Part shown: positions 1 through 64,000 of the stretch, in pieces
How positions within the stretch are numbered: position 1 is the first letter of the stretch
How the letters are laid out: every line of letters starts with the position of its first letter
Origin: Desulfobulbaceae bacterium
GTDB lineage: Bacteria; Desulfobacterota; Desulfobulbia; Desulfobulbales; Desulfocapsaceae
NCBI GenBank assembly: GCA_011390165.1
Contig: JAABSV010000003.1
Coordinates: 62,001-126,000 of the forward strand
Direction of reading: 5' to 3'
DNA length: 64,000 nt
Notes under the pieces: model-generated
Database searches by the model: none
Told to the model about the DNA's origin: nothing
What the model saw: only the letters and a program-made list of their open reading frames with translations
Translations under genes and position numbers: made by a program

Positions 1-1039
1 CCAGATTCTGGAGGATCTCCCGGTCGGTGGCGTTCTCGCTCTCCTTGAAAATGAAGAGGTGGGTGAAATCGATGGCGTTGCCGGCAAAGAGAAACTCCTG
101 AAAATCGATGGCGCCGTTGATGTAGAGATCCTTGATCGGGCTCAGGGCGCAGGCGAGGAAGTTGCGCAGATCACTGACCAGCGCCGCCTCGTCCCGGCGG
201 GTCAGTTCGCCGCGGATGTAGAGGGAGCAGATGGAGGATGAGACGGTGGCCTTGGCCAGATAGGGCTCCCAGTAGGCCCGGGTGAGGATGTAGCCCCGGT
301 CGGCGAGGATCTTGCGGAGGATCGGCAGCTGCGGCGACTCGAAGTCGGAGCCAAACATCAGCCTGGTCTCGCCGCTCTGCGGCAGATTGAACACCTCGAT
401 CAGCGGGGTGACCGCCGCCTCGCTCTGCTGGAGAAATTTTTCGTAGCGTTTCCGGGTCGGCTCCGGGGTGACCGTGAAGTCACCGGCCAGGGCGAAGAGG
501 AAGCGGGAGCCGGAGAAGGCCTCGGCGGGGAAATCCCGGACCATCTCCGGGCGGATGATGTAGGTGTAGTAGTGGCTCTCCGGGCTGTAGTAGTATTCAC
601 GGCGGTGGCCGGAGATCAAATCCTCGAGGATGCTCTCCATGCTGTCGCGGGTCTCCTCGGTGGCGATCCGCACTCGTTGCCCCTCGCTGCCGTAGCTGAG
701 ATCAAAATCGATGTGGGCGACCCGGCCGAAGAGGTCGGCCCGGCCCTCCACCACCCGGATATTGGAGGCGATGGATTGGAGCAGTTGGACCAGGGCCGGC
801 TTCTGGATATGGGCGAAAAAATAGGGGGGGAGACCGAGATCCTTGAGGAGAATGCCGGCGGCGAAGTTGATGCAGTTGGCGGTGAGCAGGCCGTCTCTGG
901 AAAGGTCGATCACCGCCTCATAGAGTAGGCGTGGATCGAGGCCAACTGTCTCGGCATTGCTGATGATGTCGGCGCCGCTGGTGGTCACCGGGGAGTGTGT
1001 TGACTTTTTGTTTGGTTCGCTTGCGCAAAGGGCATCCAT
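1..1039 (-). CDS. Partial large protein, probably NAD-glutamate dehydrogenase (N-terminal part)
   Basis: An open frame of about 346 codons starts with ATG at 1039 and runs off the window edge without a stop. It is the last visible gene behind korDABC. The visible part is soluble, with no signal peptide. Near its end it has a stretch of the type RGELTRRDEAALVSDLRNF followed by DLYINGAIDFQEFLF. This resembles my recollection of the long regulatory N-terminus of the 115-kDa GDH2-type glutamate dehydrogenases, which convert glutamate to 2-oxoglutarate. Position downstream of a 2-oxoglutarate oxidoreductase operon fits that role. The catalytic domain lies outside the window, so the call rests on weak resemblance plus context; another large regulatory protein is possible. 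The Shine-Dalgarno-like GGAGG is far (about 19 nt) from the ATG, so the start is uncertain. Confidence 0.45.
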   Translation of the reverse strand, partial: MDALCASEPNKKSTHSPVTTSGADIISNAETVGLDPRLLYEAVIDLSRDGLLTANCINFAAGILLKDLGLPPYFFAHIQKPALVQLLQSIASNIRVVEGRADLFGRVAHIDFDLSYGSEGQRVRIATEETRDSMESILEDLISGHRREYYYSPESHYYTYIIRPEMVRDFPAEAFSGSRFLFALAGDFTVTPEPTRKRYEKFLQQSEAAVTPLIEVFNLPQSGETRLMFGSDFESPQLPILRKILADRGYILTRAYWEPYLAKATVSSSICSLYIRGELTRRDEAALVSDLRNFLACALSPIKDLYINGAIDFQEFLFAGNAIDFTHLFIFKESENATDREILQNL

Positions 1040-1090
1040 GGCATCACCCGTATCACCGCCTCCGTTGCCGGGGCGGCTGTGTTGTGTACT

Positions 1091-1117
1091 CTCTGCCGAG
1101 GGGAATGATCGGCAGAG
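1091..1117. other. Perfect 9-bp stem-loop between korC and the next gene
   Basis: CTCTGCCGA (1091-1099) and TCGGCAGAG (1109-1117) form a perfect 9-bp stem with a 9-nt loop. It lies in the 91-nt gap between korC and the partial downstream gene. No T-run follows on the minus strand, so it is more likely an mRNA processing or stability element, or a partial attenuator, than a simple intrinsic terminator. Confidence 0.6.
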
Positions 1118-1130
1118 AGGCTGTGCCCGG

Positions 1131-1685
1131 TCAGGCCAGGGCCAGGCAGTGCTCCCGGCCCAGATTCAGGCCAAGCTCGAAGGCGTCGCTGTTCAGACTG
1201 ACAAAGTCGGCCGGCACCCGATTGCGGATCACCGCCTGCAGCGACTCCTCGCGGACCAGCGGTTTTATGCCGAGCAGGGCCCCGAGGACGGAGATGTTGA
1301 AGACGATCGGCTTGCCGATCTCGGCCATGACCGTGTCGTAGATGGGGAGTTCGATCTGCCTGGCGTCCACCTTCCTGGTGGTTTCGACGAAGCGGGAGTC
1401 GGTGAGCAGGATTCCCCCCGGTCGGATGATCGAGGCGTAGGCGGCATAGGCCTGCTGGGTGAGGCAGACGAGGATGTTGGGCTGCTGCACCTCGGGAAAG
1501 TTGATTTCGTTCTCCGAGATGATGATATCGCTGCGGGTGGCCCCGCCACGGGCGGCCGCCCCATAGCTCTGTGACTGGGTGGCGTTCAACCCTTCATGGA
1601 TCACCGCCGCCTCGGCAAGGATAATTGCCGCGGTGATCACCCCCTGCCCCCCTGAGCCGGAGAAGACGATACGTACTCTGTTCAT
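1131..1685 (-). CDS. korC: 2-oxoglutarate:ferredoxin oxidoreductase, gamma subunit
   Basis: A 184-residue protein of the pyruvate/2-oxoacid:ferredoxin oxidoreductase gamma family. The family-defining glycine-rich GSGGQGV lies at residues 10-16. In these enzymes the gamma domain contributes to coenzyme A handling in the oxidative decarboxylation of 2-oxo acids to acyl-CoA, with ferredoxin reduction. It is the fourth gene of a minus-strand korD-A-B-C set and starts 16 nt after korB. The ATG at 1685 has an AGGAAG ribosome site at good spacing. The length is normal for a separate gamma subunit. Substrate preference for 2-oxoglutarate is inferred from the four-subunit organisation and the korA type. 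Confidence 0.9.
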   Translation of the reverse strand: MNRVRIVFSGSGGQGVITAAIILAEAAVIHEGLNATQSQSYGAAARGGATRSDIIISENEINFPEVQQPNILVCLTQQAYAAYASIIRPGGILLTDSRFVETTRKVDARQIELPIYDTVMAEIGKPIVFNISVLGALLGIKPLVREESLQAVIRNRVPADFVSLNSDAFELGLNLGREHCLALA

Positions 1686-1701
1686 GCTGGCTTCCTGGTG
1701 G

Positions 1702-2511
1702 TTATGCCGCCCTGTTCCGGCTGGCTTTGGCGATGATGTTGTCGTATTCCTGGCAGTATTCCGGGCGGGCCTGATCGACGAAGATTCCCCGGGGAATGAG
1801 CGACGGGTTGTCGGCCAGGGCCTTGCTGCCCAGTTTGGCGGTGTTGTCCCTGTAGCCGGTCATCATCTGCACGGCATCACCTTCCCGGTTCTTGCGGCCG
1901 TAGTGGGTCGGGCACTGAGAGAGGATCTCGACCACCGAGAAGCCCTTGTGGCTGATCGCCTTCTTCAGCATCTCGGTGGCTTCCTTGACATGGTAGGTGG
2001 TGGAGCGGGCGACAAAGGTGGCACCCGCCGCCTTGGATACCTCGACGATATCGAATTCGGCGTCGATGGTCAGGTAGGGGGCGGTGGTCGCCTTCTTGTC
2101 GGGGCCGGAGAGGGGGGAAAACTGGCCGCCGGTCATCCCGTAGATCCGGTTGTTCATGATGATCGCGGTGATGTCGATGTTGCGCCGGCAGGCATGGATG
2201 AAGTGGTTGCCGCCGATGGCCAGGGCATCACCGTCACCCATCGGCACGAGCAGTTTGAGGTCCGGCTTGGAGAGTTTTACGCCGGTGGCAAAGGCCAGAG
2301 CCCGGCCATGCAGGGTGTGCAGGGAGTGAAAATCGACATACCCGGAGATCCGGGCGGAACAGCCGATACCGGAGGTCATGACGATGTCGTTCTTGTTCAG
2401 CTGCAACTCCTCGACGGCCCGGAGCAGGGCGTTGAGGACGGTGCCGTGGCCGCAGCCGGGGCACCACATGTGGGGGAAAAACCGTTCGCGCAGATAATCT
2501 TTAACCGCCAT
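1702..2511 (-). CDS. korB: 2-oxoglutarate:ferredoxin oxidoreductase, beta (TPP-binding) subunit
   Basis: A 269-residue thiamine-pyrophosphate subunit. WCPGCGHG (Cys17, Cys20) and IGCSA (Cys51) match the cluster-binding cysteines of the short beta subunits. GDGD at 92-95 followed by NN at 120-121 is the TPP/Mg2+ motif. The subunit holds TPP and a 4Fe-4S cluster and carries out the decarboxylation half-reaction in the cytoplasm. It lies 1 nt from the end of korA. The ATG at 2511 is preceded by GGAG. The length fits KorB/VorB-type proteins without a C-terminal extension. Confidence 0.93.
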   Translation of the reverse strand: MAVKDYLRERFFPHMWCPGCGHGTVLNALLRAVEELQLNKNDIVMTSGIGCSARISGYVDFHSLHTLHGRALAFATGVKLSKPDLKLLVPMGDGDALAIGGNHFIHACRRNIDITAIIMNNRIYGMTGGQFSPLSGPDKKATTAPYLTIDAEFDIVEVSKAAGATFVARSTTYHVKEATEMLKKAISHKGFSVVEILSQCPTHYGRKNREGDAVQMMTGYRDNTAKLGSKALADNPSLIPRGIFVDQARPEYCQEYDNIIAKASRNRAA

Positions 2512-2512
2512 G

Positions 2513-3661
2513 TCACACTCCTCTGCCCTGAATAACCCGAAGGAGCTTTTTGATGTCCTCAGGGGTTATGAGTTTGCCGTCGATGCGATTGGCCAGGAAG
2601 ACCCGGCCAGGTTCGTCAACGGCGGCCTTCACCTGGGCCATCACCTGGCCCATGTTCATCTCCACCACCAAAACCGCCTTGGCGCCGCGGCATTTTTCCC
2701 GGACCATCTCCGCTGGGAAGGGCCAGATCGACTGCAGTTCCAGGACGCCGATCTTTTCGCCGCGGTCACGGCGGCTTTTGGCCAGGTGGATGGCCGACCG
2801 TGCCGAAGAGCCGAAGGAGACGAAGATATATTCGGCATCCTCCAGATAGTGCTCCTTGTAGCGGGTGATCGCCTGAATGTTGTTGTCTATCTTGTCGATC
2901 AGGTGGCGGAGCAGATCCCGGACCACCTGGGGGTTGTTGGAGGGAAAGCCCCACATGTCGTGGAAGAGGCCGGTGACGTTGTAGCGGCGGTCGCCGCCAA
3001 AGTCAGACATCGGCAGGCGGCCGTCCTCCCGCGGCAGGTAGGGGTGGTAGTCGACCCCCTTGGGCAGGGCGGTGCGCAGCCGGTCGACGATGGCCAGTTC
3101 CCCCTCTTCCGGGATGACCAGTTTTTCGCGCAGGTGGCCGACCGCCTCATCAAGGAGGAGGATGACCGGGGTGCGGTAGGTTTCGGCCATGTTGAAGGCG
3201 TCGACGGTGATGGCGAAGATGTCCTGGTGGTTGGAGGCGGTAAGGGCAATGATGTTGTGGTCGCCGTGGGTCCCCCAGCGGGCCTGGTTGACATCCCCCT
3301 GGCTGACATGGGTGGGGTTGCCGGTGGAGGGGCCACCCCGCTGGACGTTGGCGATGACACAGGGAATCTCCGCCATGCAGGCGTAGCCGATCGCCTCCTG
3401 CTTCAGGGAAAAACCGGGTCCGCTGGTGGCGGTCATCACCTTCCGGCCGGTGAGTGATGCCCCGATAATGGCGCACATCGAGGCGATCTCGTCCTCCATC
3501 TGGATGAATTTGCCGCCCTGCTCCGGCAGGCGCTGGGAGAGATGTTCGGCGATCTCTGTGGAGGGGGTGATCGGATAGCCGGCGAAAAACTCCAGTCCAG
3601 CATAGAGAGCGCCTTCGACGCAGGCTTCGTTGCCCTGGAGAAACTTGATGGGGTTAGTCAT
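2513..3661 (-). CDS. korA: 2-oxoglutarate:ferredoxin oxidoreductase, alpha subunit
   Basis: A 382-residue alpha subunit. The N-terminal domain has FFAGYPITPSTEI and the ATSGPGFSLKQE region typical of 2-oxoacid:acceptor oxidoreductases. It is followed by the second transketolase-like domain with RGGPSTGNPT. Unlike the fused alpha-gamma proteins it lacks the gamma domain, which is a separate gene here (korC). The start at 3661 has a strong GGAGGAGG ribosome site inside the end of korD, and the two genes overlap by 8 bp. Kor can run oxidatively in the TCA cycle or reductively in carbon fixation. With citrate synthase and beta-oxidation genes nearby, acetyl-CoA oxidation is the likelier role, but direction cannot be read from sequence. 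Confidence 0.93.
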   Translation of the reverse strand: MTNPIKFLQGNEACVEGALYAGLEFFAGYPITPSTEIAEHLSQRLPEQGGKFIQMEDEIASMCAIIGASLTGRKVMTATSGPGFSLKQEAIGYACMAEIPCVIANVQRGGPSTGNPTHVSQGDVNQARWGTHGDHNIIALTASNHQDIFAITVDAFNMAETYRTPVILLLDEAVGHLREKLVIPEEGELAIVDRLRTALPKGVDYHPYLPREDGRLPMSDFGGDRRYNVTGLFHDMWGFPSNNPQVVRDLLRHLIDKIDNNIQAITRYKEHYLEDAEYIFVSFGSSARSAIHLAKSRRDRGEKIGVLELQSIWPFPAEMVREKCRGAKAVLVVEMNMGQVMAQVKAAVDEPGRVFLANRIDGKLITPEDIKKLLRVIQGRGV

Positions 3662-3896
3662 TGTCCTCCTCCGTCAGTACCTCGATGGCCAGGTCGGGAC
3701 ATCGTAGTTCACAGAGTTTGCAGGAGATGCAGTCCTCGGGACGGACCACAATCGCCTTGTCCTTGCTGTCCAGTTCGAGAACCTTTTTCGGGCAGAAACT
3801 GACACATATGCCGCAGCCCTTGCACCAGTCCCGGTTAATGACCAGCTCTTTCAATTTTTTTTTGCCTCGTACCGTATGCTCCAATGTCTCCTCCAC
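3654..3896 (-). CDS. korD: 2-oxoglutarate:ferredoxin oxidoreductase, delta (ferredoxin-like) subunit
   Basis: A small 2x[4Fe-4S] ferredoxin of about 80 residues. Two classic motifs, CKGCGICVSFCP (Cys25-35) and CISCKLCELRCP (Cys56-66), pass electrons from the TPP subunit to soluble ferredoxin. It is the first gene of the kor operon. The longest reading frame begins with GTG at 3896. A TTG at 3884 sits 5 nt after GGAGG and may be the true start, which would give 76 residues. Confidence 0.9.
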   Translation of the reverse strand: MEETLEHTVRGKKKLKELVINRDWCKGCGICVSFCPKKVLELDSKDKAIVVRPEDCISCKLCELRCPDLAIEVLTEEDND

Positions 3897-4384
3897 TCTT
3901 CCTGCCGGTGTCTATGCCATTGCCTGGGGGGCCTTGGGGGCCTGCCGGCCTCATGGCCATCTCTGGCTGTCGTCACGGGTCCCCAACCCAAGCCATGCCG
4001 CCCCGTGGTCGGGGAAACCGGTGGGGTAATGGCTCAGGGGGTTGATCGAATTACACAGCAAAATATGTACCCTTTTCGTTGTTACTGCCTTCCTGTTGTG
4101 ACGATTTGTACCAACAAGCTGTATTTACGATTTAAAAAATCTCTTTCCGGAACCTTTGTCAGGCTGTTGGCAGCCGGTGGGCTCAACATGGTGGCCAGCT
4201 GTGGTTGACCATTTGCTCAAGAAAGGGTGATCAGAGTAATATTTGTTATGCAAATGTTATTGAATTACAGATTGATAGTTGAGGTGTTGAGCATTTGGTC
4301 AATTTTTGCTGCATGCCAGCCCAGAATTAAGTTGGGCTGCCTTTGGCAACTTTTTTCATGCCCGTATCCCTCCCCCCTTTCGTG
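3897..4384. other. Divergent intergenic region between kor and fad operons
   Basis: About 490 bp without a convincing gene. It should hold the kor promoter and leader on the minus strand, but I could not fix a clear -35/-10 pair there. An inverted repeat CAGCCCA (4317-4323) / TGGGCTG (4333-4339) is present. A T-run at 4351-4356 lies 11 nt beyond the stem, too far for a standard intrinsic terminator. The 4130-4144 stretch is AT-rich. The fadD promoter follows and is listed separately. Confidence 0.5.
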
Positions 4385-4413
4385 TTGACTTGTACGTTAA
4401 GGTAAGGTATACG
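4385..4413 (+). promoter_or_regulatory. fadD operon promoter, sigma-70 type
   Basis: TTGACT (4385-4390), a 17-bp spacer and TATACG (4408-4413) form a good sigma-70 promoter about 70 nt before the fadD start. The spacer contains the operator-like ACGTTAAGGT. Confidence 0.7.
4391..4404. promoter_or_regulatory. Predicted MerR-family operator, fadD site 1
   Basis: The reverse complement reads TACCTTAACGTACA, sharing ACCTTAACGTA with the sites at 17605 and 17731. It lies entirely inside the -35/-10 spacer. The spacer is 17 bp, already optimal, so binding is more likely to repress than to activate by DNA distortion as classical MerR proteins do at 19-20 bp spacers. Confidence 0.6.
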
Positions 4414-4427
4414 GGGGTGTGAGGATA

Positions 4428-4442
4428 TTTAACGTAAACGTT
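4428..4442. promoter_or_regulatory. Predicted MerR-family operator, fadD site 2
   Basis: TTTAACGTAAACGTT shares TTAACGTAAAC with the site at 17731 and is itself an imperfect palindrome around ACGTAAACGT. It starts about 8 nt after the expected transcription start, so two sites flank the fadD start region. Confidence 0.55.
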
Positions 4443-4483
4443 ATGCGGTCGAATGGGGTGGAACATTTCACGCGGAGATGAAT

Positions 4484-6385
4484 ATGGATATCCTGTCATA
4501 TCGGTCGATTCCGGCGGTGCTTCGAGACAATTCCCGGAAGTACGCGAAAAAAACGGCAATCAGCTATAAGAGGCGGGGTGTTTTCCTCAGTCTCACCTAC
4601 GAAGAGTTCTACGAACGGGTACTGATGCTGGCCCGGGGCTTGCGGAAGAACGGCCTGGAACCGGGTGACAAGGTGGCGATTTTTTCAGAAAACCGTCTCG
4701 GCTGGGCGATATCCGACTTTGGCGTGCAGAGTGCCGGCGGTATTACCGTGCCGATCTATGCCACCAATACCGGCAAACAGGCGGCCTATATCATCAACCA
4801 TTGCGGTGCGAAGATTGTCTTCTGCTCCACTCGGGGGCAGTATGAGAAGCTCTTTTCGGTGCGGGAGGAGATCCCCGGTGTGGAACTGGTGATCTCCTAC
4901 GAGCGGTTCATGGGTGCCCGTCCCTTTCCGGTCTTCAGCCAATACCAGCTCTCCGAGGTAGGGACGCCGCTCTCTCCGGAAGATACCCGGCTGATCGAGG
5001 GGCAGATCGAGGCAATCACCCCCGACGATATCCTCACCATCATCTACACCTCCGGGACCACCGGCGTGCCGAAAGGGGTGCTGCTCAGCCAGTATAACGT
5101 GATGGTCAACGCCCAGTACGGGGTCAAGCAGCTTGGACTGCCCCAGAGCGAACAGACGGTGCTCAGTTTCCTCCCCTTAAGCCACATCCTTGAGCGGACC
5201 GCCGGCTACTACGTAACCCTGCTCTGCGGCAACCACCTCGCCTTTGCCGAAAACGTTACTCAGGTGATTGAAAACATGGCCGAAATCCGGCCAACTTCGA
5301 TGATCAGCGTGCCACGCCTCTTTGAAAAAATCTACTCGCGGATCCACGAGAGCGTCCACCAGCAGCCGCCGTCCCGCCGGCGGGTATTTTTTCGGGCGAT
5401 CGAGATCGGCCGCGAATATGTGCGGCGCAAGTATGTCAGCCGCGAGCCGATCAGCCGACTCCTCAATTTGAAATACCAGTTCTATGACCGGATCGTCTTC
5501 AGCAGGATCCGCGAAAGGTTTGGTGGCCGGCTCCGCTATTTCATCTGCGGGGGGGCACCGCTGGACAAGACTATCAACGAATTCATGTGGATAATCGGTC
5601 TGCCGGTGTACAATGGCTACGGACTCACCGAGACCAGTCCGGCGATCACCCTGGCCAGTGCCGGGGAGGTGCGTTTTGATTCGGTGGGTAAGGTGTTCCG
5701 CGATACCGAGGTGATGCTTGCCGACGATGGCGAGCTTTTCGTCAAGGGGCCACAACTGATGCAGGGCTATTACCGCGACGAAGAGGCCACCCGGGAAAGT
5801 TTTGTCGACGGCTGGTTCAAGACCGGCGATATCGCCCGGATCGACGGGGAGGGTTTTGTCTATATCATCGACCGCAAGAAAGAGCTGATCGTTACCGCCG
5901 GAGGCAAGAATATTGCCCCGCAGCCCATTGAAAACGAGCTGAAGCTGGATAAGTACATCTCTCAGGCGATCATTTTCGGTGACTGCAAACCCTATCTGGT
6001 GGCCCTGCTTACCCCAAATCTGGAGCGGCTCATCGACCTGGCCAGGGACGAGGATATCACCTATATCGATATCCAGGAACTGGTGAGCCACAACCGGATT
6101 CTTGAACTGTACGAGGAACGGATCGCCCGTCTGAACAAAACCTACCCACCCTACAAGACGATCAAGAAATTTGTTTTGGTAGCCAACGATTTTTCCATTG
6201 AAGGGGGGGAGCTGACCCCGACCTTGAAGATGAAACGCAAGGTGATCTACGAAAAGTACAAGGGGCTGGTGGACGATCTGTACCAGAACAACGGCAATGG
6301 CTGTCAACCGACCGGGGCCCGGTGCGGATTGCCTGGAGAGAGCCCGAAAAAGTCGCTGAACACTCACAACGGAGAGAGATCATGA
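4484..6385 (+). CDS. fadD: Long-chain acyl-CoA synthetase (AMP-forming)
   Basis: A 633-residue adenylate-forming enzyme that activates fatty acids to acyl-CoA with ATP. YTSGTTG (residues 188-194) is the phosphate-binding motif. NGYGLTE and the C-terminal TGD and DRKKE(LIV) motifs of the acyl-CoA synthetase family are present. No signal peptide. A longer frame starts at 4478, but GGAG abuts that ATG; the ATG at 4484 has 6-nt spacing and is preferred. It is the first gene of the plus-strand beta-oxidation operon. It overlaps the next gene by ATGA (6382-6385), indicating translational coupling. Two predicted operators lie upstream. The length matches the long bacterial FadD/FACS type (about 600-640 residues). 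Chain-length preference cannot be read. Confidence 0.92.
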   Translation: MDILSYRSIPAVLRDNSRKYAKKTAISYKRRGVFLSLTYEEFYERVLMLARGLRKNGLEPGDKVAIFSENRLGWAISDFGVQSAGGITVPIYATNTGKQAAYIINHCGAKIVFCSTRGQYEKLFSVREEIPGVELVISYERFMGARPFPVFSQYQLSEVGTPLSPEDTRLIEGQIEAITPDDILTIIYTSGTTGVPKGVLLSQYNVMVNAQYGVKQLGLPQSEQTVLSFLPLSHILERTAGYYVTLLCGNHLAFAENVTQVIENMAEIRPTSMISVPRLFEKIYSRIHESVHQQPPSRRRVFFRAIEIGREYVRRKYVSREPISRLLNLKYQFYDRIVFSRIRERFGGRLRYFICGGAPLDKTINEFMWIIGLPVYNGYGLTETSPAITLASAGEVRFDSVGKVFRDTEVMLADDGELFVKGPQLMQGYYRDEEATRESFVDGWFKTGDIARIDGEGFVYIIDRKKELIVTAGGKNIAPQPIENELKLDKYISQAIIFGDCKPYLVALLTPNLERLIDLARDEDITYIDIQELVSHNRILELYEERIARLNKTYPPYKTIKKFVLVANDFSIEGGELTPTLKMKRKVIYEKYKGLVDDLYQNNGNGCQPTGARCGLPGESPKKSLNTHNGERS

Positions 6386-8769
6386 GGCAGATACATCGTG
6401 TAGCGGTACTCGGCGCCGGGGTCATGGGAGCGACCATTGCCGCACATCTGGCCAACGCCGGTCTGGACGTCCTCCTGTTGGATATCGTCCCGAAAGGCCT
6501 CACCCCTGAGGAAGAGGCCGCAGGCTTGACCCTGGAGAGCCCGAAGGTCCGCAACCGGATCGCGGCTCTGGGCCGGCAGGGGCTGGTGAAGATGAAACCG
6601 GCGCCACTCTACCGGCAAGAGCTGCTCGCCCGCATCGACACCGGCAACCTCGAAGACGATCTGAACAGGTTGAGCGCTTGCGACTGGGTCATTGAAGTGG
6701 TGGTCGAGCACATGCCGATCAAACTGCAGTTGCTCGGCAAGGTCGTCCCGCACCTGGCCCCCGGGGCGATCCTCAGCACCAACACCAGCGGTCTGTCGGT
6801 GAATGAGATGGCGGCGGTGCTGCCGGCGGCGGTGCGGCAAAACTTTCTTGCCACCCACTTCTTCAACCCCCCCCGCTATATGCGCCTGATGGAACTGGTC
6901 CCCTGCCGCGAAACCGACCCGGTGCTGCTCGCCGGGCTGGCCGCCTTTATCGGTCGGCGGCTCGGCAAGGGAATTGTCTTTGCCAAGGATACCACCAATT
7001 TTGTCGCCAACCGGATCGGTACCTACGCCATCTATAAAGGAATCGAACACATGCAGGCCCTGGGGATGACTGTCGAGGAGGTCGACGCCATCTCCGGTCC
7101 GGCCACCGCCCGACCGAAAAGCGCCGCCTTCCGCACCGCCGATCTGGTCGGTCTCGATACCCTGGCCCATGTCGGCAACAATTCGCACCAGCTCCTGCCG
7201 GCCGATGAGGAGAGGGAGGTCTTCGCCCTGCCGGAGTTCATGGGCAAGATGATCAAGGCCGGCCAACTCGGGAAGAAGAGCGGCGGTGGCTTCTATCGCC
7301 AGGAGAGGGTGGATGGTAAGCGGCAGATTCTCTATTACGACTACCGGAGCGGTGAATACCGGCCTCTGGCCAGGCCGAAATTTGCCTCGGTACAGGCGGC
7401 CAAGCAGGTGGATGAGCCCGGTCGACGGGTGAAGATGATGGTCGATGGGGACGACCAGGCGGCACTCTTTGCCTGGAAATCGCTCCGTGACACCCTGATC
7501 TACGCCTTGAACCGAATCCCGGAGATCGCCGACGATGTGGTCAATATCGACCGGGCGATGCGCTGGGGCTTCAACTGGGAGATCGGCCCCTTCGAGATGT
7601 TCGATGCCATCGGGGTGGCCGATTTTGTCCGGCGAGCCGAGGCTGACGGCGTGCCGGTGCCGGAGATTCTCCGCCAGGTGCCCTCCTTCTACCGCCACAA
7701 CAGCGCCGGTGAACGGGAGTACTTTGACCTGGCCGGAAAAGGCTACCTGCCGGTGCCAATCAAAGAGGGACAGGTCGATCTGACCATCCTGAAAAAGGGC
7801 GGTCAGCTGTTGGAAAAAAACAGCGGTTGTTCTCTGCTCGACCTGGGCGACGGGGTCTTCTGTGTCGAGTTCCACAGTAAGATGAACTCCATCAGCGGCG
7901 ACATTCTGTCGATGATCGACAAGGCGGTGAGGCGTGCCGAGGAAGAGGGGGTCGGCCTGGTGATCGGCAACCAGGGTGTCAATTTCTCGGTCGGGGCCAA
8001 CCTGATGCTGGTGGCGGTGGCCCTTGCCGAAGGGGCTTACGAGGACATCGATATGATGGTGCGCGCCTTCCAGCGGGCGACCATGGCAATAAAATATGCC
8101 CGGGTGCCGGTGGTGGTGGCCCCCTTCAACATGACCCTGGGTGGTGGCGCCGAGTTCTGTCTCCATGCCGATGCGGTCACCGCCGCCGCCGAGACCTACA
8201 TGGGGCTGGTGGAGATCGGCGTCGGTCTGCTTCCCGCCGGCGGCGGCACCAAGGAGATGAGCCTGCGGGCGATCCGCCTCGCCGAACAGTACCAGACCGA
8301 TGTCCAACCATTTCTCGTCAAAAACTTCCGGCAGATCGCCATGGCGACGGTATCGACCAGTGCCGCCGAACTCTATCCCATGGGCTACCTTCGCCATGGT
8401 GATACCATCAGCATGGATATCGACCGTCTGCTCGGTGATGCCAAAGAGCGGGTGCTGGCCCTGGCCGCCAACTACTCTCCCCGTCGGCCGGAGGAGAATC
8501 TGCCGGCACCTGGGCGGGGGATTGCCGCCTCGATCCAGAGCCAGTTGTGGAACATGCAGCAGGGCAAATACATCAGCGAGTACGAGGCGGAGATGGGGAC
8601 GATCATCGCCCGGGTGATGTGCGGCGGTGATATCAATGCCGGCACCCTGATCAGCGAGGAGTATCTGCTGGAACTCGAGCGGGAGAATTTTCTCCGTCTC
8701 TGCGGCAACCAGAAGACCGCCGCCCGTATTCAGCACATGCTGAAGAGCGGCAAACCGTTGCGCAATTAG
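6382..8769 (+). CDS. fadN: 3-hydroxyacyl-CoA dehydrogenase / enoyl-CoA hydratase fusion
   Basis: A 795-residue bifunctional beta-oxidation enzyme. The N-terminus has the NAD-binding GAGVMG (residues 11-16), followed by the two 3-hydroxyacyl-CoA dehydrogenase domains (NTSGLSV, THFFNPP and KDTTNFVANRIG). A crotonase domain starts at about residue 490, with GGGAEFCLHAD as an oxyanion-hole segment. This dehydrogenase-first order and length match FadN of Gram-positive bacteria rather than E. coli FadB, where the hydratase comes first. It would hydrate enoyl-CoA and oxidise 3-hydroxyacyl-CoA with NAD+. The ATG at 6382 has GGAGAG upstream; the longer frame from 6322 lacks support. Confidence 0.92.
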   Translation: MRQIHRVAVLGAGVMGATIAAHLANAGLDVLLLDIVPKGLTPEEEAAGLTLESPKVRNRIAALGRQGLVKMKPAPLYRQELLARIDTGNLEDDLNRLSACDWVIEVVVEHMPIKLQLLGKVVPHLAPGAILSTNTSGLSVNEMAAVLPAAVRQNFLATHFFNPPRYMRLMELVPCRETDPVLLAGLAAFIGRRLGKGIVFAKDTTNFVANRIGTYAIYKGIEHMQALGMTVEEVDAISGPATARPKSAAFRTADLVGLDTLAHVGNNSHQLLPADEEREVFALPEFMGKMIKAGQLGKKSGGGFYRQERVDGKRQILYYDYRSGEYRPLARPKFASVQAAKQVDEPGRRVKMMVDGDDQAALFAWKSLRDTLIYALNRIPEIADDVVNIDRAMRWGFNWEIGPFEMFDAIGVADFVRRAEADGVPVPEILRQVPSFYRHNSAGEREYFDLAGKGYLPVPIKEGQVDLTILKKGGQLLEKNSGCSLLDLGDGVFCVEFHSKMNSISGDILSMIDKAVRRAEEEGVGLVIGNQGVNFSVGANLMLVAVALAEGAYEDIDMMVRAFQRATMAIKYARVPVVVAPFNMTLGGGAEFCLHADAVTAAAETYMGLVEIGVGLLPAGGGTKEMSLRAIRLAEQYQTDVQPFLVKNFRQIAMATVSTSAAELYPMGYLRHGDTISMDIDRLLGDAKERVLALAANYSPRRPEENLPAPGRGIAASIQSQLWNMQQGKYISEYEAEMGTIIARVMCGGDINAGTLISEEYLLELERENFLRLCGNQKTAARIQHMLKSGKPLRN

Positions 8770-8783
8770 CGCGGTCACCACTC

Positions 8784-8801
8784 GGCGGCGGTATCGCCGC
8801 C
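8784..8801. other. GC-rich stem-loop after fadN
   Basis: GGCGGCG (8784-8790), loop GTAT, CGCCGCC (8795-8801): a perfect 7-bp hairpin in the 134-nt gap between fadN and fadA. There is no T-run, so it is probably an mRNA stability or processing element rather than a terminator. Confidence 0.5.
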
Positions 8802-8903
8802 CTTACCAGACCAGTACCGGCCAACACCGGTGCGGGGCTGGCGACTGCTCCGGCCACTCGTCGGTGTGGGCTGGTGTTTATCGACAACAGGGAGAAGAAA
8901 AAA

Positions 8904-10076
8904 ATGAAGAAAGCATATATCCTCGCCAGTTATCGGACCCCGGGCTGTCGGGCGAACAAGGGCAAATTCAAGGACATGCGTCCCGATGATCTCGCCGCCC
9001 TGGCCATCAGAGGGCTGGTCGAGCGCACCGCCATCGACCCGGCGACCGTCGACGACGTCTATCTCGGCTGCGCCTTTCCGGAGGCGGAACAGGGGATGAA
9101 TATCGGTCGGGTGGCGGCCCTGAAGGCCGGTCTGCCCATCGAGGTGCCCGGGCAGACCATCAACCGCTTCTGCTCCTCCGGCCTGCAGAGTATTGCCATG
9201 GCCGCCGAGCGGGTGATCTGCGGTTTTGCCGATTGTATTGTGGCCGGCGGGGTCGAGTCGATGTCCTGTGTCCCTCTGGGTGGTCTGAAGTATAGCGCCA
9301 ACCCGGCATTGATGGCCGACTGGCCGGAGACCTTTGCCTCGATGGGGGTCACCGCCGAGCTGGTGGCCGAACGGTACGGCATCGACCGCCTGGCCATGGA
9401 TACCTTTGCCGTGGCCAGCAATGCCAAGGCGGCGGCAGCGATTGCCGCCGGCCGTTTCAGCGACGAGATCATCCCGGTGGAGGTGGAGCATACCCAGCTG
9501 GTGCAGGGCAAGATCAAACGGGTGAAAGAACTGGTTTCCGTCGACGACGGGGTCCGGCCCGGGACCACCGTCGAGACCCTGGCCAAACTGCGGCCGGCCT
9601 TCAAGGTGGACGGCCCGGTGACCGCCGGCAACTCTTCCCAGATCACCGACGGTGCCGCCGTTGCCCTGGTGGTTTCCGAGGAGTATCTCGCCCGGCTCGG
9701 CCAATCGCCCATGGCCCGCTTTATCGCCTTTTCGGTCAAGGGGGTGGCGCCGGAGGTGATGGGGATCGGGCCGATCGCCGCCATCCCGGCAGTCCTGAAG
9801 ATGGCCGGCCTGAGCCTGGCCGAGATCGAGCTGATCGAACTGAACGAGGCCTTCGCCGCCCAGGCCCTGGCGGTGATCAGGACCCTCGGGCTGCGCGAGG
9901 AGATCGTCAACGTCAACGGTGGTGCCATCGCCCTCGGCCACCCCCTTGGCTGTACCGGGGCGAAACTGACCACCACCCTGCTCCACGAGATGGGGCGCCG
10001 CCACCTCCGCTATGGGCTGGTGTCGATGTGTATCGGCGGCGGGATGGGGGCTGCCGGGGTGTTTGAGCGGCTGTAA
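8904..10076 (+). CDS. fadA: Acetyl-CoA acyltransferase (3-ketoacyl-CoA thiolase)
   Basis: A 390-residue thiolase catalysing the last beta-oxidation step, cleaving 3-ketoacyl-CoA with CoA. The nucleophilic cysteine is Cys90 in NRFCSSGLQS. The LNEAFAAQ segment and the C-terminal GHPLGCTGA and GGGMGAAG motifs supply the second catalytic His/Cys pair. The ATG at 8904 follows GGAGAAG at 9-nt spacing; the frame upstream (from 8874) lacks a ribosome site. Length and motifs are those of degradative thiolases. It sits between fadN and the acyl-CoA dehydrogenase in one transcription unit. Confidence 0.93.
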   Translation: MKKAYILASYRTPGCRANKGKFKDMRPDDLAALAIRGLVERTAIDPATVDDVYLGCAFPEAEQGMNIGRVAALKAGLPIEVPGQTINRFCSSGLQSIAMAAERVICGFADCIVAGGVESMSCVPLGGLKYSANPALMADWPETFASMGVTAELVAERYGIDRLAMDTFAVASNAKAAAAIAAGRFSDEIIPVEVEHTQLVQGKIKRVKELVSVDDGVRPGTTVETLAKLRPAFKVDGPVTAGNSSQITDGAAVALVVSEEYLARLGQSPMARFIAFSVKGVAPEVMGIGPIAAIPAVLKMAGLSLAEIELIELNEAFAAQALAVIRTLGLREEIVNVNGGAIALGHPLGCTGAKLTTTLLHEMGRRHLRYGLVSMCIGGGMGAAGVFERL

Positions 10077-10088
10077 GGGGCCTGAAGG

Positions 10089-10103
10089 GCCCGGTCGCCG
10101 GGC
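10089..10103. other. Stem-loop between fadA and acyl-CoA dehydrogenase
   Basis: GCCCGG (10089-10094), loop TCG, CCGGGC (10098-10103). Further downstream the DNA is T-rich (around 10125-10140) but without a clean T-run. It may be a weak attenuator or mRNA stabiliser inside the fad operon. Confidence 0.4.
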
Positions 10104-10208
10104 TCGGCCTGGGGCCTTGTGGGTCTTTGTTGGTTTTCATTGTCCGTTGTCGTACCCAGTTGTGGGGGCCATGGCGGTTTTCTTTGCAGAGCAGAAAAGG
10201 AGAAGGTG

Positions 10209-11987
10209 ATGGACAAAAAAATTCGCAGAGGTGGAGAGTTTCTGATTGCCGAGAGCGACTGTGCCGATGTCTTTACCCCGGAGGATTTCAGTGACGAACA
10301 GCGGCAGATCGGCGAGACCACTGCGCAGTTTATCGCCACCGAGATCGCTCCTCATATTGAAGAGATAGACCGACAGAACTTTTCCCTGGTGGTTGACGGG
10401 ATGAAAAAGTGCGGCGAACTGGGACTGCTGATGATGGATGCCCCGGAGGAGTTGGGCGGGCTCGATCTCGACAAGGTCTCGTCGATGCTGGTCGGGGAAA
10501 AGATCGCCTGGGGGGGATCGTTCTCGGTGGCCTTCGCCGCCCATACCGGCATCGGCACTCTTCCCCTCATCTACTACGGGACCGCCGAGCAGAAAAAGAG
10601 ATATCTCGACAAACTGATTTCCGGTGAGTGGTGCGCCGCCTACTGCCTCACCGAACCCGGTTCCGGCAGTGACGCCATGGGCGCCCAGGCCACCGCCACC
10701 CTTGCCGCAGACGGCAGCCATTACCTTCTCAACGGCACCAAGCAGTTCATCACCAACGGCGGTTTTGCCGAACTGTTCACGGTGTTTGCCAAAATTGACA
10801 AGGAGCATTTCACCGCCTTTCTGGTGGAACGCAGCTTCCCCGGTCTCATTGTCGGCCCGGAGGAGAAGAAGATGGGTATCAAGGGCTCCTCCACCACCCA
10901 GGTCATTCTCGACAATTGCCGGGTGCCGGTGGACAACCTCCTCGGCGAAAAGGGGCGGGGCCACAAAATCGCCTTCAACGTCCTCAATATCGGCCGGTTC
11001 AAGCTCGGAGCCGGTGTCTGCGGCGCCTCGAAGATGGCCCTCGGCGAAGGGATCCGCTACGCCACCGAGCGCCGGCAGTTCAACACCCCGATCTGCCGCT
11101 TCGGGGCGATCTCGGAAAAGATAGCCGACCTCACCGCGGCGATCTTTGCCTCGGAATCGCTGGTCTACCGGCTGGCCGGCCTCCTTGACGACAAACTGGC
11201 CACCATCCCCAAGGGGACGGAAGACTACTACGAGCGCTATCTGCGGGGAATCGAGGAGTATGCCCCGGAGTGCGCCATCTCGAAGGTCTTCTGCAGCGAG
11301 GTCCTCGCCCGGACCGTTGACGAGGTGGTGCAGATCCACGGCGGCTACGGCTTTGTCAGCGACTATCCGGCAGAGCGCTATTACCGCGACGAGCGGATCA
11401 ACCGCATCTACGAGGGGACCAATGAGATCAACCGGCTGCTGATCCCCGGCATGATCCTGCGCAAGGCGATGAAGGGGGAACTGCCGCTGCAGGCGGAGGC
11501 GACGCAGGCCTTCGAGTCGCTGATGACCCCCAGCTTCAGCGAACTGGACAAGTCGCTTCCCTTTGCCGCCGAGAAGAGCCTGGTGAAAAGCCTGAAGACC
11601 CTTTTCCTGCTCCTGGCCGGAGTCGGGGTACGCAAGTTTCAGGAAAAACTGGCCAACGAACAGGAGATTCTGCTCACCGCCGCCGATCTGGCCATTCAGA
11701 TCTTCGCCCTGGAAAGCGCGGTGCTGCGGGCGGAGAAGATTACCCCGAAGGTGAGTGAAAACAAGGGGGAACTGCTCGCCGCAGCGGTGCGGATCTTCGC
11801 CTTCTCGGCCGCCGAAACCGCCGGCACGGCGGCCCGCAAGGGGGCCTTCTATGTCGAGGAGGGGGATACCCTGACCATGCTCCTTTCCGGGATCCGGCGG
11901 TTCAGCAGGTACGATGCCAGCGGCCTGCTCGCCGCCAAGCGACGTCTGGCAGCGGCTGCTTGCGAAGAGGAGAAATATCTGTTCTAA
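10209..11987 (+). CDS. fadE: Acyl-CoA dehydrogenase with C-terminal extension
   Basis: A 592-residue flavoenzyme that introduces the first double bond into acyl-CoA. Conserved segments are CLTEPGSGSDA, GTKQFITNGG, QIHGGYGF and EGTNEINR, with FAD/ETF-type acyl-CoA dehydrogenase domains in the first ~400 residues. The remaining ~190 residues form the helical extension seen in the 590-600-residue FadE proteins of Bacillus and many delta-proteobacteria. Electrons should go to EtfBA and on to the membrane oxidoreductase at 17972. The ATG at 10209 has AAGGAGAAGG just before it. The upstream frame from 10119 is not supported. Confidence 0.92.
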   Translation: MDKKIRRGGEFLIAESDCADVFTPEDFSDEQRQIGETTAQFIATEIAPHIEEIDRQNFSLVVDGMKKCGELGLLMMDAPEELGGLDLDKVSSMLVGEKIAWGGSFSVAFAAHTGIGTLPLIYYGTAEQKKRYLDKLISGEWCAAYCLTEPGSGSDAMGAQATATLAADGSHYLLNGTKQFITNGGFAELFTVFAKIDKEHFTAFLVERSFPGLIVGPEEKKMGIKGSSTTQVILDNCRVPVDNLLGEKGRGHKIAFNVLNIGRFKLGAGVCGASKMALGEGIRYATERRQFNTPICRFGAISEKIADLTAAIFASESLVYRLAGLLDDKLATIPKGTEDYYERYLRGIEEYAPECAISKVFCSEVLARTVDEVVQIHGGYGFVSDYPAERYYRDERINRIYEGTNEINRLLIPGMILRKAMKGELPLQAEATQAFESLMTPSFSELDKSLPFAAEKSLVKSLKTLFLLLAGVGVRKFQEKLANEQEILLTAADLAIQIFALESAVLRAEKITPKVSENKGELLAAAVRIFAFSAAETAGTAARKGAFYVEEGDTLTMLLSGIRRFSRYDASGLLAAKRRLAAAACEEEKYLF

Positions 11988-12060
11988 TCTCCCTTTTCTC
12001 TCGATTGGCCGGCAGCGGTTGCCGGCCGGTCGGCAGGAGTCCCCTCTTTGTCCCAGCGTG

Positions 12061-13005
12061 ATGTCCGTACCGGTCCAGCATAGCATCAACACCCCCTACA
12101 TGGTCGGGCCGGTGCACTGTTACACCGCCACTCTCGACGGTGAGCTGGTTCTTTTCGACGCCGGGCCACCCACCGCCGAAGCGGTGCGCTTTTTTCAGCA
12201 AGAACTGGACCTTGACCGGCTGCGGCACGTAGTCGTCACCCACTGCCATATCGACCACTATGGGCAGGCTGCCTGGCTGGAAGAGCACAGTGCCGCCACC
12301 ATCTACCTCCCGTACCGGGACTGCCTGAAAATTGCCCAGCACCAGCAGCGGATGGCCGGGATGTACCAGCTCCTGGCCAGCTATGGCTTTGATCGGAGCT
12401 ATCTTGGCGAACTCAGCCGGGTCTTCGCCAGTGACACCATGTTTCCCCCCTTTCCCAAACGCTTCCGGGTGGTGGAGGAGGATCTGCCGGCCCGGCTGGG
12501 GGTAGAGGCCATCCCCTGTCCCGGCCACTCCCAGTCCGATCTGGTCTATGTCGGTCGGAACTGGGCGATCACCGGTGACATCCTGTTACGGGGGATCTTT
12601 CAATCGCCACTGCTGGATATCGATCTCGAGAATGGCGGCCGTTTCCTCAACTACCGGGCCTATTGCGCCAGTATCGTCCTGCTGGCCGGCCTTGAGGAGA
12701 AGATGATTCTTCCCGGCCACCGGCAGAACGTCAGCACGGTGCGCGCGACCCTGCAGTTTTATGTCAGCAAGCTGCTCCAGCGGGTTCTGCACCTCAGACC
12801 CTACCGGGGCGAAGGGAATCTGCCCCGACTGATTGACCGGCTGGTCCGTGGCCGGCTGGAAGATGTTTTCCATATCTATCTGAAGGCCTCGGAGATTATC
12901 TTCATGATGGATTTCCTCGAGCAGCCGGAACTGCTCCGGCGCTCCCTGGAGGAGATCGGTTTGTACCCCGATGTCGCCGAGGCCTTCCAGATGGCGGTGC
13001 GGTAA
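12061..13005 (+). CDS. Metallo-beta-lactamase-fold hydrolase
   Basis: A 314-residue MBL-fold protein. THCHIDHYG is the zinc-binding HxHxDH motif. PCPGHSQSD gives the next histidine, GDI the bridging aspartate and PGHRQN a late histidine. The C-terminal ~80 residues look like the helical extension of hydroxyacylglutathione hydrolase-like or lactonase/thioesterase-like MBL proteins. It lies inside the fad operon, so an acyl-CoA thioester or related ester could be the substrate, but this is inference only. There is no signal peptide. No good ribosome site precedes the ATG; an adjacent in-frame GTG (12058) is an alternative start. Confidence 0.8.
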   Translation: MSVPVQHSINTPYMVGPVHCYTATLDGELVLFDAGPPTAEAVRFFQQELDLDRLRHVVVTHCHIDHYGQAAWLEEHSAATIYLPYRDCLKIAQHQQRMAGMYQLLASYGFDRSYLGELSRVFASDTMFPPFPKRFRVVEEDLPARLGVEAIPCPGHSQSDLVYVGRNWAITGDILLRGIFQSPLLDIDLENGGRFLNYRAYCASIVLLAGLEEKMILPGHRQNVSTVRATLQFYVSKLLQRVLHLRPYRGEGNLPRLIDRLVRGRLEDVFHIYLKASEIIFMMDFLEQPELLRRSLEEIGLYPDVAEAFQMAVR

Positions 13006-13195
13006 GGGCAAAGCGACTCTCCGGAAAAAGGCATGGGATGTGGTGCCAATCTGGTGCCGCTGTGATAGTGCCTGGTGCCGCTCTGCTGCCCTGGCGCCGG
13101 AGACATGGGCCGGGCGAGCTTGGGCGGCCGGTTGGCGGCAGCCCTCGCCGGGCAGGCTCAGAAGTGAGGATCAGGAAGGAGGATCAGCAGGGGCA

Positions 13196-14371
13196 ATGGG
13201 ACACCATCTACAGGAAAAGAGCAGCATCGTGCCGCTCATCGACCGCCTCAACCGCTATCCCATCGGTCTGCCCGACAGCGACAAGCTGCGGCAGATTCTG
13301 GCCATCCTCTTTTCCGAGGAGGAGGCCTTCATCGCCTCCCGTTTCCCCCTCGAGGAGTCCACCCTGGCAGAACTGGTCCGGGCCACCGGCTGGCGGCAGG
13401 AACCGCTGCGGGCGAGGCTGGAGACCATGGCCGAAAAGGGGCTGGTGCTGGACAGCAGCTATGGCGGCAAGACGTACTATCTGCTCCTCCCCGGGCTGAT
13501 CGGTTTTTTCGAGCTGAGCTTCATGAAACGACGTCAGGACCTGCCGGCGGCGGAACTGGCCCAGCTGATGCACGAGTATCTCGCCGGTGACTCGGAACAG
13601 CGGATGGGTCGGGAATTCTTTGGCGGCAAGACCCCCCTCACCCGTGCCCTTGCCTACGAGGAGCATATTCCGGTCACCTCGCAGGTGGCCACCTATGAGA
13701 GCGCCAGGGAACTGGTGCGGCTGGCCGGCTACGGGGCAGTGGGGATGTGCTACTGTCGGCATAAGAAGGAACACCTGCAGGGGCAGTGCGACAAAAATGC
13801 CCCCACCGAAGAGATCTGTATCTCCCTGGGCAACGCCGCCCGCTTCATGGTCAGACGGGGGTTTGCTGAGTACCGCAGCTGTGACGAGCTGCTGGCGATC
13901 CTGGCCAGGGCCCGGGAGCTGCGGCTCACCCACATCACCGACAACATCCGCGACAACCCCTCGTTTATCTGCAACTGCTGCTCATGCTGCTGCGAACTGC
14001 TTGGCGGGGTGCAGAACGGCTTTCCCGCCGGGGTGGCCAAGGCCGGCTTTACCCTGCTGGTTGCCGCCGACAGCTGTCTGGGCTGTGGCCTCTGTGTCAA
14101 GGCCTGCAATGCCGCCGCCCTGAGGCTGATGGCGACCTCCGGTAACGGCAGGAAGGTGGTGGCGGTGGCAGCGGAACAGTGCCTGGGCTGCGGTGCCTGT
14201 GTCGGTGCCTGCCCCTCCGGCTCCCTCTCTCTCATCCCGGTGGCCCGGCCGGTGCCGCCGGCCCGAAAGGGAGAGCTGTTCCGGCGCATCCTCCGCGAGA
14301 AGGGGCGGCTCACCCCCTTTGTGTTGAGCAGGGTAAAAAAGAGAATCAGAGGCCTTCTTAAGGGGCGTTAG
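13196..14371 (+). CDS. 4Fe-4S protein with winged-helix-like N-terminus and extra cysteine-rich motifs
   Basis: A 391-residue cytoplasmic protein at the end of the fad operon. The C-terminus has two ferredoxin motifs, CLGCGLCVKACN and CLGCGACVGACP. Before them lie two further cysteine groups, CYCRHKKEHLQGQC and the dense CNCCSCCCELL, which could bind another cluster. The first ~100 residues look like a winged helix. Proteins of this build occur in delta-proteobacteria but have no established function that I can name. Operon position suggests electron transfer or redox sensing linked to acyl-CoA oxidation. The ATG at 13196 lies about 13 nt after AGGAGG, rather far; the frame upstream is not supported. 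Confidence 0.75.
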   Translation: MGHHLQEKSSIVPLIDRLNRYPIGLPDSDKLRQILAILFSEEEAFIASRFPLEESTLAELVRATGWRQEPLRARLETMAEKGLVLDSSYGGKTYYLLLPGLIGFFELSFMKRRQDLPAAELAQLMHEYLAGDSEQRMGREFFGGKTPLTRALAYEEHIPVTSQVATYESARELVRLAGYGAVGMCYCRHKKEHLQGQCDKNAPTEEICISLGNAARFMVRRGFAEYRSCDELLAILARARELRLTHITDNIRDNPSFICNCCSCCCELLGGVQNGFPAGVAKAGFTLLVAADSCLGCGLCVKACNAAALRLMATSGNGRKVVAVAAEQCLGCGACVGACPSGSLSLIPVARPVPPARKGELFRRILREKGRLTPFVLSRVKKRIRGLLKGR

Positions 14372-14388
14372 GTGCCGGCGGCAGGGCT

Positions 14389-15402
14389 TCAGGCCGGTTT
14401 GGTGGCCCGGTCGCCGTAGCCCGCCGGGTGCTTGCTGTGCCAGGCCCAGGCGGTGCCGAGGATCGACTCCAGACCCGGGAAGCGGGGTTGCCAGCCAAGT
14501 TCGGCGCTGATCCGTGCCGCTGATCCGACCAGGGCGGCCGGGTCCCCCGGCCGTCGGGCGGCAAACCGGTAGGCCGGCGTGGTGCCGGTCAGTTCAGCCA
14601 CCGCCTGGATCACCTGAAGAATCGAGTAGCCACTGCCGTTGCCGAGGTTGTAGCGGCGGCTCTCTCCACCGGCGAGGAGATGGCACAGGGCCAGATGGTG
14701 GGCCTGGGCGAGATCGTCGACGTGGATATAGTCGCGGACACAGGTGCCGTCCGGAGTGGGGTAGTCGTTGCCGAAGATGGTCAGTTCCGGGTGCCGCCCC
14801 AAGGCGGTGGCCAGCGCCAGCGGCAGGAGGTGGCTTTCCGGGTTGTGGTCTTCACCCAGTTCGCCCTCCGGGTCGGCGCCGGCGGCGTTGAAGTAGCGCA
14901 GCGAGACGCTCTTCAGGCCGGTGGCGCGGTCGAGGTCGGCGAGGATCTCTTCCAGCATCAGTTTCGACCGGCCATACGGGTTGATCGGCCGCTGCGGCTG
15001 CTCCTCGACGATGGGCAGGGTGGCGGGCTCCCCGTAGGTGGCGCAGGAGGAAGAGAAGATCAGCCGCTTCACCCCATGCCGGCCCATGGCGGCAAGCAGG
15101 CCGAGGCTGGCGGCAATGTTGTTGCGGTAGTAGCGGAGCGGCTGCTGCATCGACTCGCCGACGTAGCAAAGGGCGGCAAAGTGCATCACCGCCTGGATGG
15201 AGTGGCGGGAGAAGAGCCGATCAAGCAGGGCCTGGTCGTCCATCTCCCCGACATAGAGGGCCCCCCAGCGTACCGCCGCCCGGTGGCCGAGGCTGAGATT
15301 GTCGACCACCACCGGCCGCATTCCCTGGCGGTGGAGATACTTGCACATATGCGAGCCGATATACCCGGCCCCGCCGACCACAAGAATTTCGCTTCCGTTC
15401 AC
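14389..15402 (-). CDS. galE: UDP-glucose 4-epimerase
   Basis: A 337-residue extended short-chain dehydrogenase. The N-terminus has the NAD-binding GGAGYIGSH, and the catalytic Tyr/Lys pair is in YGRSK. SSSCATYGEP and NLGNGSGYS match GalE. It interconverts UDP-glucose and UDP-galactose in the cytoplasm for polysaccharide synthesis. The best start is GTG at 15402, giving the normal GalE length. A longer ATG frame to 15573 would run into the MITE-like element at 15502-15644 and is rejected. The gene converges with the Fe-S gene at 14371. Its promoter region is partly made of that mobile element. Confidence 0.9.
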   Translation of the reverse strand: MNGSEILVVGGAGYIGSHMCKYLHRQGMRPVVVDNLSLGHRAAVRWGALYVGEMDDQALLDRLFSRHSIQAVMHFAALCYVGESMQQPLRYYRNNIAASLGLLAAMGRHGVKRLIFSSSCATYGEPATLPIVEEQPQRPINPYGRSKLMLEEILADLDRATGLKSVSLRYFNAAGADPEGELGEDHNPESHLLPLALATALGRHPELTIFGNDYPTPDGTCVRDYIHVDDLAQAHHLALCHLLAGGESRRYNLGNGSGYSILQVIQAVAELTGTTPAYRFAARRPGDPAALVGSAARISAELGWQPRFPGLESILGTAWAWHSKHPAGYGDRATKPA

Positions 15403-15501
15403 CGAATTTGCCTGTGCCGGGAATTTTTTGGTTTTCGCCGCTCGCTGGCGACGATGGAGACTACTGCGATTATGGCGACTATTGCTACTATTGCAACTAT
15501 A

Positions 15502-15644
15502 GGCCACCTTCAAAAATGGTATTTCCGCCCAATCTCTACGTTGATCGAAAATAATTTGTCCTCGGAATATCAACTCTATGTCTGCGGCAAATTGTTTTCT
15601 TTCGCCTTGATTTTGAACGGAAATTCGAATTTTTCAAGGCAGCC
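15502..15644 (+). mobile_element. MITE-like element, copy 1
   Basis: A 143-bp element bounded by GGCCACCTT... and the inverse of GGCTGCCTTGAAAAAT. It is flanked on both sides by TATA (15498-15501 and 15645-15648), a 4-bp target duplication. The two halves are imperfect inverted repeats of each other over most of the length. It lies between galE and the UDP-glucuronate decarboxylase gene. It has no coding capacity. Confidence 0.85.
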
Positions 15645-15653
15645 TATATACGA

Positions 15654-16604
15654 CTATTTGCCAAGCAACTGTCTGAAGTAGCTGATGGTCTTCACCAGCC
15701 CCTCTTCGAGGGGGACGGTTGGTGTCCAGCCGAGTTTCTCCCGGGCCAGGGTGATATCGGGCCGGCGTTGTTTCGGGTCGTCCTGGGGCAGTTCGACAAA
15801 GACCAGCTGCGATGAGGAACCGGTCAGTTCGAGGATTTTTTCCGCCAACTCGCGGATGGTGAATTCCCCCGGATTGCCCATGTTCATCGGGCCGGTGAAG
15901 CTGTCCTCGGCGGCCATGAAGCGGACCATCAGTTCGATGAGGTCATCGACGTAGCAGAAGGAACGGGTCTGGTCTCCCCGGCCATAGATGGTGATCGGTT
16001 GGCCCTGGAGGGCCTGAACGATGAAGTTGGAGACCACCCGGCCATCGTTGGGGTGCATCTGCGGGCCGTAGGTGTTGAAGAGCCGGCCCACCCGGACATT
16101 GACCCGATGCTGCCGGTGGTAGTCGAAGAAGAGGGTTTCGGCGCAGCGTTTCCCCTCGTCGTAGCAGGAGCGGATACCCACCGGGTTGACGTTGCCCCAG
16201 TACGATTCCGGCTGCGGGTGCAGGGCCGGGTCGCCGTACACCTCGCTGGTGGAGGCCTGAAAGATCTTTGCGTTCACCCTTTTCGCCAGCCCGAGCATGT
16301 TGATTGCCCCGTGCACACTGGTCTTCACCGTCTGCACCGGGTCATGCTGGTAATGGATTGGCGAGGCCGGGCAGGCGAGGTTGTAGATCTCGTCGACTTC
16401 GACGTAAAGGGGAAAGGTGACGTCGTGGCGAAGCAGTTCGAGGTAGGGGTTGCCGAGGAGGTCGAGGATATTCTCCTTGGTGCCGGTGAAGTAGTTGTCC
16501 AGGCAGAGAACCTCGCAGGACTCGCTGAGCAGTCTCCGGCAGAGATGCGAGCCGAGAAAACCGGCGCCGCCGGTGACCAGGACTCGTTTTTTTTCTGTTT
16601 TCAT
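15654..16604 (-). CDS. UDP-glucuronate decarboxylase (UDP-xylose synthase)
   Basis: A 316-residue extended [14 protein letters not shown] is the NAD site, and SCYDEGKR carries the catalytic Tyr-x3-Lys. The [25 protein letters not shown] and RSFCYVDDL segments are typical of UDP-glucuronate decarboxylases, which make UDP-xylose or the UDP-4-keto intermediate for surface polysaccharides. The ATG at 16604 follows GGGAGG; an upstream frame to 16637 is less likely. The gene is bracketed by inverted copies 1 and 2 of the MITE-like element. Confidence 0.88.
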
Positions 16605-16664
16605 CGTCCCTCCCGAGATGGAAGTGCTGGGCAACACTGTTGCCGGGTTTTTGCTGTATGGAGA

Positions 16665-16740
16665 GCCACTGGGACAGCCTCCGCATGCGGACAGCTACTG
16701 CGCCACTCCTGTATGGACAACCACTTGGACAGCCACTGCT
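16665..16740. repeat. Degenerate short repeats upstream of the decarboxylase gene
   Basis: Several imperfect copies of a GGACAGCCACT-like word are spread over about 75 bp next to MITE-like copy 2. Spacing is irregular. Function unknown. Confidence 0.4.
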
Positions 16741-16743
16741 GAA

Positions 16744-16887
16744 AGCTGTCTTGAAAAATTTCAATTTCCGTTCAAAATCAAGGCGAAAGAAAACAATTTG
16801 CCGCAAACATAGAGTTGATATTCCAAGGGCGAAATTGTATTCGTGCAAAGCAGCGATTGGGCGGAAATACCATTTTTCAAGATGGCC
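16744..16887 (-). mobile_element. MITE-like element, copy 2
   Basis: A 144-bp copy in the opposite orientation to copy 1. Its ends are AGCTGTCTTGAAAAAT and the inverse of GGCCATCTTGAAAAAT. It is flanked by TGAA on both sides (16740-16743 and 16888-16891), a perfect 4-bp target duplication. It has the same inverted-repeat design as the other copies and is the most diverged at its tips. Confidence 0.85.
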
Positions 16888-17111
16888 TGAACGGGCTGGG
16901 AGCAGGATGGCGCCAGGATGAGACCGGTCTGTGGACGCTCCCCGCACCGGCCACACTTTTACCATAACGCCCCAACCCTTGCAAGAGCTGCCGCTCGGCC
17001 GGGGATGCTACGGCTGCTGGTTGGCTGGCAGCGAGGAATGGGTGCAGGTTGTAGTGGTGGCTGGTTGCTGGGAGGCAGCTCTTTGCCGGTCGCTTTTGCG
17101 GATCGGAGTGG

Positions 17112-17519
17112 CTAGGCTTGCCTGCCCTGGCTGGCCAGATAATCGGTGATCCGCACCCGGTAGTCGACGATCTCACGGCGCAGGGAAGAGAGGCTGGCCA
17201 TTTTTTCGTCCACCCGGGTGATATGGTTGTCGAGGATCTCGATCAGTTTCGGGGTGATCTTGGTGAAGTCCTTCTCGTTGATATCGAAGATGTCGGAGAG
17301 TTCCTGGATCTCTTTCAGGGAGATGCCAAGATTCTTCAACTTGAGGATGAACTTCAGGCGGAGGATATCGTCGGGGCTGTAGGAGCGGGTACTGCCACCG
17401 GGGCGGTTGTTTTTCCCCATCAGGCCGATTTCTTCGTAGTAACGGATGGTGCGGGTGGTGATGGCCAGTCTTTTGGCCAGTTCGCCGATCTGCATGGGTT
17501 TTTTGTCGCTGTTGGGCAT
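17112..17519 (-). CDS. MerR-family transcriptional regulator (fatty-acid/acyl-CoA regulon type)
   Basis: A 135-residue regulator. The N-terminal winged helix reads IGELAKRLAITTRTIRYYEE, followed by the wing RSYSPDDILRL and a coiled-coil dimerisation helix. There is no C-terminal cysteine metal-binding motif, so it is not a metal sensor. It resembles the LiuR-like MerR proteins that control branched-chain amino acid and fatty-acid degradation genes. It is divergent from the ETF operon. Operator-like ACCTTAACGTAA sites occur before it, before the ETF operon and before fadD, and a variant lies before fadL, so it is probably the autoregulated local regulator. Ligand unknown; acyl-CoA is an inference. 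Confidence 0.85.
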   Translation of the reverse strand: MPNSDKKPMQIGELAKRLAITTRTIRYYEEIGLMGKNNRPGGSTRSYSPDDILRLKFILKLKNLGISLKEIQELSDIFDINEKDFTKITPKLIEILDNHITRVDEKMASLSSLRREIVDYRVRITDYLASQGRQA

Positions 17520-17604
17520 CGTTTATTTCCTGGGGCACCGGGTGCCACTGCTGGGCCGAGAGGCGTGCACCCCGGTCTTTTTTCTTGGGGGAAGCCCATT
17601 AATT

Positions 17605-17619
17605 AACCTTAACGTAATG
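17605..17619. promoter_or_regulatory. Predicted MerR-family operator, regulator gene
   Basis: AACCTTAACGTAATG matches the shared ACCTTAACGTAA word exactly. It lies just after the expected start of regulator transcription, consistent with autorepression. Confidence 0.6.
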
Positions 17620-17629
17620 TGTCGTCGAG

Positions 17630-17658
17630 AAAATAGCACTCTTTTGGTTAGCCGTCAA
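17630..17658 (-). promoter_or_regulatory. Promoter of the MerR-family regulator
   Basis: On the minus strand TTGACG (17658-17653), a 17-bp spacer and TATTTT (17635-17630) form a sigma-70-like promoter. The predicted operator begins about 11 bp downstream of the -10 box. Confidence 0.55.
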
Positions 17659-17728
17659 ATGAAAATAAATCTGTTCAGTGCTGAATTTTCAGGGGTTAGT
17701 CGACCATCAAGTTGCGGCAGAAAAAACA

Positions 17729-17757
17729 TTGACCTTAACGTAAACATAATTTATAAC
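17729..17757 (+). promoter_or_regulatory. Promoter of the ETF oxidoreductase operon
   Basis: TTGACC (17729-17734), a 17-bp spacer and TATAAC (17752-17757). It has the same arrangement as the fadD promoter, with the operator-like word starting in the -35 box and filling the spacer. The leader to the start codon at 17972 is about 205 nt. Confidence 0.7.
17731..17746. promoter_or_regulatory. Predicted MerR-family operator, ETF operon
   Basis: GACCTTAACGTAAACA contains the full ACCTTAACGTAA word and overlaps the -35 box and the spacer. Occupancy should block RNA polymerase. Confidence 0.6.
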
Positions 17758-17971
17758 CTGGCAACACGGAGCTGCCGGTGCAAACCCACAAAACTGTTCC
17801 ACCATGCAGTGCCCACTGGTGTTGTCGGTGGGGGTGCTTCTTGGGAGACGGTGGAAGGTGGCCGGTACGAGACGACTATCAGAGGCGTCAATTGCCTCCC
17901 TGTACGTCGCCATGGTCCGGCAGTTCTGGCGGGCAGGACGACCTAGTGGAGAAAAGGACGGGGAGAAAAGG

Positions 17972-20002
17972 ATGGAGTTTACCCGGGAAATTTATTGGAA
18001 TGTCGGCCGCAGTTGGTGGACTCTGCTGCCGATGTACCTGCTTGCCGCCGCCGCCATCGGCCTGCTCATTTATGGGATGCGGCAGCGACTGAAAATCTAC
18101 CGGCAGGGCCTCCCCCTGGTTCGAACCGACCAGTGGCGGTGGCGGTTGGGTAATTTTCTCGCCGCCTTGCTTTTGCAGAAAAAGGTTGTCAGACCGGCCT
18201 GGCCCGGACTGCTGCATGGTTTCTTCTTCTGGGGATTTGTCCTGCTCTTCATCGGCACGACGCTGATCGTCATCCAGGCGGACTTTACCGAACCCCTCTT
18301 TGACCTGATCTTTCTGCGCGGAACCTTCTACAAGATTTTCTCCCTCACCCTCGATCTGGCCGGACTGCTCTGTCTTGTCATGCTCGGTGTTCTCCTGGTC
18401 CGGCGCTATTTTTTCCCGCCGGCCGGACTGCAGAGCACCCCTGAACATGGGCTGATGTTTGCCCTCCTCTTCGCCATCCTGGTCAGCGGCTTCGTCATTG
18501 AGGGGGCGCGGATGGCGGTAACCGAACTCGGTACCCCCCTTGCCCCCTGGTCGCCGGTCGGCCTTCTCACCGCCCGGCTGTTGCTGTGGATGGGAGAGGG
18601 GGGGCTGCTTGCCCTGCACAAGGTGACCTGGTGGTTCCACCTTCTCCTGGTGGTCGTTTTCCTCACCCTCATCCCTCGTACCAGATTCCGTCACCTTTTC
18701 ACCACCAGCAGTAACGCCTTTTTCGCCGACCTTGGCCCCAAGGGGAAACTGGTCAGCCTGGATATGGACAATGAGGAGGCGGAGAGCTACGGGACCAGCC
18801 GGATCGACCAGATGACCTGGAAGGATATTTTTGATACCGATGCCTGCACCCTCTGTCAGCGCTGTCAGGACCGCTGCCCCGCCTTTGCCACCGGCAAACC
18901 ACTGTCACCGATGCAGGTGATCAGCCAGCTGGGGGAGGCGGCCGTCAGCCGTCCCGGTGATGACTTGCCCGCCACCGTTGGCCGGGAGGCGCTGTGGGCC
19001 TGTACCACCTGCCGGGCCTGTGAGGAGATCTGTCCGGCGACCATCGAACATGTTGCCAAGATAGTCGGCATGCGCCGGTCGCTGGTGCTGATGGAGGGCG
19101 AGTTTCCCGGTGATGAGGTGATGGCGGCCATGGAGGCCACAGAGGTCAACGGCAACCCCCTGGGCAGCGCCTTCGCTGGCCGCGGCGACTGGGCAGCGGC
19201 GCTGGGGGTGAAGCCGCTGGCCGAGGATGCCGATGTCGACATCCTCTATTTTGTCGGCTGCTACGCCTCCTTTGACCAGCGCAACATTGCCGTTGCCCGC
19301 AGTTTTGTCGAGCTTTGCCGGGCCGCCGGCATCAAGCCGGGGATTCTCGGCAAGGAGGAGAGGTGTTGTGGCGAGCCGATGCGCAAGATGGGTAACGAGT
19401 ACCTCTATCAGACCCTGGCCGGGGAAAATATAGCCGCCATCAACCGCTACCCGGTGAAACGGATCGTCACCAGCTGCCCCCACTGTTACAACACCCTGGC
19501 CAAGGATTACCGGGATCTTGGCCTGATCGCCGAGGTGGTGCCGCATACCCTCTTTCTCGCCGAACTGCTGGCAAGCGGCCGGCTGCGTCTGGCGGCCGCC
19601 GATTTTACCTGCACCTACCACGACTCCTGTTATCTTGGCCGCCATAATGACATCTACGAGCCTCCCCGCCAGCTTATTCGCGCCGCCGGCGGCACCCTGG
19701 TGGAAATGGCGAAAAACCGCGCCGACGCCTTCTGTTGTGGCGCTGGCGGTGGCCGGATTCTCGCCGAAGAGAAAAGCGGGACGCGGATCAGCCACCAGCG
19801 GCTGGAGATGGCTGCGGCCACCGGGGCAGGGGAACTGCTCAGCAACTGCCCCTTCTGTCTGACCATGTTTGTTGACGGGGTAAAGGGGGCCGATCTCGAG
19901 GGTCACCTGCGGCCTCGGGACATCGCCGAGGTTCTCGCTGAGCGGCTAGAGCACGGCAGCGATGTCGCGCCAATGGATACCACAAGTGGAGGAAAACAAT
20001 GA
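17972..20002 (+). CDS. Membrane ETF:menaquinone oxidoreductase (heme b / CCG Fe-S type)
   Basis: A 676-residue protein. The first ~240 residues hold about five to six membrane helices resembling the nitrate reductase gamma/heme b domain. A cytoplasmic part follows with two 4Fe-4S motifs, CTLCQRCQDRC (from Cys292) and CTTCRACEEIC (from Cys344). Two heterodisulfide-reductase CCG domains then follow (CCG at 465-467 and 588-590). This is the architecture of FadF/YwjF of Bacillus and of the EMO protein proposed to carry electrons from ETF to menaquinone in fatty-acid oxidising anaerobes. It overlaps etfB by ATGA. GGGAG precedes the ATG at 17972, while the longer frame from 17804 crosses the leader. 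Confidence in the role is strengthened by the etfBA neighbours. Confidence 0.88.
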   Translation: MEFTREIYWNVGRSWWTLLPMYLLAAAAIGLLIYGMRQRLKIYRQGLPLVRTDQWRWRLGNFLAALLLQKKVVRPAWPGLLHGFFFWGFVLLFIGTTLIVIQADFTEPLFDLIFLRGTFYKIFSLTLDLAGLLCLVMLGVLLVRRYFFPPAGLQSTPEHGLMFALLFAILVSGFVIEGARMAVTELGTPLAPWSPVGLLTARLLLWMGEGGLLALHKVTWWFHLLLVVVFLTLIPRTRFRHLFTTSSNAFFADLGPKGKLVSLDMDNEEAESYGTSRIDQMTWKDIFDTDACTLCQRCQDRCPAFATGKPLSPMQVISQLGEAAVSRPGDDLPATVGREALWACTTCRACEEICPATIEHVAKIVGMRRSLVLMEGEFPGDEVMAAMEATEVNGNPLGSAFAGRGDWAAALGVKPLAEDADVDILYFVGCYASFDQRNIAVARSFVELCRAAGIKPGILGKEERCCGEPMRKMGNEYLYQTLAGENIAAINRYPVKRIVTSCPHCYNTLAKDYRDLGLIAEVVPHTLFLAELLASGRLRLAAADFTCTYHDSCYLGRHNDIYEPPRQLIRAAGGTLVEMAKNRADAFCCGAGGGRILAEEKSGTRISHQRLEMAAATGAGELLSNCPFCLTMFVDGVKGADLEGHLRPRDIAEVLAERLEHGSDVAPMDTTSGGKQ

Positions 20003-20772
20003 AGATTCTGGTGTGCATCAAACAGGTGCCGGATATGGAGGCAAAATTCAAGATCGATGGTGCCGGCACCTGGTACGCCCGGACCGATCTGGCCTGGCGG
20101 ATGAACGAATATGACGAATACGCGGTGGAGCAGGCGATCCAACTGAAGGAGCAGGAACAGGAGGCCGATATTACCGTCCTCTGCATCGGCGGCGAGCAGG
20201 TGAAAGAGACGATCAAGAAGGCCCTGGCAATGGGCTGTGACCGGGCCGTCCATGTCGCCATGGAGGCGGTCAGCAGCCTTGAGCCCTTGCAGATCGCCGG
20301 AATAATCGCCGAGTTTGCCCGAGACCAGGGCTTTGCCCTGATTTTTACCGGCATGCAGTCCCAGGACCGGGGTTCCGGCCAGGTGGGTCTACTGGTGGCC
20401 GAGTTCCTTACTCTGCCGGCGGTGAGCACGGTGGTGGAGTTTGCCTACGAGGCCGGCATGGCGACGGTGCGGCGGGAACTGGAAGGAGGGACAAGGGCCT
20501 GTGTCAAGGTGGCGACGCCGGCGGTTATCACCTGCCAGCTCGGCCTGAACAGCCCGCGCTACCCGACCCTGCCCAATATCATGAAGGCAAAGAAGAAAGA
20601 GCTGCGCACCATCCCGGCCGGGGAACTGCTCAAGGTGGCCCCCCGACAGGAGACGGCGAAACTTTTCTTTCCGGAAAAAAGGGGTGGCGGCGAGGTGCTG
20701 GAGGGGGAGATCGGCGAACTGGCCGATCGGGTGATCCAGATACTGAAAGAGAAAACCACAGTCCTTTCCTGA
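19999..20772 (+). CDS. etfB: Electron transfer flavoprotein, beta subunit
   Basis: A 257-residue EtfB with the N-terminal KILVCIKQVPD and an AMP/adenine-binding alpha/beta fold. It forms a heterodimer with EtfA and receives electrons from acyl-CoA dehydrogenase. It starts inside the stop of the oxidoreductase gene (ATGA overlap) and is followed after 11 nt by etfA. The N-terminal DPxD-type segment is not the pattern I would expect of strictly bifurcating EtfB proteins, but I cannot decide bifurcation from sequence alone. Confidence 0.93.
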   Translation: MKILVCIKQVPDMEAKFKIDGAGTWYARTDLAWRMNEYDEYAVEQAIQLKEQEQEADITVLCIGGEQVKETIKKALAMGCDRAVHVAMEAVSSLEPLQIAGIIAEFARDQGFALIFTGMQSQDRGSGQVGLLVAEFLTLPAVSTVVEFAYEAGMATVRRELEGGTRACVKVATPAVITCQLGLNSPRYPTLPNIMKAKKKELRTIPAGELLKVAPRQETAKLFFPEKRGGGEVLEGEIGELADRVIQILKEKTTVLS

Positions 20773-20783
20773 GGAGAAACCGT

Positions 20784-21701
20784 ATGAAGAGCTTATTGAT
20801 TGCCGAGAGTCGGCAAGGGAAGGTGCTGGGCGGAAGTTACGAACTAATGGCCTTCGCCGGAGAACTGGCCAGCGACACCGTGATGTTTCTGGTCGGCAGC
20901 AAAGAGGCCCTGCCGGCCTACGGCGGCCGACTCTATCTGGCGGATGCCGCAGAGGTCGGTGACTACAACCCCGAGGCCCACCGCGAGTTGATTCTTCAGG
21001 TCATAGCCGAGGAGAATCCGGAGATGGTCCTCTTCTGCCACTCCTCCTACGGTTGGGACCTCGCGCCGAGGGTGGCCTCTGCCCTGGGGGCGGCCCAGGT
21101 CTCGGAAGTGGTGGCGCTGCGCGACGGGATGCCGGTGGTGCCGGTCTGTAACGGCAAACTGCGCCGCCAGGTGCAGGTGGCCACCACCAGAAGGGTCTTT
21201 ACCCTCCAGGCGGGCGCCTTTTCGCCGTCGGCGGAGCCCTCCGGGACCCCGGAGGTGATCAAAATGGCCGCCCCTGCCCCCGGCCGGGTGGAGTTCTGCG
21301 GCTACGAGCAGGCCGCCGTCGGTGGGGTCGATCTCGGCAAGGCCTCGGTGGTCGTCAGTGCCGGCCGCGGTATCGGCAAACCGGAAAATGTCAAGATGGT
21401 CGCTGAACTGGCCAGGGCCCTGGGTGGCGAGTACGGGGCCAGTCGCCCGGTGGTGGATGCCGAGTGGGTCGAACACAACCGCCAGGTTGGAACCACCGGC
21501 CAGAGTGTCGCCCCGAAACTCTATGTGGCCTGCGGTATCTCCGGCGCCATCCAGCATCTGGCCGGGATGAAGAAGTCGGAGTTCATCGTCGCCATCAATA
21601 CCGACCGTGACGCCCCCATCGGCGAGATCGCCGACCTCTTGGTGGTGGCCGACCTGAAGCAGTTCGTCCCTCTGCTCACCGCGAAACTGCAGGCCCGTTG
21701 A
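20784..21701 (+). CDS. etfA: Electron transfer flavoprotein, alpha subunit
   Basis: A 305-residue EtfA. The C-terminal FAD-binding domain shows [46 protein letters not shown] and [10 protein letters not shown], the standard FAD-contact motifs. It is near the low end of the family's length and has no ferredoxin extension. The ATG at 20784 follows GAGGAG. Within the operon it pairs with etfB and the membrane oxidoreductase to route electrons from beta-oxidation into the quinone pool. Confidence 0.93.
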
Positions 21702-21809
21702 AGGGGAGAAGGCCATGGCCGAAGAAGCGATTGCCTTCCACCCGGTCCGCTCCCCGGCCGGGCTTGTCGTGTTATTGTGCGCACCGAGTCTGTCCAGGAG
21801 GGTGAAAAA

Positions 21810-22220
21810 ATGACCGCGGCAAAGGAGATACGTACCGAAATCAAGGTGCGGGGGTACCACGCCGATTTTTACGGCCATGTCAACAACGCCCGCTACCTCG
21901 AGTTTTTGGAAGAGGATCGCTGGGCAAACCTGGAGGCAAATATCGACCTTGCCGAATGGGCCCGGACCGGTCTGGTTTTTCTGGTGGTCAACATCAACAT
22001 CAACTACCGCCGGGCGGTGGCGGTGGGGGAGACCCTGCTGGTTACCACCCGGCTGGAGAAGATCGGCAGTCGCAGCGCCGTCCTCAAACAGGATATCCTG
22101 GTCAAGGAGGGGCTGCAGACGGCGGCAGACGCCTTGGTGACCTTTGTCATTGCCGATGGCAGTGGTCGGGCGGTGGCCATGGAAGGGGCCGTTCGGGAGA
22201 GAATCGAAAGACTGCGTTGA
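21810..22220 (+). CDS. Acyl-CoA thioesterase (4HBT hotdog fold)
   Basis: A 136-residue hotdog-fold protein of the YbgC/4-hydroxybenzoyl-CoA thioesterase type. The [17 protein letters not shown] segment carries the catalytic aspartate and asparagine region. It hydrolyses acyl-CoA thioesters in the cytoplasm; chain length is unknown. A strong AGGAGG lies 8 nt before the ATG at 21810, so the longer frame from 21777 is rejected. It is the last gene before fadL and probably relieves CoA trapping during fatty-acid oxidation. Confidence 0.87.
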
Positions 22221-22276
22221 CCCAGCCAGCTGGCGTTTTTCCGCTTACGTATCGATTTCACCAGGATTGTTTGCAG

Positions 22277-22306
22277 TTGACAGATCTTGCGGCGGTAGAT
22301 TAGTAA
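22277..22306 (+). promoter_or_regulatory. Candidate fadL promoter
   Basis: TTGACA (22277-22282), a spacer of 17-18 bp and TTAGTA/TAGTAA (22300-22306). The -10 box is weak but the -35 box is perfect. The predicted operator lies about 20 bp downstream. Confidence 0.5.
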
Positions 22307-22324
22307 AAGGCCTGACGGTTCGCT

Positions 22325-22339
22325 TACCTGTACGTAAAA
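22325..22339. promoter_or_regulatory. Predicted MerR-family operator, fadL
   Basis: TACCTGTACGTAAAA differs from the shared ACCTTAACGTAA word at two central positions. It lies just after the expected transcription start of fadL. It is the weakest of the five sites. Confidence 0.45.
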
Positions 22340-22483
22340 GGAGGCATAGGAAAATTGCCGGCTCTGCCCACCACCAATGATGTGCTGCCGGGCAGGTGGC
22401 CGTGGGGCGGCAAGGGTGTATCTGTCGGTGTTTTGACAGGTTTTGAGGGCTTCCATGGAGTTCAATTGAGAGGGGAGGAGAGT

Positions 22484-23722
22484 ATGAGAAAAAAGATTTC
22501 GGTACTGGCGGTTGCATCGGTAGCAGCAGTCTCAGCACTCGTGCTTACGGCGGGTTCGGCAATGGCCTCCGGGTATCGCATTCCGGAGCAGTCGGTGGAC
22601 TCAACTGCCAAGGCCGGTGCCAATGTGGCCTCATCCAGTCGGGCTGATACGGCCTATTTCAATCCGGCCAATATGAGTTGGCTGGCCAATACCTGGCTTG
22701 CGGAGGTCGATGCCACTTACATCTACCTCTCCCCCATCGAGTACGAAGATGCCCGTAATCCGGCCTTTAACGGCGAGTCGGAAGAGGAACATTTCCTGCT
22801 CCCCACTGGTTTTGTGGTCTCCCCCTCCTACGGCGGGGCCCGTTTCGGCCTCTCCGTCACCGCCCCCTACGGTCTGGCCAAACGGTGGGAGGACCGCTAC
22901 CAGAAGGCGGTTGCCGAGGAGTTTTCCCTCACCGTGATCGAAGTCAACCCGACCGTCTCCTATGCCCTGGGCGAGATGTTCTCCATCGCCGCCGGCCCCC
23001 GGATGCTCTATGCCAAGGCGCAGGTGAAGAGTGATGCCAGCGGCCTTGGTGTTCCTCTCTCCAGAGATATGGAAGGAGATACCGTCGAGTGGGGATGGAA
23101 TGCGGCCGTCTCCTTCAAGCCCATGCAGAAGTTGAATGTATCGGCCACCTACCGCTCCCACGTCGATCTTGATTTCGAGGATGACGCCAAACTGAACCTG
23201 ATGGGCAACCGGATGGTGCTCGATGCCGAGGTTTCGGTACCGGCCCCGGCGGTGTTCGCCCTGTCGGTGGCCTACGATATCCTCGACAACCTCAACGTCG
23301 AATTGACCTGGGACCGGACCTTCTGGTCGGAGTACGACGAGCTCGACTTCAACTTCACCCCCCAGATTCCGGGCAACCCCTTCGAGGCCCCCGTCCGCAA
23401 GGACTGGGATGACTCCGACGCCTTCCGGATCGGGGTTACCTATGGTCTGAACGAAATAATCACCCTGATGGCCGGCTTCGGCTACGACAAAAACCCACAG
23501 CCCACCGAGCGGGTCACCTTTGACCTGCCCGACTCCGATGCCTTCCTCTACTCCCTCGGCATGCAGTACAAGGTCAGTGAGAAGATGGATATCGGGGTAG
23601 CGGCACTCTACGATTACAAAGAGTCCCGGACCGTCCAGGTCACCCCCACCGACCGGATATACGGTGAGTTTACCAACGCCTCGGCCGTGCTGTTTACGGT
23701 GGGGTTGAACTACCGCTTCTGA
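22484..23722 (+). CDS. fadL: FadL-type outer-membrane fatty-acid transporter
   Basis: A 412-residue beta-barrel porin of the FadL/TodX/OmpP1 family. A clear signal peptide ends at about AMA-28, and the mature N-terminus SGYRIPEQSVD matches the FadL hatch (SG...EQS). The NPANMSW motif and C-terminal aromatic residue (NYRF) are typical of the family. It takes up long-chain fatty acids or other hydrophobic compounds across the outer membrane, proof of a Gram-negative envelope. GGGGAGGAG precedes the ATG at 22484. Its operator-like site places it in the local fatty-acid regulon. Confidence 0.93.
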   Translation: MRKKISVLAVASVAAVSALVLTAGSAMASGYRIPEQSVDSTAKAGANVASSSRADTAYFNPANMSWLANTWLAEVDATYIYLSPIEYEDARNPAFNGESEEEHFLLPTGFVVSPSYGGARFGLSVTAPYGLAKRWEDRYQKAVAEEFSLTVIEVNPTVSYALGEMFSIAAGPRMLYAKAQVKSDASGLGVPLSRDMEGDTVEWGWNAAVSFKPMQKLNVSATYRSHVDLDFEDDAKLNLMGNRMVLDAEVSVPAPAVFALSVAYDILDNLNVELTWDRTFWSEYDELDFNFTPQIPGNPFEAPVRKDWDDSDAFRIGVTYGLNEIITLMAGFGYDKNPQPTERVTFDLPDSDAFLYSLGMQYKVSEKMDIGVAALYDYKESRTVQVTPTDRIYGEFTNASAVLFTVGLNYRF

Positions 23723-23732
23723 TATCGGTCAG

Positions 23733-23765
23733 GCCCCCCTGCTGCCGGAATGGTGGCTGGGGGGC
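23733..23765. terminator. Possible terminator stem-loop after fadL
   Basis: GCCCCCC (23733-23739) pairs with GGGGGGC (23759-23765), 11 nt after the fadL stop. The loop is 19 nt and no T-run follows, so termination is uncertain. Confidence 0.35.
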
Positions 23766-23773
23766 TGCCTTAA

Positions 23774-23914
23774 GGCTGCCTTGAAAAATTCGAATTTCCG
23801 TTCAAAATCAAGGCGAAAGAAAACAATTTGCCGCAGGCATGGTTGATATTCCGAGGACAAATTATTTTCTTTTAACGCAGAGATTGGGCGGAAATACCAT
23901 TTTTCAAGGTGGCC
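23774..23914 (-). mobile_element. MITE-like element, copy 3
   Basis: A 141-bp copy with perfect ends GGCTGCCTTGAAAAAT and the inverse of GGCCACCTTGAAAAAT. It is flanked by TTAA on both sides (23770-23773, 23915-23918), a 4-bp target duplication. It has the same orientation as copy 2 and differs from copy 1 at only about ten positions. Confidence 0.88.
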
Positions 23915-23962
23915 TTAAAAGAGAGCCGAGAGCTCGCGGCAGAGTCTTGGCTTTCTTCCAGG

Positions 23963-24006
23963 CCCTTTAAAGTCCCTTTAGAGCCCCTTTCGAGTCTCTT
24001 TAGATA
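23963..24006. repeat. Four tandem 11-bp repeats
   Basis: Four consecutive 11-bp units of the form CCCTTTAAAGT, CCCTTTAGAGC, CCCTTTCGAGT, CTCTTTAGATA. The period is one helical turn. They lie between MITE-like copy 3 and the radical SAM gene. Function unknown. Confidence 0.7.
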
Positions 24007-24090
24007 CCTTGTCGGGGTGTTGGGGAGGACATAGAAAAGTACAGTTAAGGTCCGGTATAGACCCAGTAGCCCCCTCGGCCGCCATTGCTC

Positions 24091-24960
24091 CTAGAGGCCG
24101 CGGAGAAACTCCGGTTTCAAGGCAACGCCCCCCTCCAGGGCCTCGGCAATGCGGGCGAGGGCGGCGGCCTTGCCGGCCGGCAGTCTGGCCTTGATCGGCA
24201 GGTAGTTGGAGGCGTGGTTGGCATGGAAACTGCCACGGCTCAACTCGGTTTCGGCAAGCATCAGCCCCAGTTCCGCCAGCATTTCCCGAGCGTCGAGAAG
24301 GTGGAACTCCCCCCGCTGGGCGGCGGCCGCCAGCGGTGTGCCGGGGACCAGCATCAGGGTCAGGGCACCGACAAACTCCGGGTCGATGGCGGTGAGGGCC
24401 CGGCCGGTTTCCCTGGCGTGGACCGCCGAGCGCTCCCGGCCGGCGATGCCCAAAAGGACGGTGACCGACAACTTGATCCCGGCCGTGCGCAGCTTTCGGC
24501 CCATGGCAATGAGTTCAGCGCAGTCCGCCCCCTTGTCGATGTTCTGCAGGGTCAGGTCATCCCCCGATTCCAGCCCGAGGTAGGCGAGACGGAGGCCCAG
24601 TTGCGCCAGTTCGGCGAGTTCCTCCGGGCTCTTGCCGCGAATATTACGGGCGTTGGCGTAGGTGCTCACCCTGGTTACCCAGGGGAGTTTCTCTTTGATG
24701 GTGCTGAGGATGGTCCGCAACCTGGCTTGGGGCAGGACCAGAGCGTCGCCGTCGCAGAAAAAGAGCCGCGTCTGGCGGCGGCAGTGGCGGGCGGCAAAAT
24801 CGATGTCGGCCAGCACGGTCGTCTCCTCCTTGACGGTAAACCGAGCCTGTCGATACATCCCGCAGAAGGTGCAGCGGTTGTGGGAACAGCCGGTGGTCAC
24901 CTGAAGCAGAATGGAGTTGGCCTCACTGGGGGGGCGGAAGATATTTCCCTGATAGTCCAT
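24091..24960 (-). CDS. Radical SAM protein
   Basis: A 289-residue radical S-adenosylmethionine enzyme. CSHNRCTFC (CxxxCxxC) binds the catalytic 4Fe-4S cluster. LFFCDGDAL and LGLESGDD are downstream elements of the Elp3/MiaB-like radical SAM fold. There is no B12-binding or second-cluster domain. Similar stand-alone proteins are widespread in anaerobes and lack a known substrate; I do not assign one. It faces convergently away from fadL. GGGGAGAAAG precedes the ATG. Confidence 0.8.
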   Translation of the reverse strand: MDYQGNIFRPPSEANSILLQVTTGCSHNRCTFCGMYRQARFTVKEETTVLADIDFAARHCRRQTRLFFCDGDALVLPQARLRTILSTIKEKLPWVTRVSTYANARNIRGKSPEELAELAQLGLRLAYLGLESGDDLTLQNIDKGADCAELIAMGRKLRTAGIKLSVTVLLGIAGRERSAVHARETGRALTAIDPEFVGALTLMLVPGTPLAAAAQRGEFHLLDAREMLAELGLMLAETELSRGSFHANHASNYLPIKARLPAGKAAALARIAEALEGGVALKPEFLRGL

Positions 24961-25004
24961 GCGCTCTTTCTCCCCTTCTCCACTTATCTATTGGTCTCTT
25001 TTTA

Positions 25005-25188
25005 CCCCTCCGGACGGAGACCAACAACTGTTGCCTCTTAGGAGGCGACACCGGCCCGTCGGCACTCTCTTACCGAGCGGGGTGGGTAATGGTCTCATTT
25101 TCTCCCTTCCGGACGGCGACCGGGACCCGTTGCCTCTTTGTGGGTGGCATCGGCCCACCGGCACCATTTTACGGAGCGGGGCGGGTAA
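25005..25188. repeat. 85-bp direct repeat, two copies
   Basis: Copy A at 25005-25089 and copy B at 25104-25188 align without gaps from a CCnnnCCGGACGG start to an AGCGGGGYGGGTAA end, with a 99-bp period. Interior blocks GTTGCCTCTT and CGGCCC are shared; the rest is moderately diverged. The array fills most of the 315-bp gap between the radical SAM gene and fadH. Confidence 0.65.
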
Positions 25189-27315
<2,127 letters not shown>

Positions 27316-27342
27316 TCACCCGTCCGGAACTCCGCTTTCCCC

Positions 27343-27891
27343 TTACCTGAGCAGACCGACCAGTGGGTAGGTCTCTTTCTCCTCATGTTTTGCCCCCTTG
27401 GCGGTGAGCCGGCTTTGGTAGAGGGAGAACTGATTCACCGGGAAGGGTTCGCTGTCGAGAAAGGCGTGGCCGGCAAGAAACTGCTGGAGGTGCCGCTGGG
27501 GGGTCCCTTTCAGGCGGGCGATGGTGATATGGGGGACGAAGCGGCTCTTCTCCCGGGCGATGCCGATGGCGGCAAGCTCTTTGTCGATGGCGGCGCGCAG
27601 GGAAAGAAGAGGCTCCCAGGGGGTGATTCCGACCCAGGCCACCCGTGGCTCTCCCCGGGGCGGGAAGCAGCCGACCCCCTGCAACTGGAGAGAAAAGGGG
27701 GAGTGGCGGATATCGGCGAGGCAGCCGGTAATGGCCAACTGCCGTCCGCCTTCCACCTCGCCGATGAAGCGCAGGGTAAGATGGAGCTGCTCCGCCGCCA
27801 CCGGGGTGCTCCTGGGCAGGCCGCGCCCCAGGCCGGCAAGTCCCTGTTGGAGAAGGCAGGGGAGGGAGATGGCGATGAACAGTCGATTCAT
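27343..27891 (-). CDS. thpR: RNA 2',3'-cyclic phosphodiesterase
   Basis: A 182-residue 2H phosphoesterase. The two HxTx motifs are HLTL and HITI, the catalytic histidines of the ThpR/LigT family, which opens 2',3'-cyclic phosphates in RNA. It starts at ATG 27891, overlapping the stop of the tcdA gene by 4 bp. A longer frame to 27930 lacks a ribosome site. It converges with fadH, leaving 27 bp between stops. Confidence 0.88.
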   Translation of the reverse strand: MNRLFIAISLPCLLQQGLAGLGRGLPRSTPVAAEQLHLTLRFIGEVEGGRQLAITGCLADIRHSPFSLQLQGVGCFPPRGEPRVAWVGITPWEPLLSLRAAIDKELAAIGIAREKSRFVPHITIARLKGTPQRHLQQFLAGHAFLDSEPFPVNQFSLYQSRLTAKGAKHEEKETYPLVGLLR

Positions 27892-28667
27892 CGCCGGCCG
27901 CCGCTTCCCGTCGCCGGGGCCGGCAGCCACTGCCAGTGCGGCTCCGAGAGACCAAGGATAGCGTGGTTGGCGATGATCATGCCGAAGATGGCGGTAACGG
28001 TCGGCAGACTGCCAAGTACGTTGCGTTGCCGACCCCGGTCGGCACAGGGGCTGACACCCTCATCTGGCAGCAGAGAGTTGCCCTCGACCTCCTCGGTGGA
28101 GTAGACCGAGAGAATCCCTCCGTCGACCCCCCGTCGCCGTAGCCGTTTCCGCACCTGTCTGGCCAGCGGGCAGTTTTGGCTGGTGAACAGGTCGCCGGAA
28201 CGGATCAGGCCGGGATCGGTACGCAGGGCGGCGCCCATCGAGCTGATGCAGGGGATGCCACGGAGCCAGGTGGCATGGAGCAGCTGGCATTTCGGGTTGA
28301 GGGAGTCGATGGCATCAACCAGCAGGTCTGGGGCCGGGCTGAGGATCTGGTCAAGGGTGTCGTCGGCGGCAAAAAGCTGCAGGGCCTCTACCTGACAGGC
28401 CGGGTTGATGGCCAGTACCCGCTCCCGGGCGAGGAGTGCCTTGGCTTGGCCGATGGTGGACTCGAGGGCGAGAATCTGCCGGTTCAGATTGCTGCGCTGG
28501 ATGAAATCAAAGTCGACCAGCCGCAGGCGGTTGAAACCTGCTCGGGCCAGTCCTTCGACCACATAGCCGCCAACTGCGCCTAACCCCACCACCGTCACCG
28601 AACGGCCTTGCAGCCGGCAAAAGCGCTCCTCGCCCAGCAGGGCCTTGGTGCGGCTGAAACGCTCCAT
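27888..28667 (-). CDS. tcdA: tRNA threonylcarbamoyladenosine dehydratase
   Basis: A 259-residue E1-like (ThiF/MoeB) protein of the TcdA/CsdL type. FSRTKALLGEE at the N-terminus, the ATP-binding GLGAVGGYV and DFIQRSNLNRQ are diagnostic. It cyclises the t6A modification at tRNA position 37 using ATP. A GGGAGAGGG site precedes the ATG. It follows fdhE by 21 nt and is coupled to thpR, so two RNA-metabolism genes ride at the end of the formate dehydrogenase cluster. Confidence 0.88.
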   Translation of the reverse strand: MERFSRTKALLGEERFCRLQGRSVTVVGLGAVGGYVVEGLARAGFNRLRLVDFDFIQRSNLNRQILALESTIGQAKALLARERVLAINPACQVEALQLFAADDTLDQILSPAPDLLVDAIDSLNPKCQLLHATWLRGIPCISSMGAALRTDPGLIRSGDLFTSQNCPLARQVRKRLRRRGVDGGILSVYSTEEVEGNSLLPDEGVSPCADRGRQRNVLGSLPTVTAIFGMIIANHAILGLSEPHWQWLPAPATGSGGRR

Positions 28668-28688
28668 GCCCTCTCCCTGTCGGTGCCT

Positions 28689-29456
28689 CTAGAGTTTGGT
28701 GTAGCCGATCGGGTTGGGCGCCACCCGGGCGTAGCCCTTACCCTGGGTGACGATATCCAGGGGCAGGCTGGCGAGGTCGGCCAGATCGACGCTCATTTCC
28801 CGCAGGACGGAATGCTCCATGACCTTCACATAGGTCTTGCAGCCATCGCAGGTAACCACCCGAAAGCCAGGTTCGTCATCGGAGAGGATAGTGGTCAGCA
28901 GGCTGCTGTCACTGTTCTCGCAGTTCGGGCAGCCGATAAAGCGATACTGGCCGGCGGTTCCGCAGTATGAACAGTGCAGGTGCCGTTTCGGTCCTTCGAC
29001 CACCGCAGCCAGCGAGGCCTTGGCAGAACAGAGTGGGCAACGGCCGTTCTCCCAGGTGCTGCCGTCGAGGGGAAAGGATTGGCGCAGGTCGAGCAGGTAG
29101 GGGCGGCTGAACAGAAACAGCACTCTGGCCAGGTCCTCCTCGCTGCATGCCAGTTCGGCAAACTCCGGGGTCTCCCCCAGCGGCAGGCGCAGAAAATCGA
29201 CAGCCCCCAGGGCCAGCGCCTGGGAGAGGGGGGCAAATTCTCCGGCCGGCAGGGTGAAGGTAGCCAGAAAGCGGGCAAAGATCGTTTCGGCGACGTCCCG
29301 GGGGTAGGCCCTGGAGTCCTCGGTGGCGACCGACGAGCGCATCTTCGGGAGGAGTTCGGCCGCTTGTTGCTGAAAGAGCTGCCACCTGGCATAGAGTTCA
29401 AGAGGCTCCTTGAGGTGCGGGCGCTGGTCGATCAGGGGCTGGATAGCGGTGGTCAT
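28689..29456 (-). CDS. fdhE: Formate dehydrogenase accessory protein FdhE
   Basis: A 255-residue FdhE-family protein. It contains four CxxC pairs, CPLC, CSYC, CPNC and CDGC, the rubredoxin-like metal sites of FdhE. In E. coli FdhE is needed for activity of the respiratory formate dehydrogenases. Here it lies 6 kb downstream of fdnGHI on the same strand, behind the peroxidase gene, supporting its role. AAGGAAC precedes the ATG. Confidence 0.88.
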   Translation of the reverse strand: MTTAIQPLIDQRPHLKEPLELYARWQLFQQQAAELLPKMRSSVATEDSRAYPRDVAETIFARFLATFTLPAGEFAPLSQALALGAVDFLRLPLGETPEFAELACSEEDLARVLFLFSRPYLLDLRQSFPLDGSTWENGRCPLCSAKASLAAVVEGPKRHLHCSYCGTAGQYRFIGCPNCENSDSSLLTTILSDDEPGFRVVTCDGCKTYVKVMEHSVLREMSVDLADLASLPLDIVTQGKGYARVAPNPIGYTKL

Positions 29457-29476
29457 ACTGTTCCTTGGTACCTCTT

Positions 29477-30589
29477 TTATGGGATCTTCGGAAAGCGGAA
29501 CTCTTCCGGTTCCCCGGTCAAGCCCTCTTCGAGAAAGGTGAGCAGCTGTTTTTTTTCCGTGTCGGTGAGGTTGAGGGGGGTGAGAACGGCATTTCCCGGG
29601 CCGCCACCGCCGGCAAAAAAATCAAGTACCTCCGCCAGAGTGGCGTAGATGCCGTTGTGCATGTAGGGGGCGGTGCGGGCAATCTCGCGGAGGGTCGGGG
29701 TCTTAAAGGCCTTCCAGTCCTTTTCGTCGCCGGTGATTAGATAGCGGCCGGGGTCTGCCGCCAGGGTGCGGTAGTCGGCATAGTTGTTGAGTTTAGCGAC
29801 AAAGCGGCGGGTGGCGGCAATCTGCGGATCGTTCAGGTGCTCCGGATTCTCCTCGACCTGCAGGGCATGAAACTTGTGGTCAACGAGGATGGGCCCGAAA
29901 TGGCAGCTGACGCACTTCCCCTTGCCGGTGAAGATGGCGTAGCCCTCTTTCGCCTCTGGGGAAAGGGCCTGCTCATTACCGGCGAGAAAGGCATCGAGGG
30001 GGGCGTTACGGGAGACCAGGGTTCGCTCGAAGGCGGCGATGGCCATGGCGATCCGGTACTGGTTGATGTCGCCATCGCCGAAAACTTCGGCAAAGGCCGC
30101 CACGTATTCCGGGACGGCACGGATCTCCTCCGCCACGAAATCGAGGTTCTGGTTCATTTCGAAGGCCGACATCAACGGGAAGAGGGCCTGCTCTTCAAGG
30201 CTTGCCGCCCGTCCGTCGGAGAAGAGATGCTTCTGGAAGGCGACCCCGAACAGGGTGGGAGAATTGCGCCAGTTCCGGGTGGTGGGGTAGCTGAGCGAGA
30301 TGTCCATCCCGTCGCTGAAGCCATCGTTGGGGTCGTGGCAGGTCGAGCAGCTCATCGTTCCGTCGCCGGAAAGCCTCCGGTCGAAGAAAAGTTTTTTGCC
30401 AAGTTCGATTTTTGCTTCGCTCTGCGGGTTCCCCTCGGGTGTTGGGATGTCGCCGATCGGTTCGAGCCGGCTGGCTGGTGCTCCTGGCGGCAGGATCAGC
30501 AACGCCAGCAGCACCAGCAACAACACCAGGGGGAGCAGCAGCACTGGCGGTTCCGGGGACACTCCAGGTAGCCACAATCTCAGTTTCAT
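29477..30589 (-). CDS. Di-heme cytochrome c peroxidase (MauG/CcpA family)
   Basis: A 370-residue protein with an N-terminal hydrophobic segment (about residues 15-36) acting as signal or anchor. Two c-type heme motifs follow, CSTCH and CVSCH, each in its own cytochrome domain. The family reduces hydrogen peroxide in the periplasm or, as MauG, modifies proteins. The FSDGRA segment after the first heme, a His/Phe-rich ligand region and PYMHNG near the C-terminus are family features. The ATG at 30589 has GGAGG upstream, whereas the frame to 30661 invades the dsbA-like gene. It is 7 nt downstream of the selenocysteine DsbA-like gene. Confidence 0.88.
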   Translation of the reverse strand: MKLRLWLPGVSPEPPVLLLPLVLLLVLLALLILPPGAPASRLEPIGDIPTPEGNPQSEAKIELGKKLFFDRRLSGDGTMSCSTCHDPNDGFSDGMDISLSYPTTRNWRNSPTLFGVAFQKHLFSDGRAASLEEQALFPLMSAFEMNQNLDFVAEEIRAVPEYVAAFAEVFGDGDINQYRIAMAIAAFERTLVSRNAPLDAFLAGNEQALSPEAKEGYAIFTGKGKCVSCHFGPILVDHKFHALQVEENPEHLNDPQIAATRRFVAKLNNYADYRTLAADPGRYLITGDEKDWKAFKTPTLREIARTAPYMHNGIYATLAEVLDFFAGGGGPGNAVLTPLNLTDTEKKQLLTFLEEGLTGEPEEFRFPKIP

Positions 30590-30596
30590 CACCGTT

Positions 30597-31190
30597 TCAG
30601 CCTCCGGTCTGGTGGAGGATTTGGTCGATAATCTTTTTGAAGTAGGCAAAGGGTCGTTCACCGATCACTTGCCGGTCGTTGATATAGAAGGTGGGGGTGT
30701 TGTAGAGATCAACCGATTCGGCCAGCTTGATGTCCCGGTCAATCTCGGCGGCATGTCTGCCGCTGTCGATGGCCTCGGTAAAGTCCTTCACATTGAGGCC
30801 AAGCTCCTCAGCATAGGCGATCAGGCTGGCCCGGTCAAGCTTGGGTGAGCGGCTAAGGAGGATATCGTGCATCTCCCAGTATTTTCCCTGCTCCCGAGCC
30901 GCCAGTGAGGCCTCGGCGGCAATCCTGGCGAAATCACGGTACTTGTAGGGATAGTTTTTGATCACTATCCTGATCTTGCCGGGGTAGGTTGCCAGCAGCT
31001 GTTTGACGGTCGGACCGGCCGCCACACAGTGGGGTCACTGGAAGTCGATGAATTCGATGATGGTAATCGGTGCATCCTCGGGTCCCAGAGTGGGGGAGTC
31101 ACCGATCGGTATCGAGGTACTCGTCTCCGCCGCCTGGGCGGTGGCGAAGAGGAGGAGCAGAGCAGTCAACAGGATAATTTTCCGTATCAT
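30597..31190 (-). CDS. DsbA-like thiol oxidoreductase with in-frame UGA (selenocysteine in a U-P-H-C active site)
   Basis: One frame runs from ATG 31190 to the stop at 30597 (197 residues) if the TGA at 31037-31035 is read through. The N-terminus is a signal peptide (MIRKIILL..., cut near QA-20). The sequence around the TGA reads EFIDFQ-TGA-PHC, exactly where DsbA-type proteins have CPHC, so the TGA replaces the first catalytic Cys as residue 52. The rest continues in frame as a normal thioredoxin-fold DsbA/Com1-like domain, with helical insert and NTPTFYINDRQV at the cis-proline region. A selenocysteine fdnG lies in the same cluster. DsbA-like selenoproteins have been predicted from other delta-proteobacteria, but function is not established. 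No clear ribosome site precedes the ATG. Confidence 0.82.
30999..31037 (-). promoter_or_regulatory. UGA codon and candidate SECIS of the dsbA-like gene
   Basis: The mRNA after UGA is GC-rich. Counting U of UGA as 1, GGUC occupies 22-25, the same place as in the E. coli fdhF SECIS as I recall it. A 4-bp CGGU/ACCG stem can form there. The fold is not textbook, so this is a candidate only. Confidence 0.5.
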
Positions 31191-31194
31191 GGTA

Positions 31195-31224
31195 AACAAA
31201 AAGGGGGATACCGTGGTACCCCCC
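31195..31224 (-). terminator. Intrinsic terminator after fdnI, directly before the dsbA-like gene
   Basis: On the minus strand GGGGG-TACC pairs with GGTA-TCCCCC around an AC loop (stem within 31203-31224) and is followed by TTTTTG. It ends only 4-5 nt before the ATG of the selenocysteine dsbA-like gene. It may be a terminator of fdnGHI or an attenuator. Confidence 0.75.
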
Positions 31225-31258
31225 CTCTCCTCAGACTAGAGTAACAGTGCGCAGGGGG

Positions 31259-31864
31259 TTACATTTTCCCAACTGCCTTTATCCATTTCGGGTGCTTCTT
31301 TTTCGCCTCGTTGAGCGGCATCATACCGGTGAGCATGATCTGCAGGGTCCCCGGGTTGGCCAGGGTACCGAGGTAGATATGGACCGGCACGGCGATGACG
31401 AAGATGATGAAGGCCACATTATGGACGATGTGGGAGAGAAGCAACATGCTGGCATCTTCCTTCAAGAACCACATTCCGAAGCCGGAGAGGGCGATGGCGA
31501 TCCCGGCGACTACAATGGCCAGATAGTAGAGTTTCTGTCCGGGGTTGTACTTGCCCATGGGCGGGACCTTCACCTTGTGCGACAGATAGCCGCCAGCGAC
31601 CTTGAACCATTGCCAGTCATCGGCGTCGTACTCGAAGGCGTCTTTCAGATAGTGGCGCATGGAGTAGAGCAGGGAGAGGCAGAAGACCACCCCGCCCCAG
31701 TTGTGCACCTCTTTCATCGTGTTCACTCCGCCAAAGAGCGAACTGACCCATTCAAGGTGGAACAGGAAGGCGAATCCGGTGATACCCAGCAGGATGCAAC
31801 TTCCGGCGAGTATCCAGTGGTTCACCACCTCATCAACGCTGGATTTTCTTACCATCTCTGCCAT
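31259..31864 (-). CDS. fdnI: Formate dehydrogenase, cytochrome b (gamma) subunit
   Basis: A 201-residue membrane protein with four hydrophobic helices of the formate dehydrogenase gamma/cytochrome b556 family. Histidines in VNHWILAG, EVHNWGG and SHIVHN are likely heme b ligands. It passes electrons from the periplasmic catalytic and Fe-S subunits to the quinone pool. The ATG at 31864 has AGGAGGTGTG before it; an upstream frame to 31936 overlaps fdnH and is rejected. It follows fdnH by 1 nt and ends before a strong terminator. Confidence 0.88.
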   Translation of the reverse strand: MAEMVRKSSVDEVVNHWILAGSCILLGITGFAFLFHLEWVSSLFGGVNTMKEVHNWGGVVFCLSLLYSMRHYLKDAFEYDADDWQWFKVAGGYLSHKVKVPPMGKYNPGQKLYYLAIVVAGIAIALSGFGMWFLKEDASMLLLSHIVHNVAFIIFVIAVPVHIYLGTLANPGTLQIMLTGMMPLNEAKKKHPKWIKAVGKM

Positions 31865-31865
31865 A

Positions 31866-32636
31866 TCACACCTCCTCTTCCTTTTCCTTGTGGGGGCCAA
31901 TGGCCAGATAGTGGACAGCAGCCGCGGCAACCACACCGCCCAGCCCGATGAGCGAGAGTGGCTTCAGGTAGTTGTGCCAGAAGACCACACTGCTCGGGAT
32001 AGCCGGGTTTTCCTTCATCCCGTAGAGCTTCGGTTCCTCCTTGAAGGCGTAGACCGAACCCAGGCCATGGAGATCGTTTTCACCGTACAAGGTGGTGTAG
32101 CCCTCCTTCTTCGCGGTGTCGATCAGTTCCGCCCGGTCGCCATATTTCAGGGCGCCGGTGGGGCAGGTCTTGACGCAGGCCGGGTCCATGCCGTTGGCAA
32201 TCCGGTCGAAGCAGAGGTGGCACTTGGTCACCTTGCCCTCGCCGTCGTAGCGCGGTACGTCGAAGGGGCAGGCGGTGACACAGAGCTTGCAGCCGATGCA
32301 CTTGTCCCGGTCAAAGGCCACTGCCCCCTCGGCCGTCTTATAGAGGGCACCGGAGGGACAGATGGTGACACAGCCGGCATCTTCACAGTGCATGCAGCGC
32401 CGGCTGAGGAAGAGCCAGCGGACCAGGTTCTCCTTGAAGGGGACTTCACTGTACTGGATGATGTTGTAGGCGGCACTGGCCAGATCAGGCGGGTTCTGGT
32501 AGGTGCCGTTGTTAGTGGTTTTGATGGCTGGCAGCTGGTTCCAGGACTTGCAGGCAACCTGACAGGCCCTGCAGCCGATACAAGCCTCCGGGGTGACGAG
32601 AATCGCTTTGCGGTTTTTTGATGTATCGTTTGCCAT
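31866..32636 (-). CDS. fdnH: Formate dehydrogenase, iron-sulfur (beta) subunit
   Basis: A 256-residue ferredoxin-type subunit with four 4Fe-4S motifs: CIGCRACQVAC, CMHCEDAGCVTIC, CIGCKLCVTAC and CHLC...CVKTC. A single C-terminal membrane helix (SLIGLGGVVAAAAVHYLA) anchors it, as in FdnH/FdoH. It lacks its own signal peptide and should be exported with FdnG through Tat. It lies 10 nt after fdnG and 1 nt before fdnI. Confidence 0.9.
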   Translation of the reverse strand: MANDTSKNRKAILVTPEACIGCRACQVACKSWNQLPAIKTTNNGTYQNPPDLASAAYNIIQYSEVPFKENLVRWLFLSRRCMHCEDAGCVTICPSGALYKTAEGAVAFDRDKCIGCKLCVTACPFDVPRYDGEGKVTKCHLCFDRIANGMDPACVKTCPTGALKYGDRAELIDTAKKEGYTTLYGENDLHGLGSVYAFKEEPKLYGMKENPAIPSSVVFWHNYLKPLSLIGLGGVVAAAAVHYLAIGPHKEKEEEV

Positions 32637-32646
32637 ATCGTGCCCC

Positions 32647-35600
32647 CTATGCCTTCCGGACGTTGACCATGAAGGCCTTCGACTCGGGTATCATTGTGTT
32701 CGCATCACCCACGTTTGGCGTCAGCAGGTTGGCGCTGTCGTAGCCGCTGCCATCCTCGGGAAACTGCCAGCCAAAGTGCCAGGGAAGGCCGACCTGATGG
32801 ACTGTCGAGTTCTCGATGCGGAAAGGCTTGAACCGCTCGGAGACCATCGCCACCGCCTTTACTTCGCCACGACCGGAGGAGACGACCACCGTATCGCCAT
32901 TGTTCAAACCAAGCTCCTTGGCCAGTTCGAAGCTCAGTTCGACGAAGTTCTGGGGCTGCATTTCCAGCAACCAGGAGCAGTGTCTGGTCATACAGCCGGT
33001 CTGCCAGTGCTCGGAGACCCGGTACGTGGTGCAGACGAAGGGATAGCGCAGGTCACAGGAGAAAAAGGCATCCATCTCGTCGCCGAAGATCAAGATGGTC
33101 GGGTTGATCCGCTGTTTCGACATCGAGTTGACCTCGAGCGGACACTCGAGCGCCTCGTAATGCTCGGGGAAGGGTCCTTCTGCCAGACCGGGGCCGAAGA
33201 TCGAGGCGATCCCATCCGGTTTCATGATGAAGGGGAGCCCGCCGGAAATCCCCATCGGCGGTGCGCCGCCATCGGGAACATCACCCAGCCACTTTTTCGA
33301 CTCCGCATCCCATTTAAGCAGCGGCCGTTTCGGATCCCAGGGCTGCCCCTGCAGATCCACCGAGGCCCGGTTGTAGATGATCCGGCGGTTCACCGGCCAG
33401 GTCCAGGCCCAGCCGGAGAAGAGGCCCAGTCCGGTGGGGTCATCCTTGCCACGCCGGGCCATCATGTTGACCGGCTTACCTTCCTTCGTTACATAGGAGT
33501 TGCAGTAGAGCCAGTTGCCGCTGGAGGTGCTGCCATCGTCGCGGAGGAGGGCAAAACTGCCCACCAGATCGCCTTTCTTGCCCACCAGTTTTGGTGGGGT
33601 GGCCTTGTTGTCATAGACATCTTCCAGGTAGTAGCCGTTGATCTCCTTGGCCACCGCATGGATGTCGATGTGCTTCACCTTGCCGGCGGCATCCTTGTCG
33701 CCGTACTCCCAGCTGAGGTTGACGATGGGGTCGGGGTTGGCCCCACCCTCCTGGCGGTAGAGTTCCCGTACCTTGAAGTAGAGATCGTTGATGATCTCTC
33801 CATCCGGCATCGACTGGCCGATCGGGTCGACCGCCTTGTAGCGCCACTGTCCCATCCGGCCGGAGTTGGTTATACTGCCCTCTTTTTCCAGGAAGGAGCA
33901 GCAGGGAAGCATGAACACCTCGGTCTGGATATCTTTCGGGTTCATGCCGGGACCGCGCCAGAAGGAGGCCGTCTCGTTGTCAAAGAGGTTGACGTTGACC
34001 AGCCATTTCAGCTTGGTCATGGCGACCCGGGTCTTGTTGGAGTTGGCCCCGGAACAGGCCGGGTTCTGCCCCCAGGCGAAGAAACCGTCAAAGTCGCCTT
34101 TGAGCATCTTGTCAAAGATCATCAGCCAGGAGGCGTTCACCCCGACATCCAGCTTCGGCAGCCACGGGTAGCCGAAATCGTTCTCCTTGGTCGCCGCCTC
34201 GCCGTAAACCGCCTTGAGGTAGCTGGTGATGTACTTGCCGCGGTTGGACCACCAGTTCAGACTCCCCTTTTCCTTGGTTTTCGGGGTGGTCTTGTCGATA
34301 TAGGTGGCCAGATCGACCAGCGAGGCGTTGGGGGTCGGCAGGTATCCGGGGAGAATATGAAAGAGGATGCCGTAATCGGTGGAGCCCTGGACGTTGGACT
34401 CGCCACGGAGGGCATTCACCCCGCCGCCGGGCATGCCGACGTTGCCGAGGAGCAGCTGGATGATCGCCATGGCACGGATGTTCTGGGTGCCGACGGTGTG
34501 CTGGGTCCAGCCCATGGCGTAGCATTCGGTACCGACTCGGTCCGGGGTGCCGGTGGAACCGTAGACCTTGTATACCTCAAGGAGCTTATCCAGCGGTGTC
34601 CCGGTGATGTTCGACACCTTTTCCGGGAGATAGCGGTCGTACTGTTTTCGCAGCAACTGGAAGACGCAGTTCGGGTCTTCCAGGCTGGGATCCTTGAGGA
34701 CTATCCCTTCTTCGTCCTTCTGGAAGCTCCAGGAGGACTTGTCGTACTTGCGTTTCTCCTCGTTGTAGCCGGAGTAGAGGCCATCCAGGTCAGCCGGCCC
34801 TTTGAAGTCCGGGTTTACCAGGAAGGAGGCGTTGGTGTAGTTGACGATGTACTCTTTAAAGTAGAGATTGTTCTCCAGAATGTAGCGGATCATGCCGCCA
34901 AGGAAGGCGATATCGGTCCCGGAACGAAGCGGGGCGTAGAGGTCGGCCTTCGCCGCCGTCTGGGAAAAACGGGGATCAACGCAGATCAGTTTCGCCCCCT
35001 TCTCCTGGGCCCGCATGATCCACTTCATTGAAATCGGATGGTTGGAAGCCGGATTGCCCCCCATTGCCAGAATGACATCGGCATTCTTGAGATCGATCCA
35101 GTGGTTGGTCATTGCACCGCGTCCGAACGACTCTGCCAGAGCCGCAACAGTAGCGGAGTGTCAGATACGTGCCTGGTGTTCGACGTACACCAGGCCCCAG
35201 GACCGGACAAGTTTTTGCAGGAGGTAGCACTCCTCGTTATCGAGAGCGGCACTGCCGACATGGGCGATGGACTCCAGGCGGTTGACCGGAACCTCTTTCT
35301 CAACCTCGATGACGCTGCCGTCCGGCTGGGTTTCCTTGACCTTGACGGTGGAGAAGGGCTTGAAGTTTTTGTCACGGCTCTCTTTGACCAGTTTGGCGAT
35401 CCGGTCCAGGGCCCAGTCCCACTCGACCTCCTTCCAGGCGGTTGCGCCCGGTTCCCGGTAGAGTGGTTTTTTTACCCGGGTCTCGTTGTTGGGAAGCTGG
35501 TAGACGGATGCCCCCTTGGAACAGAGCGTCCCCTCGCTGATCGGGTGATCCGGGTCACCTTCGGTGTTGATCACCTTGCCGTTTTCGGCGTACACCATGA

Positions 35601-35766
35601 TACCGCACCCGACGGAGCAGTATGGACAGATCGTCGTCGTCTGCTTGGCGTTCTTGATCCGCAGGTCCCTGGCATAGGCCTTGGCGGGATCGAGATTGAC
35701 GCCGAGCGATGCGAGCAGAACGGAGCTGCCTGTCAGCTTCATAAAACCGCGCCTTGATACTCCCAT
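32647..35766 (-). CDS. fdnG: Selenocysteine formate dehydrogenase, catalytic (alpha) subunit, read through in-frame UGA
   Basis: One frame of 1040 codons from ATG 35766 to stop 32647 if TGA at 35163-35161 (codon 202) is selenocysteine. The residues around it, HQARI-U-HSATVAALAESFGRGAMTNHW, match the active site of FdnG/FdoG. The N-terminus carries a twin-arginine signal (SRRGFMK). A 4Fe-4S motif CPYCSVGCG follows, then molybdopterin guanine dinucleotide domains. It oxidises formate to CO2 in the periplasm. AAGGAGG precedes the ATG. Automatic callers split it into two genes at the UGA. FdnH, FdnI and FdhE nearby confirm the complex. Confidence 0.95.
35125..35163 (-). promoter_or_regulatory. 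UGA codon and candidate SECIS of fdnG
   Basis: Counting U of UGA as 1, nucleotides 20-26 pair with 30-36 (seven pairs, one G-U), closing a GGC loop at 27-29. A G at the start of the apical loop 16-37 nt after UGA fits the usual bacterial SECIS model. Confidence 0.65.
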
Positions 35767-36217
35767 TGAAACCTCCTTGTTGTGATCAGGATCTTCTAAC
35801 CGCCACCTTGTCCCGCAAGTCGGCAGGAAACTGATGTACATCCTATTTTTACCACACGTCAGTATACGGGATGCAGGCTGAGAATAAAATCGGTCTATTG
35901 CCTTTTCTCGCCCTGAAGAAACCGTACCGTGATGTACTCTTTTGGTAAAATTAAAGCTAAGTTTCCAGTAGTTTTTGCTGTGCGGAATTAGCTTATTTCC
36001 CGGTAAGCGTTTTACTTACAAGTAGCACTTTGCTGCCAGGCACGAGCATCCCCCAGCCGCGGCCTGCATCCCTCTGGCCAGTGGTCCGTGGCTGAGGCCA
36101 TGGGGGAGAGAAAGTGCTTGTCGGGCGGGCTGTGTCCGGATAGGATGGCAACCATTGTCGGCCACCCCGATCTGCCTCCCCTCGGGATGGCAGGTACCGG
36201 TGCGGAAACCAGAGAGT
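35767..36217. other. Divergent intergenic region before fdnG
   Basis: About 450 bp without a gene. It should contain the fdnG promoter on the minus strand. A TATACT box is visible at about 35867-35862, without a matching -35, suggesting an activator. A small inverted repeat GTAAG (36003-36007) / CTTAC (36015-36019) is present. No FNR-type TTGAT-N4-ATCAA site was seen. Confidence 0.4.
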
Positions 36218-37768
36218 ATGGAGCGAAAGAAAACGATGCACGCCAAAAAAAGCCAGGCACCCCCCGCCGTCGCCAGCGGCATTCTGGAGGCAACCCTCTT
36301 TGTCTGCGGGGCGGTGGTGATGGTCTACGAGATCACCGGGGCCCGCCTGCTGGCACCACATATCGGCACCTCCACCTATATTTGGACCAGCCTGATCGGC
36401 GTCATCCTTGCCGCCCTCAGCCTCGGCTACTGGTTGGGTGGCCAGGCCGCCGACCGCGGGGCAAAGCTGAGTTATCTCGCCGGGGTGCTTTTCCTGGCAG
36501 GTGGCGCGGTGGCGGTAACCATCTTTGCCGGCGACCTTCTCCTCACGGTGATCGCCGCTTCCACCCTGCTCCTGCAGATTCAGGCGGTGCTGGCGGCGCT
36601 CCTTCTCTTTGCACCGGCGGCGGTGCTCCTCGGCTTCGTCACCCCCTATGCGGTTCGCCTGAAGATCTCCTCCCTTGCCGACTCCGGCCGGGTGGTCGGC
36701 AGACTCTACGCCATCTCCACCCTGGGCAGCATCTTCGGCACCTTTCTGGCCGGCTTCTACCTTCTCCCCTTTATCGGCACCACCCGGACCCTCTATCTGG
36801 TCGCCGGCTCCCTGTTCCTCCTTGCCGCCCTTCTTGTCCCCTTTGCCCTGAATTGGTTCCGGGTGACGGTGCTGCTCATCTTTCTTGGCGGAATCGCCGC
36901 CCAGGAAATGCGGGGCCGGTATCTGGCCTCGGCCCACGACCTCCACCGCACCGACACCGAGTACAGCGCCGTGCAGATCTTCACCACCACCGAAGCACAA
37001 AGCGGCCGCAAGGTCCGCAACCTGCTCATTGACCCGCACTATACCCAGTCGCGGATGTACCTCGACTCCGACGATCTGGTCTCCGTCTACACCCGCTATT
37101 ACCACCTGATCCGCCATTTTCGGCCGGGATTTGAACGGGCCCTGATGATCGGTGGGGCCGGCTATTCCTTTCCCAAGGCCTACCTGCAGCGCTACCCGGA
37201 GGCACTGCTGGAAGTGGTGGAGATCGATCCGGGGATGACCGCCCTGGCCAGGCGTTTTTTCCGCCTGGAGGAAAACCCCCGGTTGGAGATCCACCACCAG
37301 GATGGCCGGGTCTTTCTCAACCGGGCCGAGAGCGGCCGCTACGATGCGCTGCTGCTCGACGCCTTTGGCTCACTCTTCTCGGTCCCCTTCCAGCTGACCA
37401 CCATCGAGGCGGTGCGGCAGATTTACCGGGTGTTGCGCGAAGACGGGGTGGTGATCTTCAACATCGGTGGGGCCATGGAAGGGCCGGCGAGTGGATTTTT
37501 TCAGGCTGAACTGGCCACCTACCGGGAGGTCTTCCCCCAGGTCCACCTCTTCAAGGTCTCGCCCCATCGCCGGGCCGACCAGGTGCAGAACTTGATCCTG
37601 GTCGCCAGCCGGCGGCAGGCAACCTTCCCCCTGCACAGTGCCGACCCGGAAATCAGCGCCATGCTCGCCCTCCGCCAGCCCTTGCCGGAGATTGCCCGGA
37701 GACCGGTGCTCACCGATGACCGGGCGCCGGTGGAACACTACAACTCCTTCGCCCAGAACCATCCCTGA
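36218..37768 (+). CDS. Membrane protein with fused spermidine-synthase-like domain
   Basis: A 516-residue protein. The first ~230 residues form about seven membrane helices. The remaining part is a methyltransferase/spermidine-synthase fold with MIGGAGYSFPKAY (glycine motif), VVEIDPGM (ribose/nucleoside acid) and LLLDAFGS. Such fusions are common in delta-proteobacteria and are annotated as polyamine-synthase-like, but substrate and product are not established. Start could be ATG 36218 or 36236 (MHAKK); neither has a strong ribosome site. It is convergent with the YgjV-like gene. Confidence 0.75.
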   Translation: MERKKTMHAKKSQAPPAVASGILEATLFVCGAVVMVYEITGARLLAPHIGTSTYIWTSLIGVILAALSLGYWLGGQAADRGAKLSYLAGVLFLAGGAVAVTIFAGDLLLTVIAASTLLLQIQAVLAALLLFAPAAVLLGFVTPYAVRLKISSLADSGRVVGRLYAISTLGSIFGTFLAGFYLLPFIGTTRTLYLVAGSLFLLAALLVPFALNWFRVTVLLIFLGGIAAQEMRGRYLASAHDLHRTDTEYSAVQIFTTTEAQSGRKVRNLLIDPHYTQSRMYLDSDDLVSVYTRYYHLIRHFRPGFERALMIGGAGYSFPKAYLQRYPEALLEVVEIDPGMTALARRFFRLEENPRLEIHHQDGRVFLNRAESGRYDALLLDAFGSLFSVPFQLTTIEAVRQIYRVLREDGVVIFNIGGAMEGPASGFFQAELATYREVFPQVHLFKVSPHRRADQVQNLILVASRRQATFPLHSADPEISAMLALRQPLPEIARRPVLTDDRAPVEHYNSFAQNHP

Positions 37769-37826
37769 TCATCTTCCTCGTTTCGCTGCCCCCCATCCGG
37801 GCCGGCCCCTTCGCCGCACCGCCGCT

Positions 37827-38339
37827 TCAGGCGGCCAGTTTTCTCCTTTTCGGCAAAATATAGAAGCGGAAATAGCCCACCAGGTTGGAACTGATGAACA
37901 GGGCCTCCATCAGTACCGCCAGCGGGGAACCGGCAAGGATATTGTGGCAGAGCCAGAGGCAGGTGCCGACCAGCATCAGCTGGCGGAGCGTTTTGTCCTC
38001 CCGGCAGAAGGAGGCCATGGTTCCGAAGAGACCGCCGGCGGCGCCGAGCAGGGTGAGGATGCCGCTGTAGGTGAAAAAGGCCACCAGCAGGGTGGCCAGG
38101 AGAAAGAAGAACATCAGCAGCCTGGAGGTGGAAAAGAGGCTGGTGAGAAAGCGGCTGGCGGCCAGTAGGCCCAGCCAGGCGGCGGTCCAGTGGTCAAGAA
38201 GCATGAAATGGACGGAGATGAGCAGGCAGGAGGTGAAAAGGCAGGCGACGATGTGGCGCCGCTGTTTGAACTGGAAGGAGATGAGGTCGGTGGCGATGGC
38301 GATGCCGACGAGAATCTGCGAGAGCAGAAAGGGAGTCAT
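37827..38339 (-). CDS. YgjV-family inner-membrane protein
   Basis: A 170-residue protein with about five to six hydrophobic helices and the SFQFKQRRHIV segment typical of the YgjV/DUF family of small inner-membrane proteins. Function unknown. Its ATG overlaps the stop of the SET-domain gene by one base (TAATG), so it is translationally coupled to the upstream RimK-GNAT-SET genes. Confidence 0.75.
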   Translation of the reverse strand: MTPFLLSQILVGIAIATDLISFQFKQRRHIVACLFTSCLLISVHFMLLDHWTAAWLGLLAASRFLTSLFSTSRLLMFFFLLATLLVAFFTYSGILTLLGAAGGLFGTMASFCREDKTLRQLMLVGTCLWLCHNILAGSPLAVLMEALFISSNLVGYFRFYILPKRRKLAA

Positions 38340-38962
38340 TAAGGGCGTTCTCGGGGTGGAACCAGGAAGGGGGAGCCGTCAAGCAGACAGAGGCAGTCGG
38401 CGATGGTGCCGAGGGCTTTTTTGCCACTGGCCACCGCAGCCACCTCCTGCCAGGCCTCGGGAGAAAAAAAGGGCTGCAGTGGTTGGTCGACCTTGAGGAG
38501 GCGGGTGAAGGCCGCGGCCAGCAGCCGGTCCCACTTGCCACTGTGGCGGCGGAGGTCGTCGGGGTGGACGGTATCCCGGCCGCTCCCCTCCTCCTCTACC
38601 GGGAATGGGGCGATGATGTTGAGGGTGCCGTAGTCGTTGGTCAGTTCTTCACCGCAGGCGATATCACGGATGGCAATCTCGAAGTTGTAGGGGGTGAGGC
38701 AGCAGTTGGCGTGGAAGCTGTGGTTCATGTAGCGTTCGTTGTCCCAGCAGAAGACCAGACGGCCATGGCGGTTGCGGTAGGAGTAGGTGAGGATTGTCTC
38801 CCTGATGGCCGGGGGAAGCTGCCAGAATTGCTCCGGGGTGAACTCCCGGTCCAACTGGTCAAAGACCCAGGTGATGGTCCCCTTGCGGATGGGAGCGGTG
38901 GCGACAACACCGCGCCCCTTGCTCTCACTGATGGGGACGACCTGTGTACAGGGGATGATCAT
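38339..38962 (-). CDS. SET-domain protein
   Basis: A 207-residue protein with a complete small SET domain. KGRGVVATAPIRKGT is the N-terminal strand, RYMNHSFHANC the S-adenosylmethionine/pseudoknot motif and ELTNDYG the C-terminal motif. SET proteins are S-adenosylmethionine-dependent lysine methyltransferases. Bacterial stand-alone members are mostly uncharacterised. The start at 38962 has GGAG upstream, inside the end of the GNAT gene (38-bp overlap). Substrate may be modified by its operon partners (RimK-like ligase, acetyltransferase), an inference from context. Confidence 0.85.
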   Translation of the reverse strand: MIIPCTQVVPISESKGRGVVATAPIRKGTITWVFDQLDREFTPEQFWQLPPAIRETILTYSYRNRHGRLVFCWDNERYMNHSFHANCCLTPYNFEIAIRDIACGEELTNDYGTLNIIAPFPVEEEGSGRDTVHPDDLRRHSGKWDRLLAAAFTRLLKVDQPLQPFFSPEAWQEVAAVASGKKALGTIADCLCLLDGSPFLVPPRERP

Positions 38963-39431
38963 GGCCCGTCTCCGTTGTCAGGTTCTTGTGAAGAAGGAGG
39001 GCATGGCCGCCATCCTGGTAGTATCCGTAGCGAAAGCCATGCTGGTGGAAACCGCACTTGCGGTAGAGGGCAAGGGCGGCCAGGTTGCTGTCGGCCACCT
39101 CCAGAGTGAGCGAGGTAGAGCCGGCGCGCCGGGCGATCGCCTCGATTTCCGCCACCAGCATGCTGCCCAGGCCGGCCTGCCGCTCGGCAGGAAGGACGGC
39201 CAGGGAGTACACCCGCATCTTCCGGCTGTTCCGGCGGCTGAGCAGGATGGCATAGCCGGCGATCGTTTTCTCGCCCTGACGCCTGGCCAGCAGCACCGCC
39301 CCACGGCGGATCAGGTAGCGGAAGCTCCGCCGCGAGCAACGGTCGGTGTGGAAGAGCTGCCGTTCCAGCCGGTCCAGTTCGTTGATATCGGTCGGTTCGG
39401 CAGTGGTGAAGTGGAAGGTGGCGCCGCTCAA
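38925..39431 (-). CDS. GNAT-family N-acetyltransferase (RimI-like)
   Basis: A 168-residue acetyltransferase. VYSLAVLPAERQAGLGSMLV is the acetyl-CoA pyrophosphate-binding motif A, and LEVADSNLAALALYRKCGF is motif B, as in RimI. The best start is TTG at 39431, overlapping the TGA of the RimK-like gene as TTGA. The upstream frame to 39764 is antisense-like padding. It would transfer acetyl groups to an amine of a protein or small molecule. Coupling to the RimK-like gene suggests a shared substrate. Confidence 0.85.
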   Translation of the reverse strand: MSGATFHFTTAEPTDINELDRLERQLFHTDRCSRRSFRYLIRRGAVLLARRQGEKTIAGYAILLSRRNSRKMRVYSLAVLPAERQAGLGSMLVAEIEAIARRAGSTSLTLEVADSNLAALALYRKCGFHQHGFRYGYYQDGGHALLLHKNLTTETGHDHPLYTGRPHQ

Positions 39432-40897
39432 AGCCGCTGGCCGGTGTTCAGCCGGTTGACGATCTCCCGGAGGATGATCCGGTACAGCTCGTTGCCCATG
39501 ATCTTGTCCTCCACCCCGTGCTCGATGGAGGGGTTGTCGTTGATCTCGATGATTATCGGCTGGTCGTTGACCACCTTGATATCGACCCCGTAGAGTCCCT
39601 TGCCGATGAGCGCGGTGGCCTTCAGGGCCAGCCGCCGGACCCGTGACGGGACACTGCCCAGCGGTACGGTCTCCCAGTTGCCGCCCCGGGCATTGCCGGT
39701 TTTGCGATGCTGGATGATCTGCCAGTGCCCTTTGGCCATGAAGTATTTGCAGCTGTAGATGCATTCACCGCCAAGCACGCCGATCCGCCAGTCAAACTCG
39801 GTGGGGACGTACTCCTGCACCAGCAGGATCGAGGAGCGCTGGAAGAGATCGCTGGTGACCTGACCGTACTCCTCCTCAGAAGTGACCTTGGCCACCCCCA
39901 CCGAGAAGGAGCCATCAGGAATCTTCACCACCATGGTGCTGCCGAAACACTCACTCAGCTGCCGGTACGGGGCGGGGTTCTTCTTGAAGATCAGCTTGGA
40001 GCGGGGGCAAGGTATCTGTTCCCGGTCGAGCAGCTCTTTCAGATAGACCTTGTTGGTGCAGCGGATAATTGAGGCCGGGTCATCGATTACCACCATGTCG
40101 GCCAGGTGGGCCTTGCGGGCCAACTGGTAGGTGATATGGTGGACGGCAGTGGTCTGGCGGATGAACAGGGCGTCGAACTCCATCAACCGGGCTGAGTCGT
40201 CGGCGGTGATCAGTTCGGCGTTGATGTTCATTTTTTTCGCCTCGGAGACGAAGAGGTTGAGTGCCGAGGTGTTGCTGGGGCCGAGTTTCTCCTCCGGGTC
40301 GTAGAGAATCGCCAGATCGTAGCGGCTCGGTTTCTTGCTGCGCGGGTAGCGCCAGATCTTCCTGCTGAAACGGTCGATGGCGTTGGCAAAGAGGGTCTGC
40401 TGGTTCTCGTTCAATTCCCCCAGGCTGATGGTCCGGAAGTGGTCGACCTGGGTGAGGGCGGCGTCGCGGAAGGTGACCTTCAGCATCGGGAAAGGAAACT
40501 GGTCGAAGATGAACTTGGCCAGTCGGCGCAGCCCCTGGTTCTGGCAATCACCGAAAAAGATGTCCAGTTCGTAGGGCGGGTTGTCCATCATCGGGTTGAT
40601 GCTCAAATTCTGGCAGCTCTTTTTGACCAGTCCCTGCAGCTTCAGGGTCCGGTCGCAGTCGAGGGCATTGATCGCCTCCACCGAGGGGATGATCTTGTGT
40701 TTTCGGGCCTGAGCCAGGAGGGAGCAGTAGTACCCTTCCGAGTTGTAGCTCAGGTCGCCGCAGAGGTTGATAACCAGCAGCTTGCTGCTGCTCAGCGCCT
40801 GGTTGTAGAGGTAGGCATCGGCGGTGATGATGCTGTCGGTGTCGTAGTAGGGTTTCCAGTCGGAAAGGGTGTCGAGAACGATCAGAGTGGTGTTCAT
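39428..40897 (-). CDS. RimK-like ATP-grasp ligase with N-terminal RLAN-type domain
   Basis: A 489-residue protein. The C-terminal half is an ATP-grasp domain of the RimK type, with VVKIPDGSFSVGV, LVQEYVPTEFDWRIGVLGGE and VVNDQPIIIEINDNPSIEHG as nucleotide and Mg2+ motifs. The first ~200 residues match the helical domain often found before RimK-like enzymes (RLAN). ATP-grasp ligases of this type add amino acids to proteins, peptides or small molecules. It heads a four-gene coupled set with GNAT, SET and YgjV. There is no clear ribosome site. Citrate synthase lies 87 nt upstream on the same strand. Confidence 0.85.
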   Translation of the reverse strand: MNTTLIVLDTLSDWKPYYDTDSIITADAYLYNQALSSSKLLVINLCGDLSYNSEGYYCSLLAQARKHKIIPSVEAINALDCDRTLKLQGLVKKSCQNLSINPMMDNPPYELDIFFGDCQNQGLRRLAKFIFDQFPFPMLKVTFRDAALTQVDHFRTISLGELNENQQTLFANAIDRFSRKIWRYPRSKKPSRYDLAILYDPEEKLGPSNTSALNLFVSEAKKMNINAELITADDSARLMEFDALFIRQTTAVHHITYQLARKAHLADMVVIDDPASIIRCTNKVYLKELLDREQIPCPRSKLIFKKNPAPYRQLSECFGSTMVVKIPDGSFSVGVAKVTSEEEYGQVTSDLFQRSSILLVQEYVPTEFDWRIGVLGGECIYSCKYFMAKGHWQIIQHRKTGNARGGNWETVPLGSVPSRVRRLALKATALIGKGLYGVDIKVVNDQPIIIEINDNPSIEHGVEDKIMGNELYRIILREIVNRLNTGQRL

Positions 40898-40984
40898 GGT
40901 GATCCCGGAGGGGGTGCCGAGGAGAAAGGGTTAAAGGTGGCCGGCTGCCCGGCGGCGGGCGGCCTCGGCAGTCTTTTCCAGGGG

Positions 40985-42169
40985 TCAGCCCCGGGAACGC
41001 TCCCTGATCGGGATGTAAGCATACGATGCCGGCCCGATGTACTCGGCACGGGGGCGGATCAGCCGGTTTTTGCTCCACTGTTCGAGGATATGCGAGGTCC
41101 AGCCGACGGTTCTGCTGATCGCGAAGACCGGGGTGAAAAGTTCCTTCGGCAGACCGATGGCAGTATACAGGGAAGCGGTGTAGAGATCAACATTTGCGAA
41201 GACCTTGGTCTGTTCGACAACGATTTTGTCAATCTCGCAGGTAATGTCGAAATACCTGCTGTCGCCATGCAGCGCAGAAAGCTCCCGGGCATAGGCGCGC
41301 AGGGGATCCACCCGTGGATCCTCACAGCGGTAGACCCGGTGGCCGAAGCCGGGGATCTTCTCGCCGGCGGCCAGTTTTTTCTCGATCACCGCCCTGGCCC
41401 GGGCCGGTTCGCCGATCTCCTCCAGCAGCAGCATCACCTCGGTATTGGCGCCGCCGTGCAGGGGCCCCTTGAGGGTGCCGATGGCGGAGGTGACCGCCGA
41501 GTAGATATCGGCCATGGTCGAGGCGGTGACCCGGGCGGAGAAGGTGGAGGCGTTCAGTTCGTGGTCGGCGTGGAGGACAAGGGCGGCATCAAAGGCCCGT
41601 TCCACCAGTGGTTCCGGTTCCCGGCCGAAAAGGGTGTAGAGGAAGTTGAAGGCGATACTGCGGCCGGGGATCGGCCTGATCGGCTCCTCACCCTCGCGCA
41701 GCCGCTGGTGTGCCGAGATGAGCAGGGGGATCCGTTCGGTGAGACGCTGGGCCTTGCGCAGGCTGGCGTCCAGGCCGGTGTTGCCGCTGTCCGGGTCCCA
41801 GTGGCCGAGCGAGGAGACGGCGGTGCGGATCACCTCCATGGGGGTGGCGGCCTTGGGGAACATCCGCAGGATCATGGTCGTCTCCATGGGCAGGGCCATG
41901 GAGCCGGTGAAGCCGGCGAGAAAGGCCTTGAACTCGGTGGGCCGGGGCAGGGCGCCGTACCAGAGGAGGTAGGCCACCTCTTCAAAGGTCGACTGGCGGG
42001 CCAGCTCGATGGCGTCATAGCCACGATAAAGCAGACGACCCTCTTTACCGTCGATGCAGCAGATCTCCGATTCGCAGATGGTGATATCGGCCAGGCCGAG
42101 GCCCAGGTTGTGGCCTTGGCCCTGAGCCGAGCCGATTTGGCCTGGCGGGTTGTCCGGTGGCGCGCTCAT
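40985..42169 (-). CDS. gltA: Citrate synthase
   Basis: A 394-residue citrate synthase of the short bacterial/archaeal type. LHADHELNASTF, LHGGANTEVM and GFGHRVYR contain the catalytic histidines, and the late RPRAEYIG segment is present. It condenses acetyl-CoA and oxaloacetate. With Kor and beta-oxidation genes in the same window it suggests oxidation of acetyl-CoA through the TCA cycle. A methylcitrate activity cannot be excluded. The ATG at 42169 follows GAGGAGAG. Confidence 0.92.
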   Translation of the reverse strand: MSAPPDNPPGQIGSAQGQGHNLGLGLADITICESEICCIDGKEGRLLYRGYDAIELARQSTFEEVAYLLWYGALPRPTEFKAFLAGFTGSMALPMETTMILRMFPKAATPMEVIRTAVSSLGHWDPDSGNTGLDASLRKAQRLTERIPLLISAHQRLREGEEPIRPIPGRSIAFNFLYTLFGREPEPLVERAFDAALVLHADHELNASTFSARVTASTMADIYSAVTSAIGTLKGPLHGGANTEVMLLLEEIGEPARARAVIEKKLAAGEKIPGFGHRVYRCEDPRVDPLRAYARELSALHGDSRYFDITCEIDKIVVEQTKVFANVDLYTASLYTAIGLPKELFTPVFAISRTVGWTSHILEQWSKNRLIRPRAEYIGPASYAYIPIRERSRG

Positions 42170-42218
42170 AGTAGTCTCTCCTCGGAAAGGGTGGGGGAAA
42201 AGGATTGCCCTGCCCGGT

Positions 42219-43109
42219 TCAGCGGCGGGGTGTTCCCGTCTGGCCGGGGCCGGTCTCTGTCAGCTGCACCAGCTCGCACAGGTGGTCGCGGGTCTCCAGC
42301 AGCAGCAGGCGTTGGTGCAGGGCCGCCGGCCGGCAAAGGAGAAGGCTGACCACCTCGGCGCATTCCACTGCCGCCAGCTGCCAGGCGGTGAAGGGCAGGG
42401 TACCGAAGGATGCCTCGCTGCCCCTGGTTGGTGCCGCTTCCGGGGCGCCATAGATCCGGCGCAGGCCATCGTCGCCCGGCAGCACCACCGTCGCCTGGCC
42501 GCTGGTGCCGCCGATCGCCGCCGAGACCAGGGGGATTTTCCGGCGGCCACAGGCCTCTTCAAGGGTGAAGCGTCCAGGAATGTTGTCGAGGCAGTCGACG
42601 GCCAGGCTGCAGCCGTCGAGAATCTCCTCGCCGTTGTCGGCGGTGAGGAACTGCGGGACGATCCGGCAGACCACTGCCGGGTTGATCTCCGCCACCCGCT
42701 GTCCGGCAATCTCCGCCTTGGCCAGGCCGAGTACCGCCGGGCTGCTGAGCAGCTGTCGGTTCAGGTTGCTCTCATCAAAGCAGTCGCCATCAACCAGGGT
42801 GAGCCGGCCGACCCCGATCCTGGCGAGAATTTCCATCACTGTCCCCCCCAACCCACCTAGACCGATCACCGCCACCCGGGCCTGAAGGAGACGGAGCTGG
42901 TCGGCGTTGCCCAGGGTCTTCTGGTTGCGGCTGTACCGCTCGGGGATGATCTCCTCGCCGAGGGCGGCACGCTCCACCTCGCCCAGTGCCACAGCGGAGA
43001 GCCTGGCGATCCGGGTGGCGTCCTCCAGGAGCAGGGCGCGGTAGGCCGTCCCGTCGGGGCGCTGGCGCTCCCTGGCGGCGGCATGCAGTTGCTCGGCCAA
43101 GCTGCTCAT
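42219..43109 (-). CDS. HesA/ThiF/MoeB-family E1-like adenylyltransferase
   Basis: A 296-residue E1-like protein. IPERYSRNQ at the N-terminus, the nucleotide-binding GLGGLGGTV and DGDCFDESNLNRQ match ThiF/MoeB/HesA. The CxxC zinc pairs of MoeB are not seen. Such enzymes adenylate a C-terminus of a sulfur carrier or peptide. It overlaps the ferritin-like gene by ATGA, so the two are co-translated. Target unknown; no ThiS/MoaD-like gene is in the window. Confidence 0.82.
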   Translation of the reverse strand: MSSLAEQLHAAARERQRPDGTAYRALLLEDATRIARLSAVALGEVERAALGEEIIPERYSRNQKTLGNADQLRLLQARVAVIGLGGLGGTVMEILARIGVGRLTLVDGDCFDESNLNRQLLSSPAVLGLAKAEIAGQRVAEINPAVVCRIVPQFLTADNGEEILDGCSLAVDCLDNIPGRFTLEEACGRRKIPLVSAAIGGTSGQATVVLPGDDGLRRIYGAPEAAPTRGSEASFGTLPFTAWQLAAVECAEVVSLLLCRPAALHQRLLLLETRDHLCELVQLTETGPGQTGTPRR

Positions 43110-43588
43110 TGGCGGCTGCCGGCGGCAGAGTGGAGCAGCTGTTGCAGCAGTTCCAGATGGCGGCGTTCCTCGGCGATGATCTCCCGCAGGCGGGAGATGG
43201 CATCCTCCTCCTCCAGCAGGGCGAGGAGAAACTCATAGAAGAGAATGGTCTCCTGTTCAAATCTGCCGGCGCTGGTCAGGACGGCATCAATGTCCGGGGC
43301 CGTCTCCAGAGCCTCGCGGTCATGGAGGAAGTCGCTGCCGGATTTGAGGATATCCCTGAGCAGCGAGCGGCCCATATCCTCCACCTCCCGGTCGGCGGCG
43401 GAGAGTGTCCGCCGGGTTTTCGGCAGGCCGGCAAACCACTGCCGGTGGCGCTCCTCTTCTTCGGCCATCCAGCGCAGCAGGGAGGCCGTTTCCGGATCAG
43501 CCACCACCTCGCTGGCTTTGCTATAGGTGGCGGCACCATTCTGTTCAATCTGGATGGCGATATCGTGGAGATCGTCGATGGTAAACAT
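43106..43588 (-). CDS. Ferritin-like/rubrerythrin-domain protein
   Basis: A 160-residue four-helix protein. EQNGAATYSKAS, EEEERHRQWF, FEQETILFYEFL and EERRHLELL are the ExxH-type carboxylate/histidine ligands of a di-iron ferritin-like domain. There is no rubredoxin cysteine domain. It may act in iron or peroxide handling. The ATG at 43588 has GAGAAGGG upstream; the longer frame to 43624 is less likely. It is coupled to the E1-like gene. Confidence 0.82.
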   Translation of the reverse strand: MFTIDDLHDIAIQIEQNGAATYSKASEVVADPETASLLRWMAEEEERHRQWFAGLPKTRRTLSAADREVEDMGRSLLRDILKSGSDFLHDREALETAPDIDAVLTSAGRFEQETILFYEFLLALLEEEDAISRLREIIAEERRHLELLQQLLHSAAGSRQ

Positions 43589-43727
43589 CCCTTCTCTCTT
43601 TTTCGAGTTTTTTGGGCCCGGCACCTTCCCTGTCCGGTTATATCCCTCTATTTTTCATATTCCGTCGTCCTCTTATGGCACTGCCGGAGAACTCCAACTG
43701 CCTGCCTTGAATGGCTGGCAGATGGTT

Positions 43728-43760
43728 GCATTTGTCTGGCATTTGTCTGGCATTTGACCG
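43728..43760. repeat. Three tandem 11-bp repeats
   Basis: GCATTTGTCTG twice and GCATTTGACCG once, without gaps. About 10 bp downstream a 12-bp word GGCAAACGCATG occurs twice (43771-43782, 43793-43804). This lies in the 275-bp gap between the nitroreductase and the ferritin-like gene. It is the second 11-bp array in the window. Confidence 0.65.
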
Positions 43761-43863
43761 GCAGCTGGCTGGCAAACGCATGGCTGAAGGATGGCAAACG
43801 CATGACGGGCCGCTGGTCCCCTACCCCGCTGGTGCACTACCCACTACCCTCTGGAAGCCGGGG

Positions 43864-44529
43864 TCACAGGAAGAAGCGGGTGAAACTCTCCACCTCCTCG
43901 CGCGGGGTCCGGTAGGCGTTAACCGGCGCCGCAGGATCCTCGTAGCCGAGGGCCATGCCGCAGAGCAGGACGGTTGACTCGTCGTAGCCGAGTTGCCCCT
44001 TTATCACCTCCGGAAACTGCCCCAGTGCCGCCTGGGCGCAGGTGGCCAGCCCTTCGGCGTGGGCGGCAAGCATCAGCGACTGGAGAAACATCCCGCAGTC
44101 GAGGAAGGAACCCTTCTCCATCCGAGCATCCATAAAGAAGAAAAGCACCACCGGCGCATCGAAGGCACGGTAGTTGGCGACCCACTGTGCCTCCCTCGCT
44201 ACCTGGTCGTGCCGGGCGATGCCCAGCGCCTCGTAGAGTTGGATGCCGCAGCTAAAGCGCCTCTTTTTCGGGGCCGGCGGCCACTGTTGCGGATAGTAGT
44301 GGTACTCCATCTCTCCCACTCCCCGTTCGGCAAAGGCCTTTTCCAGGGCCTGGCAGAGCTGGCGTTTTTTGTCGCCGCCGACCACCGCCACCTGCCAGGG
44401 CTGGGCGTTGGCGCCGGACGGGGCATTGCCGGCGGCATCCAGAATGCGGACGATCTGCTCCCGGCTTACCGGTTGGTCGAGATAGGCGCGGGTCGATTTG
44501 CGACCGGCAAGGGCGTCAAACAGCTTCAT
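43864..44529 (-). CDS. Nitroreductase-family flavoprotein
   Basis: A 221-residue FMN-dependent oxidoreductase. RKSTRAYLDQPV and GNAPSGANAQPWQ are the FMN-binding N-terminal segments, and MALGYEDP is near the C-terminus. Substrates of this family range from nitroaromatics to flavins and cannot be read here. The ATG at 44529 follows AGGAG. It lies next to MITE-like copy 4. Confidence 0.85.
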   Translation of the reverse strand: MKLFDALAGRKSTRAYLDQPVSREQIVRILDAAGNAPSGANAQPWQVAVVGGDKKRQLCQALEKAFAERGVGEMEYHYYPQQWPPAPKKRRFSCGIQLYEALGIARHDQVAREAQWVANYRAFDAPVVLFFFMDARMEKGSFLDCGMFLQSLMLAAHAEGLATCAQAALGQFPEVIKGQLGYDESTVLLCGMALGYEDPAAPVNAYRTPREEVESFTRFFL

Positions 44530-44685
44530 CGTTCTCCTGAGGGCCATCCTTGTTTATGACTTGCACCCAGCAGGGGTATGCTTGTCCATTGGTGAACCGT
44601 TACATATCCCAGTTCTGCACTCTCTTAGGTGCATAGCACTGAACGACCACCTCCATTGTACCCTCCATGCGGCGAAGTCTCAACA

Positions 44686-44828
44686 GGCCACCTTGAAAAA
44701 TGGTATTTCCGCCCAATCTCTGCCTTGAAGGAAAACAATTTGTCCTTGGTATATCAAATATCTGCTCACGAAAAATTGTTTTTCTTCGCCTTGGTCTTGA
44801 ACGGAAATTGGAATTTTTCAAGGCAGCC
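44686..44828 (+). mobile_element. MITE-like element, copy 4
   Basis: A 143-bp copy with ends GGCCACCTTGAAAAAT and the inverse of GGCTGCCTTGAAAAAT, in the same orientation as copy 1. The flanks are AACA and GACA, a 4-bp duplication with one mismatch, suggesting an older insertion. It lies 190 bp before lon. Confidence 0.82.
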
Positions 44829-44973
44829 GACAGACAAAGCAACGGTCTGCCCGATCAGTCTGGCCGCTGTTGCCTGTCGATAGGTCGGGCAAATTGTCCA
44901 TGACAACTTTCAGTCACGGGCAGAGTGCTTATCTTTGCCGATGTTGGCTAGATTCCATTTTTGCAACCCACTG

Positions 44974-44995
44974 TACAGGGAGACTGTTCCCTGTA
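44974..44995. promoter_or_regulatory. Inverted repeat in the lon leader
   Basis: TACAGGGA (44974-44981) and TCCCTGTA (44988-44995) are a perfect 8-bp inverted repeat with a 6-bp spacer, 24 bp before the lon start codon, followed by an A-run. It is either an operator or an mRNA hairpin near the ribosome site. Confidence 0.55.
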
Positions 44996-45018
44996 AAAAA
45001 TGATGAAGGAGGCTTGGC

Positions 45019-47457
45019 ATGACTGAGGAACCAACTGTATTGACTCCCGACGGGATCGAATCGCCGGAAGAGGAGAAGGGGTCGGCGTCCACTACCTCTC
45101 TGGTGGTGGCCAAGGATCTGCTCCCGGAAAAACTGGTGATCATCCCCCTCCACGATCGGCCGATGTTCCCGAAAATGATGGGGCCGATCATTATTGATGA
45201 CAGCACCCTGCAGCAGGAGGTGATGCGGCATGTCAACCAGAACACCCCTCTCTATTTCGGGCTGATTCTGACTCGCCCGAAAGAGGATGGCATGCCCCAT
45301 GCTGCCAAGGATGCCGACGATTTTTTCCGTGTCGGGGTGGTGGTCCGGGTGGTGCAGGTCTCCCCATATAAACCAGGAGAGCCGCTACAGGTGCTGGTTC
45401 AGGCTCTAGAGCGGTTCAATGTCGTCGCCCTGCGGAAAAAGGATACCCTGTTCGTCGCAGAGGTCAACTACTGGTTCGAGACCATCCAGGCAAACACCGA
45501 GGAGTTGAAGGCCTACTCGGTGGCGATCATCGACTGCATCAAGGAACTGGTGAACATGAACCCGCTGTTCAAGGAGGGACTCTCCCTGCTGATCGAGCGG
45601 ATCAACCTCAGCGACCCCGGATCGCTGGCCGATTTCGCCGCCTCGATGACCACCTCCTCCGGTGCCGAAATCCAGAAGATCCTCGAGACCGGTGAGGTGC
45701 GTGAGCGGCTGGAGTCGGTGCTCATTCTGCTGAAGAACGAGGTGGAGATATCCCGGCTGAAGGCGAAGATCTCCAAGCGCATCGAAGAGCAGCTCTCCAA
45801 ACAGCAGCGTGAGTTTTTTCTCAAGCAGCAGTTGCAGGAGATCAAAAAAGAGCTCGGTCTGGCCAAGGACGACACCCAGAGCGAGATCGAAAAATACCAG
45901 AAGCGCCTGGAAAAACTGGTTCTCTCTGACGAGGCCAGGGAGAGGGTGCGCGAGGAGATTGAAAAGCTGAAGCTGCTCGGCTCCTCCTCGCCGGAGTTCA
46001 ACGTCACCCGTACCTATCTCGACTGGCTGACCATTCTCCCCTGGGGGGTCTACTCCAAGGACAGCTATAACCGTACAAAAGCGTCAAGGATCCTCGACCG
46101 GGACCACTTTGGTCTGGAGGATGTCAAGGACCGGATTCTCGAACTGATCTCGGTGGGGGTGATCAAGGGGGATCTCTCCGGCACCATCCTTCTGCTCCAG
46201 GGTCCCCCCGGGGTGGGGAAGACCTCCATCGGTCGATCGGTGGCCACCAGTCTTGGCCGGGAGTTTTTCCGCTTCTCCTTGGGGGGGATGCGTGACGAGG
46301 CGGAGATCAAGGGGCACCGTCGCACCTATATCGGCGCGATGCCGGGCAAGTTCATCCAGGCGATCAAGACCTGCAAGACCGCCAACCCGGTGATCATGCT
46401 CGATGAGGTCGACAAGATAGGTGCCAGTTTCCACGGCGACCCGGCCTCGGCCCTCCTCGAGGTGCTCGATCCGGAGCAGAACCGTGACTTTCTTGACCAT
46501 TACCTTGATGTCCGCTTCGACCTGTCGAAGATCTTCTTCATCTGCACCGCCAACCAGCTCGATACCATCCCGGCGCCGCTGATGGACCGGATGGAGGTGA
46601 TCCAGCTGCCCGGCTATATCCTCGAGGAGAAGGTGCAGATCGCCCGCCGCCACCTGATCCCCAAACAGCTGAAAGAGCACGGCCTGACCGCCAAACAGGT
46701 GACCATCCCGCAGGGGATCATCGCCGCCATCGTCGACGGCTATGCCCGGGAGGCGGGGGTACGCGGTCTGGAAAACTGCATCAAGAAGATTCTCCGCAAG
46801 ACGGTGAGCAAGATCATCGACAATCCGGAGCAGAATGTGCGGATCCACAAGGAAGAACTGCGCGACCTACTCGGCAAGCGCTACTTTTCCGAGGACAACG
46901 CCTTCAAAAAACCGCGGATCGGGGTGGTGACTGGACTTGCCTACACCAGCCTCGGTGGGGCAACCCTGCATATCGAGGCGATCCCCATCCCCACCGGCCA
47001 ACCCGGCTTCAAACAGACCGGCCAACTCGGGCAGGTGATGGTGGAGTCGTCGGAGATCGCCTACAGCTACGTCCGCTCCCTGATGCAGGGCAACCACGAG
47101 GGGGCTGAGTTCTTCCAGAAAAACCTGATCCACCTGCATGTCCCAGCCGGGGCGACTCCCAAGGATGGCCCCTCGGCGGGTATCACCATGGCCTGCGCCC
47201 TCTACTCACTGGTGGCCGGCAAGGCGATTCAGGGAAGCTTGGCGATGACCGGGGAACTCACCTTAAGTGGTCTGGTGATGCCCATCGGCGGGGTGAAGGA
47301 GAAGATGATCGCCTCGAAACGGGCCAAGGTCCAGGAGGTGATTCTCCCCAAAGGCAACCAGGAGGACTTTGAGATGCTGCCGGAACATGTGCGCAGTGGT
47401 CTGACCGCCCATTTCGTCGCCACCTTCGACGAGGTGCGGCGGATCTGCTTCAAATAG
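45019..47457 (+). CDS. lon: ATP-dependent protease Lon
   Basis: An 812-residue LonA protease. The N-terminal substrate-binding domain is followed by coiled coil, the AAA+ Walker A GPPGVGKT, and a C-terminal protease domain. Catalytic Ser719 is in [10 protein letters not shown] and Lys762 in GGVKEK, 43 residues apart as in E. coli Lon. It degrades misfolded and regulatory proteins in the cytoplasm. AAGGAGG precedes the ATG. An inverted repeat lies in the leader. Two Hsp20 genes lie 16 kb away. Confidence 0.96.
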
Positions 47458-47458
47458 C

Positions 47459-47503
47459 GGCGGCCGGCTGTGGTCGCGCTTAAACCCAGCGACAGCGGCC
47501 GCC
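47459..47503. terminator. Long GC-rich hairpin after lon
   Basis: GGCGGCCG (47459-47466) pairs with CGGCCGCC (47496-47503), and inner CTG/CAG and TCGC/GCGA pairs extend the stem. It begins right after the lon stop. No T-run follows, so it may stabilise or end the lon transcript. Confidence 0.5.
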
Positions 47504-47619
47504 CCCTTCATGCGCAGCCCTCTTGCCGGTCTTTGGGCTGGCGGTGCTGCCAGGTGCGCAGCCGTTGTGTGGTGCAGGGGGTGTGGAGGAGTGGAGGCTG
47601 AGGCGCGGGGGTCGGGGGC

Positions 47620-47694
<75 letters not shown>

Positions 47695-47767
47695 TCTGTG
47701 GAGGCATTTCAGGAAAAGTCTTCTAGCAGAAAGCGGCAGAGGCGTCAACGGTTTTTTCCCGCACCCC

Positions 47768-49081
47768 TTACTCCGGCAGCAAGTCGTAGTAGTAGGTGAG
47801 GATGTCGGTCCGGGTGACGATGCCGATGGGCTTGCCCCCCTGGACCACCGGCAGGTAGCCGACATCGTGCTCGATCATTAAATGGGCGGCATCGGTGGGT
47901 GAGGCATCCGGGGTGGTGGTGAACACTTTCCTGGCCATAAAGGCCTTCACCGGGCTGTGCCACTGGTTTTCCTTCTTCACTTTTTTCAGGTCCCAGAGGA
48001 CGATGATGCCGCAGATGGTATCACCCTCCTGGACCATCAGGCCGCGGATCTTTTCCCGGGCCATCACCGCCTGCACCTCGCGCATCGGGGTCTCTGGTGG
48101 GACCGAGATCACCGGAAAGGACATGATGTCGGCGATGCGGATCTTGCCGCTCCCATTGGCGGCAAGGGCCCGGCAGACTGCCTCCCTGATGCCGGCGGTA
48201 TCAAGGATGGCGTTTTTTACCGTTGCCGAACCGGCACCGGCATGGCCACCGCCGCCGATCTCGGCCAGAATATGGCCAACGTGGATATTGTCCACGCCGC
48301 TCCGGCCGATCACGGTGTGCCGGTCATCGGCCGAGAAGATCACGAAGAGGGCGTCGACGTTGATGATCTTCCGGTACATGCTGACAATGGCGGCGAGGTT
48401 GCCGACCTTCTTCTTCAGGCAGATGGTGTTGAAGCCGATGGTGAAGCCCTTGATCACCAGTTTTTCGGTCTCTTTCATCATTTCGAAGAGGACCTCCTTC
48501 TGGTTCTCTTCATAGGGCGGGTTGAGGAAGAAACCGGCAACGTTGAGGTCGGCCCGGTTGTCGAGGAGGTAGGCGGCGGCGCGGGCGTCTTCGGCGGTGG
48601 TGGAGGGGTAGGAGAGGTGGCCGGTGTCCTCGTAGAGACCGATGAGCAGTACGGTGGAGTCGAGCGGGGAGAGAACCATGCCGCGTCGTCGCATCTCTCG
48701 GACCAGCAGGCTCACCGTTGCCCCCACCCCCTCACGGCAGGACCAGCCGGCCTCGATATCACCGCCACCGCCCATACCGCCGCTCATATGATGGTCCCAG
48801 ATGTCGATCTGCAGATCGGTGCGGGCGGCCAGTTTCTCCATCCGGTCCAGCCGCTGCCACTGGTCGGTGTCGACCACGATGAGCCGGCTGACTGCCTCAT
48901 GCTCCACCTCGTTGGGCAGAATGAGGTTGAAGGCGGTTTTGTGGGTGGAGAGAAACTGCTCGACGTTGCTGTTGGTCATCTTCGGGATCACCCCGACACA
49001 GCCGGGGTAGAGCAGGGTGGCGGCAATGACCGAGGCCAGCCCGTCAAAGTCGGTGTTCTTGTGGGTGGTGGCGATCTCCAT
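47768..49081 (-). CDS. DHH/DHHA1 phosphoesterase with tandem CBS domains
   Basis: A 437-residue protein. The DHH domain has HKNTDFDGLAS, DTDQW and the DHH triad in IDIWDHHMSGG. GGGGHAGAGSA is the DHHA1 substrate motif. Two CBS domains follow (about residues 310-435). This order is like the first half of the long bacterial DHH-CBS-polyA-polymerase/CCA-adding proteins, but the nucleotidyltransferase is missing. It may be a nano-RNase or PAP phosphatase gated by adenosine nucleotides. GGGGA precedes the ATG at 49081; the frame to 49219 is not supported. Confidence 0.82.
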   Translation of the reverse strand: MEIATTHKNTDFDGLASVIAATLLYPGCVGVIPKMTNSNVEQFLSTHKTAFNLILPNEVEHEAVSRLIVVDTDQWQRLDRMEKLAARTDLQIDIWDHHMSGGMGGGGDIEAGWSCREGVGATVSLLVREMRRRGMVLSPLDSTVLLIGLYEDTGHLSYPSTTAEDARAAAYLLDNRADLNVAGFFLNPPYEENQKEVLFEMMKETEKLVIKGFTIGFNTICLKKKVGNLAAIVSMYRKIINVDALFVIFSADDRHTVIGRSGVDNIHVGHILAEIGGGGHAGAGSATVKNAILDTAGIREAVCRALAANGSGKIRIADIMSFPVISVPPETPMREVQAVMAREKIRGLMVQEGDTICGIIVLWDLKKVKKENQWHSPVKAFMARKVFTTTPDASPTDAAHLMIEHDVGYLPVVQGGKPIGIVTRTDILTYYYDLLPE

Positions 49082-49230
49082 TTTTCCCCAGGGCAGAGGC
49101 TGGTCGGGCCTGCAAAAAAGGCTGGGCTGGCGGCGGATGGGAAGAGTTGTCGGCACGAACGATTGAGGGTATGGTACCGCCTGGTAAAAAAAATTACCCG
49201 TAAAAAACCATCTCTGCACAACGATACCAT

Positions 49231-50412
49231 ATGCATATGTCGTCAGCGTCCCGGATCGATCCGCTCCAGTCCCTCTGGTTGCGTCAGCTGCACCAGGAGT
49301 TCACCGAGATCTGCCAGGGCTACCAGCTACCCCTGCGCCCGCCGATCTTTGCCATTGCCGACACCGACCGGGAGGTGGGCTCCTGGTGCCCGCAGAGCCG
49401 CATACTCCGCCTCAGCCGGCGGTTGATCACCGGCTACCCCTGGTCGGTCACTTTGCAGGTGCTCAAGCATGAGATGGCGCACCAGCTCTGCAGCGAGTAT
49501 TTCACCGCTGCGACCACCCCCCATGGTGAGCTGTTCCAGCGGGCCTGTGAGCGGCTGGGGGTGCTGCCGGAGTTCCGTCGGGCCGGATCCATCCTTGCCG
49601 AGAGCCTGGCTGCCACCACCGGCGGTAGCCTCTCGGCACCGGGGCGGCGCTGTATCGAGCGGGTGAAGAAGCTGCTCGCCCTGGCCGAGTCGGCCAACGA
49701 ACACGAGGCCGCCCTGGCCCTGGAGAAGGCCAGAGAGCTGAGCACCCGCCACCATCTCAGTGAACTTGACGGTGTCGGTGACGAGGCCTACTGCTGCCTG
49801 GGAATTGACCGGCAGAAAAAGCGCATTGCCCGCTACCAGAAGGAAATTTGCGCTATTTTGGGCGACTTTTTCTGGGTGCGCTGTGTGCTGGCCGATCTTT
49901 TCCGCCCGGAGAGTGGCGAGTTTTCCCGGGTGATCCAGATTTTCGGCAGTCGGGCCAACGTGGCGGTGGCCGAGTACTGCTACCATTTTCTCGACAACCG
50001 GCTGGCAAGCCTCTGGGCCTCCCGTCGGCGCCAGTTCGGTAGCTCCGGCAAGACCGCTCAACCACTGGGCAGAAACAGCCGGGCCAGCTACTTCCTCGGC
50101 ATACTCCGTGGTTTTCGGGAGAAGCTGGCCAGTCAGCGCCACCCCGGCGGTACCCAACCCGGTGCTGCCCAGCGGGATGCTGCCGAGGAGCGGGCCCTGC
50201 TGGTGCTGGCCGACGCCGGGCTTGACCGCTATATCGGTCTCTACCACCCCCGTCTCTGCCGCAGGCGGAGCAGCCGCTGCCGGATCGATGCCGGTCTCTA
50301 CCACGAGGGGGTCTCGGCCGGGCGGCGGCTCAGCTTCGCCGAGGGGCTCGCCGGGCAGGCGTCAATCCCCCCGGCCAGAATTGCCCAGCGGACCGGGACG
50401 GCTGGGGGGTGA
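49231..50412 (+). CDS. SprT-like zinc metallopeptidase with DUF2786 domain
   Basis: A 393-residue protein. The first ~120 residues are a SprT-like fold with LKHEMAHQL as the HExxH zinc motif and PHGELFQRAC giving the third ligand. A DUF2786-like segment (VKKLLALAESANEHEAALALEKARE) follows, then a DUF7168-like C-terminus. Function in bacteria is not established; SprT relatives act on DNA-protein crosslinks. It is divergent from the DHH-CBS gene. No clear ribosome site is visible; M3 is an alternative start. Confidence 0.75.
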   Translation: MHMSSASRIDPLQSLWLRQLHQEFTEICQGYQLPLRPPIFAIADTDREVGSWCPQSRILRLSRRLITGYPWSVTLQVLKHEMAHQLCSEYFTAATTPHGELFQRACERLGVLPEFRRAGSILAESLAATTGGSLSAPGRRCIERVKKLLALAESANEHEAALALEKARELSTRHHLSELDGVGDEAYCCLGIDRQKKRIARYQKEICAILGDFFWVRCVLADLFRPESGEFSRVIQIFGSRANVAVAEYCYHFLDNRLASLWASRRRQFGSSGKTAQPLGRNSRASYFLGILRGFREKLASQRHPGGTQPGAAQRDAAEERALLVLADAGLDRYIGLYHPRLCRRRSSRCRIDAGLYHEGVSAGRRLSFAEGLAGQASIPPARIAQRTGTAGG

Positions 50413-50449
50413 TTTCATAAAAAAAGTTCGCTGGGCCGTTGCCCGCCGC

Positions 50450-52240
50450 TCAGCGGCCGATGGCGTAGGCCTGCATCAGCCGCGGGGTGGCTGCGGCATG
50501 GAGGAGGCCGTCCGCATCGCGGCGGGCGGCGGTCATCCGGCCGACGCTCCACGGTTCGGCCACGGTCACCCGATGGCCCCGGGCCCGTAACCCCTCGATG
50601 GTGGCGGTGGGGAATGCGGGCTCGATCAGCATCTCGCCGGGTTGGGCGGCACGGGGGTAGAAACTGCTTTGCATGTGCAGGCTATGAAACTGCGGGGCAT
50701 CGATTGCCTGCTGCAGCCCCATGCCGAAATGGGCCAGGCGGAGGAAGAGGAGAAGATTCCACTGGTCCTGCTGGTCGCCGCCGGGGGTGCCGAAGACCAG
50801 GGCCGAGCCGTCGCGGTGGCGAGCCAGGCTGGGGGTCAGGGTGGTGCGGGGGCGGCGGCCCGGGGCAAGTGAGGTGGGCAGCCCCTCCTCCAGCCAGAAC
50901 ATCTGGGCACGGCTGTTGAGGGCAAAACCAAGGCCGGGTAGCACTGGTGACGACTGCAGCCAGCCGCCGGAGGGGGTGGCGGAGAGCAGATTGCCCCAGC
51001 GGTCGATGACGTCCAGATGAACGGTATCACCACGTTTTTCGCTGAGATGGGCCATGGTCGGTTCGCCGGCGGTGGCTCCGCTCGAGGTGAAGCCGGTCGG
51101 GGCGGCGCGGCGAATCACCGCCTCCGCCTGGTGTTCGTAGCCGGCCAGGCGGCCGGGACGCTGGTCGAGACTGGCCCGGTCGCTGATCAACGGCCGACGG
51201 CTGGCGGCATACTCCTCGGAGAGAAGAAGGGCCAGGGGGATGCTGCTCTGCGCTGGGTCGCCGTAGTAGGCCTCGCGGTCGGCGTAGGCCAGCTTGATCG
51301 TTTCGATAACCAGGTGGACAAACTCCACCCCTTGCGGGTCGTAGCGGTCCAGGTCGTAACCGCGGAGGATGGCCAGGGCCTGGAGGAGGACCGGCCCCTG
51401 CCCCCAGGGGCCGGTCTTGTATACCGTCCAGTCGCCATACGCCAACTGGCAGGGCCTTTCGTAGCTGGCCTGCCAGCCGGCCAGATCTTCAGAACAAAGG
51501 AGGGCCCCATGTTGCCAGCCGGTGACATCGACCACCCGGGCGGAGGCACAGTAACTGGTGATTGCCTCGGCAACGAAGCCGGTCCGCCAGGCTTGGCGGG
51601 CCGCCTCGATGCCGCTCCGGCGGTCCGGGGCGCGCCGGGCGATATCGGCCAGACGCTGGTAGGTGGCGGCAAGGTCTGGGTTGGTGAAGAGTCTGCCGGC
51701 GGCTGGCGGCTCTCCGCCCGGCAGCCAGAGAGCGGCAGAGGTCGGCCAGTGGCTGCGGAAGAAATCGGCCAGGCCGGCGATGGTTTCGGCCACCCGTGGC
51801 AGCATGGGGTGGCCATCCCGGGCCAGCTCGATGGCCGGGGCGAGCACCTCGGCCAGTTCCATGCTGCCGTAATCGGCGAGGAGCAGCAGCCAGCCATCCC
51901 AGGCCCCGGGGGTGACGGTGGCGAGGAGGCCGGAACCGGGGACAAGATCCAGCCCCAGCGCCCGGAAGGCGGCGATGGTCGCCCCGGCCGGGGCCACCCC
52001 CTGACCGCAGAGGACCTGCACCTCTTCTCCGGGGCGTTGAAAAATCACCGGTACCTCGCCGGCCGGACCGTTCAGATGCGGTTCAACCACCTGCAGGACC
52101 AGCCCCATTGCCACCGCCGCATCAAAGGCATTTCCCCCCCGTTCGAGGATGGCAAAGCCGTGTGTGGAGGCGAGCCAGTGGGTCGAGGTGACCATACCGA
52201 AGGTGCCGGCGATTTCCGGTCGGGTGGTAAAAGGTGTCAT
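50450..52240 (-). CDS. Gamma-glutamyltransferase-family protein without signal peptide
   Basis: A 596-residue Ntn-hydrolase of the gamma-glutamyltranspeptidase family. The predicted autoprocessing nucleophile is Thr406 in GDTVHLDV; GGNAFDAAVAM and FGTPGGD are other family motifs. Unlike periplasmic Ggt it has no signal peptide, resembling the cytoplasmic YwrD-like branch. It would hydrolyse or transfer gamma-glutamyl or related acyl groups; substrate unknown. GGGAGG precedes the ATG. The CBS-domain gene lies upstream on the same strand. Confidence 0.85.
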   Translation of the reverse strand: MTPFTTRPEIAGTFGMVTSTHWLASTHGFAILERGGNAFDAAVAMGLVLQVVEPHLNGPAGEVPVIFQRPGEEVQVLCGQGVAPAGATIAAFRALGLDLVPGSGLLATVTPGAWDGWLLLLADYGSMELAEVLAPAIELARDGHPMLPRVAETIAGLADFFRSHWPTSAALWLPGGEPPAAGRLFTNPDLAATYQRLADIARRAPDRRSGIEAARQAWRTGFVAEAITSYCASARVVDVTGWQHGALLCSEDLAGWQASYERPCQLAYGDWTVYKTGPWGQGPVLLQALAILRGYDLDRYDPQGVEFVHLVIETIKLAYADREAYYGDPAQSSIPLALLLSEEYAASRRPLISDRASLDQRPGRLAGYEHQAEAVIRRAAPTGFTSSGATAGEPTMAHLSEKRGDTVHLDVIDRWGNLLSATPSGGWLQSSPVLPGLGFALNSRAQMFWLEEGLPTSLAPGRRPRTTLTPSLARHRDGSALVFGTPGGDQQDQWNLLLFLRLAHFGMGLQQAIDAPQFHSLHMQSSFYPRAAQPGEMLIEPAFPTATIEGLRARGHRVTVAEPWSVGRMTAARRDADGLLHAAATPRLMQAYAIGR

Positions 52241-52273
52241 TGCGGCCTCCCTCGAGGGTGGAAACGAAGAGGT

Positions 52274-52885
52274 TCAGGCCCTGATCGCCATGGTCGGCGT
52301 GTTGGCCAGGGCGAAAATCAGGTCGGTTCGGCTGACGATGCCGACAAACATATCCGCTTCGTTGGTGATCGGAATACAGTTGAGCCGCCGGTCGTACATC
52401 ACCCTGGCAATCCTGCGGATATCGGCGAGGGGGTCGGCGGTGAGCAGGGGAAGGGTGACCAGCTGCCGCACCGGAAGTCCCTCCAGATCCTGTAGACTCC
52501 CCCCCTCCTTGACCAACTTGTCGAACAGCCGCTCCAGGGAGAAGAGCCCCAGCGGGCGCTCTTCCGGACTCACCACCGGCAGCTGTCTGATGTTTTTCGC
52601 CTCCAGCAGGGCGTAGCATTCGCCGACCGGGGTGTCGGCGTAGACGGTGGTCACCGGTCGCTTCATCACTTGATAGGCGTGGTGGATAGGTTCGTCGCTT
52701 CGCGCGCTGATCACCTTCCGGTAGGCGTGGATCGCCTCGCCAGTCAGGTAATTGCGAAACGATTCCTTGCCTTCATCGCCATCGATGCTTCGAGCCGGTT
52801 CGCGCCGCTGGATCGCCGGCACCCGGTAGAGTTCTTCCAGGGTGTTGCGAAAGATCCGCCCCTGTTCGTCATAGATTGCAAACAT
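52274..52885 (-). CDS. CBS-domain pair protein
   Basis: A 203-residue protein with two CBS repeats (about residues 70-130 and 135-200), for example PVTTVYADTPVGECYALLEA and DMFVGIVSRTDLIFAL. CBS pairs bind adenosine nucleotides and act as sensors. The first ~60 residues are not recognisable. It lies 33 nt before the gamma-glutamyltransferase-like gene. A weak ribosome site makes the start uncertain. Confidence 0.8.
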   Translation of the reverse strand: MFAIYDEQGRIFRNTLEELYRVPAIQRREPARSIDGDEGKESFRNYLTGEAIHAYRKVISARSDEPIHHAYQVMKRPVTTVYADTPVGECYALLEAKNIRQLPVVSPEERPLGLFSLERLFDKLVKEGGSLQDLEGLPVRQLVTLPLLTADPLADIRRIARVMYDRRLNCIPITNEADMFVGIVSRTDLIFALANTPTMAIRA

Positions 52886-53120
52886 GGTATGTCTGGCGGC
52901 AGGCTCTGCCGCGCCTGGCGGGGAGGTGTCCCGGCAGCGCCGACCGAATGGTCATAAATGGTCATAGTTGCCACCGGCAGGAGGCCCCTTGCCACCCTGC
53001 CGTGGGTTGCCTTGTTGTCCCGTTCATCCACTGCTCCAGGTTCCCTCAGGCAGGCGGTCGAGATCGATGTGATTCCGTAAGGCGATCTTGACCGGGCGAA
53101 AATGGGGTGCGGGTGAACAG

Positions 53121-54416
53121 TTAGGGGTTGTTGCCGTTCCTCCCCCAGGAGCGGTCTTCTGGTCGGACTGGGGATGAGGGATCAAAGCGGGCCATGTAAA
53201 GGGTCTCCGAGAGAAAGAGCACCGTGGCCGAGGGGTGGTAGCCAACCGCCTGGGCCACATCGAGATTCAAACCGATGCGCAGAGGCATGTCAAGCATCAG
53301 GCTGCCCACCGAGCTGGAGCCGCGCAGGGATCTGGTGATCAGGACGGCCAGGCCGCGGCTGCGCTGCTTGCGGGAGATTGCCGCGGTACCCATCAGGGCC
53401 CCCAGGCGGACGTCCTCTTCGCCGTTACGGGAAAAGGTTGGCAGGTTCTGCTCACTCAGCCGCTGGAAGACCTTGCGGCGGCGCTCCTGGTCCATTTCGA
53501 AGGTATCGGCCAGATAGAGGGCGTCGATTCTGCCGTCCAGAGAGTCGATGCACTCCTCGACAGTCAGCCCCACCCGCCCACGCTGGGTTTCGGAAACAAA
53601 GCAACTGACCAGCTGAAAACCTTGATTCTCCGATACCTCCTGGAGGATTCTGGCCATATAATCGGGGTTCTCGGGGTTGTGTTCCGGCACCATCCGTAGC
53701 ACTCCCAGGCGGGGAAACCCCACCGCCTTGTGAAAAAAGAGCACCTCCTCAAACACCAGGCTGTGGGAGCTCTCCAGAAAGCGGTTGAGATTTTCGAAGA
53801 TGTCACGACGCAGCTGCTGGCGGCTTTGCTCGGTGGGTTGCAGGTCAAGGTGCGAGAGGAGAATCAGCGAGGTGAGTTCGGTCAGGGTGTGGTGCTCGAC
53901 GGGGGTCCAGTCGCCCAGGGCAATGAGCAACTCCAAATCGGCCGCTCTCACCAGCCTTTCCCGGACCTGGGCGAACATCTTCAACCGGGCCTGAGAATTC
54001 CAGGCCGTCTCGTAAAAGGCGTCTTTTCGAAAGGTGAGCACCCCGCCACTGCGATGGTCGGCCAGCCAGTTCCAGATCTCCCTGGCGGAGGTCTGGCTGT
54101 TGCTGAGATCGTTCTGCCGGTCAGCCGAGGCAAAGGGTGGCGGAGGGCCTGTCTCCGCCTTCGGCCCCGGTTTGATCAGTCCAAGCTGGTCCAGGTAGTC
54201 GACTAAAGAGAGCAGTTTCTCCTGAAAATGGCTGGCGTCACCCTCCTGCAGATAGCCGACGTTGACCCTGGTCGGCAGTGGTTCCGCCCGGGTCATGGCG
54301 GTGCCGGGGAAGAGGACGGTCGCCAGCAGGAGGAGCATGGCCAGCAGAAGAATTTGCACAGAGGCGGGGGGAGTGGCAAGTGGTGCCGCTGTCTCCCCCA
54401 AAAGAGTATCGGTCAT
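53121..54416 (-). CDS. Exported protein related to ABC-type substrate-binding proteins (TrpX-like)
   Basis: A 431-residue protein with an N-terminal hydrophobic signal or anchor (residues ~20-42). The second half resembles the PF04392-type ABC substrate-binding fold, with DALYLADTFEMDQERRR and NLPTFSRNGEEDVRLG as binding-cleft type segments. No permease or ATPase gene is nearby, so it may act as a receptor rather than a transporter part. It overlaps the small membrane protein gene by ATGA and belongs to the SPFH operon. Confidence 0.6.
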   Translation of the reverse strand: MTDTLLGETAAPLATPPASVQILLLAMLLLLATVLFPGTAMTRAEPLPTRVNVGYLQEGDASHFQEKLLSLVDYLDQLGLIKPGPKAETGPPPPFASADRQNDLSNSQTSAREIWNWLADHRSGGVLTFRKDAFYETAWNSQARLKMFAQVRERLVRAADLELLIALGDWTPVEHHTLTELTSLILLSHLDLQPTEQSRQQLRRDIFENLNRFLESSHSLVFEEVLFFHKAVGFPRLGVLRMVPEHNPENPDYMARILQEVSENQGFQLVSCFVSETQRGRVGLTVEECIDSLDGRIDALYLADTFEMDQERRRKVFQRLSEQNLPTFSRNGEEDVRLGALMGTAAISRKQRSRGLAVLITRSLRGSSSVGSLMLDMPLRIGLNLDVAQAVGYHPSATVLFLSETLYMARFDPSSPVRPEDRSWGRNGNNP

Positions 54417-54595
54417 GGCTGGTGGCGGTGTTTATCGCCTTCCGGGCGCCGGTCGGCGGCAAAGACGAAAAGGACGCCGAGCAGCGGGGTAAAGAGCAGG
54501 GAACTGAAAAAATAGCCCCAGAAACCCCACTTCCGATCCGCGCCAAATAAGCCGACGAGGGCCGAGAACAAGACATAGCCGATAAAATAGAGCAT
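54413..54595 (-). CDS. Small two-helix membrane protein
   Basis: A 60-residue protein with two hydrophobic helices (LYFIGYVLFSALVGLFG and FFSSLLFTPLLGVLFVF) and a charged C-tail. AAGGG precedes the ATG. It overlaps the next gene by ATGA and follows the SPFH gene by 9 nt. Function unknown; it may be a partner of the SPFH protein. Confidence 0.7.
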   Translation of the reverse strand: MLYFIGYVLFSALVGLFGADRKWGFWGYFFSSLLFTPLLGVLFVFAADRRPEGDKHRHQP

Positions 54596-54604
54596 GGAAT
54601 ACCC

Positions 54605-56452
54605 TTATTGTCCAGTTTGTGGCGGTTGGCTCAGCATGCCGTCGATATTCAATTCGTTGACCATTTTCTGCAGGTTGGGAACGCTGTTGAAGTTGTTCTG
54701 CAGGGTCTGTTGGGTGGAGCGGATGACATTCTCGTATCGCTGCTGGAGAAGTTCCGGGCTCACCATTCCCGGGGGCGGAGGTGTTGGTGTGGCCTTGTCG
54801 TCCGCTGCCGCCTTTGCTGCCGAGTTGGCCGTCGTGCTTGCCATCGTGTCCGCTGCGCCGGTCGGGGCAATCTGCCCGCCGGCATCCCGTTCCAGGTTGA
54901 GAATGATCGGCAGGCCGTTTTCCCCACCCCCCACCAGAACCACCTTGGCGTTGGGAGAACGGGCCAGTTCGAGGGTAGCCTGGACGCCGAGCCAGGTCAG
55001 CACACGATCGGTGAGGCTGCCGGCAATGATGTTGTTGAAGGCGTGCAGCCCCTCGGCCTCGAGAATTTTCCGCTTGATCTCCTCCATCGCCTGCTTCAGG
55101 CGGAACTCGTAGGTGAAGTACTCTTGCTGCGCCCGCAGTTTGTTTTCGATGGACGTCTGCACCATCTCCGGCAATTTAATGGTTTTGATGAAAAAAGCAT
55201 CGTAGACGATGGGGATCCGGCCGTTCATCGAAATGATCTCGAGGAGAATCTGCTCTTGAATCAGCTGGGCCTCGGTGGCGTAGATCTCCTCCGGCCCGTA
55301 TCGCCCGATCACTTTGCGGATGGCAGCCTGGGTTACCGGCTTGACCACCTTCTCCTCATAGTCGGGGCCCACCGTTTTGTGGAGAAGGGGGAGCCGTTCC
55401 CGGTCCGGGTAGTAGCGGACGGAGACTTCCAGGCCAACGGCCAGGCCGTTAATGGAGAGCACCGACGGGGTGAGGTGCATATCGTGCACCCTGATGTTAT
55501 AGGGGTAGAGGATGTTCCAGGGGGCGACCAGATAGAGTCCCTCGTGGAAGACCTTCCCCTCCACCACCCCCTCGTGGAGCCGCTTGAACAGAACACCACG
55601 GTAGCCGGGATAGACGGTGATGAAGATTGACGGCGCAAAATAGACCAGGAAAAAGACCACCACCACCCCGATCACCGCCAGTTCCCCGCCCCGTTTCCGT
55701 ACCCATCGCCGCAGCCGTTCTCTTTGCCCGGGGGGTTTCGGCGGCTCCGGCAACGCTTCCGGTTGGTCGATGGCCGCCATCGCCTCCTTCCGCCTTCCGC
55801 CCCGCTTGGCAAAGAGCAGAAGAATGCCGGTGGACAGGCTGAGCAGCAGGAGCAGAAAGGAGGGGATGGCGATCCGTGAGGCGATCATCGCCTGCCACGA
55901 GTCAGCCGAGACATCAAGGGAAAGGATGGCGGCAAGCGCTTCGTTGTCCGGCTGGCTCAGGGGGACCAGGGCCGTCATCCATTCACCCCAGCGGTCGGTG
56001 TGGGGGCCGTCAATCATCTCCAACCGACTGGCAAAAACCCTGCCCATCACCTTTGGCCCGTCCGGATACAACATCCCGGCCGTCGACTCGTCCGGTGAAC
56101 CGATGGGCTCGCTGTCGGCATAGAAAAAGAAGAGGCCATCCTCCCTTTGCCCGATCAGGGAGAGGAATCGGTAGCGGTCGCTGGTCTGCCGGGCCGCCAC
56201 CAGATGCGCCTTGATCTCCAGGTACTCCGCCTTGTCCATATCGGCCGATGAGCCGGACAAGGCCTTCAAAGAGGTGCGGGGGATGGTGTTGGCGATCAGC
56301 CGGGCCTCCTGGAGGACAGCGGTCCGCAGTTCGCCCTCGGCCTGGTCATAGAGCCACCAGGTGGCCAGAGCCCAGCAACCCAGGGCGGCCAGGAGGATAG
56401 CGCAGTTTCGTCGGAGTGTGGCTTGGCGGGGGCTGGGCGTCGTACTGGTCAT
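54605..56452 (-). CDS. Sensor-domain/SPFH (band 7) fusion membrane protein
   Basis: A 615-residue protein. A first membrane helix (~20-40) is followed by a ~150-residue external domain resembling Cache-type sensors, with RFLSLIGQREDGLFFFYAD and ILSLDVSADSW. A second helix (~195-215), a linker, a third helix (~258-280) and an SPFH/prohibitin domain (~285-470) follow, then an Ala/Pro-rich tail. SPFH proteins form membrane scaffolds. The fusion of a ligand-sensor module in front is unusual. Start 56452 has an AAGAGGG site; a frame to 56560 is possible. Confidence 0.75.
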   Translation of the reverse strand: MTSTTPSPRQATLRRNCAILLAALGCWALATWWLYDQAEGELRTAVLQEARLIANTIPRTSLKALSGSSADMDKAEYLEIKAHLVAARQTSDRYRFLSLIGQREDGLFFFYADSEPIGSPDESTAGMLYPDGPKVMGRVFASRLEMIDGPHTDRWGEWMTALVPLSQPDNEALAAILSLDVSADSWQAMIASRIAIPSFLLLLLSLSTGILLLFAKRGGRRKEAMAAIDQPEALPEPPKPPGQRERLRRWVRKRGGELAVIGVVVVFFLVYFAPSIFITVYPGYRGVLFKRLHEGVVEGKVFHEGLYLVAPWNILYPYNIRVHDMHLTPSVLSINGLAVGLEVSVRYYPDRERLPLLHKTVGPDYEEKVVKPVTQAAIRKVIGRYGPEEIYATEAQLIQEQILLEIISMNGRIPIVYDAFFIKTIKLPEMVQTSIENKLRAQQEYFTYEFRLKQAMEEIKRKILEAEGLHAFNNIIAGSLTDRVLTWLGVQATLELARSPNAKVVLVGGGENGLPIILNLERDAGGQIAPTGAADTMASTTANSAAKAAADDKATPTPPPPGMVSPELLQQRYENVIRSTQQTLQNNFNSVPNLQKMVNELNIDGMLSQPPQTGQ

Positions 56453-56647
56453 GAGCAAAACCCTCTTGCCGGCACTGACCGGCATTCCTGTCGGCAGCGC
56501 TGCTGCGGCCGGCTCGTCGTGAGGCAGAGGCCCGGTTTCTGGCCGGGCAGCCGCCGACAAAGGCGATCAGCCTGCTGAGCCCGGTGGGGGGTATCGGCCG
56601 GCGGCTCCGCTGCGTGTCCCTGTTCGTTGTGATGTTCAACCATGGGG

Positions 56648-57127
56648 TCAGTCGCGTACTCGCCAGTCGAAGACAGTTGAGGAGGAAAAGGCCCCGCGCC
56701 AGTAGCGGTCGAGACAGAAGTCCAGGCAGTAAATTTCCTTCTCCTGGCAGGTGTCATGGCCATTGGTCTGCGTCCCGCGGCAAAGTGCCTGCACGGATGG
56801 GCAATCGGTGATGCAGCGCAGGGTCTCAACCCGGTCCGGGGCGGAATCGATTGTCGAGTGGGCAAAAAGAAATACCCGCCCGTAGTACTCCTGCCGGCAC
56901 TGTTCAAGATCGGTCAGCGACAGCCGTAGGCTGGAGCAGGCTGTTCGCTCACGAACAATTTCCGCCAGGGCCGGCGAGTAAAGGACCTCATCCAGTTCCT
57001 GGATCTGCCGATACTTGTCGACCAGCTGGGTAATATGCTCCTGCTCCTCAAGGGCCGGAGTGGTAATCCAGCTCACCACCTCTACCCCGACCACAATGGC
57101 AATAAGAGCAAAAACAATTCTCAACAT
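56648..57127 (-). CDS. Membrane-anchored cysteine-rich protein
   Basis: A 159-residue protein with one N-terminal hydrophobic helix (LRIVFALIAIVVGVEVV), probably an uncleaved anchor. The exported part has eight or so cysteines, such as CITDCPSVQALC and CQEKEIYCLDFC, probably disulfide-bonded. I do not recognise the family. It is the first gene of the SPFH operon, 195 nt upstream of the SPFH gene. The start at 57127 is chosen at the hydrophobic segment; a longer frame to 57244 exists. Confidence 0.6.
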   Translation of the reverse strand: MLRIVFALIAIVVGVEVVSWITTPALEEQEHITQLVDKYRQIQELDEVLYSPALAEIVRERTACSSLRLSLTDLEQCRQEYYGRVFLFAHSTIDSAPDRVETLRCITDCPSVQALCRGTQTNGHDTCQEKEIYCLDFCLDRYWRGAFSSSTVFDWRVRD

Positions 57128-57648
57128 GACAGGTTCACTTCCAAGGTCCGCCGGCACCGTTTCCGAAGGTGGCGACCCGGCGACGGGGTCAGGGACGGAT
57201 GTACGGCCTTGCCGAACCGTTTCAACCCTGACTGGCATCGACACCTTGTCCGGCGCTCCCGGTGGTCAGCCCTTTCCGGGTCGGCCATCACCGGGGGCCT
57301 CCTGAAGAACAGCAGCTTCAGCACCGGAATACTCAATTGCGGCAGCTTCTGTCAAGTTCCATTGACTGTTTCTGCGCCGCAGCAGGCCTCTTTTCCGGCT
57401 CCTGTCGTGTAGCCGGCAGTTGGCAAGGGTGGGTCGGAATGGCCTAGAGGGGATAGGGGAAAGTGGAGAGCGGAATTCCGAAAGGAGGAGAAGGCAGTGC
57501 TCGGGATGGCGGTAGGAGGGAGAGAACAGCCGGTGACGAAGGGGGTGACCGGCCCTGCTGCGGGATTGCCGTCAGCTGGGCCGGTCGGTTTCGATGCGGG
57601 GAGATCGCTTATCCCGCCGATGGTCGTTGTCGTTTGCCGTTTCCTAGC
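57128..57648. other. Intergenic region between the SPFH operon and the cytochrome gene
   Basis: About 520 bp without a supported gene. The only signal I find is a promoter-like pair on the minus strand, listed separately. A palindromic CGGAATTCCG lies near 57470. Confidence 0.5.
57326..57355 (-). promoter_or_regulatory. Candidate promoter of the SPFH operon
   Basis: On the minus strand TTGACA (57355-57350), an 18-bp spacer and TATTCC (57331-57326). It would give a leader of about 190 nt. Confidence 0.4.
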
Positions 57649-58683
57649 TTATTGAAATTGCAGGAAGAGCGGCTGCTCGTGGTAGAGATGGTTGATCTGC
57701 GAGTTGTCAAACACTGCGATACCGAAGGGGTAGCTCTTGTTCGTCTCGGTAAACTGGACATCCTGGCTGTCGGCATTCTCCCCTTCCGTCTTCAGGGCCC
57801 GCATCACTTCCAGAGTCCACACCCCGTTTTCGTAGTGGTTGCGGGCGAGGATATCGGCCCGGCCACCGGCCAGAGGGGCAATCTCGATACCGGGAACAAC
57901 TGCCCCTTCCTGGAAGGTGTCGACGAAAGGCACCTTTTTGCTGGGAATGACATAGTACCGGTCATCGGCGTTGGCATTCAGGTTCATGAAGGCCGGGGCG
58001 GTCTTGGCGGCGTTGTCATTGTTCCGGTAGGCACCGAATTTTGGGGCGGTATCGTTCTTGCGGCCCCAGCCGGCGTTGGCCTTGGGATCGGTGTTGTTGT
58101 CGACAAACTGATCATCGAACATCCCCATGGGCATGGTCCGGACATATTTGGCGTGCCACATGTCGATGGTCTCACCGGCGGTGGCTGTGTATTTCCGGCC
58201 GGCAGAGGTATCACCCGGTTCGTCCAGGTGGCAGGCGACCATGCAACCGTCCGCTGCAAAGTCTTTGCTGTTGATGTCCCAGAACATGGCAAACTTGTCT
58301 TCGTAATAGGTGTTGTCGTGGCCGGTGCTGTCCTTGTTGGCCAGTTTTTTCCAACTGCCGTCCGCCTGCTTTACCCAGGGGAAACGTTCCAGGCTTTTGG
58401 TCGGGTCCTGGTAGCTGATGAGGAAGTAGACGTACTGGTCATCGTAGAGGGATTTGAGGGTCACCGTTGTGCTGATCATGCCGGTGTAGCCGTTGTTCGG
58501 CTGGTAGGGCAGCTCGTCGACGGTGATCGCCAGCGGTTTCGCGCTCTCCCAGGCCTGGTCGGCGATTCCGTCAAGGACGATGCCGCTTGCGGTTTTGCTG
58601 CTGATCAGGGTGTGGTCGGCGGCAAAAGCCGAACCGGTCAGCGCTACGACAGATGCTATTGCCAATACTCCAAACTTTTTCAT
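57649..58683 (-). CDS. Ethylbenzene-dehydrogenase-type heme-binding periplasmic protein
   Basis: A 344-residue exported protein with a clear signal peptide (cut after SAFA-21). It belongs to the EB_dh/DOMON-like heme-binding family. YVYFLISYQDPTKS, YYEDKFAMFWDIN and the GCMVACHLDEPG segment are typical, and the latter may hold a heme ligand. Members serve as gamma subunits of DMSO-reductase-type enzymes or as orphan cytochromes. No molybdoenzyme gene is adjacent. The two-component system upstream may control it. GGAGAGAG precedes the ATG. Confidence 0.8.
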   Translation of the reverse strand: MKKFGVLAIASVVALTGSAFAADHTLISSKTASGIVLDGIADQAWESAKPLAITVDELPYQPNNGYTGMISTTVTLKSLYDDQYVYFLISYQDPTKSLERFPWVKQADGSWKKLANKDSTGHDNTYYEDKFAMFWDINSKDFAADGCMVACHLDEPGDTSAGRKYTATAGETIDMWHAKYVRTMPMGMFDDQFVDNNTDPKANAGWGRKNDTAPKFGAYRNNDNAAKTAPAFMNLNANADDRYYVIPSKKVPFVDTFQEGAVVPGIEIAPLAGGRADILARNHYENGVWTLEVMRALKTEGENADSQDVQFTETNKSYPFGIAVFDNSQINHLYHEQPLFLQFQ

Positions 58684-58839
58684 CTTCTCTCTCCTTCTCC
58701 TAGGGTTACCTGTTTACCACCACGACTCCTACATGGTCGGACTATAGTGGGGGTTCGGGGGAGGTTCCAGAGAAAGGTTCTCACCACTTTGCCCCTTTCC
58801 GGGAAGAGAAGTTCACAGATGCGGACTACTGCCTTGGAG

Positions 58840-59496
58840 TTATGAGGAAATTTTTTTGGCGAGAAGATGCAGGCAATCGAGAATCTTTTTTCCCTGCGGG
58901 GTGAGACGATAGATTTTTTCCCGGTTCTGGGTGATCAGGTTGTTGGCCTTGAGATTTTTCAGATGAAAAACCACCTTGGTGTGGTCGGCTATACCGAGGC
59001 TGCGGGTGATGTCCATGAACCGCATCTCTCCCCTGTCGGCAAGGGTGGCGAGGATTTCCCGGCGGATCTGGTTGGCCAGACAGGCAAGGGCCTCGTCCAT
59101 CTCCGGGTCGCAGTGCTGCCGGTCGAATCGGCGCAATTCCAGGGCCCGTTTGACCGCCATGAGCAGTTCGCCGCGCCGGAAGGGCTTGGCAAGATAGTCG
59201 TCGGCACCGCTCTTCATCGCCGCCACGGCGTTGTCCACCGTGGAAAATGCAGTGACCATGATGATTCTGGTGGCCGGAAAATCCTTTTTCAGCAGGGGAA
59301 TGAGGGCCATCCCACCCATTCCCGGCATCATATTGTCGACCAGTACCAGTTGGGGAACGACCTCGTGGCAGAGCGGCAGGGCTGCCTCGGCGGTTGCACA
59401 GGCCAGTACCCGGTAACCGCTTTCGGTGAGGATCTCGACTATGCTCTCGCGCAGATCGGCATCGTCGTCAATTACCAGCAAAGTTTCAGGGGCCAT
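58840..59496 (-). CDS. Response regulator with ArsR-like winged-helix output
   Basis: A 218-residue protein. The receiver domain has acidic Asp10-Asp12, phospho-acceptor Asp54 in LVDNMMPG, VTAFS and AKPF. The C-terminal ~80 residues form a winged helix of the ArsR type (LANQIRREILATL, HTKVVFHLKNLKANNLI) instead of the usual OmpR, NarL or Fis outputs. It overlaps the histidine kinase gene by 11 bp. Target unknown; the cytochrome gene downstream is a candidate. Confidence 0.87.
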   Translation of the reverse strand: MAPETLLVIDDDADLRESIVEILTESGYRVLACATAEAALPLCHEVVPQLVLVDNMMPGMGGMALIPLLKKDFPATRIIMVTAFSTVDNAVAAMKSGADDYLAKPFRRGELLMAVKRALELRRFDRQHCDPEMDEALACLANQIRREILATLADRGEMRFMDITRSLGIADHTKVVFHLKNLKANNLITQNREKIYRLTPQGKKILDCLHLLAKKISS

Positions 59497-60874
59497 CGCT
59501 TGCCTTGGGGAATATGAGGGTGACCACCGTCCCGGCCAGCACACTGCTGGTCAGGCTGATGGTGGCGCCGTGCTGGTTGATAATATTATGGCATACCGAC
59601 AGGCCAAGTCCAGTTCCCTTGCCGATCTCCTTGGTGGTGAAGAAAGGGTCGAAAACTTTCCCCTGATCCTCTTCCCTGATACCGCAGCCGTTGTCGCTGA
59701 TCCTGGCAACCACCTGTCCGCCCTGGCAAAAGGTGTCGATGTTGATCTGCCCCGCCGCACCGCAGGCATCGATACTGTTCATGAGCAGGTTGACAAAGAC
59801 CTCTTCGAGTTTCCAGGGAATTCCCATGATTGCCGGGATATCCCCCAGGTTCAGGGAGATTGTCGCCGTATGCGACCGGGCATTGATGAGATTGCCGGCA
59901 CCGGTGATTGCCCGGTTGAGATCGGTGGGGAGCAGGGCTGTTTCCTTTTCCCGGGAAAAATGGAGAAGCTCCCTGGCAATCCGCGAGGCACGTTCGATAT
60001 TGCGCTCGATGGCGGCGATCTTTTTCTCCACCCTGGCGTCTGTCCCGACCAGGTCTTTGAGCATCTCGACGTTAAGAGAGATGTTGGTGAGCGGGTTGTT
60101 GATTTCGTGGGCGATACCGGTAGCGAGAATCCCCATCGAGGTGAGTTTTTCCGAATGGGAGAAGCGCTGCAGTTGGTCGTTGATCAGTTCCCGTTGTTCG
60201 ACGCTGAACACCGACAGGGCCCGGATGGTGAAGAGCATGATACAGAAGGCGCTCATCCCACGGAGGAGGATCACCTTGACACCCAGAAGAGGGAGCAGGG
60301 TGTCGGAGGGAAAGATGCCGGCCAGAATGGCGTAACAGACCATGCAGTAGCCGGCCAGGATGAAGTTGGTGGCGGCATTGGCCGAGAAGAGACGCACTGT
60401 CCGTGCGTAAAGGATCAGGCCGACCCCGGCCAGCATCCCCCCCGGCAGGGCCACCAGTATCCGGGTTAGGATGTCGTTGCCGTGGCGAAAATCGAGATAG
60501 GCGGCAATGAGGATCATGATCAGGGCGGTGGCGCCGACCACCACCTTGGTGCGCCGCCGGGTCGTCTCCAGCCCTTGTTCGCCCCGCAGGGTGATGATGT
60601 TGAGAAAGAGGCCAAAATAGAAAAGAAAGAGAAAGGAGAGACTGACCACCACCAGGCGGAAGAGGCTGAAGGCGGGACCGATCACCGTCGGGAAAAGTTT
60701 TTCCAACAGTTCCAGCCATTCATGGAAGCCATGGACTATGCCGAAGGCGGCCAGCAGCCAGAGTATTTTGGCGATGGCCAGCTCGCTCAGGCGGATATCG
60801 CGGGAGAGAATGGCCACCCCCAGGGTGAAGAAGGTCAGCCCGTAGAGAAGATAGAGGATAAAGTTGAAAACCAT
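59486..60874 (-). CDS. Membrane sensor histidine kinase
   Basis: A 462-residue kinase. About seven membrane helices make up the first ~220 residues, without a large external domain, as in 7TM-type sensors. The phospho-acceptor histidine is in GIAHEINNPLTN. NLLMNSIDAC is the N-box, DNGCGI the G1 box and GTGLGLSVCHN the G2 box. It pairs with the response regulator overlapping its 3' end. The start at 60874 (MVFNFIL) is preferred over a frame to 60910. Signal unknown. Confidence 0.88.
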   Translation of the reverse strand: MVFNFILYLLYGLTFFTLGVAILSRDIRLSELAIAKILWLLAAFGIVHGFHEWLELLEKLFPTVIGPAFSLFRLVVVSLSFLFLFYFGLFLNIITLRGEQGLETTRRRTKVVVGATALIMILIAAYLDFRHGNDILTRILVALPGGMLAGVGLILYARTVRLFSANAATNFILAGYCMVCYAILAGIFPSDTLLPLLGVKVILLRGMSAFCIMLFTIRALSVFSVEQRELINDQLQRFSHSEKLTSMGILATGIAHEINNPLTNISLNVEMLKDLVGTDARVEKKIAAIERNIERASRIARELLHFSREKETALLPTDLNRAITGAGNLINARSHTATISLNLGDIPAIMGIPWKLEEVFVNLLMNSIDACGAAGQINIDTFCQGGQVVARISDNGCGIREEDQGKVFDPFFTTKEIGKGTGLGLSVCHNIINQHGATISLTSSVLAGTVVTLIFPKASDGP

Positions 60875-61001
60875 GATGTGTCCCGGCCGTTGTCCTTTCC
60901 GGTGCGGCACCCTCTTTCTCGCGGCGGATGTGGCGCCGGTCAGGGTTGCCCCGTCTGCTTCCTGGTGCGCTCAATTGCAGCCTGTTTTGCAGCCTGTTCG
61001 C

Positions 61002-61808
61002 TCAGCTGCCCTCTTTTCCGTCCGTGGCAAAGACCGCCACAACCACTCTCCCCCGGCCGGAAATGTTGCCGGCGGCGGTCAGGCGAATGGCAGAGATCAC
61101 GGTGAGGGCGGTACCGGCGTAGATTGCGATCATGATTGCCAGCTGGTACTTGATGGCGGTCATCGGATCGCCGCCGCCGAGGATCACCCCGGTCATCATC
61201 CCAGGAAGAGCAACCAGACCAATGGTTGCCATCGAGGAGACGGTGGGCTGCATTGCCGCCTGGAAGGCCTTGCGGGTGAACGGCTGCAGGGCCTCCTGGC
61301 GCATGGCACCCTGGGCCAGGCTGTAGAGATAGCTCTTTTCTTCCCGACGGAGGGCCTCGTAGAAGGTGCGGATGCCGATGATGTCGGCCCGCAGACAGTT
61401 GCCGAGAATCATGCCGCAGATCGGGATCACATACTGGGCAGCCATCGCCTCGGGCCTGGCGAGAATGATCAGGAGAAAAAAGAGCAACGGCAGCAGGGTG
61501 CCGATGAGCAGGGCAACAAAGACCGGGCCGGCAATGGCGCGAAAACGAAGATTGGCTCCCCGGATGATGGCCAGGTCGGCGACCAGGAGCATCATAAGAA
61601 TCCACAAACCGGTGGCCGGCAGACTGTTCAGGGCGAAGATCCACTGCAGGTAGAAGCCGACGAAGAGCAGTTGCAGGGTCATGCGGAGGGCGGCGATGAG
61701 GGTTTCGCTGATCAGCGGCAGACGCAGCCAGAGCATGAGGGCCAGGGGGAGGGCGAGAAGAAGGTAGGCCAGGGCCAGGTTGCCGGTGCCGATATCGATG
61801 GTGCTCAT
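61002..61808 (-). CDS. fetB: FetB-like ABC transporter permease
   Basis: A 268-residue membrane protein with about seven helices of the UPF0014/FetB family. GNCLRADIIGIRTFYEAL and GLVALPGMMTGVILGG are family signatures. With FetA it forms a transporter linked in E. coli to iron export and oxidative-stress resistance. It overlaps fetA by ATGA-type 4-bp coupling. Confidence 0.88.
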   Translation of the reverse strand: MSTIDIGTGNLALAYLLLALPLALMLWLRLPLISETLIAALRMTLQLLFVGFYLQWIFALNSLPATGLWILMMLLVADLAIIRGANLRFRAIAGPVFVALLIGTLLPLLFFLLIILARPEAMAAQYVIPICGMILGNCLRADIIGIRTFYEALRREEKSYLYSLAQGAMRQEALQPFTRKAFQAAMQPTVSSMATIGLVALPGMMTGVILGGGDPMTAIKYQLAIMIAIYAGTALTVISAIRLTAAGNISGRGRVVVAVFATDGKEGS

Positions 61809-62458
61809 CCAGCCTCTCCCCGTTGCGGTCGGCCGAGATCGACAATTCTGCCGAAGGCTGCCGCCCGGAAGGGGTCGTGGACAACGGCTAGGATCGTTGT
61901 CTGCCGGTAGTTGTCGAGCAGGTCGAATACCGCCCCGGCGGCCTCACTGTCGAGGGCGGCGGTTGCCTCGTCCAGCAGGAGGATGTCCCGCTCCAGCAAC
62001 AGGGCGGCGATCAGCGCCAGCCGTTGTTTTTCCCCACCTGAGAGGGTGGGCAGCTCCTTGCTGCCCAGGGAGGCGGGGAGGAGCAGCCGATCAAACAACT
62101 CCGGCAACCGGCTGAGGTTGTAGCGCAGGTGCCGATTGTGCCGGTACTGGAACTGGCGAGCCAGGAAGGCGTCGACGGTTCCTTCGCCGAGGTCAGGCTC
62201 CTGGTCGACGTAGGCCATCCTGGTGCGCAGCTGCCAACAGGAGTCCTCGGTCAGTTCCTGGTCAAATATGCGAATCGACCCCCTTATTGGGGGCACGAAG
62301 CCCAGCAGGGCCCGGAGCAGAGTTGACTTGCCGCATCCGGAACGGCCGGTGAGGCTGAGCCGGCCGGCCGCCTCCAGCTGGAGGGAAAAACCGTTGAGCA
62401 CCTCCCGGTCGCCGGCCTGCAGGGTGAGATCATCAATGGCCAGTGCCGTTTTCTGCAA
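61805..62458 (-). CDS. fetA: FetA-like ABC transporter ATP-binding protein
   Basis: A 217-residue ATPase. TGRSGCGKSTLL is Walker A, LSGGEKQRLAL the signature and LLLDEATAALD Walker B. The start is TTG at 62458 with AGGAG 6 nt upstream. Partner of FetB. Near Hsp20 genes and a ferritin-like protein elsewhere in the window, it fits metal and stress homeostasis, but the substrate is inferred from E. coli. Confidence 0.88.
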   Translation of the reverse strand: MQKTALAIDDLTLQAGDREVLNGFSLQLEAAGRLSLTGRSGCGKSTLLRALLGFVPPIRGSIRIFDQELTEDSCWQLRTRMAYVDQEPDLGEGTVDAFLARQFQYRHNRHLRYNLSRLPELFDRLLLPASLGSKELPTLSGGEKQRLALIAALLLERDILLLDEATAALDSEAAGAVFDLLDNYRQTTILAVVHDPFRAAAFGRIVDLGRPQRGEAG

Positions 62459-62617
62459 GGAGTCTCCTGGTCACTGCCGGTCAGAGGGTGGGAAGAGAGG
62501 CACCGGCAAAAGCCTATACTACAATATTCGTTCTGTCAATTTCCCTGGCCCGGGGCGGGCCGAGAGTTCGGCCTACCCCGGGAGTGGCGGCAGGGGGAGT
62601 TCCCCGGTTGGCTGCAC

Positions 62618-63004
62618 TCAGTCGCCCTTGATGTGTATTTGCCGTGGTTTTGCCGCTGCCGATTTCGGCAGATGCAGGCGCAACACGCCATCTCTGAGTT
62701 CGGCGTTGACCTTGTCGACGTCGATGGTCTGGGGCACCGAGAAGGTGCGCTGGTATTCAACGTCGCCGAACTCCTCCCAACTGAGGACGCCGTCTTCCCC
62801 GGTTTCCCGGAGACCGGAGAGGGTCAGTTTGCCGTTATCGATATTGATTGCCACGTCCTTCTTGTCCACCCCCGGCATATCGGCGAAGAGCAGAATCTCG
62901 TCGTCGTTTTCAAAAATGTCCACAAAGGGGGTCATTGCCTCTATACTTGACTTCCTTTCCACCATCGCCTCCCGCCTGACGGCAACATCTTTGGCCTCAC
63001 TCAT
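62618..63004 (-). CDS. Small heat-shock protein Hsp20, second copy
   Basis: A 128-residue alpha-crystallin protein. ADMPGVDKKDVAI and the C-terminal GVLRLHLPK segment are conserved. It prevents aggregation of unfolded proteins. GGAGGAG precedes the ATG. It follows the first Hsp20 gene by 47 nt and is probably co-transcribed with it. Confidence 0.92.
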   Translation of the reverse strand: MSEAKDVAVRREAMVERKSSIEAMTPFVDIFENDDEILLFADMPGVDKKDVAINIDNGKLTLSGLRETGEDGVLSWEEFGDVEYQRTFSVPQTIDVDKVNAELRDGVLRLHLPKSAAAKPRQIHIKGD

Positions 63005-63051
63005 GGCTCTCCTCCATTTGTCTTTTTGTCCGATTATTTGCTTGTCGCTGC

Positions 63052-63498
63052 TCAGTTGATCGTGATCTGCCGTGGTTTGGCGGCCTCCACCTTGGGCAGG
63101 GTGAGGGTCAGTATGCCGTCCTTCAGCTTCGCCTCCACCTTGGTCGAGTCAATGTCGGCAGGGAGAGTGAAACTGCGGCTGAAGCTGGTCACTACCCTTT
63201 CCTGGCGGTGGCGGGTATAGCCTTCCGGATTCTCCGCCTTGCGGTTGCCGCTTATCTCCAGATAGTTTCCCTGCAGACGGATCTGCAGGTCTTCCCTGGA
63301 TACTCCGGGCAGCTCGGCGGTGATCCGCAGATGGTCACCGGCATCCCGAAGGTTGGTTCGCGGCCCCATCTGGGTCAATCCGGACGGGGCCCCGGAGATG
63401 CGGTACCCTTCGGAACCCTGATACAGCCGGTTGACGCGTGCATTCAACAGGTCCATCGCCCGAAACATACGGTCAAGCTCACTCCATTCTCTCCACAT
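63052..63498 (-). CDS. Small heat-shock protein Hsp20, first copy
   Basis: A 148-residue alpha-crystallin protein with AELPGVSREDLQIRL and the GILTLTLPK motif. The start at 63498 (MWREWSELDRMF) has AGGAGG; a frame to 63555 is not supported. Together with the second Hsp20 it forms a two-gene chaperone operon under the promoter at 63570-63598. No CIRCE element was found. Confidence 0.92.
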   Translation of the reverse strand: MWREWSELDRMFRAMDLLNARVNRLYQGSEGYRISGAPSGLTQMGPRTNLRDAGDHLRITAELPGVSREDLQIRLQGNYLEISGNRKAENPEGYTRHRQERVVTSFSRSFTLPADIDSTKVEAKLKDGILTLTLPKVEAAKPRQITIN

Positions 63499-63569
63499 GG
63501 CAATACCTCCTGGTCGGTTGTTGTGCGGTGGCCGATACGGCTGCCCGCGGCTCATCTTATGTTGGCGGA

Positions 63570-63598
63570 AAAATAGTTATTGAAAATTTTCATGTCAA
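63570..63598 (-). promoter_or_regulatory. Promoter of the Hsp20 operon with palindrome in the spacer
   Basis: On the minus strand TTGACA (63598-63593), a 17-bp spacer and TATTTT (63575-63570). The spacer contains the perfect 12-bp palindrome TGAAAATTTTCA (63581-63592), a possible repressor site. Confidence 0.65.
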
Positions 63599-63700
63599 TA
63601 CGTAAAAATTACCTTTATTGACGAAAGAATAAATATTACTTTTAAGGCAATTGTTGACTTAGTAATATAAACGGCTTACTGTGCCGGCAGGAGGCAAGAC

Positions 63701-64000
63701 ATGCAGGAAAAGCAAATCATCATCGGCCAGGAGGAGGGCAGCCCAGGACTCTCGCTGGAGGAATTACAGGGACGGCAGTCGGTACGGGCAACCTTTCGGC
63801 TGCCGGTGGATCTGATCGAGCTGTTTATCCTCCTCGCCAGCCAATTCGGTCTGAAACAGAAATCGCTTTTTGATCAGCTTGTTGACGACCACTCTATCCT
63901 CCACCAGGTAGTTACCGGCGCTACAGCCCGGAAACGGGCCGACGGGGAGCGGCGGGCAAAGACCCTGGTGGTCAGCAAACGGTCCCTGGAACTTCTGGAG
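63701..64000 (+). CDS. Partial protein of unknown function
   Basis: ATG at 63701 with CAGGAGG 7 nt upstream opens a frame of 100 codons that runs off the window without a stop. The visible part starts MQEKQIIIGQEEG and contains SVRATFRLPVDLIELF, followed by a charged stretch. The RATFRLP...LI segment vaguely recalls ribbon-helix-helix regulators, but I cannot assign it. A weak TTGACT (63654)/TACTGT pair lies upstream. It is divergent from the Hsp20 operon. Confidence 0.65.
   Translation, partial: MQEKQIIIGQEEGSPGLSLEELQGRQSVRATFRLPVDLIELFILLASQFGLKQKSLFDQLVDDHSILHQVVTGATARKRADGERRAKTLVVSKRSLELLE

Follow-up and report, generated by a model that had tools for sequence, protein, structure and literature searches.

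A family of MITEs with a conserved hairpin core and several types of ends in Desulfobulbaceae and their relatives

The window, a stretch of 64,000 nucleotides from the contig JAABSV010000003.1 of a Desulfobulbaceae bacterium, contains four copies of a short element. The first-pass annotation, made from the letters and their open reading frames, had described a family of four MITE-like copies here; a BLAST search with copy 1 recovered all of them at these positions (84.6–100% identity), as did a covariance model of the element's interior, which has exactly 4 matches in the window at E ≤ 10 (E 7e-23 to 2.4e-12). The features, in window positions, are as follows.

15502–15644, + strand: MITE copy 1, with ends GGCCACCTTCAAAAAT / GGCTGCCTTGAAAAAT, flanked by TATA at 15498–15501 and 15645–15648
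15518–15629, − strand: core match of copy 1 (covariance model, E 7e-23)
16744–16887, − strand: MITE copy 2, with degenerate ends AGCTGTCTTGAAAAAT / GGCCATCTTGAAAAAT, flanked by TGAA at 16740–16743 and 16888–16891
16759–16871, + strand: core match of copy 2 (covariance model, E 4.4e-13)
23774–23914, − strand: MITE copy 3, flanked by TTAA at 23770–23773 and 23915–23918
23789–23898, + strand: core match of copy 3 (covariance model, E 3.4e-21)
44686–44828, + strand: MITE copy 4, flanked by AACA at 44682–44685 and GACA at 44829–44832
44702–44813, − strand: core match of copy 4 (covariance model, E 2.4e-12)

Terminal inverted repeats are present in the window copies, the copy at 16744 starting with A rather than G. 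The flanks proposed earlier hold exactly for TATA, TGAA and TTAA, and in 3 of 4 bases for AACA/GACA. The predicted fold of copy 1 has z values of −4.8 and −5.5 (one per strand), and searches of positions 15400–44950 against Rfam at the gathering score gave 0 matches. As had been stated, no transposase with matching ends is encoded within the window. A composite transposon or cassette formed by copies 1 and 2 was considered and rejected, since the two are flanked by separate duplications, TATA for copy 1 and TGAA for copy 2, rather than by one outside the pair.

Across the source assembly, at least 49 near-full copies of 141–153 bp, all without coding capacity, were identified (60 BLAST rows minus 11 short ones, namely, 9 fragments and 2 self-palindrome matches). 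This is a lower bound, with 40 of 68 candidates scored, 100 of 163 end matches listed and most surrounding stretches inspected, and a copy truncated at the edge of contig C107 is not counted among the 49. Exact 4-bp duplications flank 30 of the 49 copies, compared to 2.9 expected when each left flank is paired with the right flanks of other copies, whereas exact matches of 2 and 3 bp were found at 5 and 2 copies, respectively, and those of 5, 6, 7, 8 and 9 bp at none. Among the 30 exact duplications, the first base is T in 27 and the last base is A in 25. Thus, the 4-bp duplications reported for the window extend to the genome-wide copies, and a general lack of them, which would have spoken against the earlier proposal, was not observed. 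Half elements near gap-pgk (L035, 1547–1571 and 4613–4709) and in L058 were considered as one MITE split by 3.2 or 7.4 kb, or as cargo capture, and both readings were rejected; because their outer flanks (TTCA/TGAA and TTAC/ATCA) have no direct-repeat match, we read them as separate decayed copies.

The copy located between gap and rimI (L035, 2849–2989, flanked by TCTA on both sides) is missing in 12 of 13 same-genus relatives, in which rimI, located by tblastn at 41–51% identity, begins 10–38 bp after the gap stop codon; in the remaining relative, G008, the two genes are separated by 343 bp of other sequence. At this one site compared, which represents one of the 49 copies and lies outside the window's four, empty junctions do exist and the insertion is not shared by all relatives. 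The earlier proposal of a non-autonomous element moved in trans is consistent with the anatomy of the copies, the genome-wide duplications and this orthologous empty junction.

An IS5-family element with matching ends

The first-pass annotation had named IS701-, IS1380- and ISH3-like families as candidates for the mobilizing element; the IS located here, by its ends rather than by family, belongs to the IS5 family (NCBIfam IS5_4, NF033581) and combines matching ends with 4-bp duplications. The search it had suggested for a full IS sharing the MITE ends was successful in relatives, and in one of these, G019, the IS is multicopy (20 matches in the genome). The G019 IS is 1334 bp long, has the ends GGGTTCCTTGAAAAAT/GGGCACCTTGAATAAT, and encodes a transposase of 337 aa with PF05598 and PF01609 (280 bits against NF033581, with a cut-off of 140). 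Exact 4-bp duplications flank 7 of the 10 copies with both ends read, a count that leaves out L075, which spans two copies. The MITE ends in the same genome are GGG(AA/GA/GG)(C/G)CTTGAAAAAT. In Desulfogranum mediterraneum, the MITE ends are GGGTACCTTGAAAAAT, and IS5_4 pieces on two contigs have the ends GGGTTCCTTGAAAATT and GGGAACCTTGAAAATT, with CTAA outside each. Across the IS5_4 clade, ends picked automatically, by a procedure that fails in some loci, are CCTTGAAAAAT-like in the IS of Desulfobulbales, and CCTCGAAAAAT, CCTCTAAAAAT or CCTCCGGAAAC in distant relatives. The window's copies are gene-less elements of ~142 bp, which would be moved by a transposase encoded elsewhere, of the IS5 family, IS5_4 type, the IS of which has GGGNNCCTTGAAAAAT ends and duplicates 4 bp.

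The co-occurrence of the IS and the MITE across genomes is loose. In the source assembly (90.9% complete), searches revealed no IS5_4 relative and no DUF772 match, and an IS5_4 transposase (G002, G053 and G056) or a piece of a transposase (G012 and G020) is found in genomes without any MITE match.

The matching end sequences would also be expected of a type I MITE, that is, a deletion derivative of the IS5 element. Such an origin is highly improbable, given that the one IS compared base by base has no similarity to the MITE beyond the end (best local score of 10, a value that 62 of 500 shuffles also attained) and that this interior is found with other ends. Consistently, the core model had no match at E ≤ 10 in 21 of 23 IS loci; of the remaining two matches, one is a MITE adjoining an IS and the other has an E value of 1.5. 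Judging from these sequence comparisons, the MITE interior does not appear to be a remnant of the IS5_4 IS.

A covarying hairpin core

The interior of the MITE is a covarying hairpin of ~110 nt, an imperfect palindrome, which was detected in 60 of 297 genomes sampled from the phylum and in 0 of 23 from other groups. In the alignment, 95.3% of cells are paired, compared to 31–49% when slid, with a score of 0.310 versus 0.059–0.095, and changes on both sides were observed in 14 of 33 pairs. Rfam searches gave no match to the structure in the sequences covered: in 8 loci, there were two snoRNA matches at E 0.2–0.4, neither overlapping the element. Comparison of the strands for a possible RNA gave 107 G-U versus 80 C-A over 41 non-independent cores. 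Very probably, the four copies in the window are type II MITEs moved in trans, presumably by an IS5_4-type transposase, and their interior is a core widespread in the phylum that occurs also with other ends.

Covariation could arise through repair of the palindrome rather than selection. Template switching is a known mutational route for quasi-palindromes and, by copying changes from arm to arm, would make stems covary and both ends change jointly, and joint change of both arms and both ends is what is observed. We nevertheless regard this explanation as rather unlikely, because neither the mismatched internal segments (AAGGC versus AACGCAGAG) nor the apex have been converted into perfect pairs; in all families, they remain dissimilar to each other. 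It also leaves unexplained the conservation of the apex between genomes, where variation is 0.055 in the apex versus 0.193 in the arms for 19 genomes of the order, and 0.098 versus 0.213 for 33 genomes of the phylum.

Among the copies within a genome, variation is lower in the apex than in the arms in G019 (0.014 versus 0.040, 10 copies) and higher in the source genome (0.101 versus 0.064, 49 copies). The contrast between within- and between-genome variation of the apex is strong in G000 (138:255 versus 29:299, p 8e-18), whereas G019 shows none (4:33, p 0.76, 10 copies); it is therefore not relied on here. The values for copies within G019 and the source genome bear on whether the core is a regulatory hairpin of the host, transcribed and acting in cis on neighbouring genes (for instance, as a terminator or RNase III site), with copies retained for host benefit. 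The covarying structure, the low apex variability in G019 and the position of the copies, 43 of 49 being intergenic, 1 within a predicted ORF and 5 at edges, would all suit such a role. It is nonetheless improbable, considering that the copies have no clear orientation bias (11 opposite and 6 same in tandem gene pairs, with 15 divergent and 11 convergent), that the gap–rimI junction of most relatives does without a copy, and that the apex in the source genome is more variable than the arms. The structure may be kept because it is useful to the element rather than to the host.

End types and the transposases behind them

One core occurs with about seven end types. We classified 99 core-bearing elements outside the source genome by their ends and duplications. 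Type A, represented largely by elements of D. mediterraneum and G019, has exact 4-bp duplications in 37 of 55 cases and exact 6-bp duplications in none, whereas type B has exact 6-bp duplications in 7 of 21 cases (0.25 expected) and exact 4-bp duplications in none. Across all type B elements, the two sides agree in 5 of 6 cases in which an outer base departs from T..A (this tally leaves out a spurious pair that two separate elements had formed), which argues for a true 6-bp duplication rather than a 4-bp one with ends one base longer. Both readings fit type C, in which the outer bases are invariant in 6 of 6 cases, and type I, with exact 6 bp in 1 of 3 and the inner 4 bp in 3 of 3; type F, in which 3 of the 4 repeats are CTAG, fits 4 or 2 bp. 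In view of this ambiguity in types C, F and I, the argument from duplications is built on types A and B. The 6-bp duplication of type B implies that another transposase must act there, and hence the ends found on one core fit at least two transposases.

A candidate for the second transposase was reached through a family search. An ISNCY_1 (NCBIfam NF033593) element has B/I-like ends, GTGCCTG....AAA(C/T), which agree with those of type B in 12 of 16 bases and with those of type I in 14 of 16. In L298, the one copy with both flanks read, TAAATA is present on both sides, which is readable as a 6-bp duplication or a 4-bp one with ends one base longer. The same family search found no match in the C-type genomes G014 and G008, and visual inspection of the four longest frames in each of 20 stretches revealed no IS behind the GTG-type ends. 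An IS5_1 transposase in G285 (L299) was rejected as the partner of GTTTCCATCCAGAAAT ends, its own ends being GGGCTTCCTGAAAAAG-like, in agreement with two relatives that have outside 6-bp repeats (CAATTA and TATTTA). We infer the IS5_4 transposase to be responsible for the movement of type A and an ISNCY_1-like one for that of types B and I, with the end similarity in the latter case being a fit rather than proof.

In a tree of the cores, computed from 112 columns only and with many weak forks, types F and E are nested inside type A (98/92) and type I stands beside a type A row (98/93). The ends appear to have changed on a persisting core. The ends could instead have drifted stepwise, without exchange.

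A plain IS5 MITE, in which a single lineage tracked slowly changing transposases and its ends drifted in small steps, with the core conserved mainly through recent spread between genomes, would be in line with neighbouring end types differing in few bases, the inner AAAT common to several of them, the weak forks of the short core tree and the two length readings of types C, F and I. We find this account rather unlikely, since a single transposase with drifting ends would not account for 4-bp duplications in type A versus 6-bp in type B. The placement of types F, E and I on the core tree also speaks against it. Furthermore, the stems covary, and searches of plasmids, phages and viral contigs, at the sensitivity employed, detected no core. 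Tentatively, and with less than even confidence, the hairpin core may also be read as a selfish entity that persists while the ends that carry it are replaced. In this reading, a nucleic acid with a structure recognised by some protein would have ridden at least two transposases across the phylum, outliving each IS on which it depends. Under this proposal, the core would renew its ends whenever the resident transposase changed.

Comparison with known mobile elements

MITEs are commonly regarded as what is left of a single IS. A conserved interior with differing ends reverses this picture, and such a core allows one to test how non-autonomous elements persist beyond the transposases that move them. 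Experiments are possible in D. mediterraneum DSM 13871, because this cultured type strain has 131 core matches as well as IS5_4 pieces with similar ends. No published account of the element was found in a limited literature search on MITE ends and cores, Geobacter and Desulfobulbus, and ISDol1 was absent among the matches listed in a search on target site duplication.

The non-autonomous TIMEs, in the parts of the report considered here, are derived from Tn3, with 262 bp, 38-bp Tn3-type ends and 5–6-bp duplications; they are moved in trans and mosaics occur (PMC4133298). Non-autonomy and movement in trans are as proposed for the element described here, but length, ends and duplications differ. 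BOX, RUP, Correia and REPIN are likewise small structured mobile repeats, here compared by description only, and the review passages and abstracts examined make no mention of different ends on one core for any of them. In passages of a review, Chunjie of Geobacter uraniireducens is a MITE of 178–235 bp that is present in many intergenic copies and, in one case, within an operon (PMC10969869); the many intergenic copies are shared with our element, with which it is compared here by description, but Chunjie is longer. The IS of the IS5_4 transposases has the same ends and 4-bp duplications as the MITE, which in turn lacks the transposase and the IS interior, whereas the element of the ISNCY_1 transposases, with ends and TAAATA flanks like those of types I and B, is not the partner of the window's copies. 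Prokaryotic type II MITEs, as outlined in the same review passages, are short, gene-less and intergenic, with inverted-repeat ends, target duplications and IS similarity confined to the ends (PMC10969869). The window's element has these features in common with them and differs in its interior, a covarying structure found in many families of the phylum and with several end types.

Copies in the genome of the window

The four MITE-like copies reported in the window by the first-pass annotation were each found in place, with the claimed 4-bp flanking repeats exact at three of them and matching at 3 of 4 bases at the remaining one:

15502-15644 (+), copy 1
16744-16887 (-), copy 2
23774-23914 (-), copy 3
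44686-44828 (+), copy 4

Copies 1 and 2 lie on either side of a gene that appears SDR/epimerase-like from its translation (15654-16637, -), and each has its own duplication. Within its own assembly (108 contigs, 3.59 Mb, 90.9% complete; the window is on contig C31), copy 1 had at least 42 BLAST matches (40 of 68 candidates scored). The stretches around most of the BLAST matches and around most of the first 100 of 163 end-pattern matches, with 11 short BLAST rows left out, yielded 49 near-full copies, which is a lower bound. An exact 4-bp duplication borders 30 of the 49, against 2.9 expected when flanks of different copies are paired, and exact flank matches of 5 to 9 bp are absent from all 49. 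Pairwise identity among these copies averages 0.88 (range 0.73 to 1.00), indicating that some are recent. By a simple purpose-built codon-model gene finder, 43 copies are intergenic, 1 lies within a predicted ORF and 5 are at edges.

One core with several ends

MITE matches were present in 36 of 57 relatives, own genome included. The first sign of variable ends was a match in a same-genus relative, with the same interior and quite different ends, and the end pattern was then surveyed in 40 further stretches. The common interior reads TTTTCGCCCAATCTC..GCGTT..AAAATTTTATCCTCGGAATATCAACTATATGCCTGCGGTAAAATTTT..GCCTTGATCTTGAACGAAAA; the outer ~16 nt vary by type, and element length is mostly constant (139-143 bp) across all end types. 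Flanking duplications were surveyed in 99 elements outside the window's genome (4 unclassified), leaving out stretch L275 and elements within 8 bp of a stretch end, with the type taken as the nearest at no more than 9 mismatches over both ends.

End types, defined by string rules devised for this analysis, and their duplications
Type A: GG...CCTTGAAAAAT; exact 4 bp in 37/55 (1.5 expected), exact 6 bp in 0/55
Type B: GTGTCTGTCCAGAAAT and variants; exact 6 bp in 7/21 (0.25 expected)
Type C: GAGTCTGTTGATTTA; exact 6 bp in 6/6, with outer bases A and T in 6/6, compatible with 6 bp or 4 bp
Type D: GAGCCTCTTGCAAAAT; n = 5, one 4-bp and one 5-bp duplication
Type E: GAGCCTGTCGGATTAT; duplication in 0/2
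Type F: GAGGCTGTCCGAGAAT; exact 4 bp in 4/7 (CTAG or ATAG; 2.3 expected, hence weak), also compatible with 2 bp
Type I: GTGCCTGAACGAAAAC; no exact repeat in the survey, 5/6 bases matching in 3/3; in the outer-base check, 1/3 exact 6 bp and 0/2 departing bases agreeing, so that 6 and 4 bp both fit

Repeats of 6 bp that read T....A have a second reading, a 4-bp duplication next to ends that extend one base further, and the two readings were compared through outer bases departing from the usual pair, scoring their agreement on both sides. Exact 6-bp repeats flank 12 of 31 B-type elements, a set that includes elements lacking the core and one false pair from two neighbours; once the false pair was excluded, 5 of 6 departing outer bases agreed on both sides (3 of 4 in core-bearing elements only). 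The type B duplication is thus 6 bp. The contrast between A (4 bp) and B (6 bp) is firm, and is limited to these two types because C and I each fit two lengths and 2 bp is a further reading for F.

The tree built from 84 cores (112 columns; 12 cores are from the window's genome and 5 are unlabelled) has many weak forks. It contains at least 12 changes of end type, and coding the duplication as 4 (A, F) versus 6 (B, C, I), which is doubtful for C, F and I, gives at least 5 changes. Types F/E are nested among type A rows of genome G052 (support 98/92), and type I adjoins an A row (98/93) within a mixed clade (100/100); these well-supported placements lend good support to the view that ends changed at least twice on a persisting core. 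Type B elements of G003, G004 and G013 form a clade (100/99), whose position beside the type A elements of G019 has a support of only 90/81; a shift in duplication length along with the change of ends, from A to B, is moderately supported.

Several unusual arrangements were observed in the window's genome (G000), including half elements in inverted order; in both half-element pairs, the two halves together lack almost the same internal stretch:

L051 2999-3034, 36 bp, an inverted pair of type A ends enclosing hardly any interior
L035 1547-1571 and 4613-4709, half elements around gap-pgk
L058 2772-2803 and 10124-10220, half elements around a 7.4-kb block

Genome G264 has both B-type and I-type ends, and its B-type ends also enclose a different interior in an element of 187-188 bp.

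Second MITE family of G264 (187-188 bp)
L280 371-557
L279 3909-4095
L281 265-452
L296 284-470
L297 1106-1292

Its ends are of the same B type; the interior is another palindrome, in which the segments CTGCGTT, GCCTTG, CCTGCG and CCTCGG reappear, differently ordered. In G003, a hairpin around AGTACCTTAGAAATTCATTTC is fused to a core (L282 331-584), and similar pieces occur in L220 (G003) and, upstream of gap, in L205 (G001).

Candidate transposases

An IS sharing the MITE ends, as sought following the first-pass annotation, was found in G019, a single-contig genome from the same family as the window's organism, where an end-pattern search revealed paired ends ~1334 bp apart. They enclose one 337-aa transposase (PF05598, PF01609; NCBIfam NF033581, IS5_4, 280 bits, cut-off 140) with 20 matches within G019; 7 of 10 IS copies with both ends read have exact 4-bp duplications (L075, spanning two IS copies, left out). 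The same anatomy recurs in named relatives, in Desulfobulbales and beyond. Their ends, picked automatically by a script that erred in some loci, read CCTTGAAAAAT or close to it in the Desulfobulbales clade and CCTCGAAAAAT, CCTCTAAAAAT or CCTCCGGAAAC in distant relatives. The window's assembly (90.9% complete) contains neither a relative of this transposase nor a DUF772 domain; the earlier statement that the window has no transposase with matching ends holds. The transposase (G002, G053, G056) or a piece of it (G012, G020) also occurs in genomes without a MITE match, and MITEs are present in many genomes that lack an IS5_4-type transposase, so the link between the two is not tight. As far as tested, the MITE interior does not derive from the IS.

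G003, in which type B elements are present, encodes a transposase of a second group (NF033593, ISNCY_1, 472 bits, cut-off 325). In the only copy for which both flanks were read, the ends are GTGCCTGGAAAGAAAT and GTGCCTGGCAGAAAAC, with a TAAATA repeat on each side; single ends of other copies are bordered by TAATTA or TAGTTA, and a G003 element (L221) has TAGTTA on both sides. One ISNCY_1 end, GTGCCTGAATGGAAAC, matches type I at 14 of 16 positions, and type B ends of G003 agree with ISNCY_1 ends at 12 of 16. A search of 12 genomes gave no ISNCY_1 match in 7, including B- or I-bearing G013, G043, G264, G098 and G188. ISNCY_1 is a candidate partner of types B and I, a fit, not proof. Separately, L323 (G262) and L325 (G091) have IS5_1-type transposases flanked by GGGCTTCCTGAA-like ends; the 6-bp repeats at these ends are exact (CAATTA, TATTTA), indicating that an IS5-named group with a 6-bp duplication is present in the phylum.

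The core, an empty site and the proposed working

RNAalifold on 29 cores gave 33 pairs, with 95.3% of cells paired, against 31-49% with the partner slid, and a covariation score of 0.310, against 0.059-0.095, a comparison that favours the structure, which was taken from the alignment on which it is scored. Two-sided changes occur in 14 of the 33 pairs (shuffled mean 9.6; 14 reached in 1 of 500 shuffles). Arm-to-arm repair of the palindrome is a serious rival explanation for this covariation. The core model matched 60 of 297 phylum-wide genomes, own included, at E<=1e-3 (48 of 199 genera) and 41 of 297 at E<=1e-10. Another 29 genomes, chosen by way of their IS5_4 loci, were also scanned: none of the 23 from other groups matched, and the six from the Desulfobulbales/delta side comprised D. 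mediterraneum (131 matches), SB20 (one), RIFOXYD12 (four, weak) and three with none. Rfam gave no match for the element (window 15400-44950 and 8 loci searched); neither the core in the plasmids and phages searched nor its exact apex in the viral contigs searched was found.

One copy in the window's genome (L035) lies exactly at the gap stop codon, ahead of a rimI-like gene, with TCTA on both sides. The gap search matched 14 of 15 genomes including its own, leaving 13 same-genus relatives for comparison. In 12 of these relatives the empty site sought in relatives was found: the rimI frame (tblastn, 41-51% identity) begins 10-38 bp past the gap stop, at 10-14 bp in 11 of the 12. The exception is G008, where gap and rimI are separated by 343 bp of different sequence that contains repeated AGTACCCC(A/C)T.GAGGGGTG units (L206). 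This comparison, made at one site, shows insertion on the window's lineage; it demonstrates no strain polymorphism, as the relatives belong to different species (their gap genes share 72-78% DNA identity with that of the window's genome). Upstream of gap, one intergenic region has been struck by two end types, with a full type B element in G003 (L218/L203) and a 25-nt type A end in G000 (L035 1547-1571).

Copies lack an orientation bias relative to neighbouring genes, and this, together with the absence of the gap-rimI copy in relatives, speaks against the core as a needed cis-regulator. Our preferred guess is that the core serves the element itself, as folded DNA or RNA that would aid transposition or shield the element. 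DDE transposases bind element ends, move the element and insert it with a staggered cut; by the same working, the IS-made transposase would bind the MITE ends and move the element into a target cut with a stagger of 4 bp for type A and 6 bp for type B.
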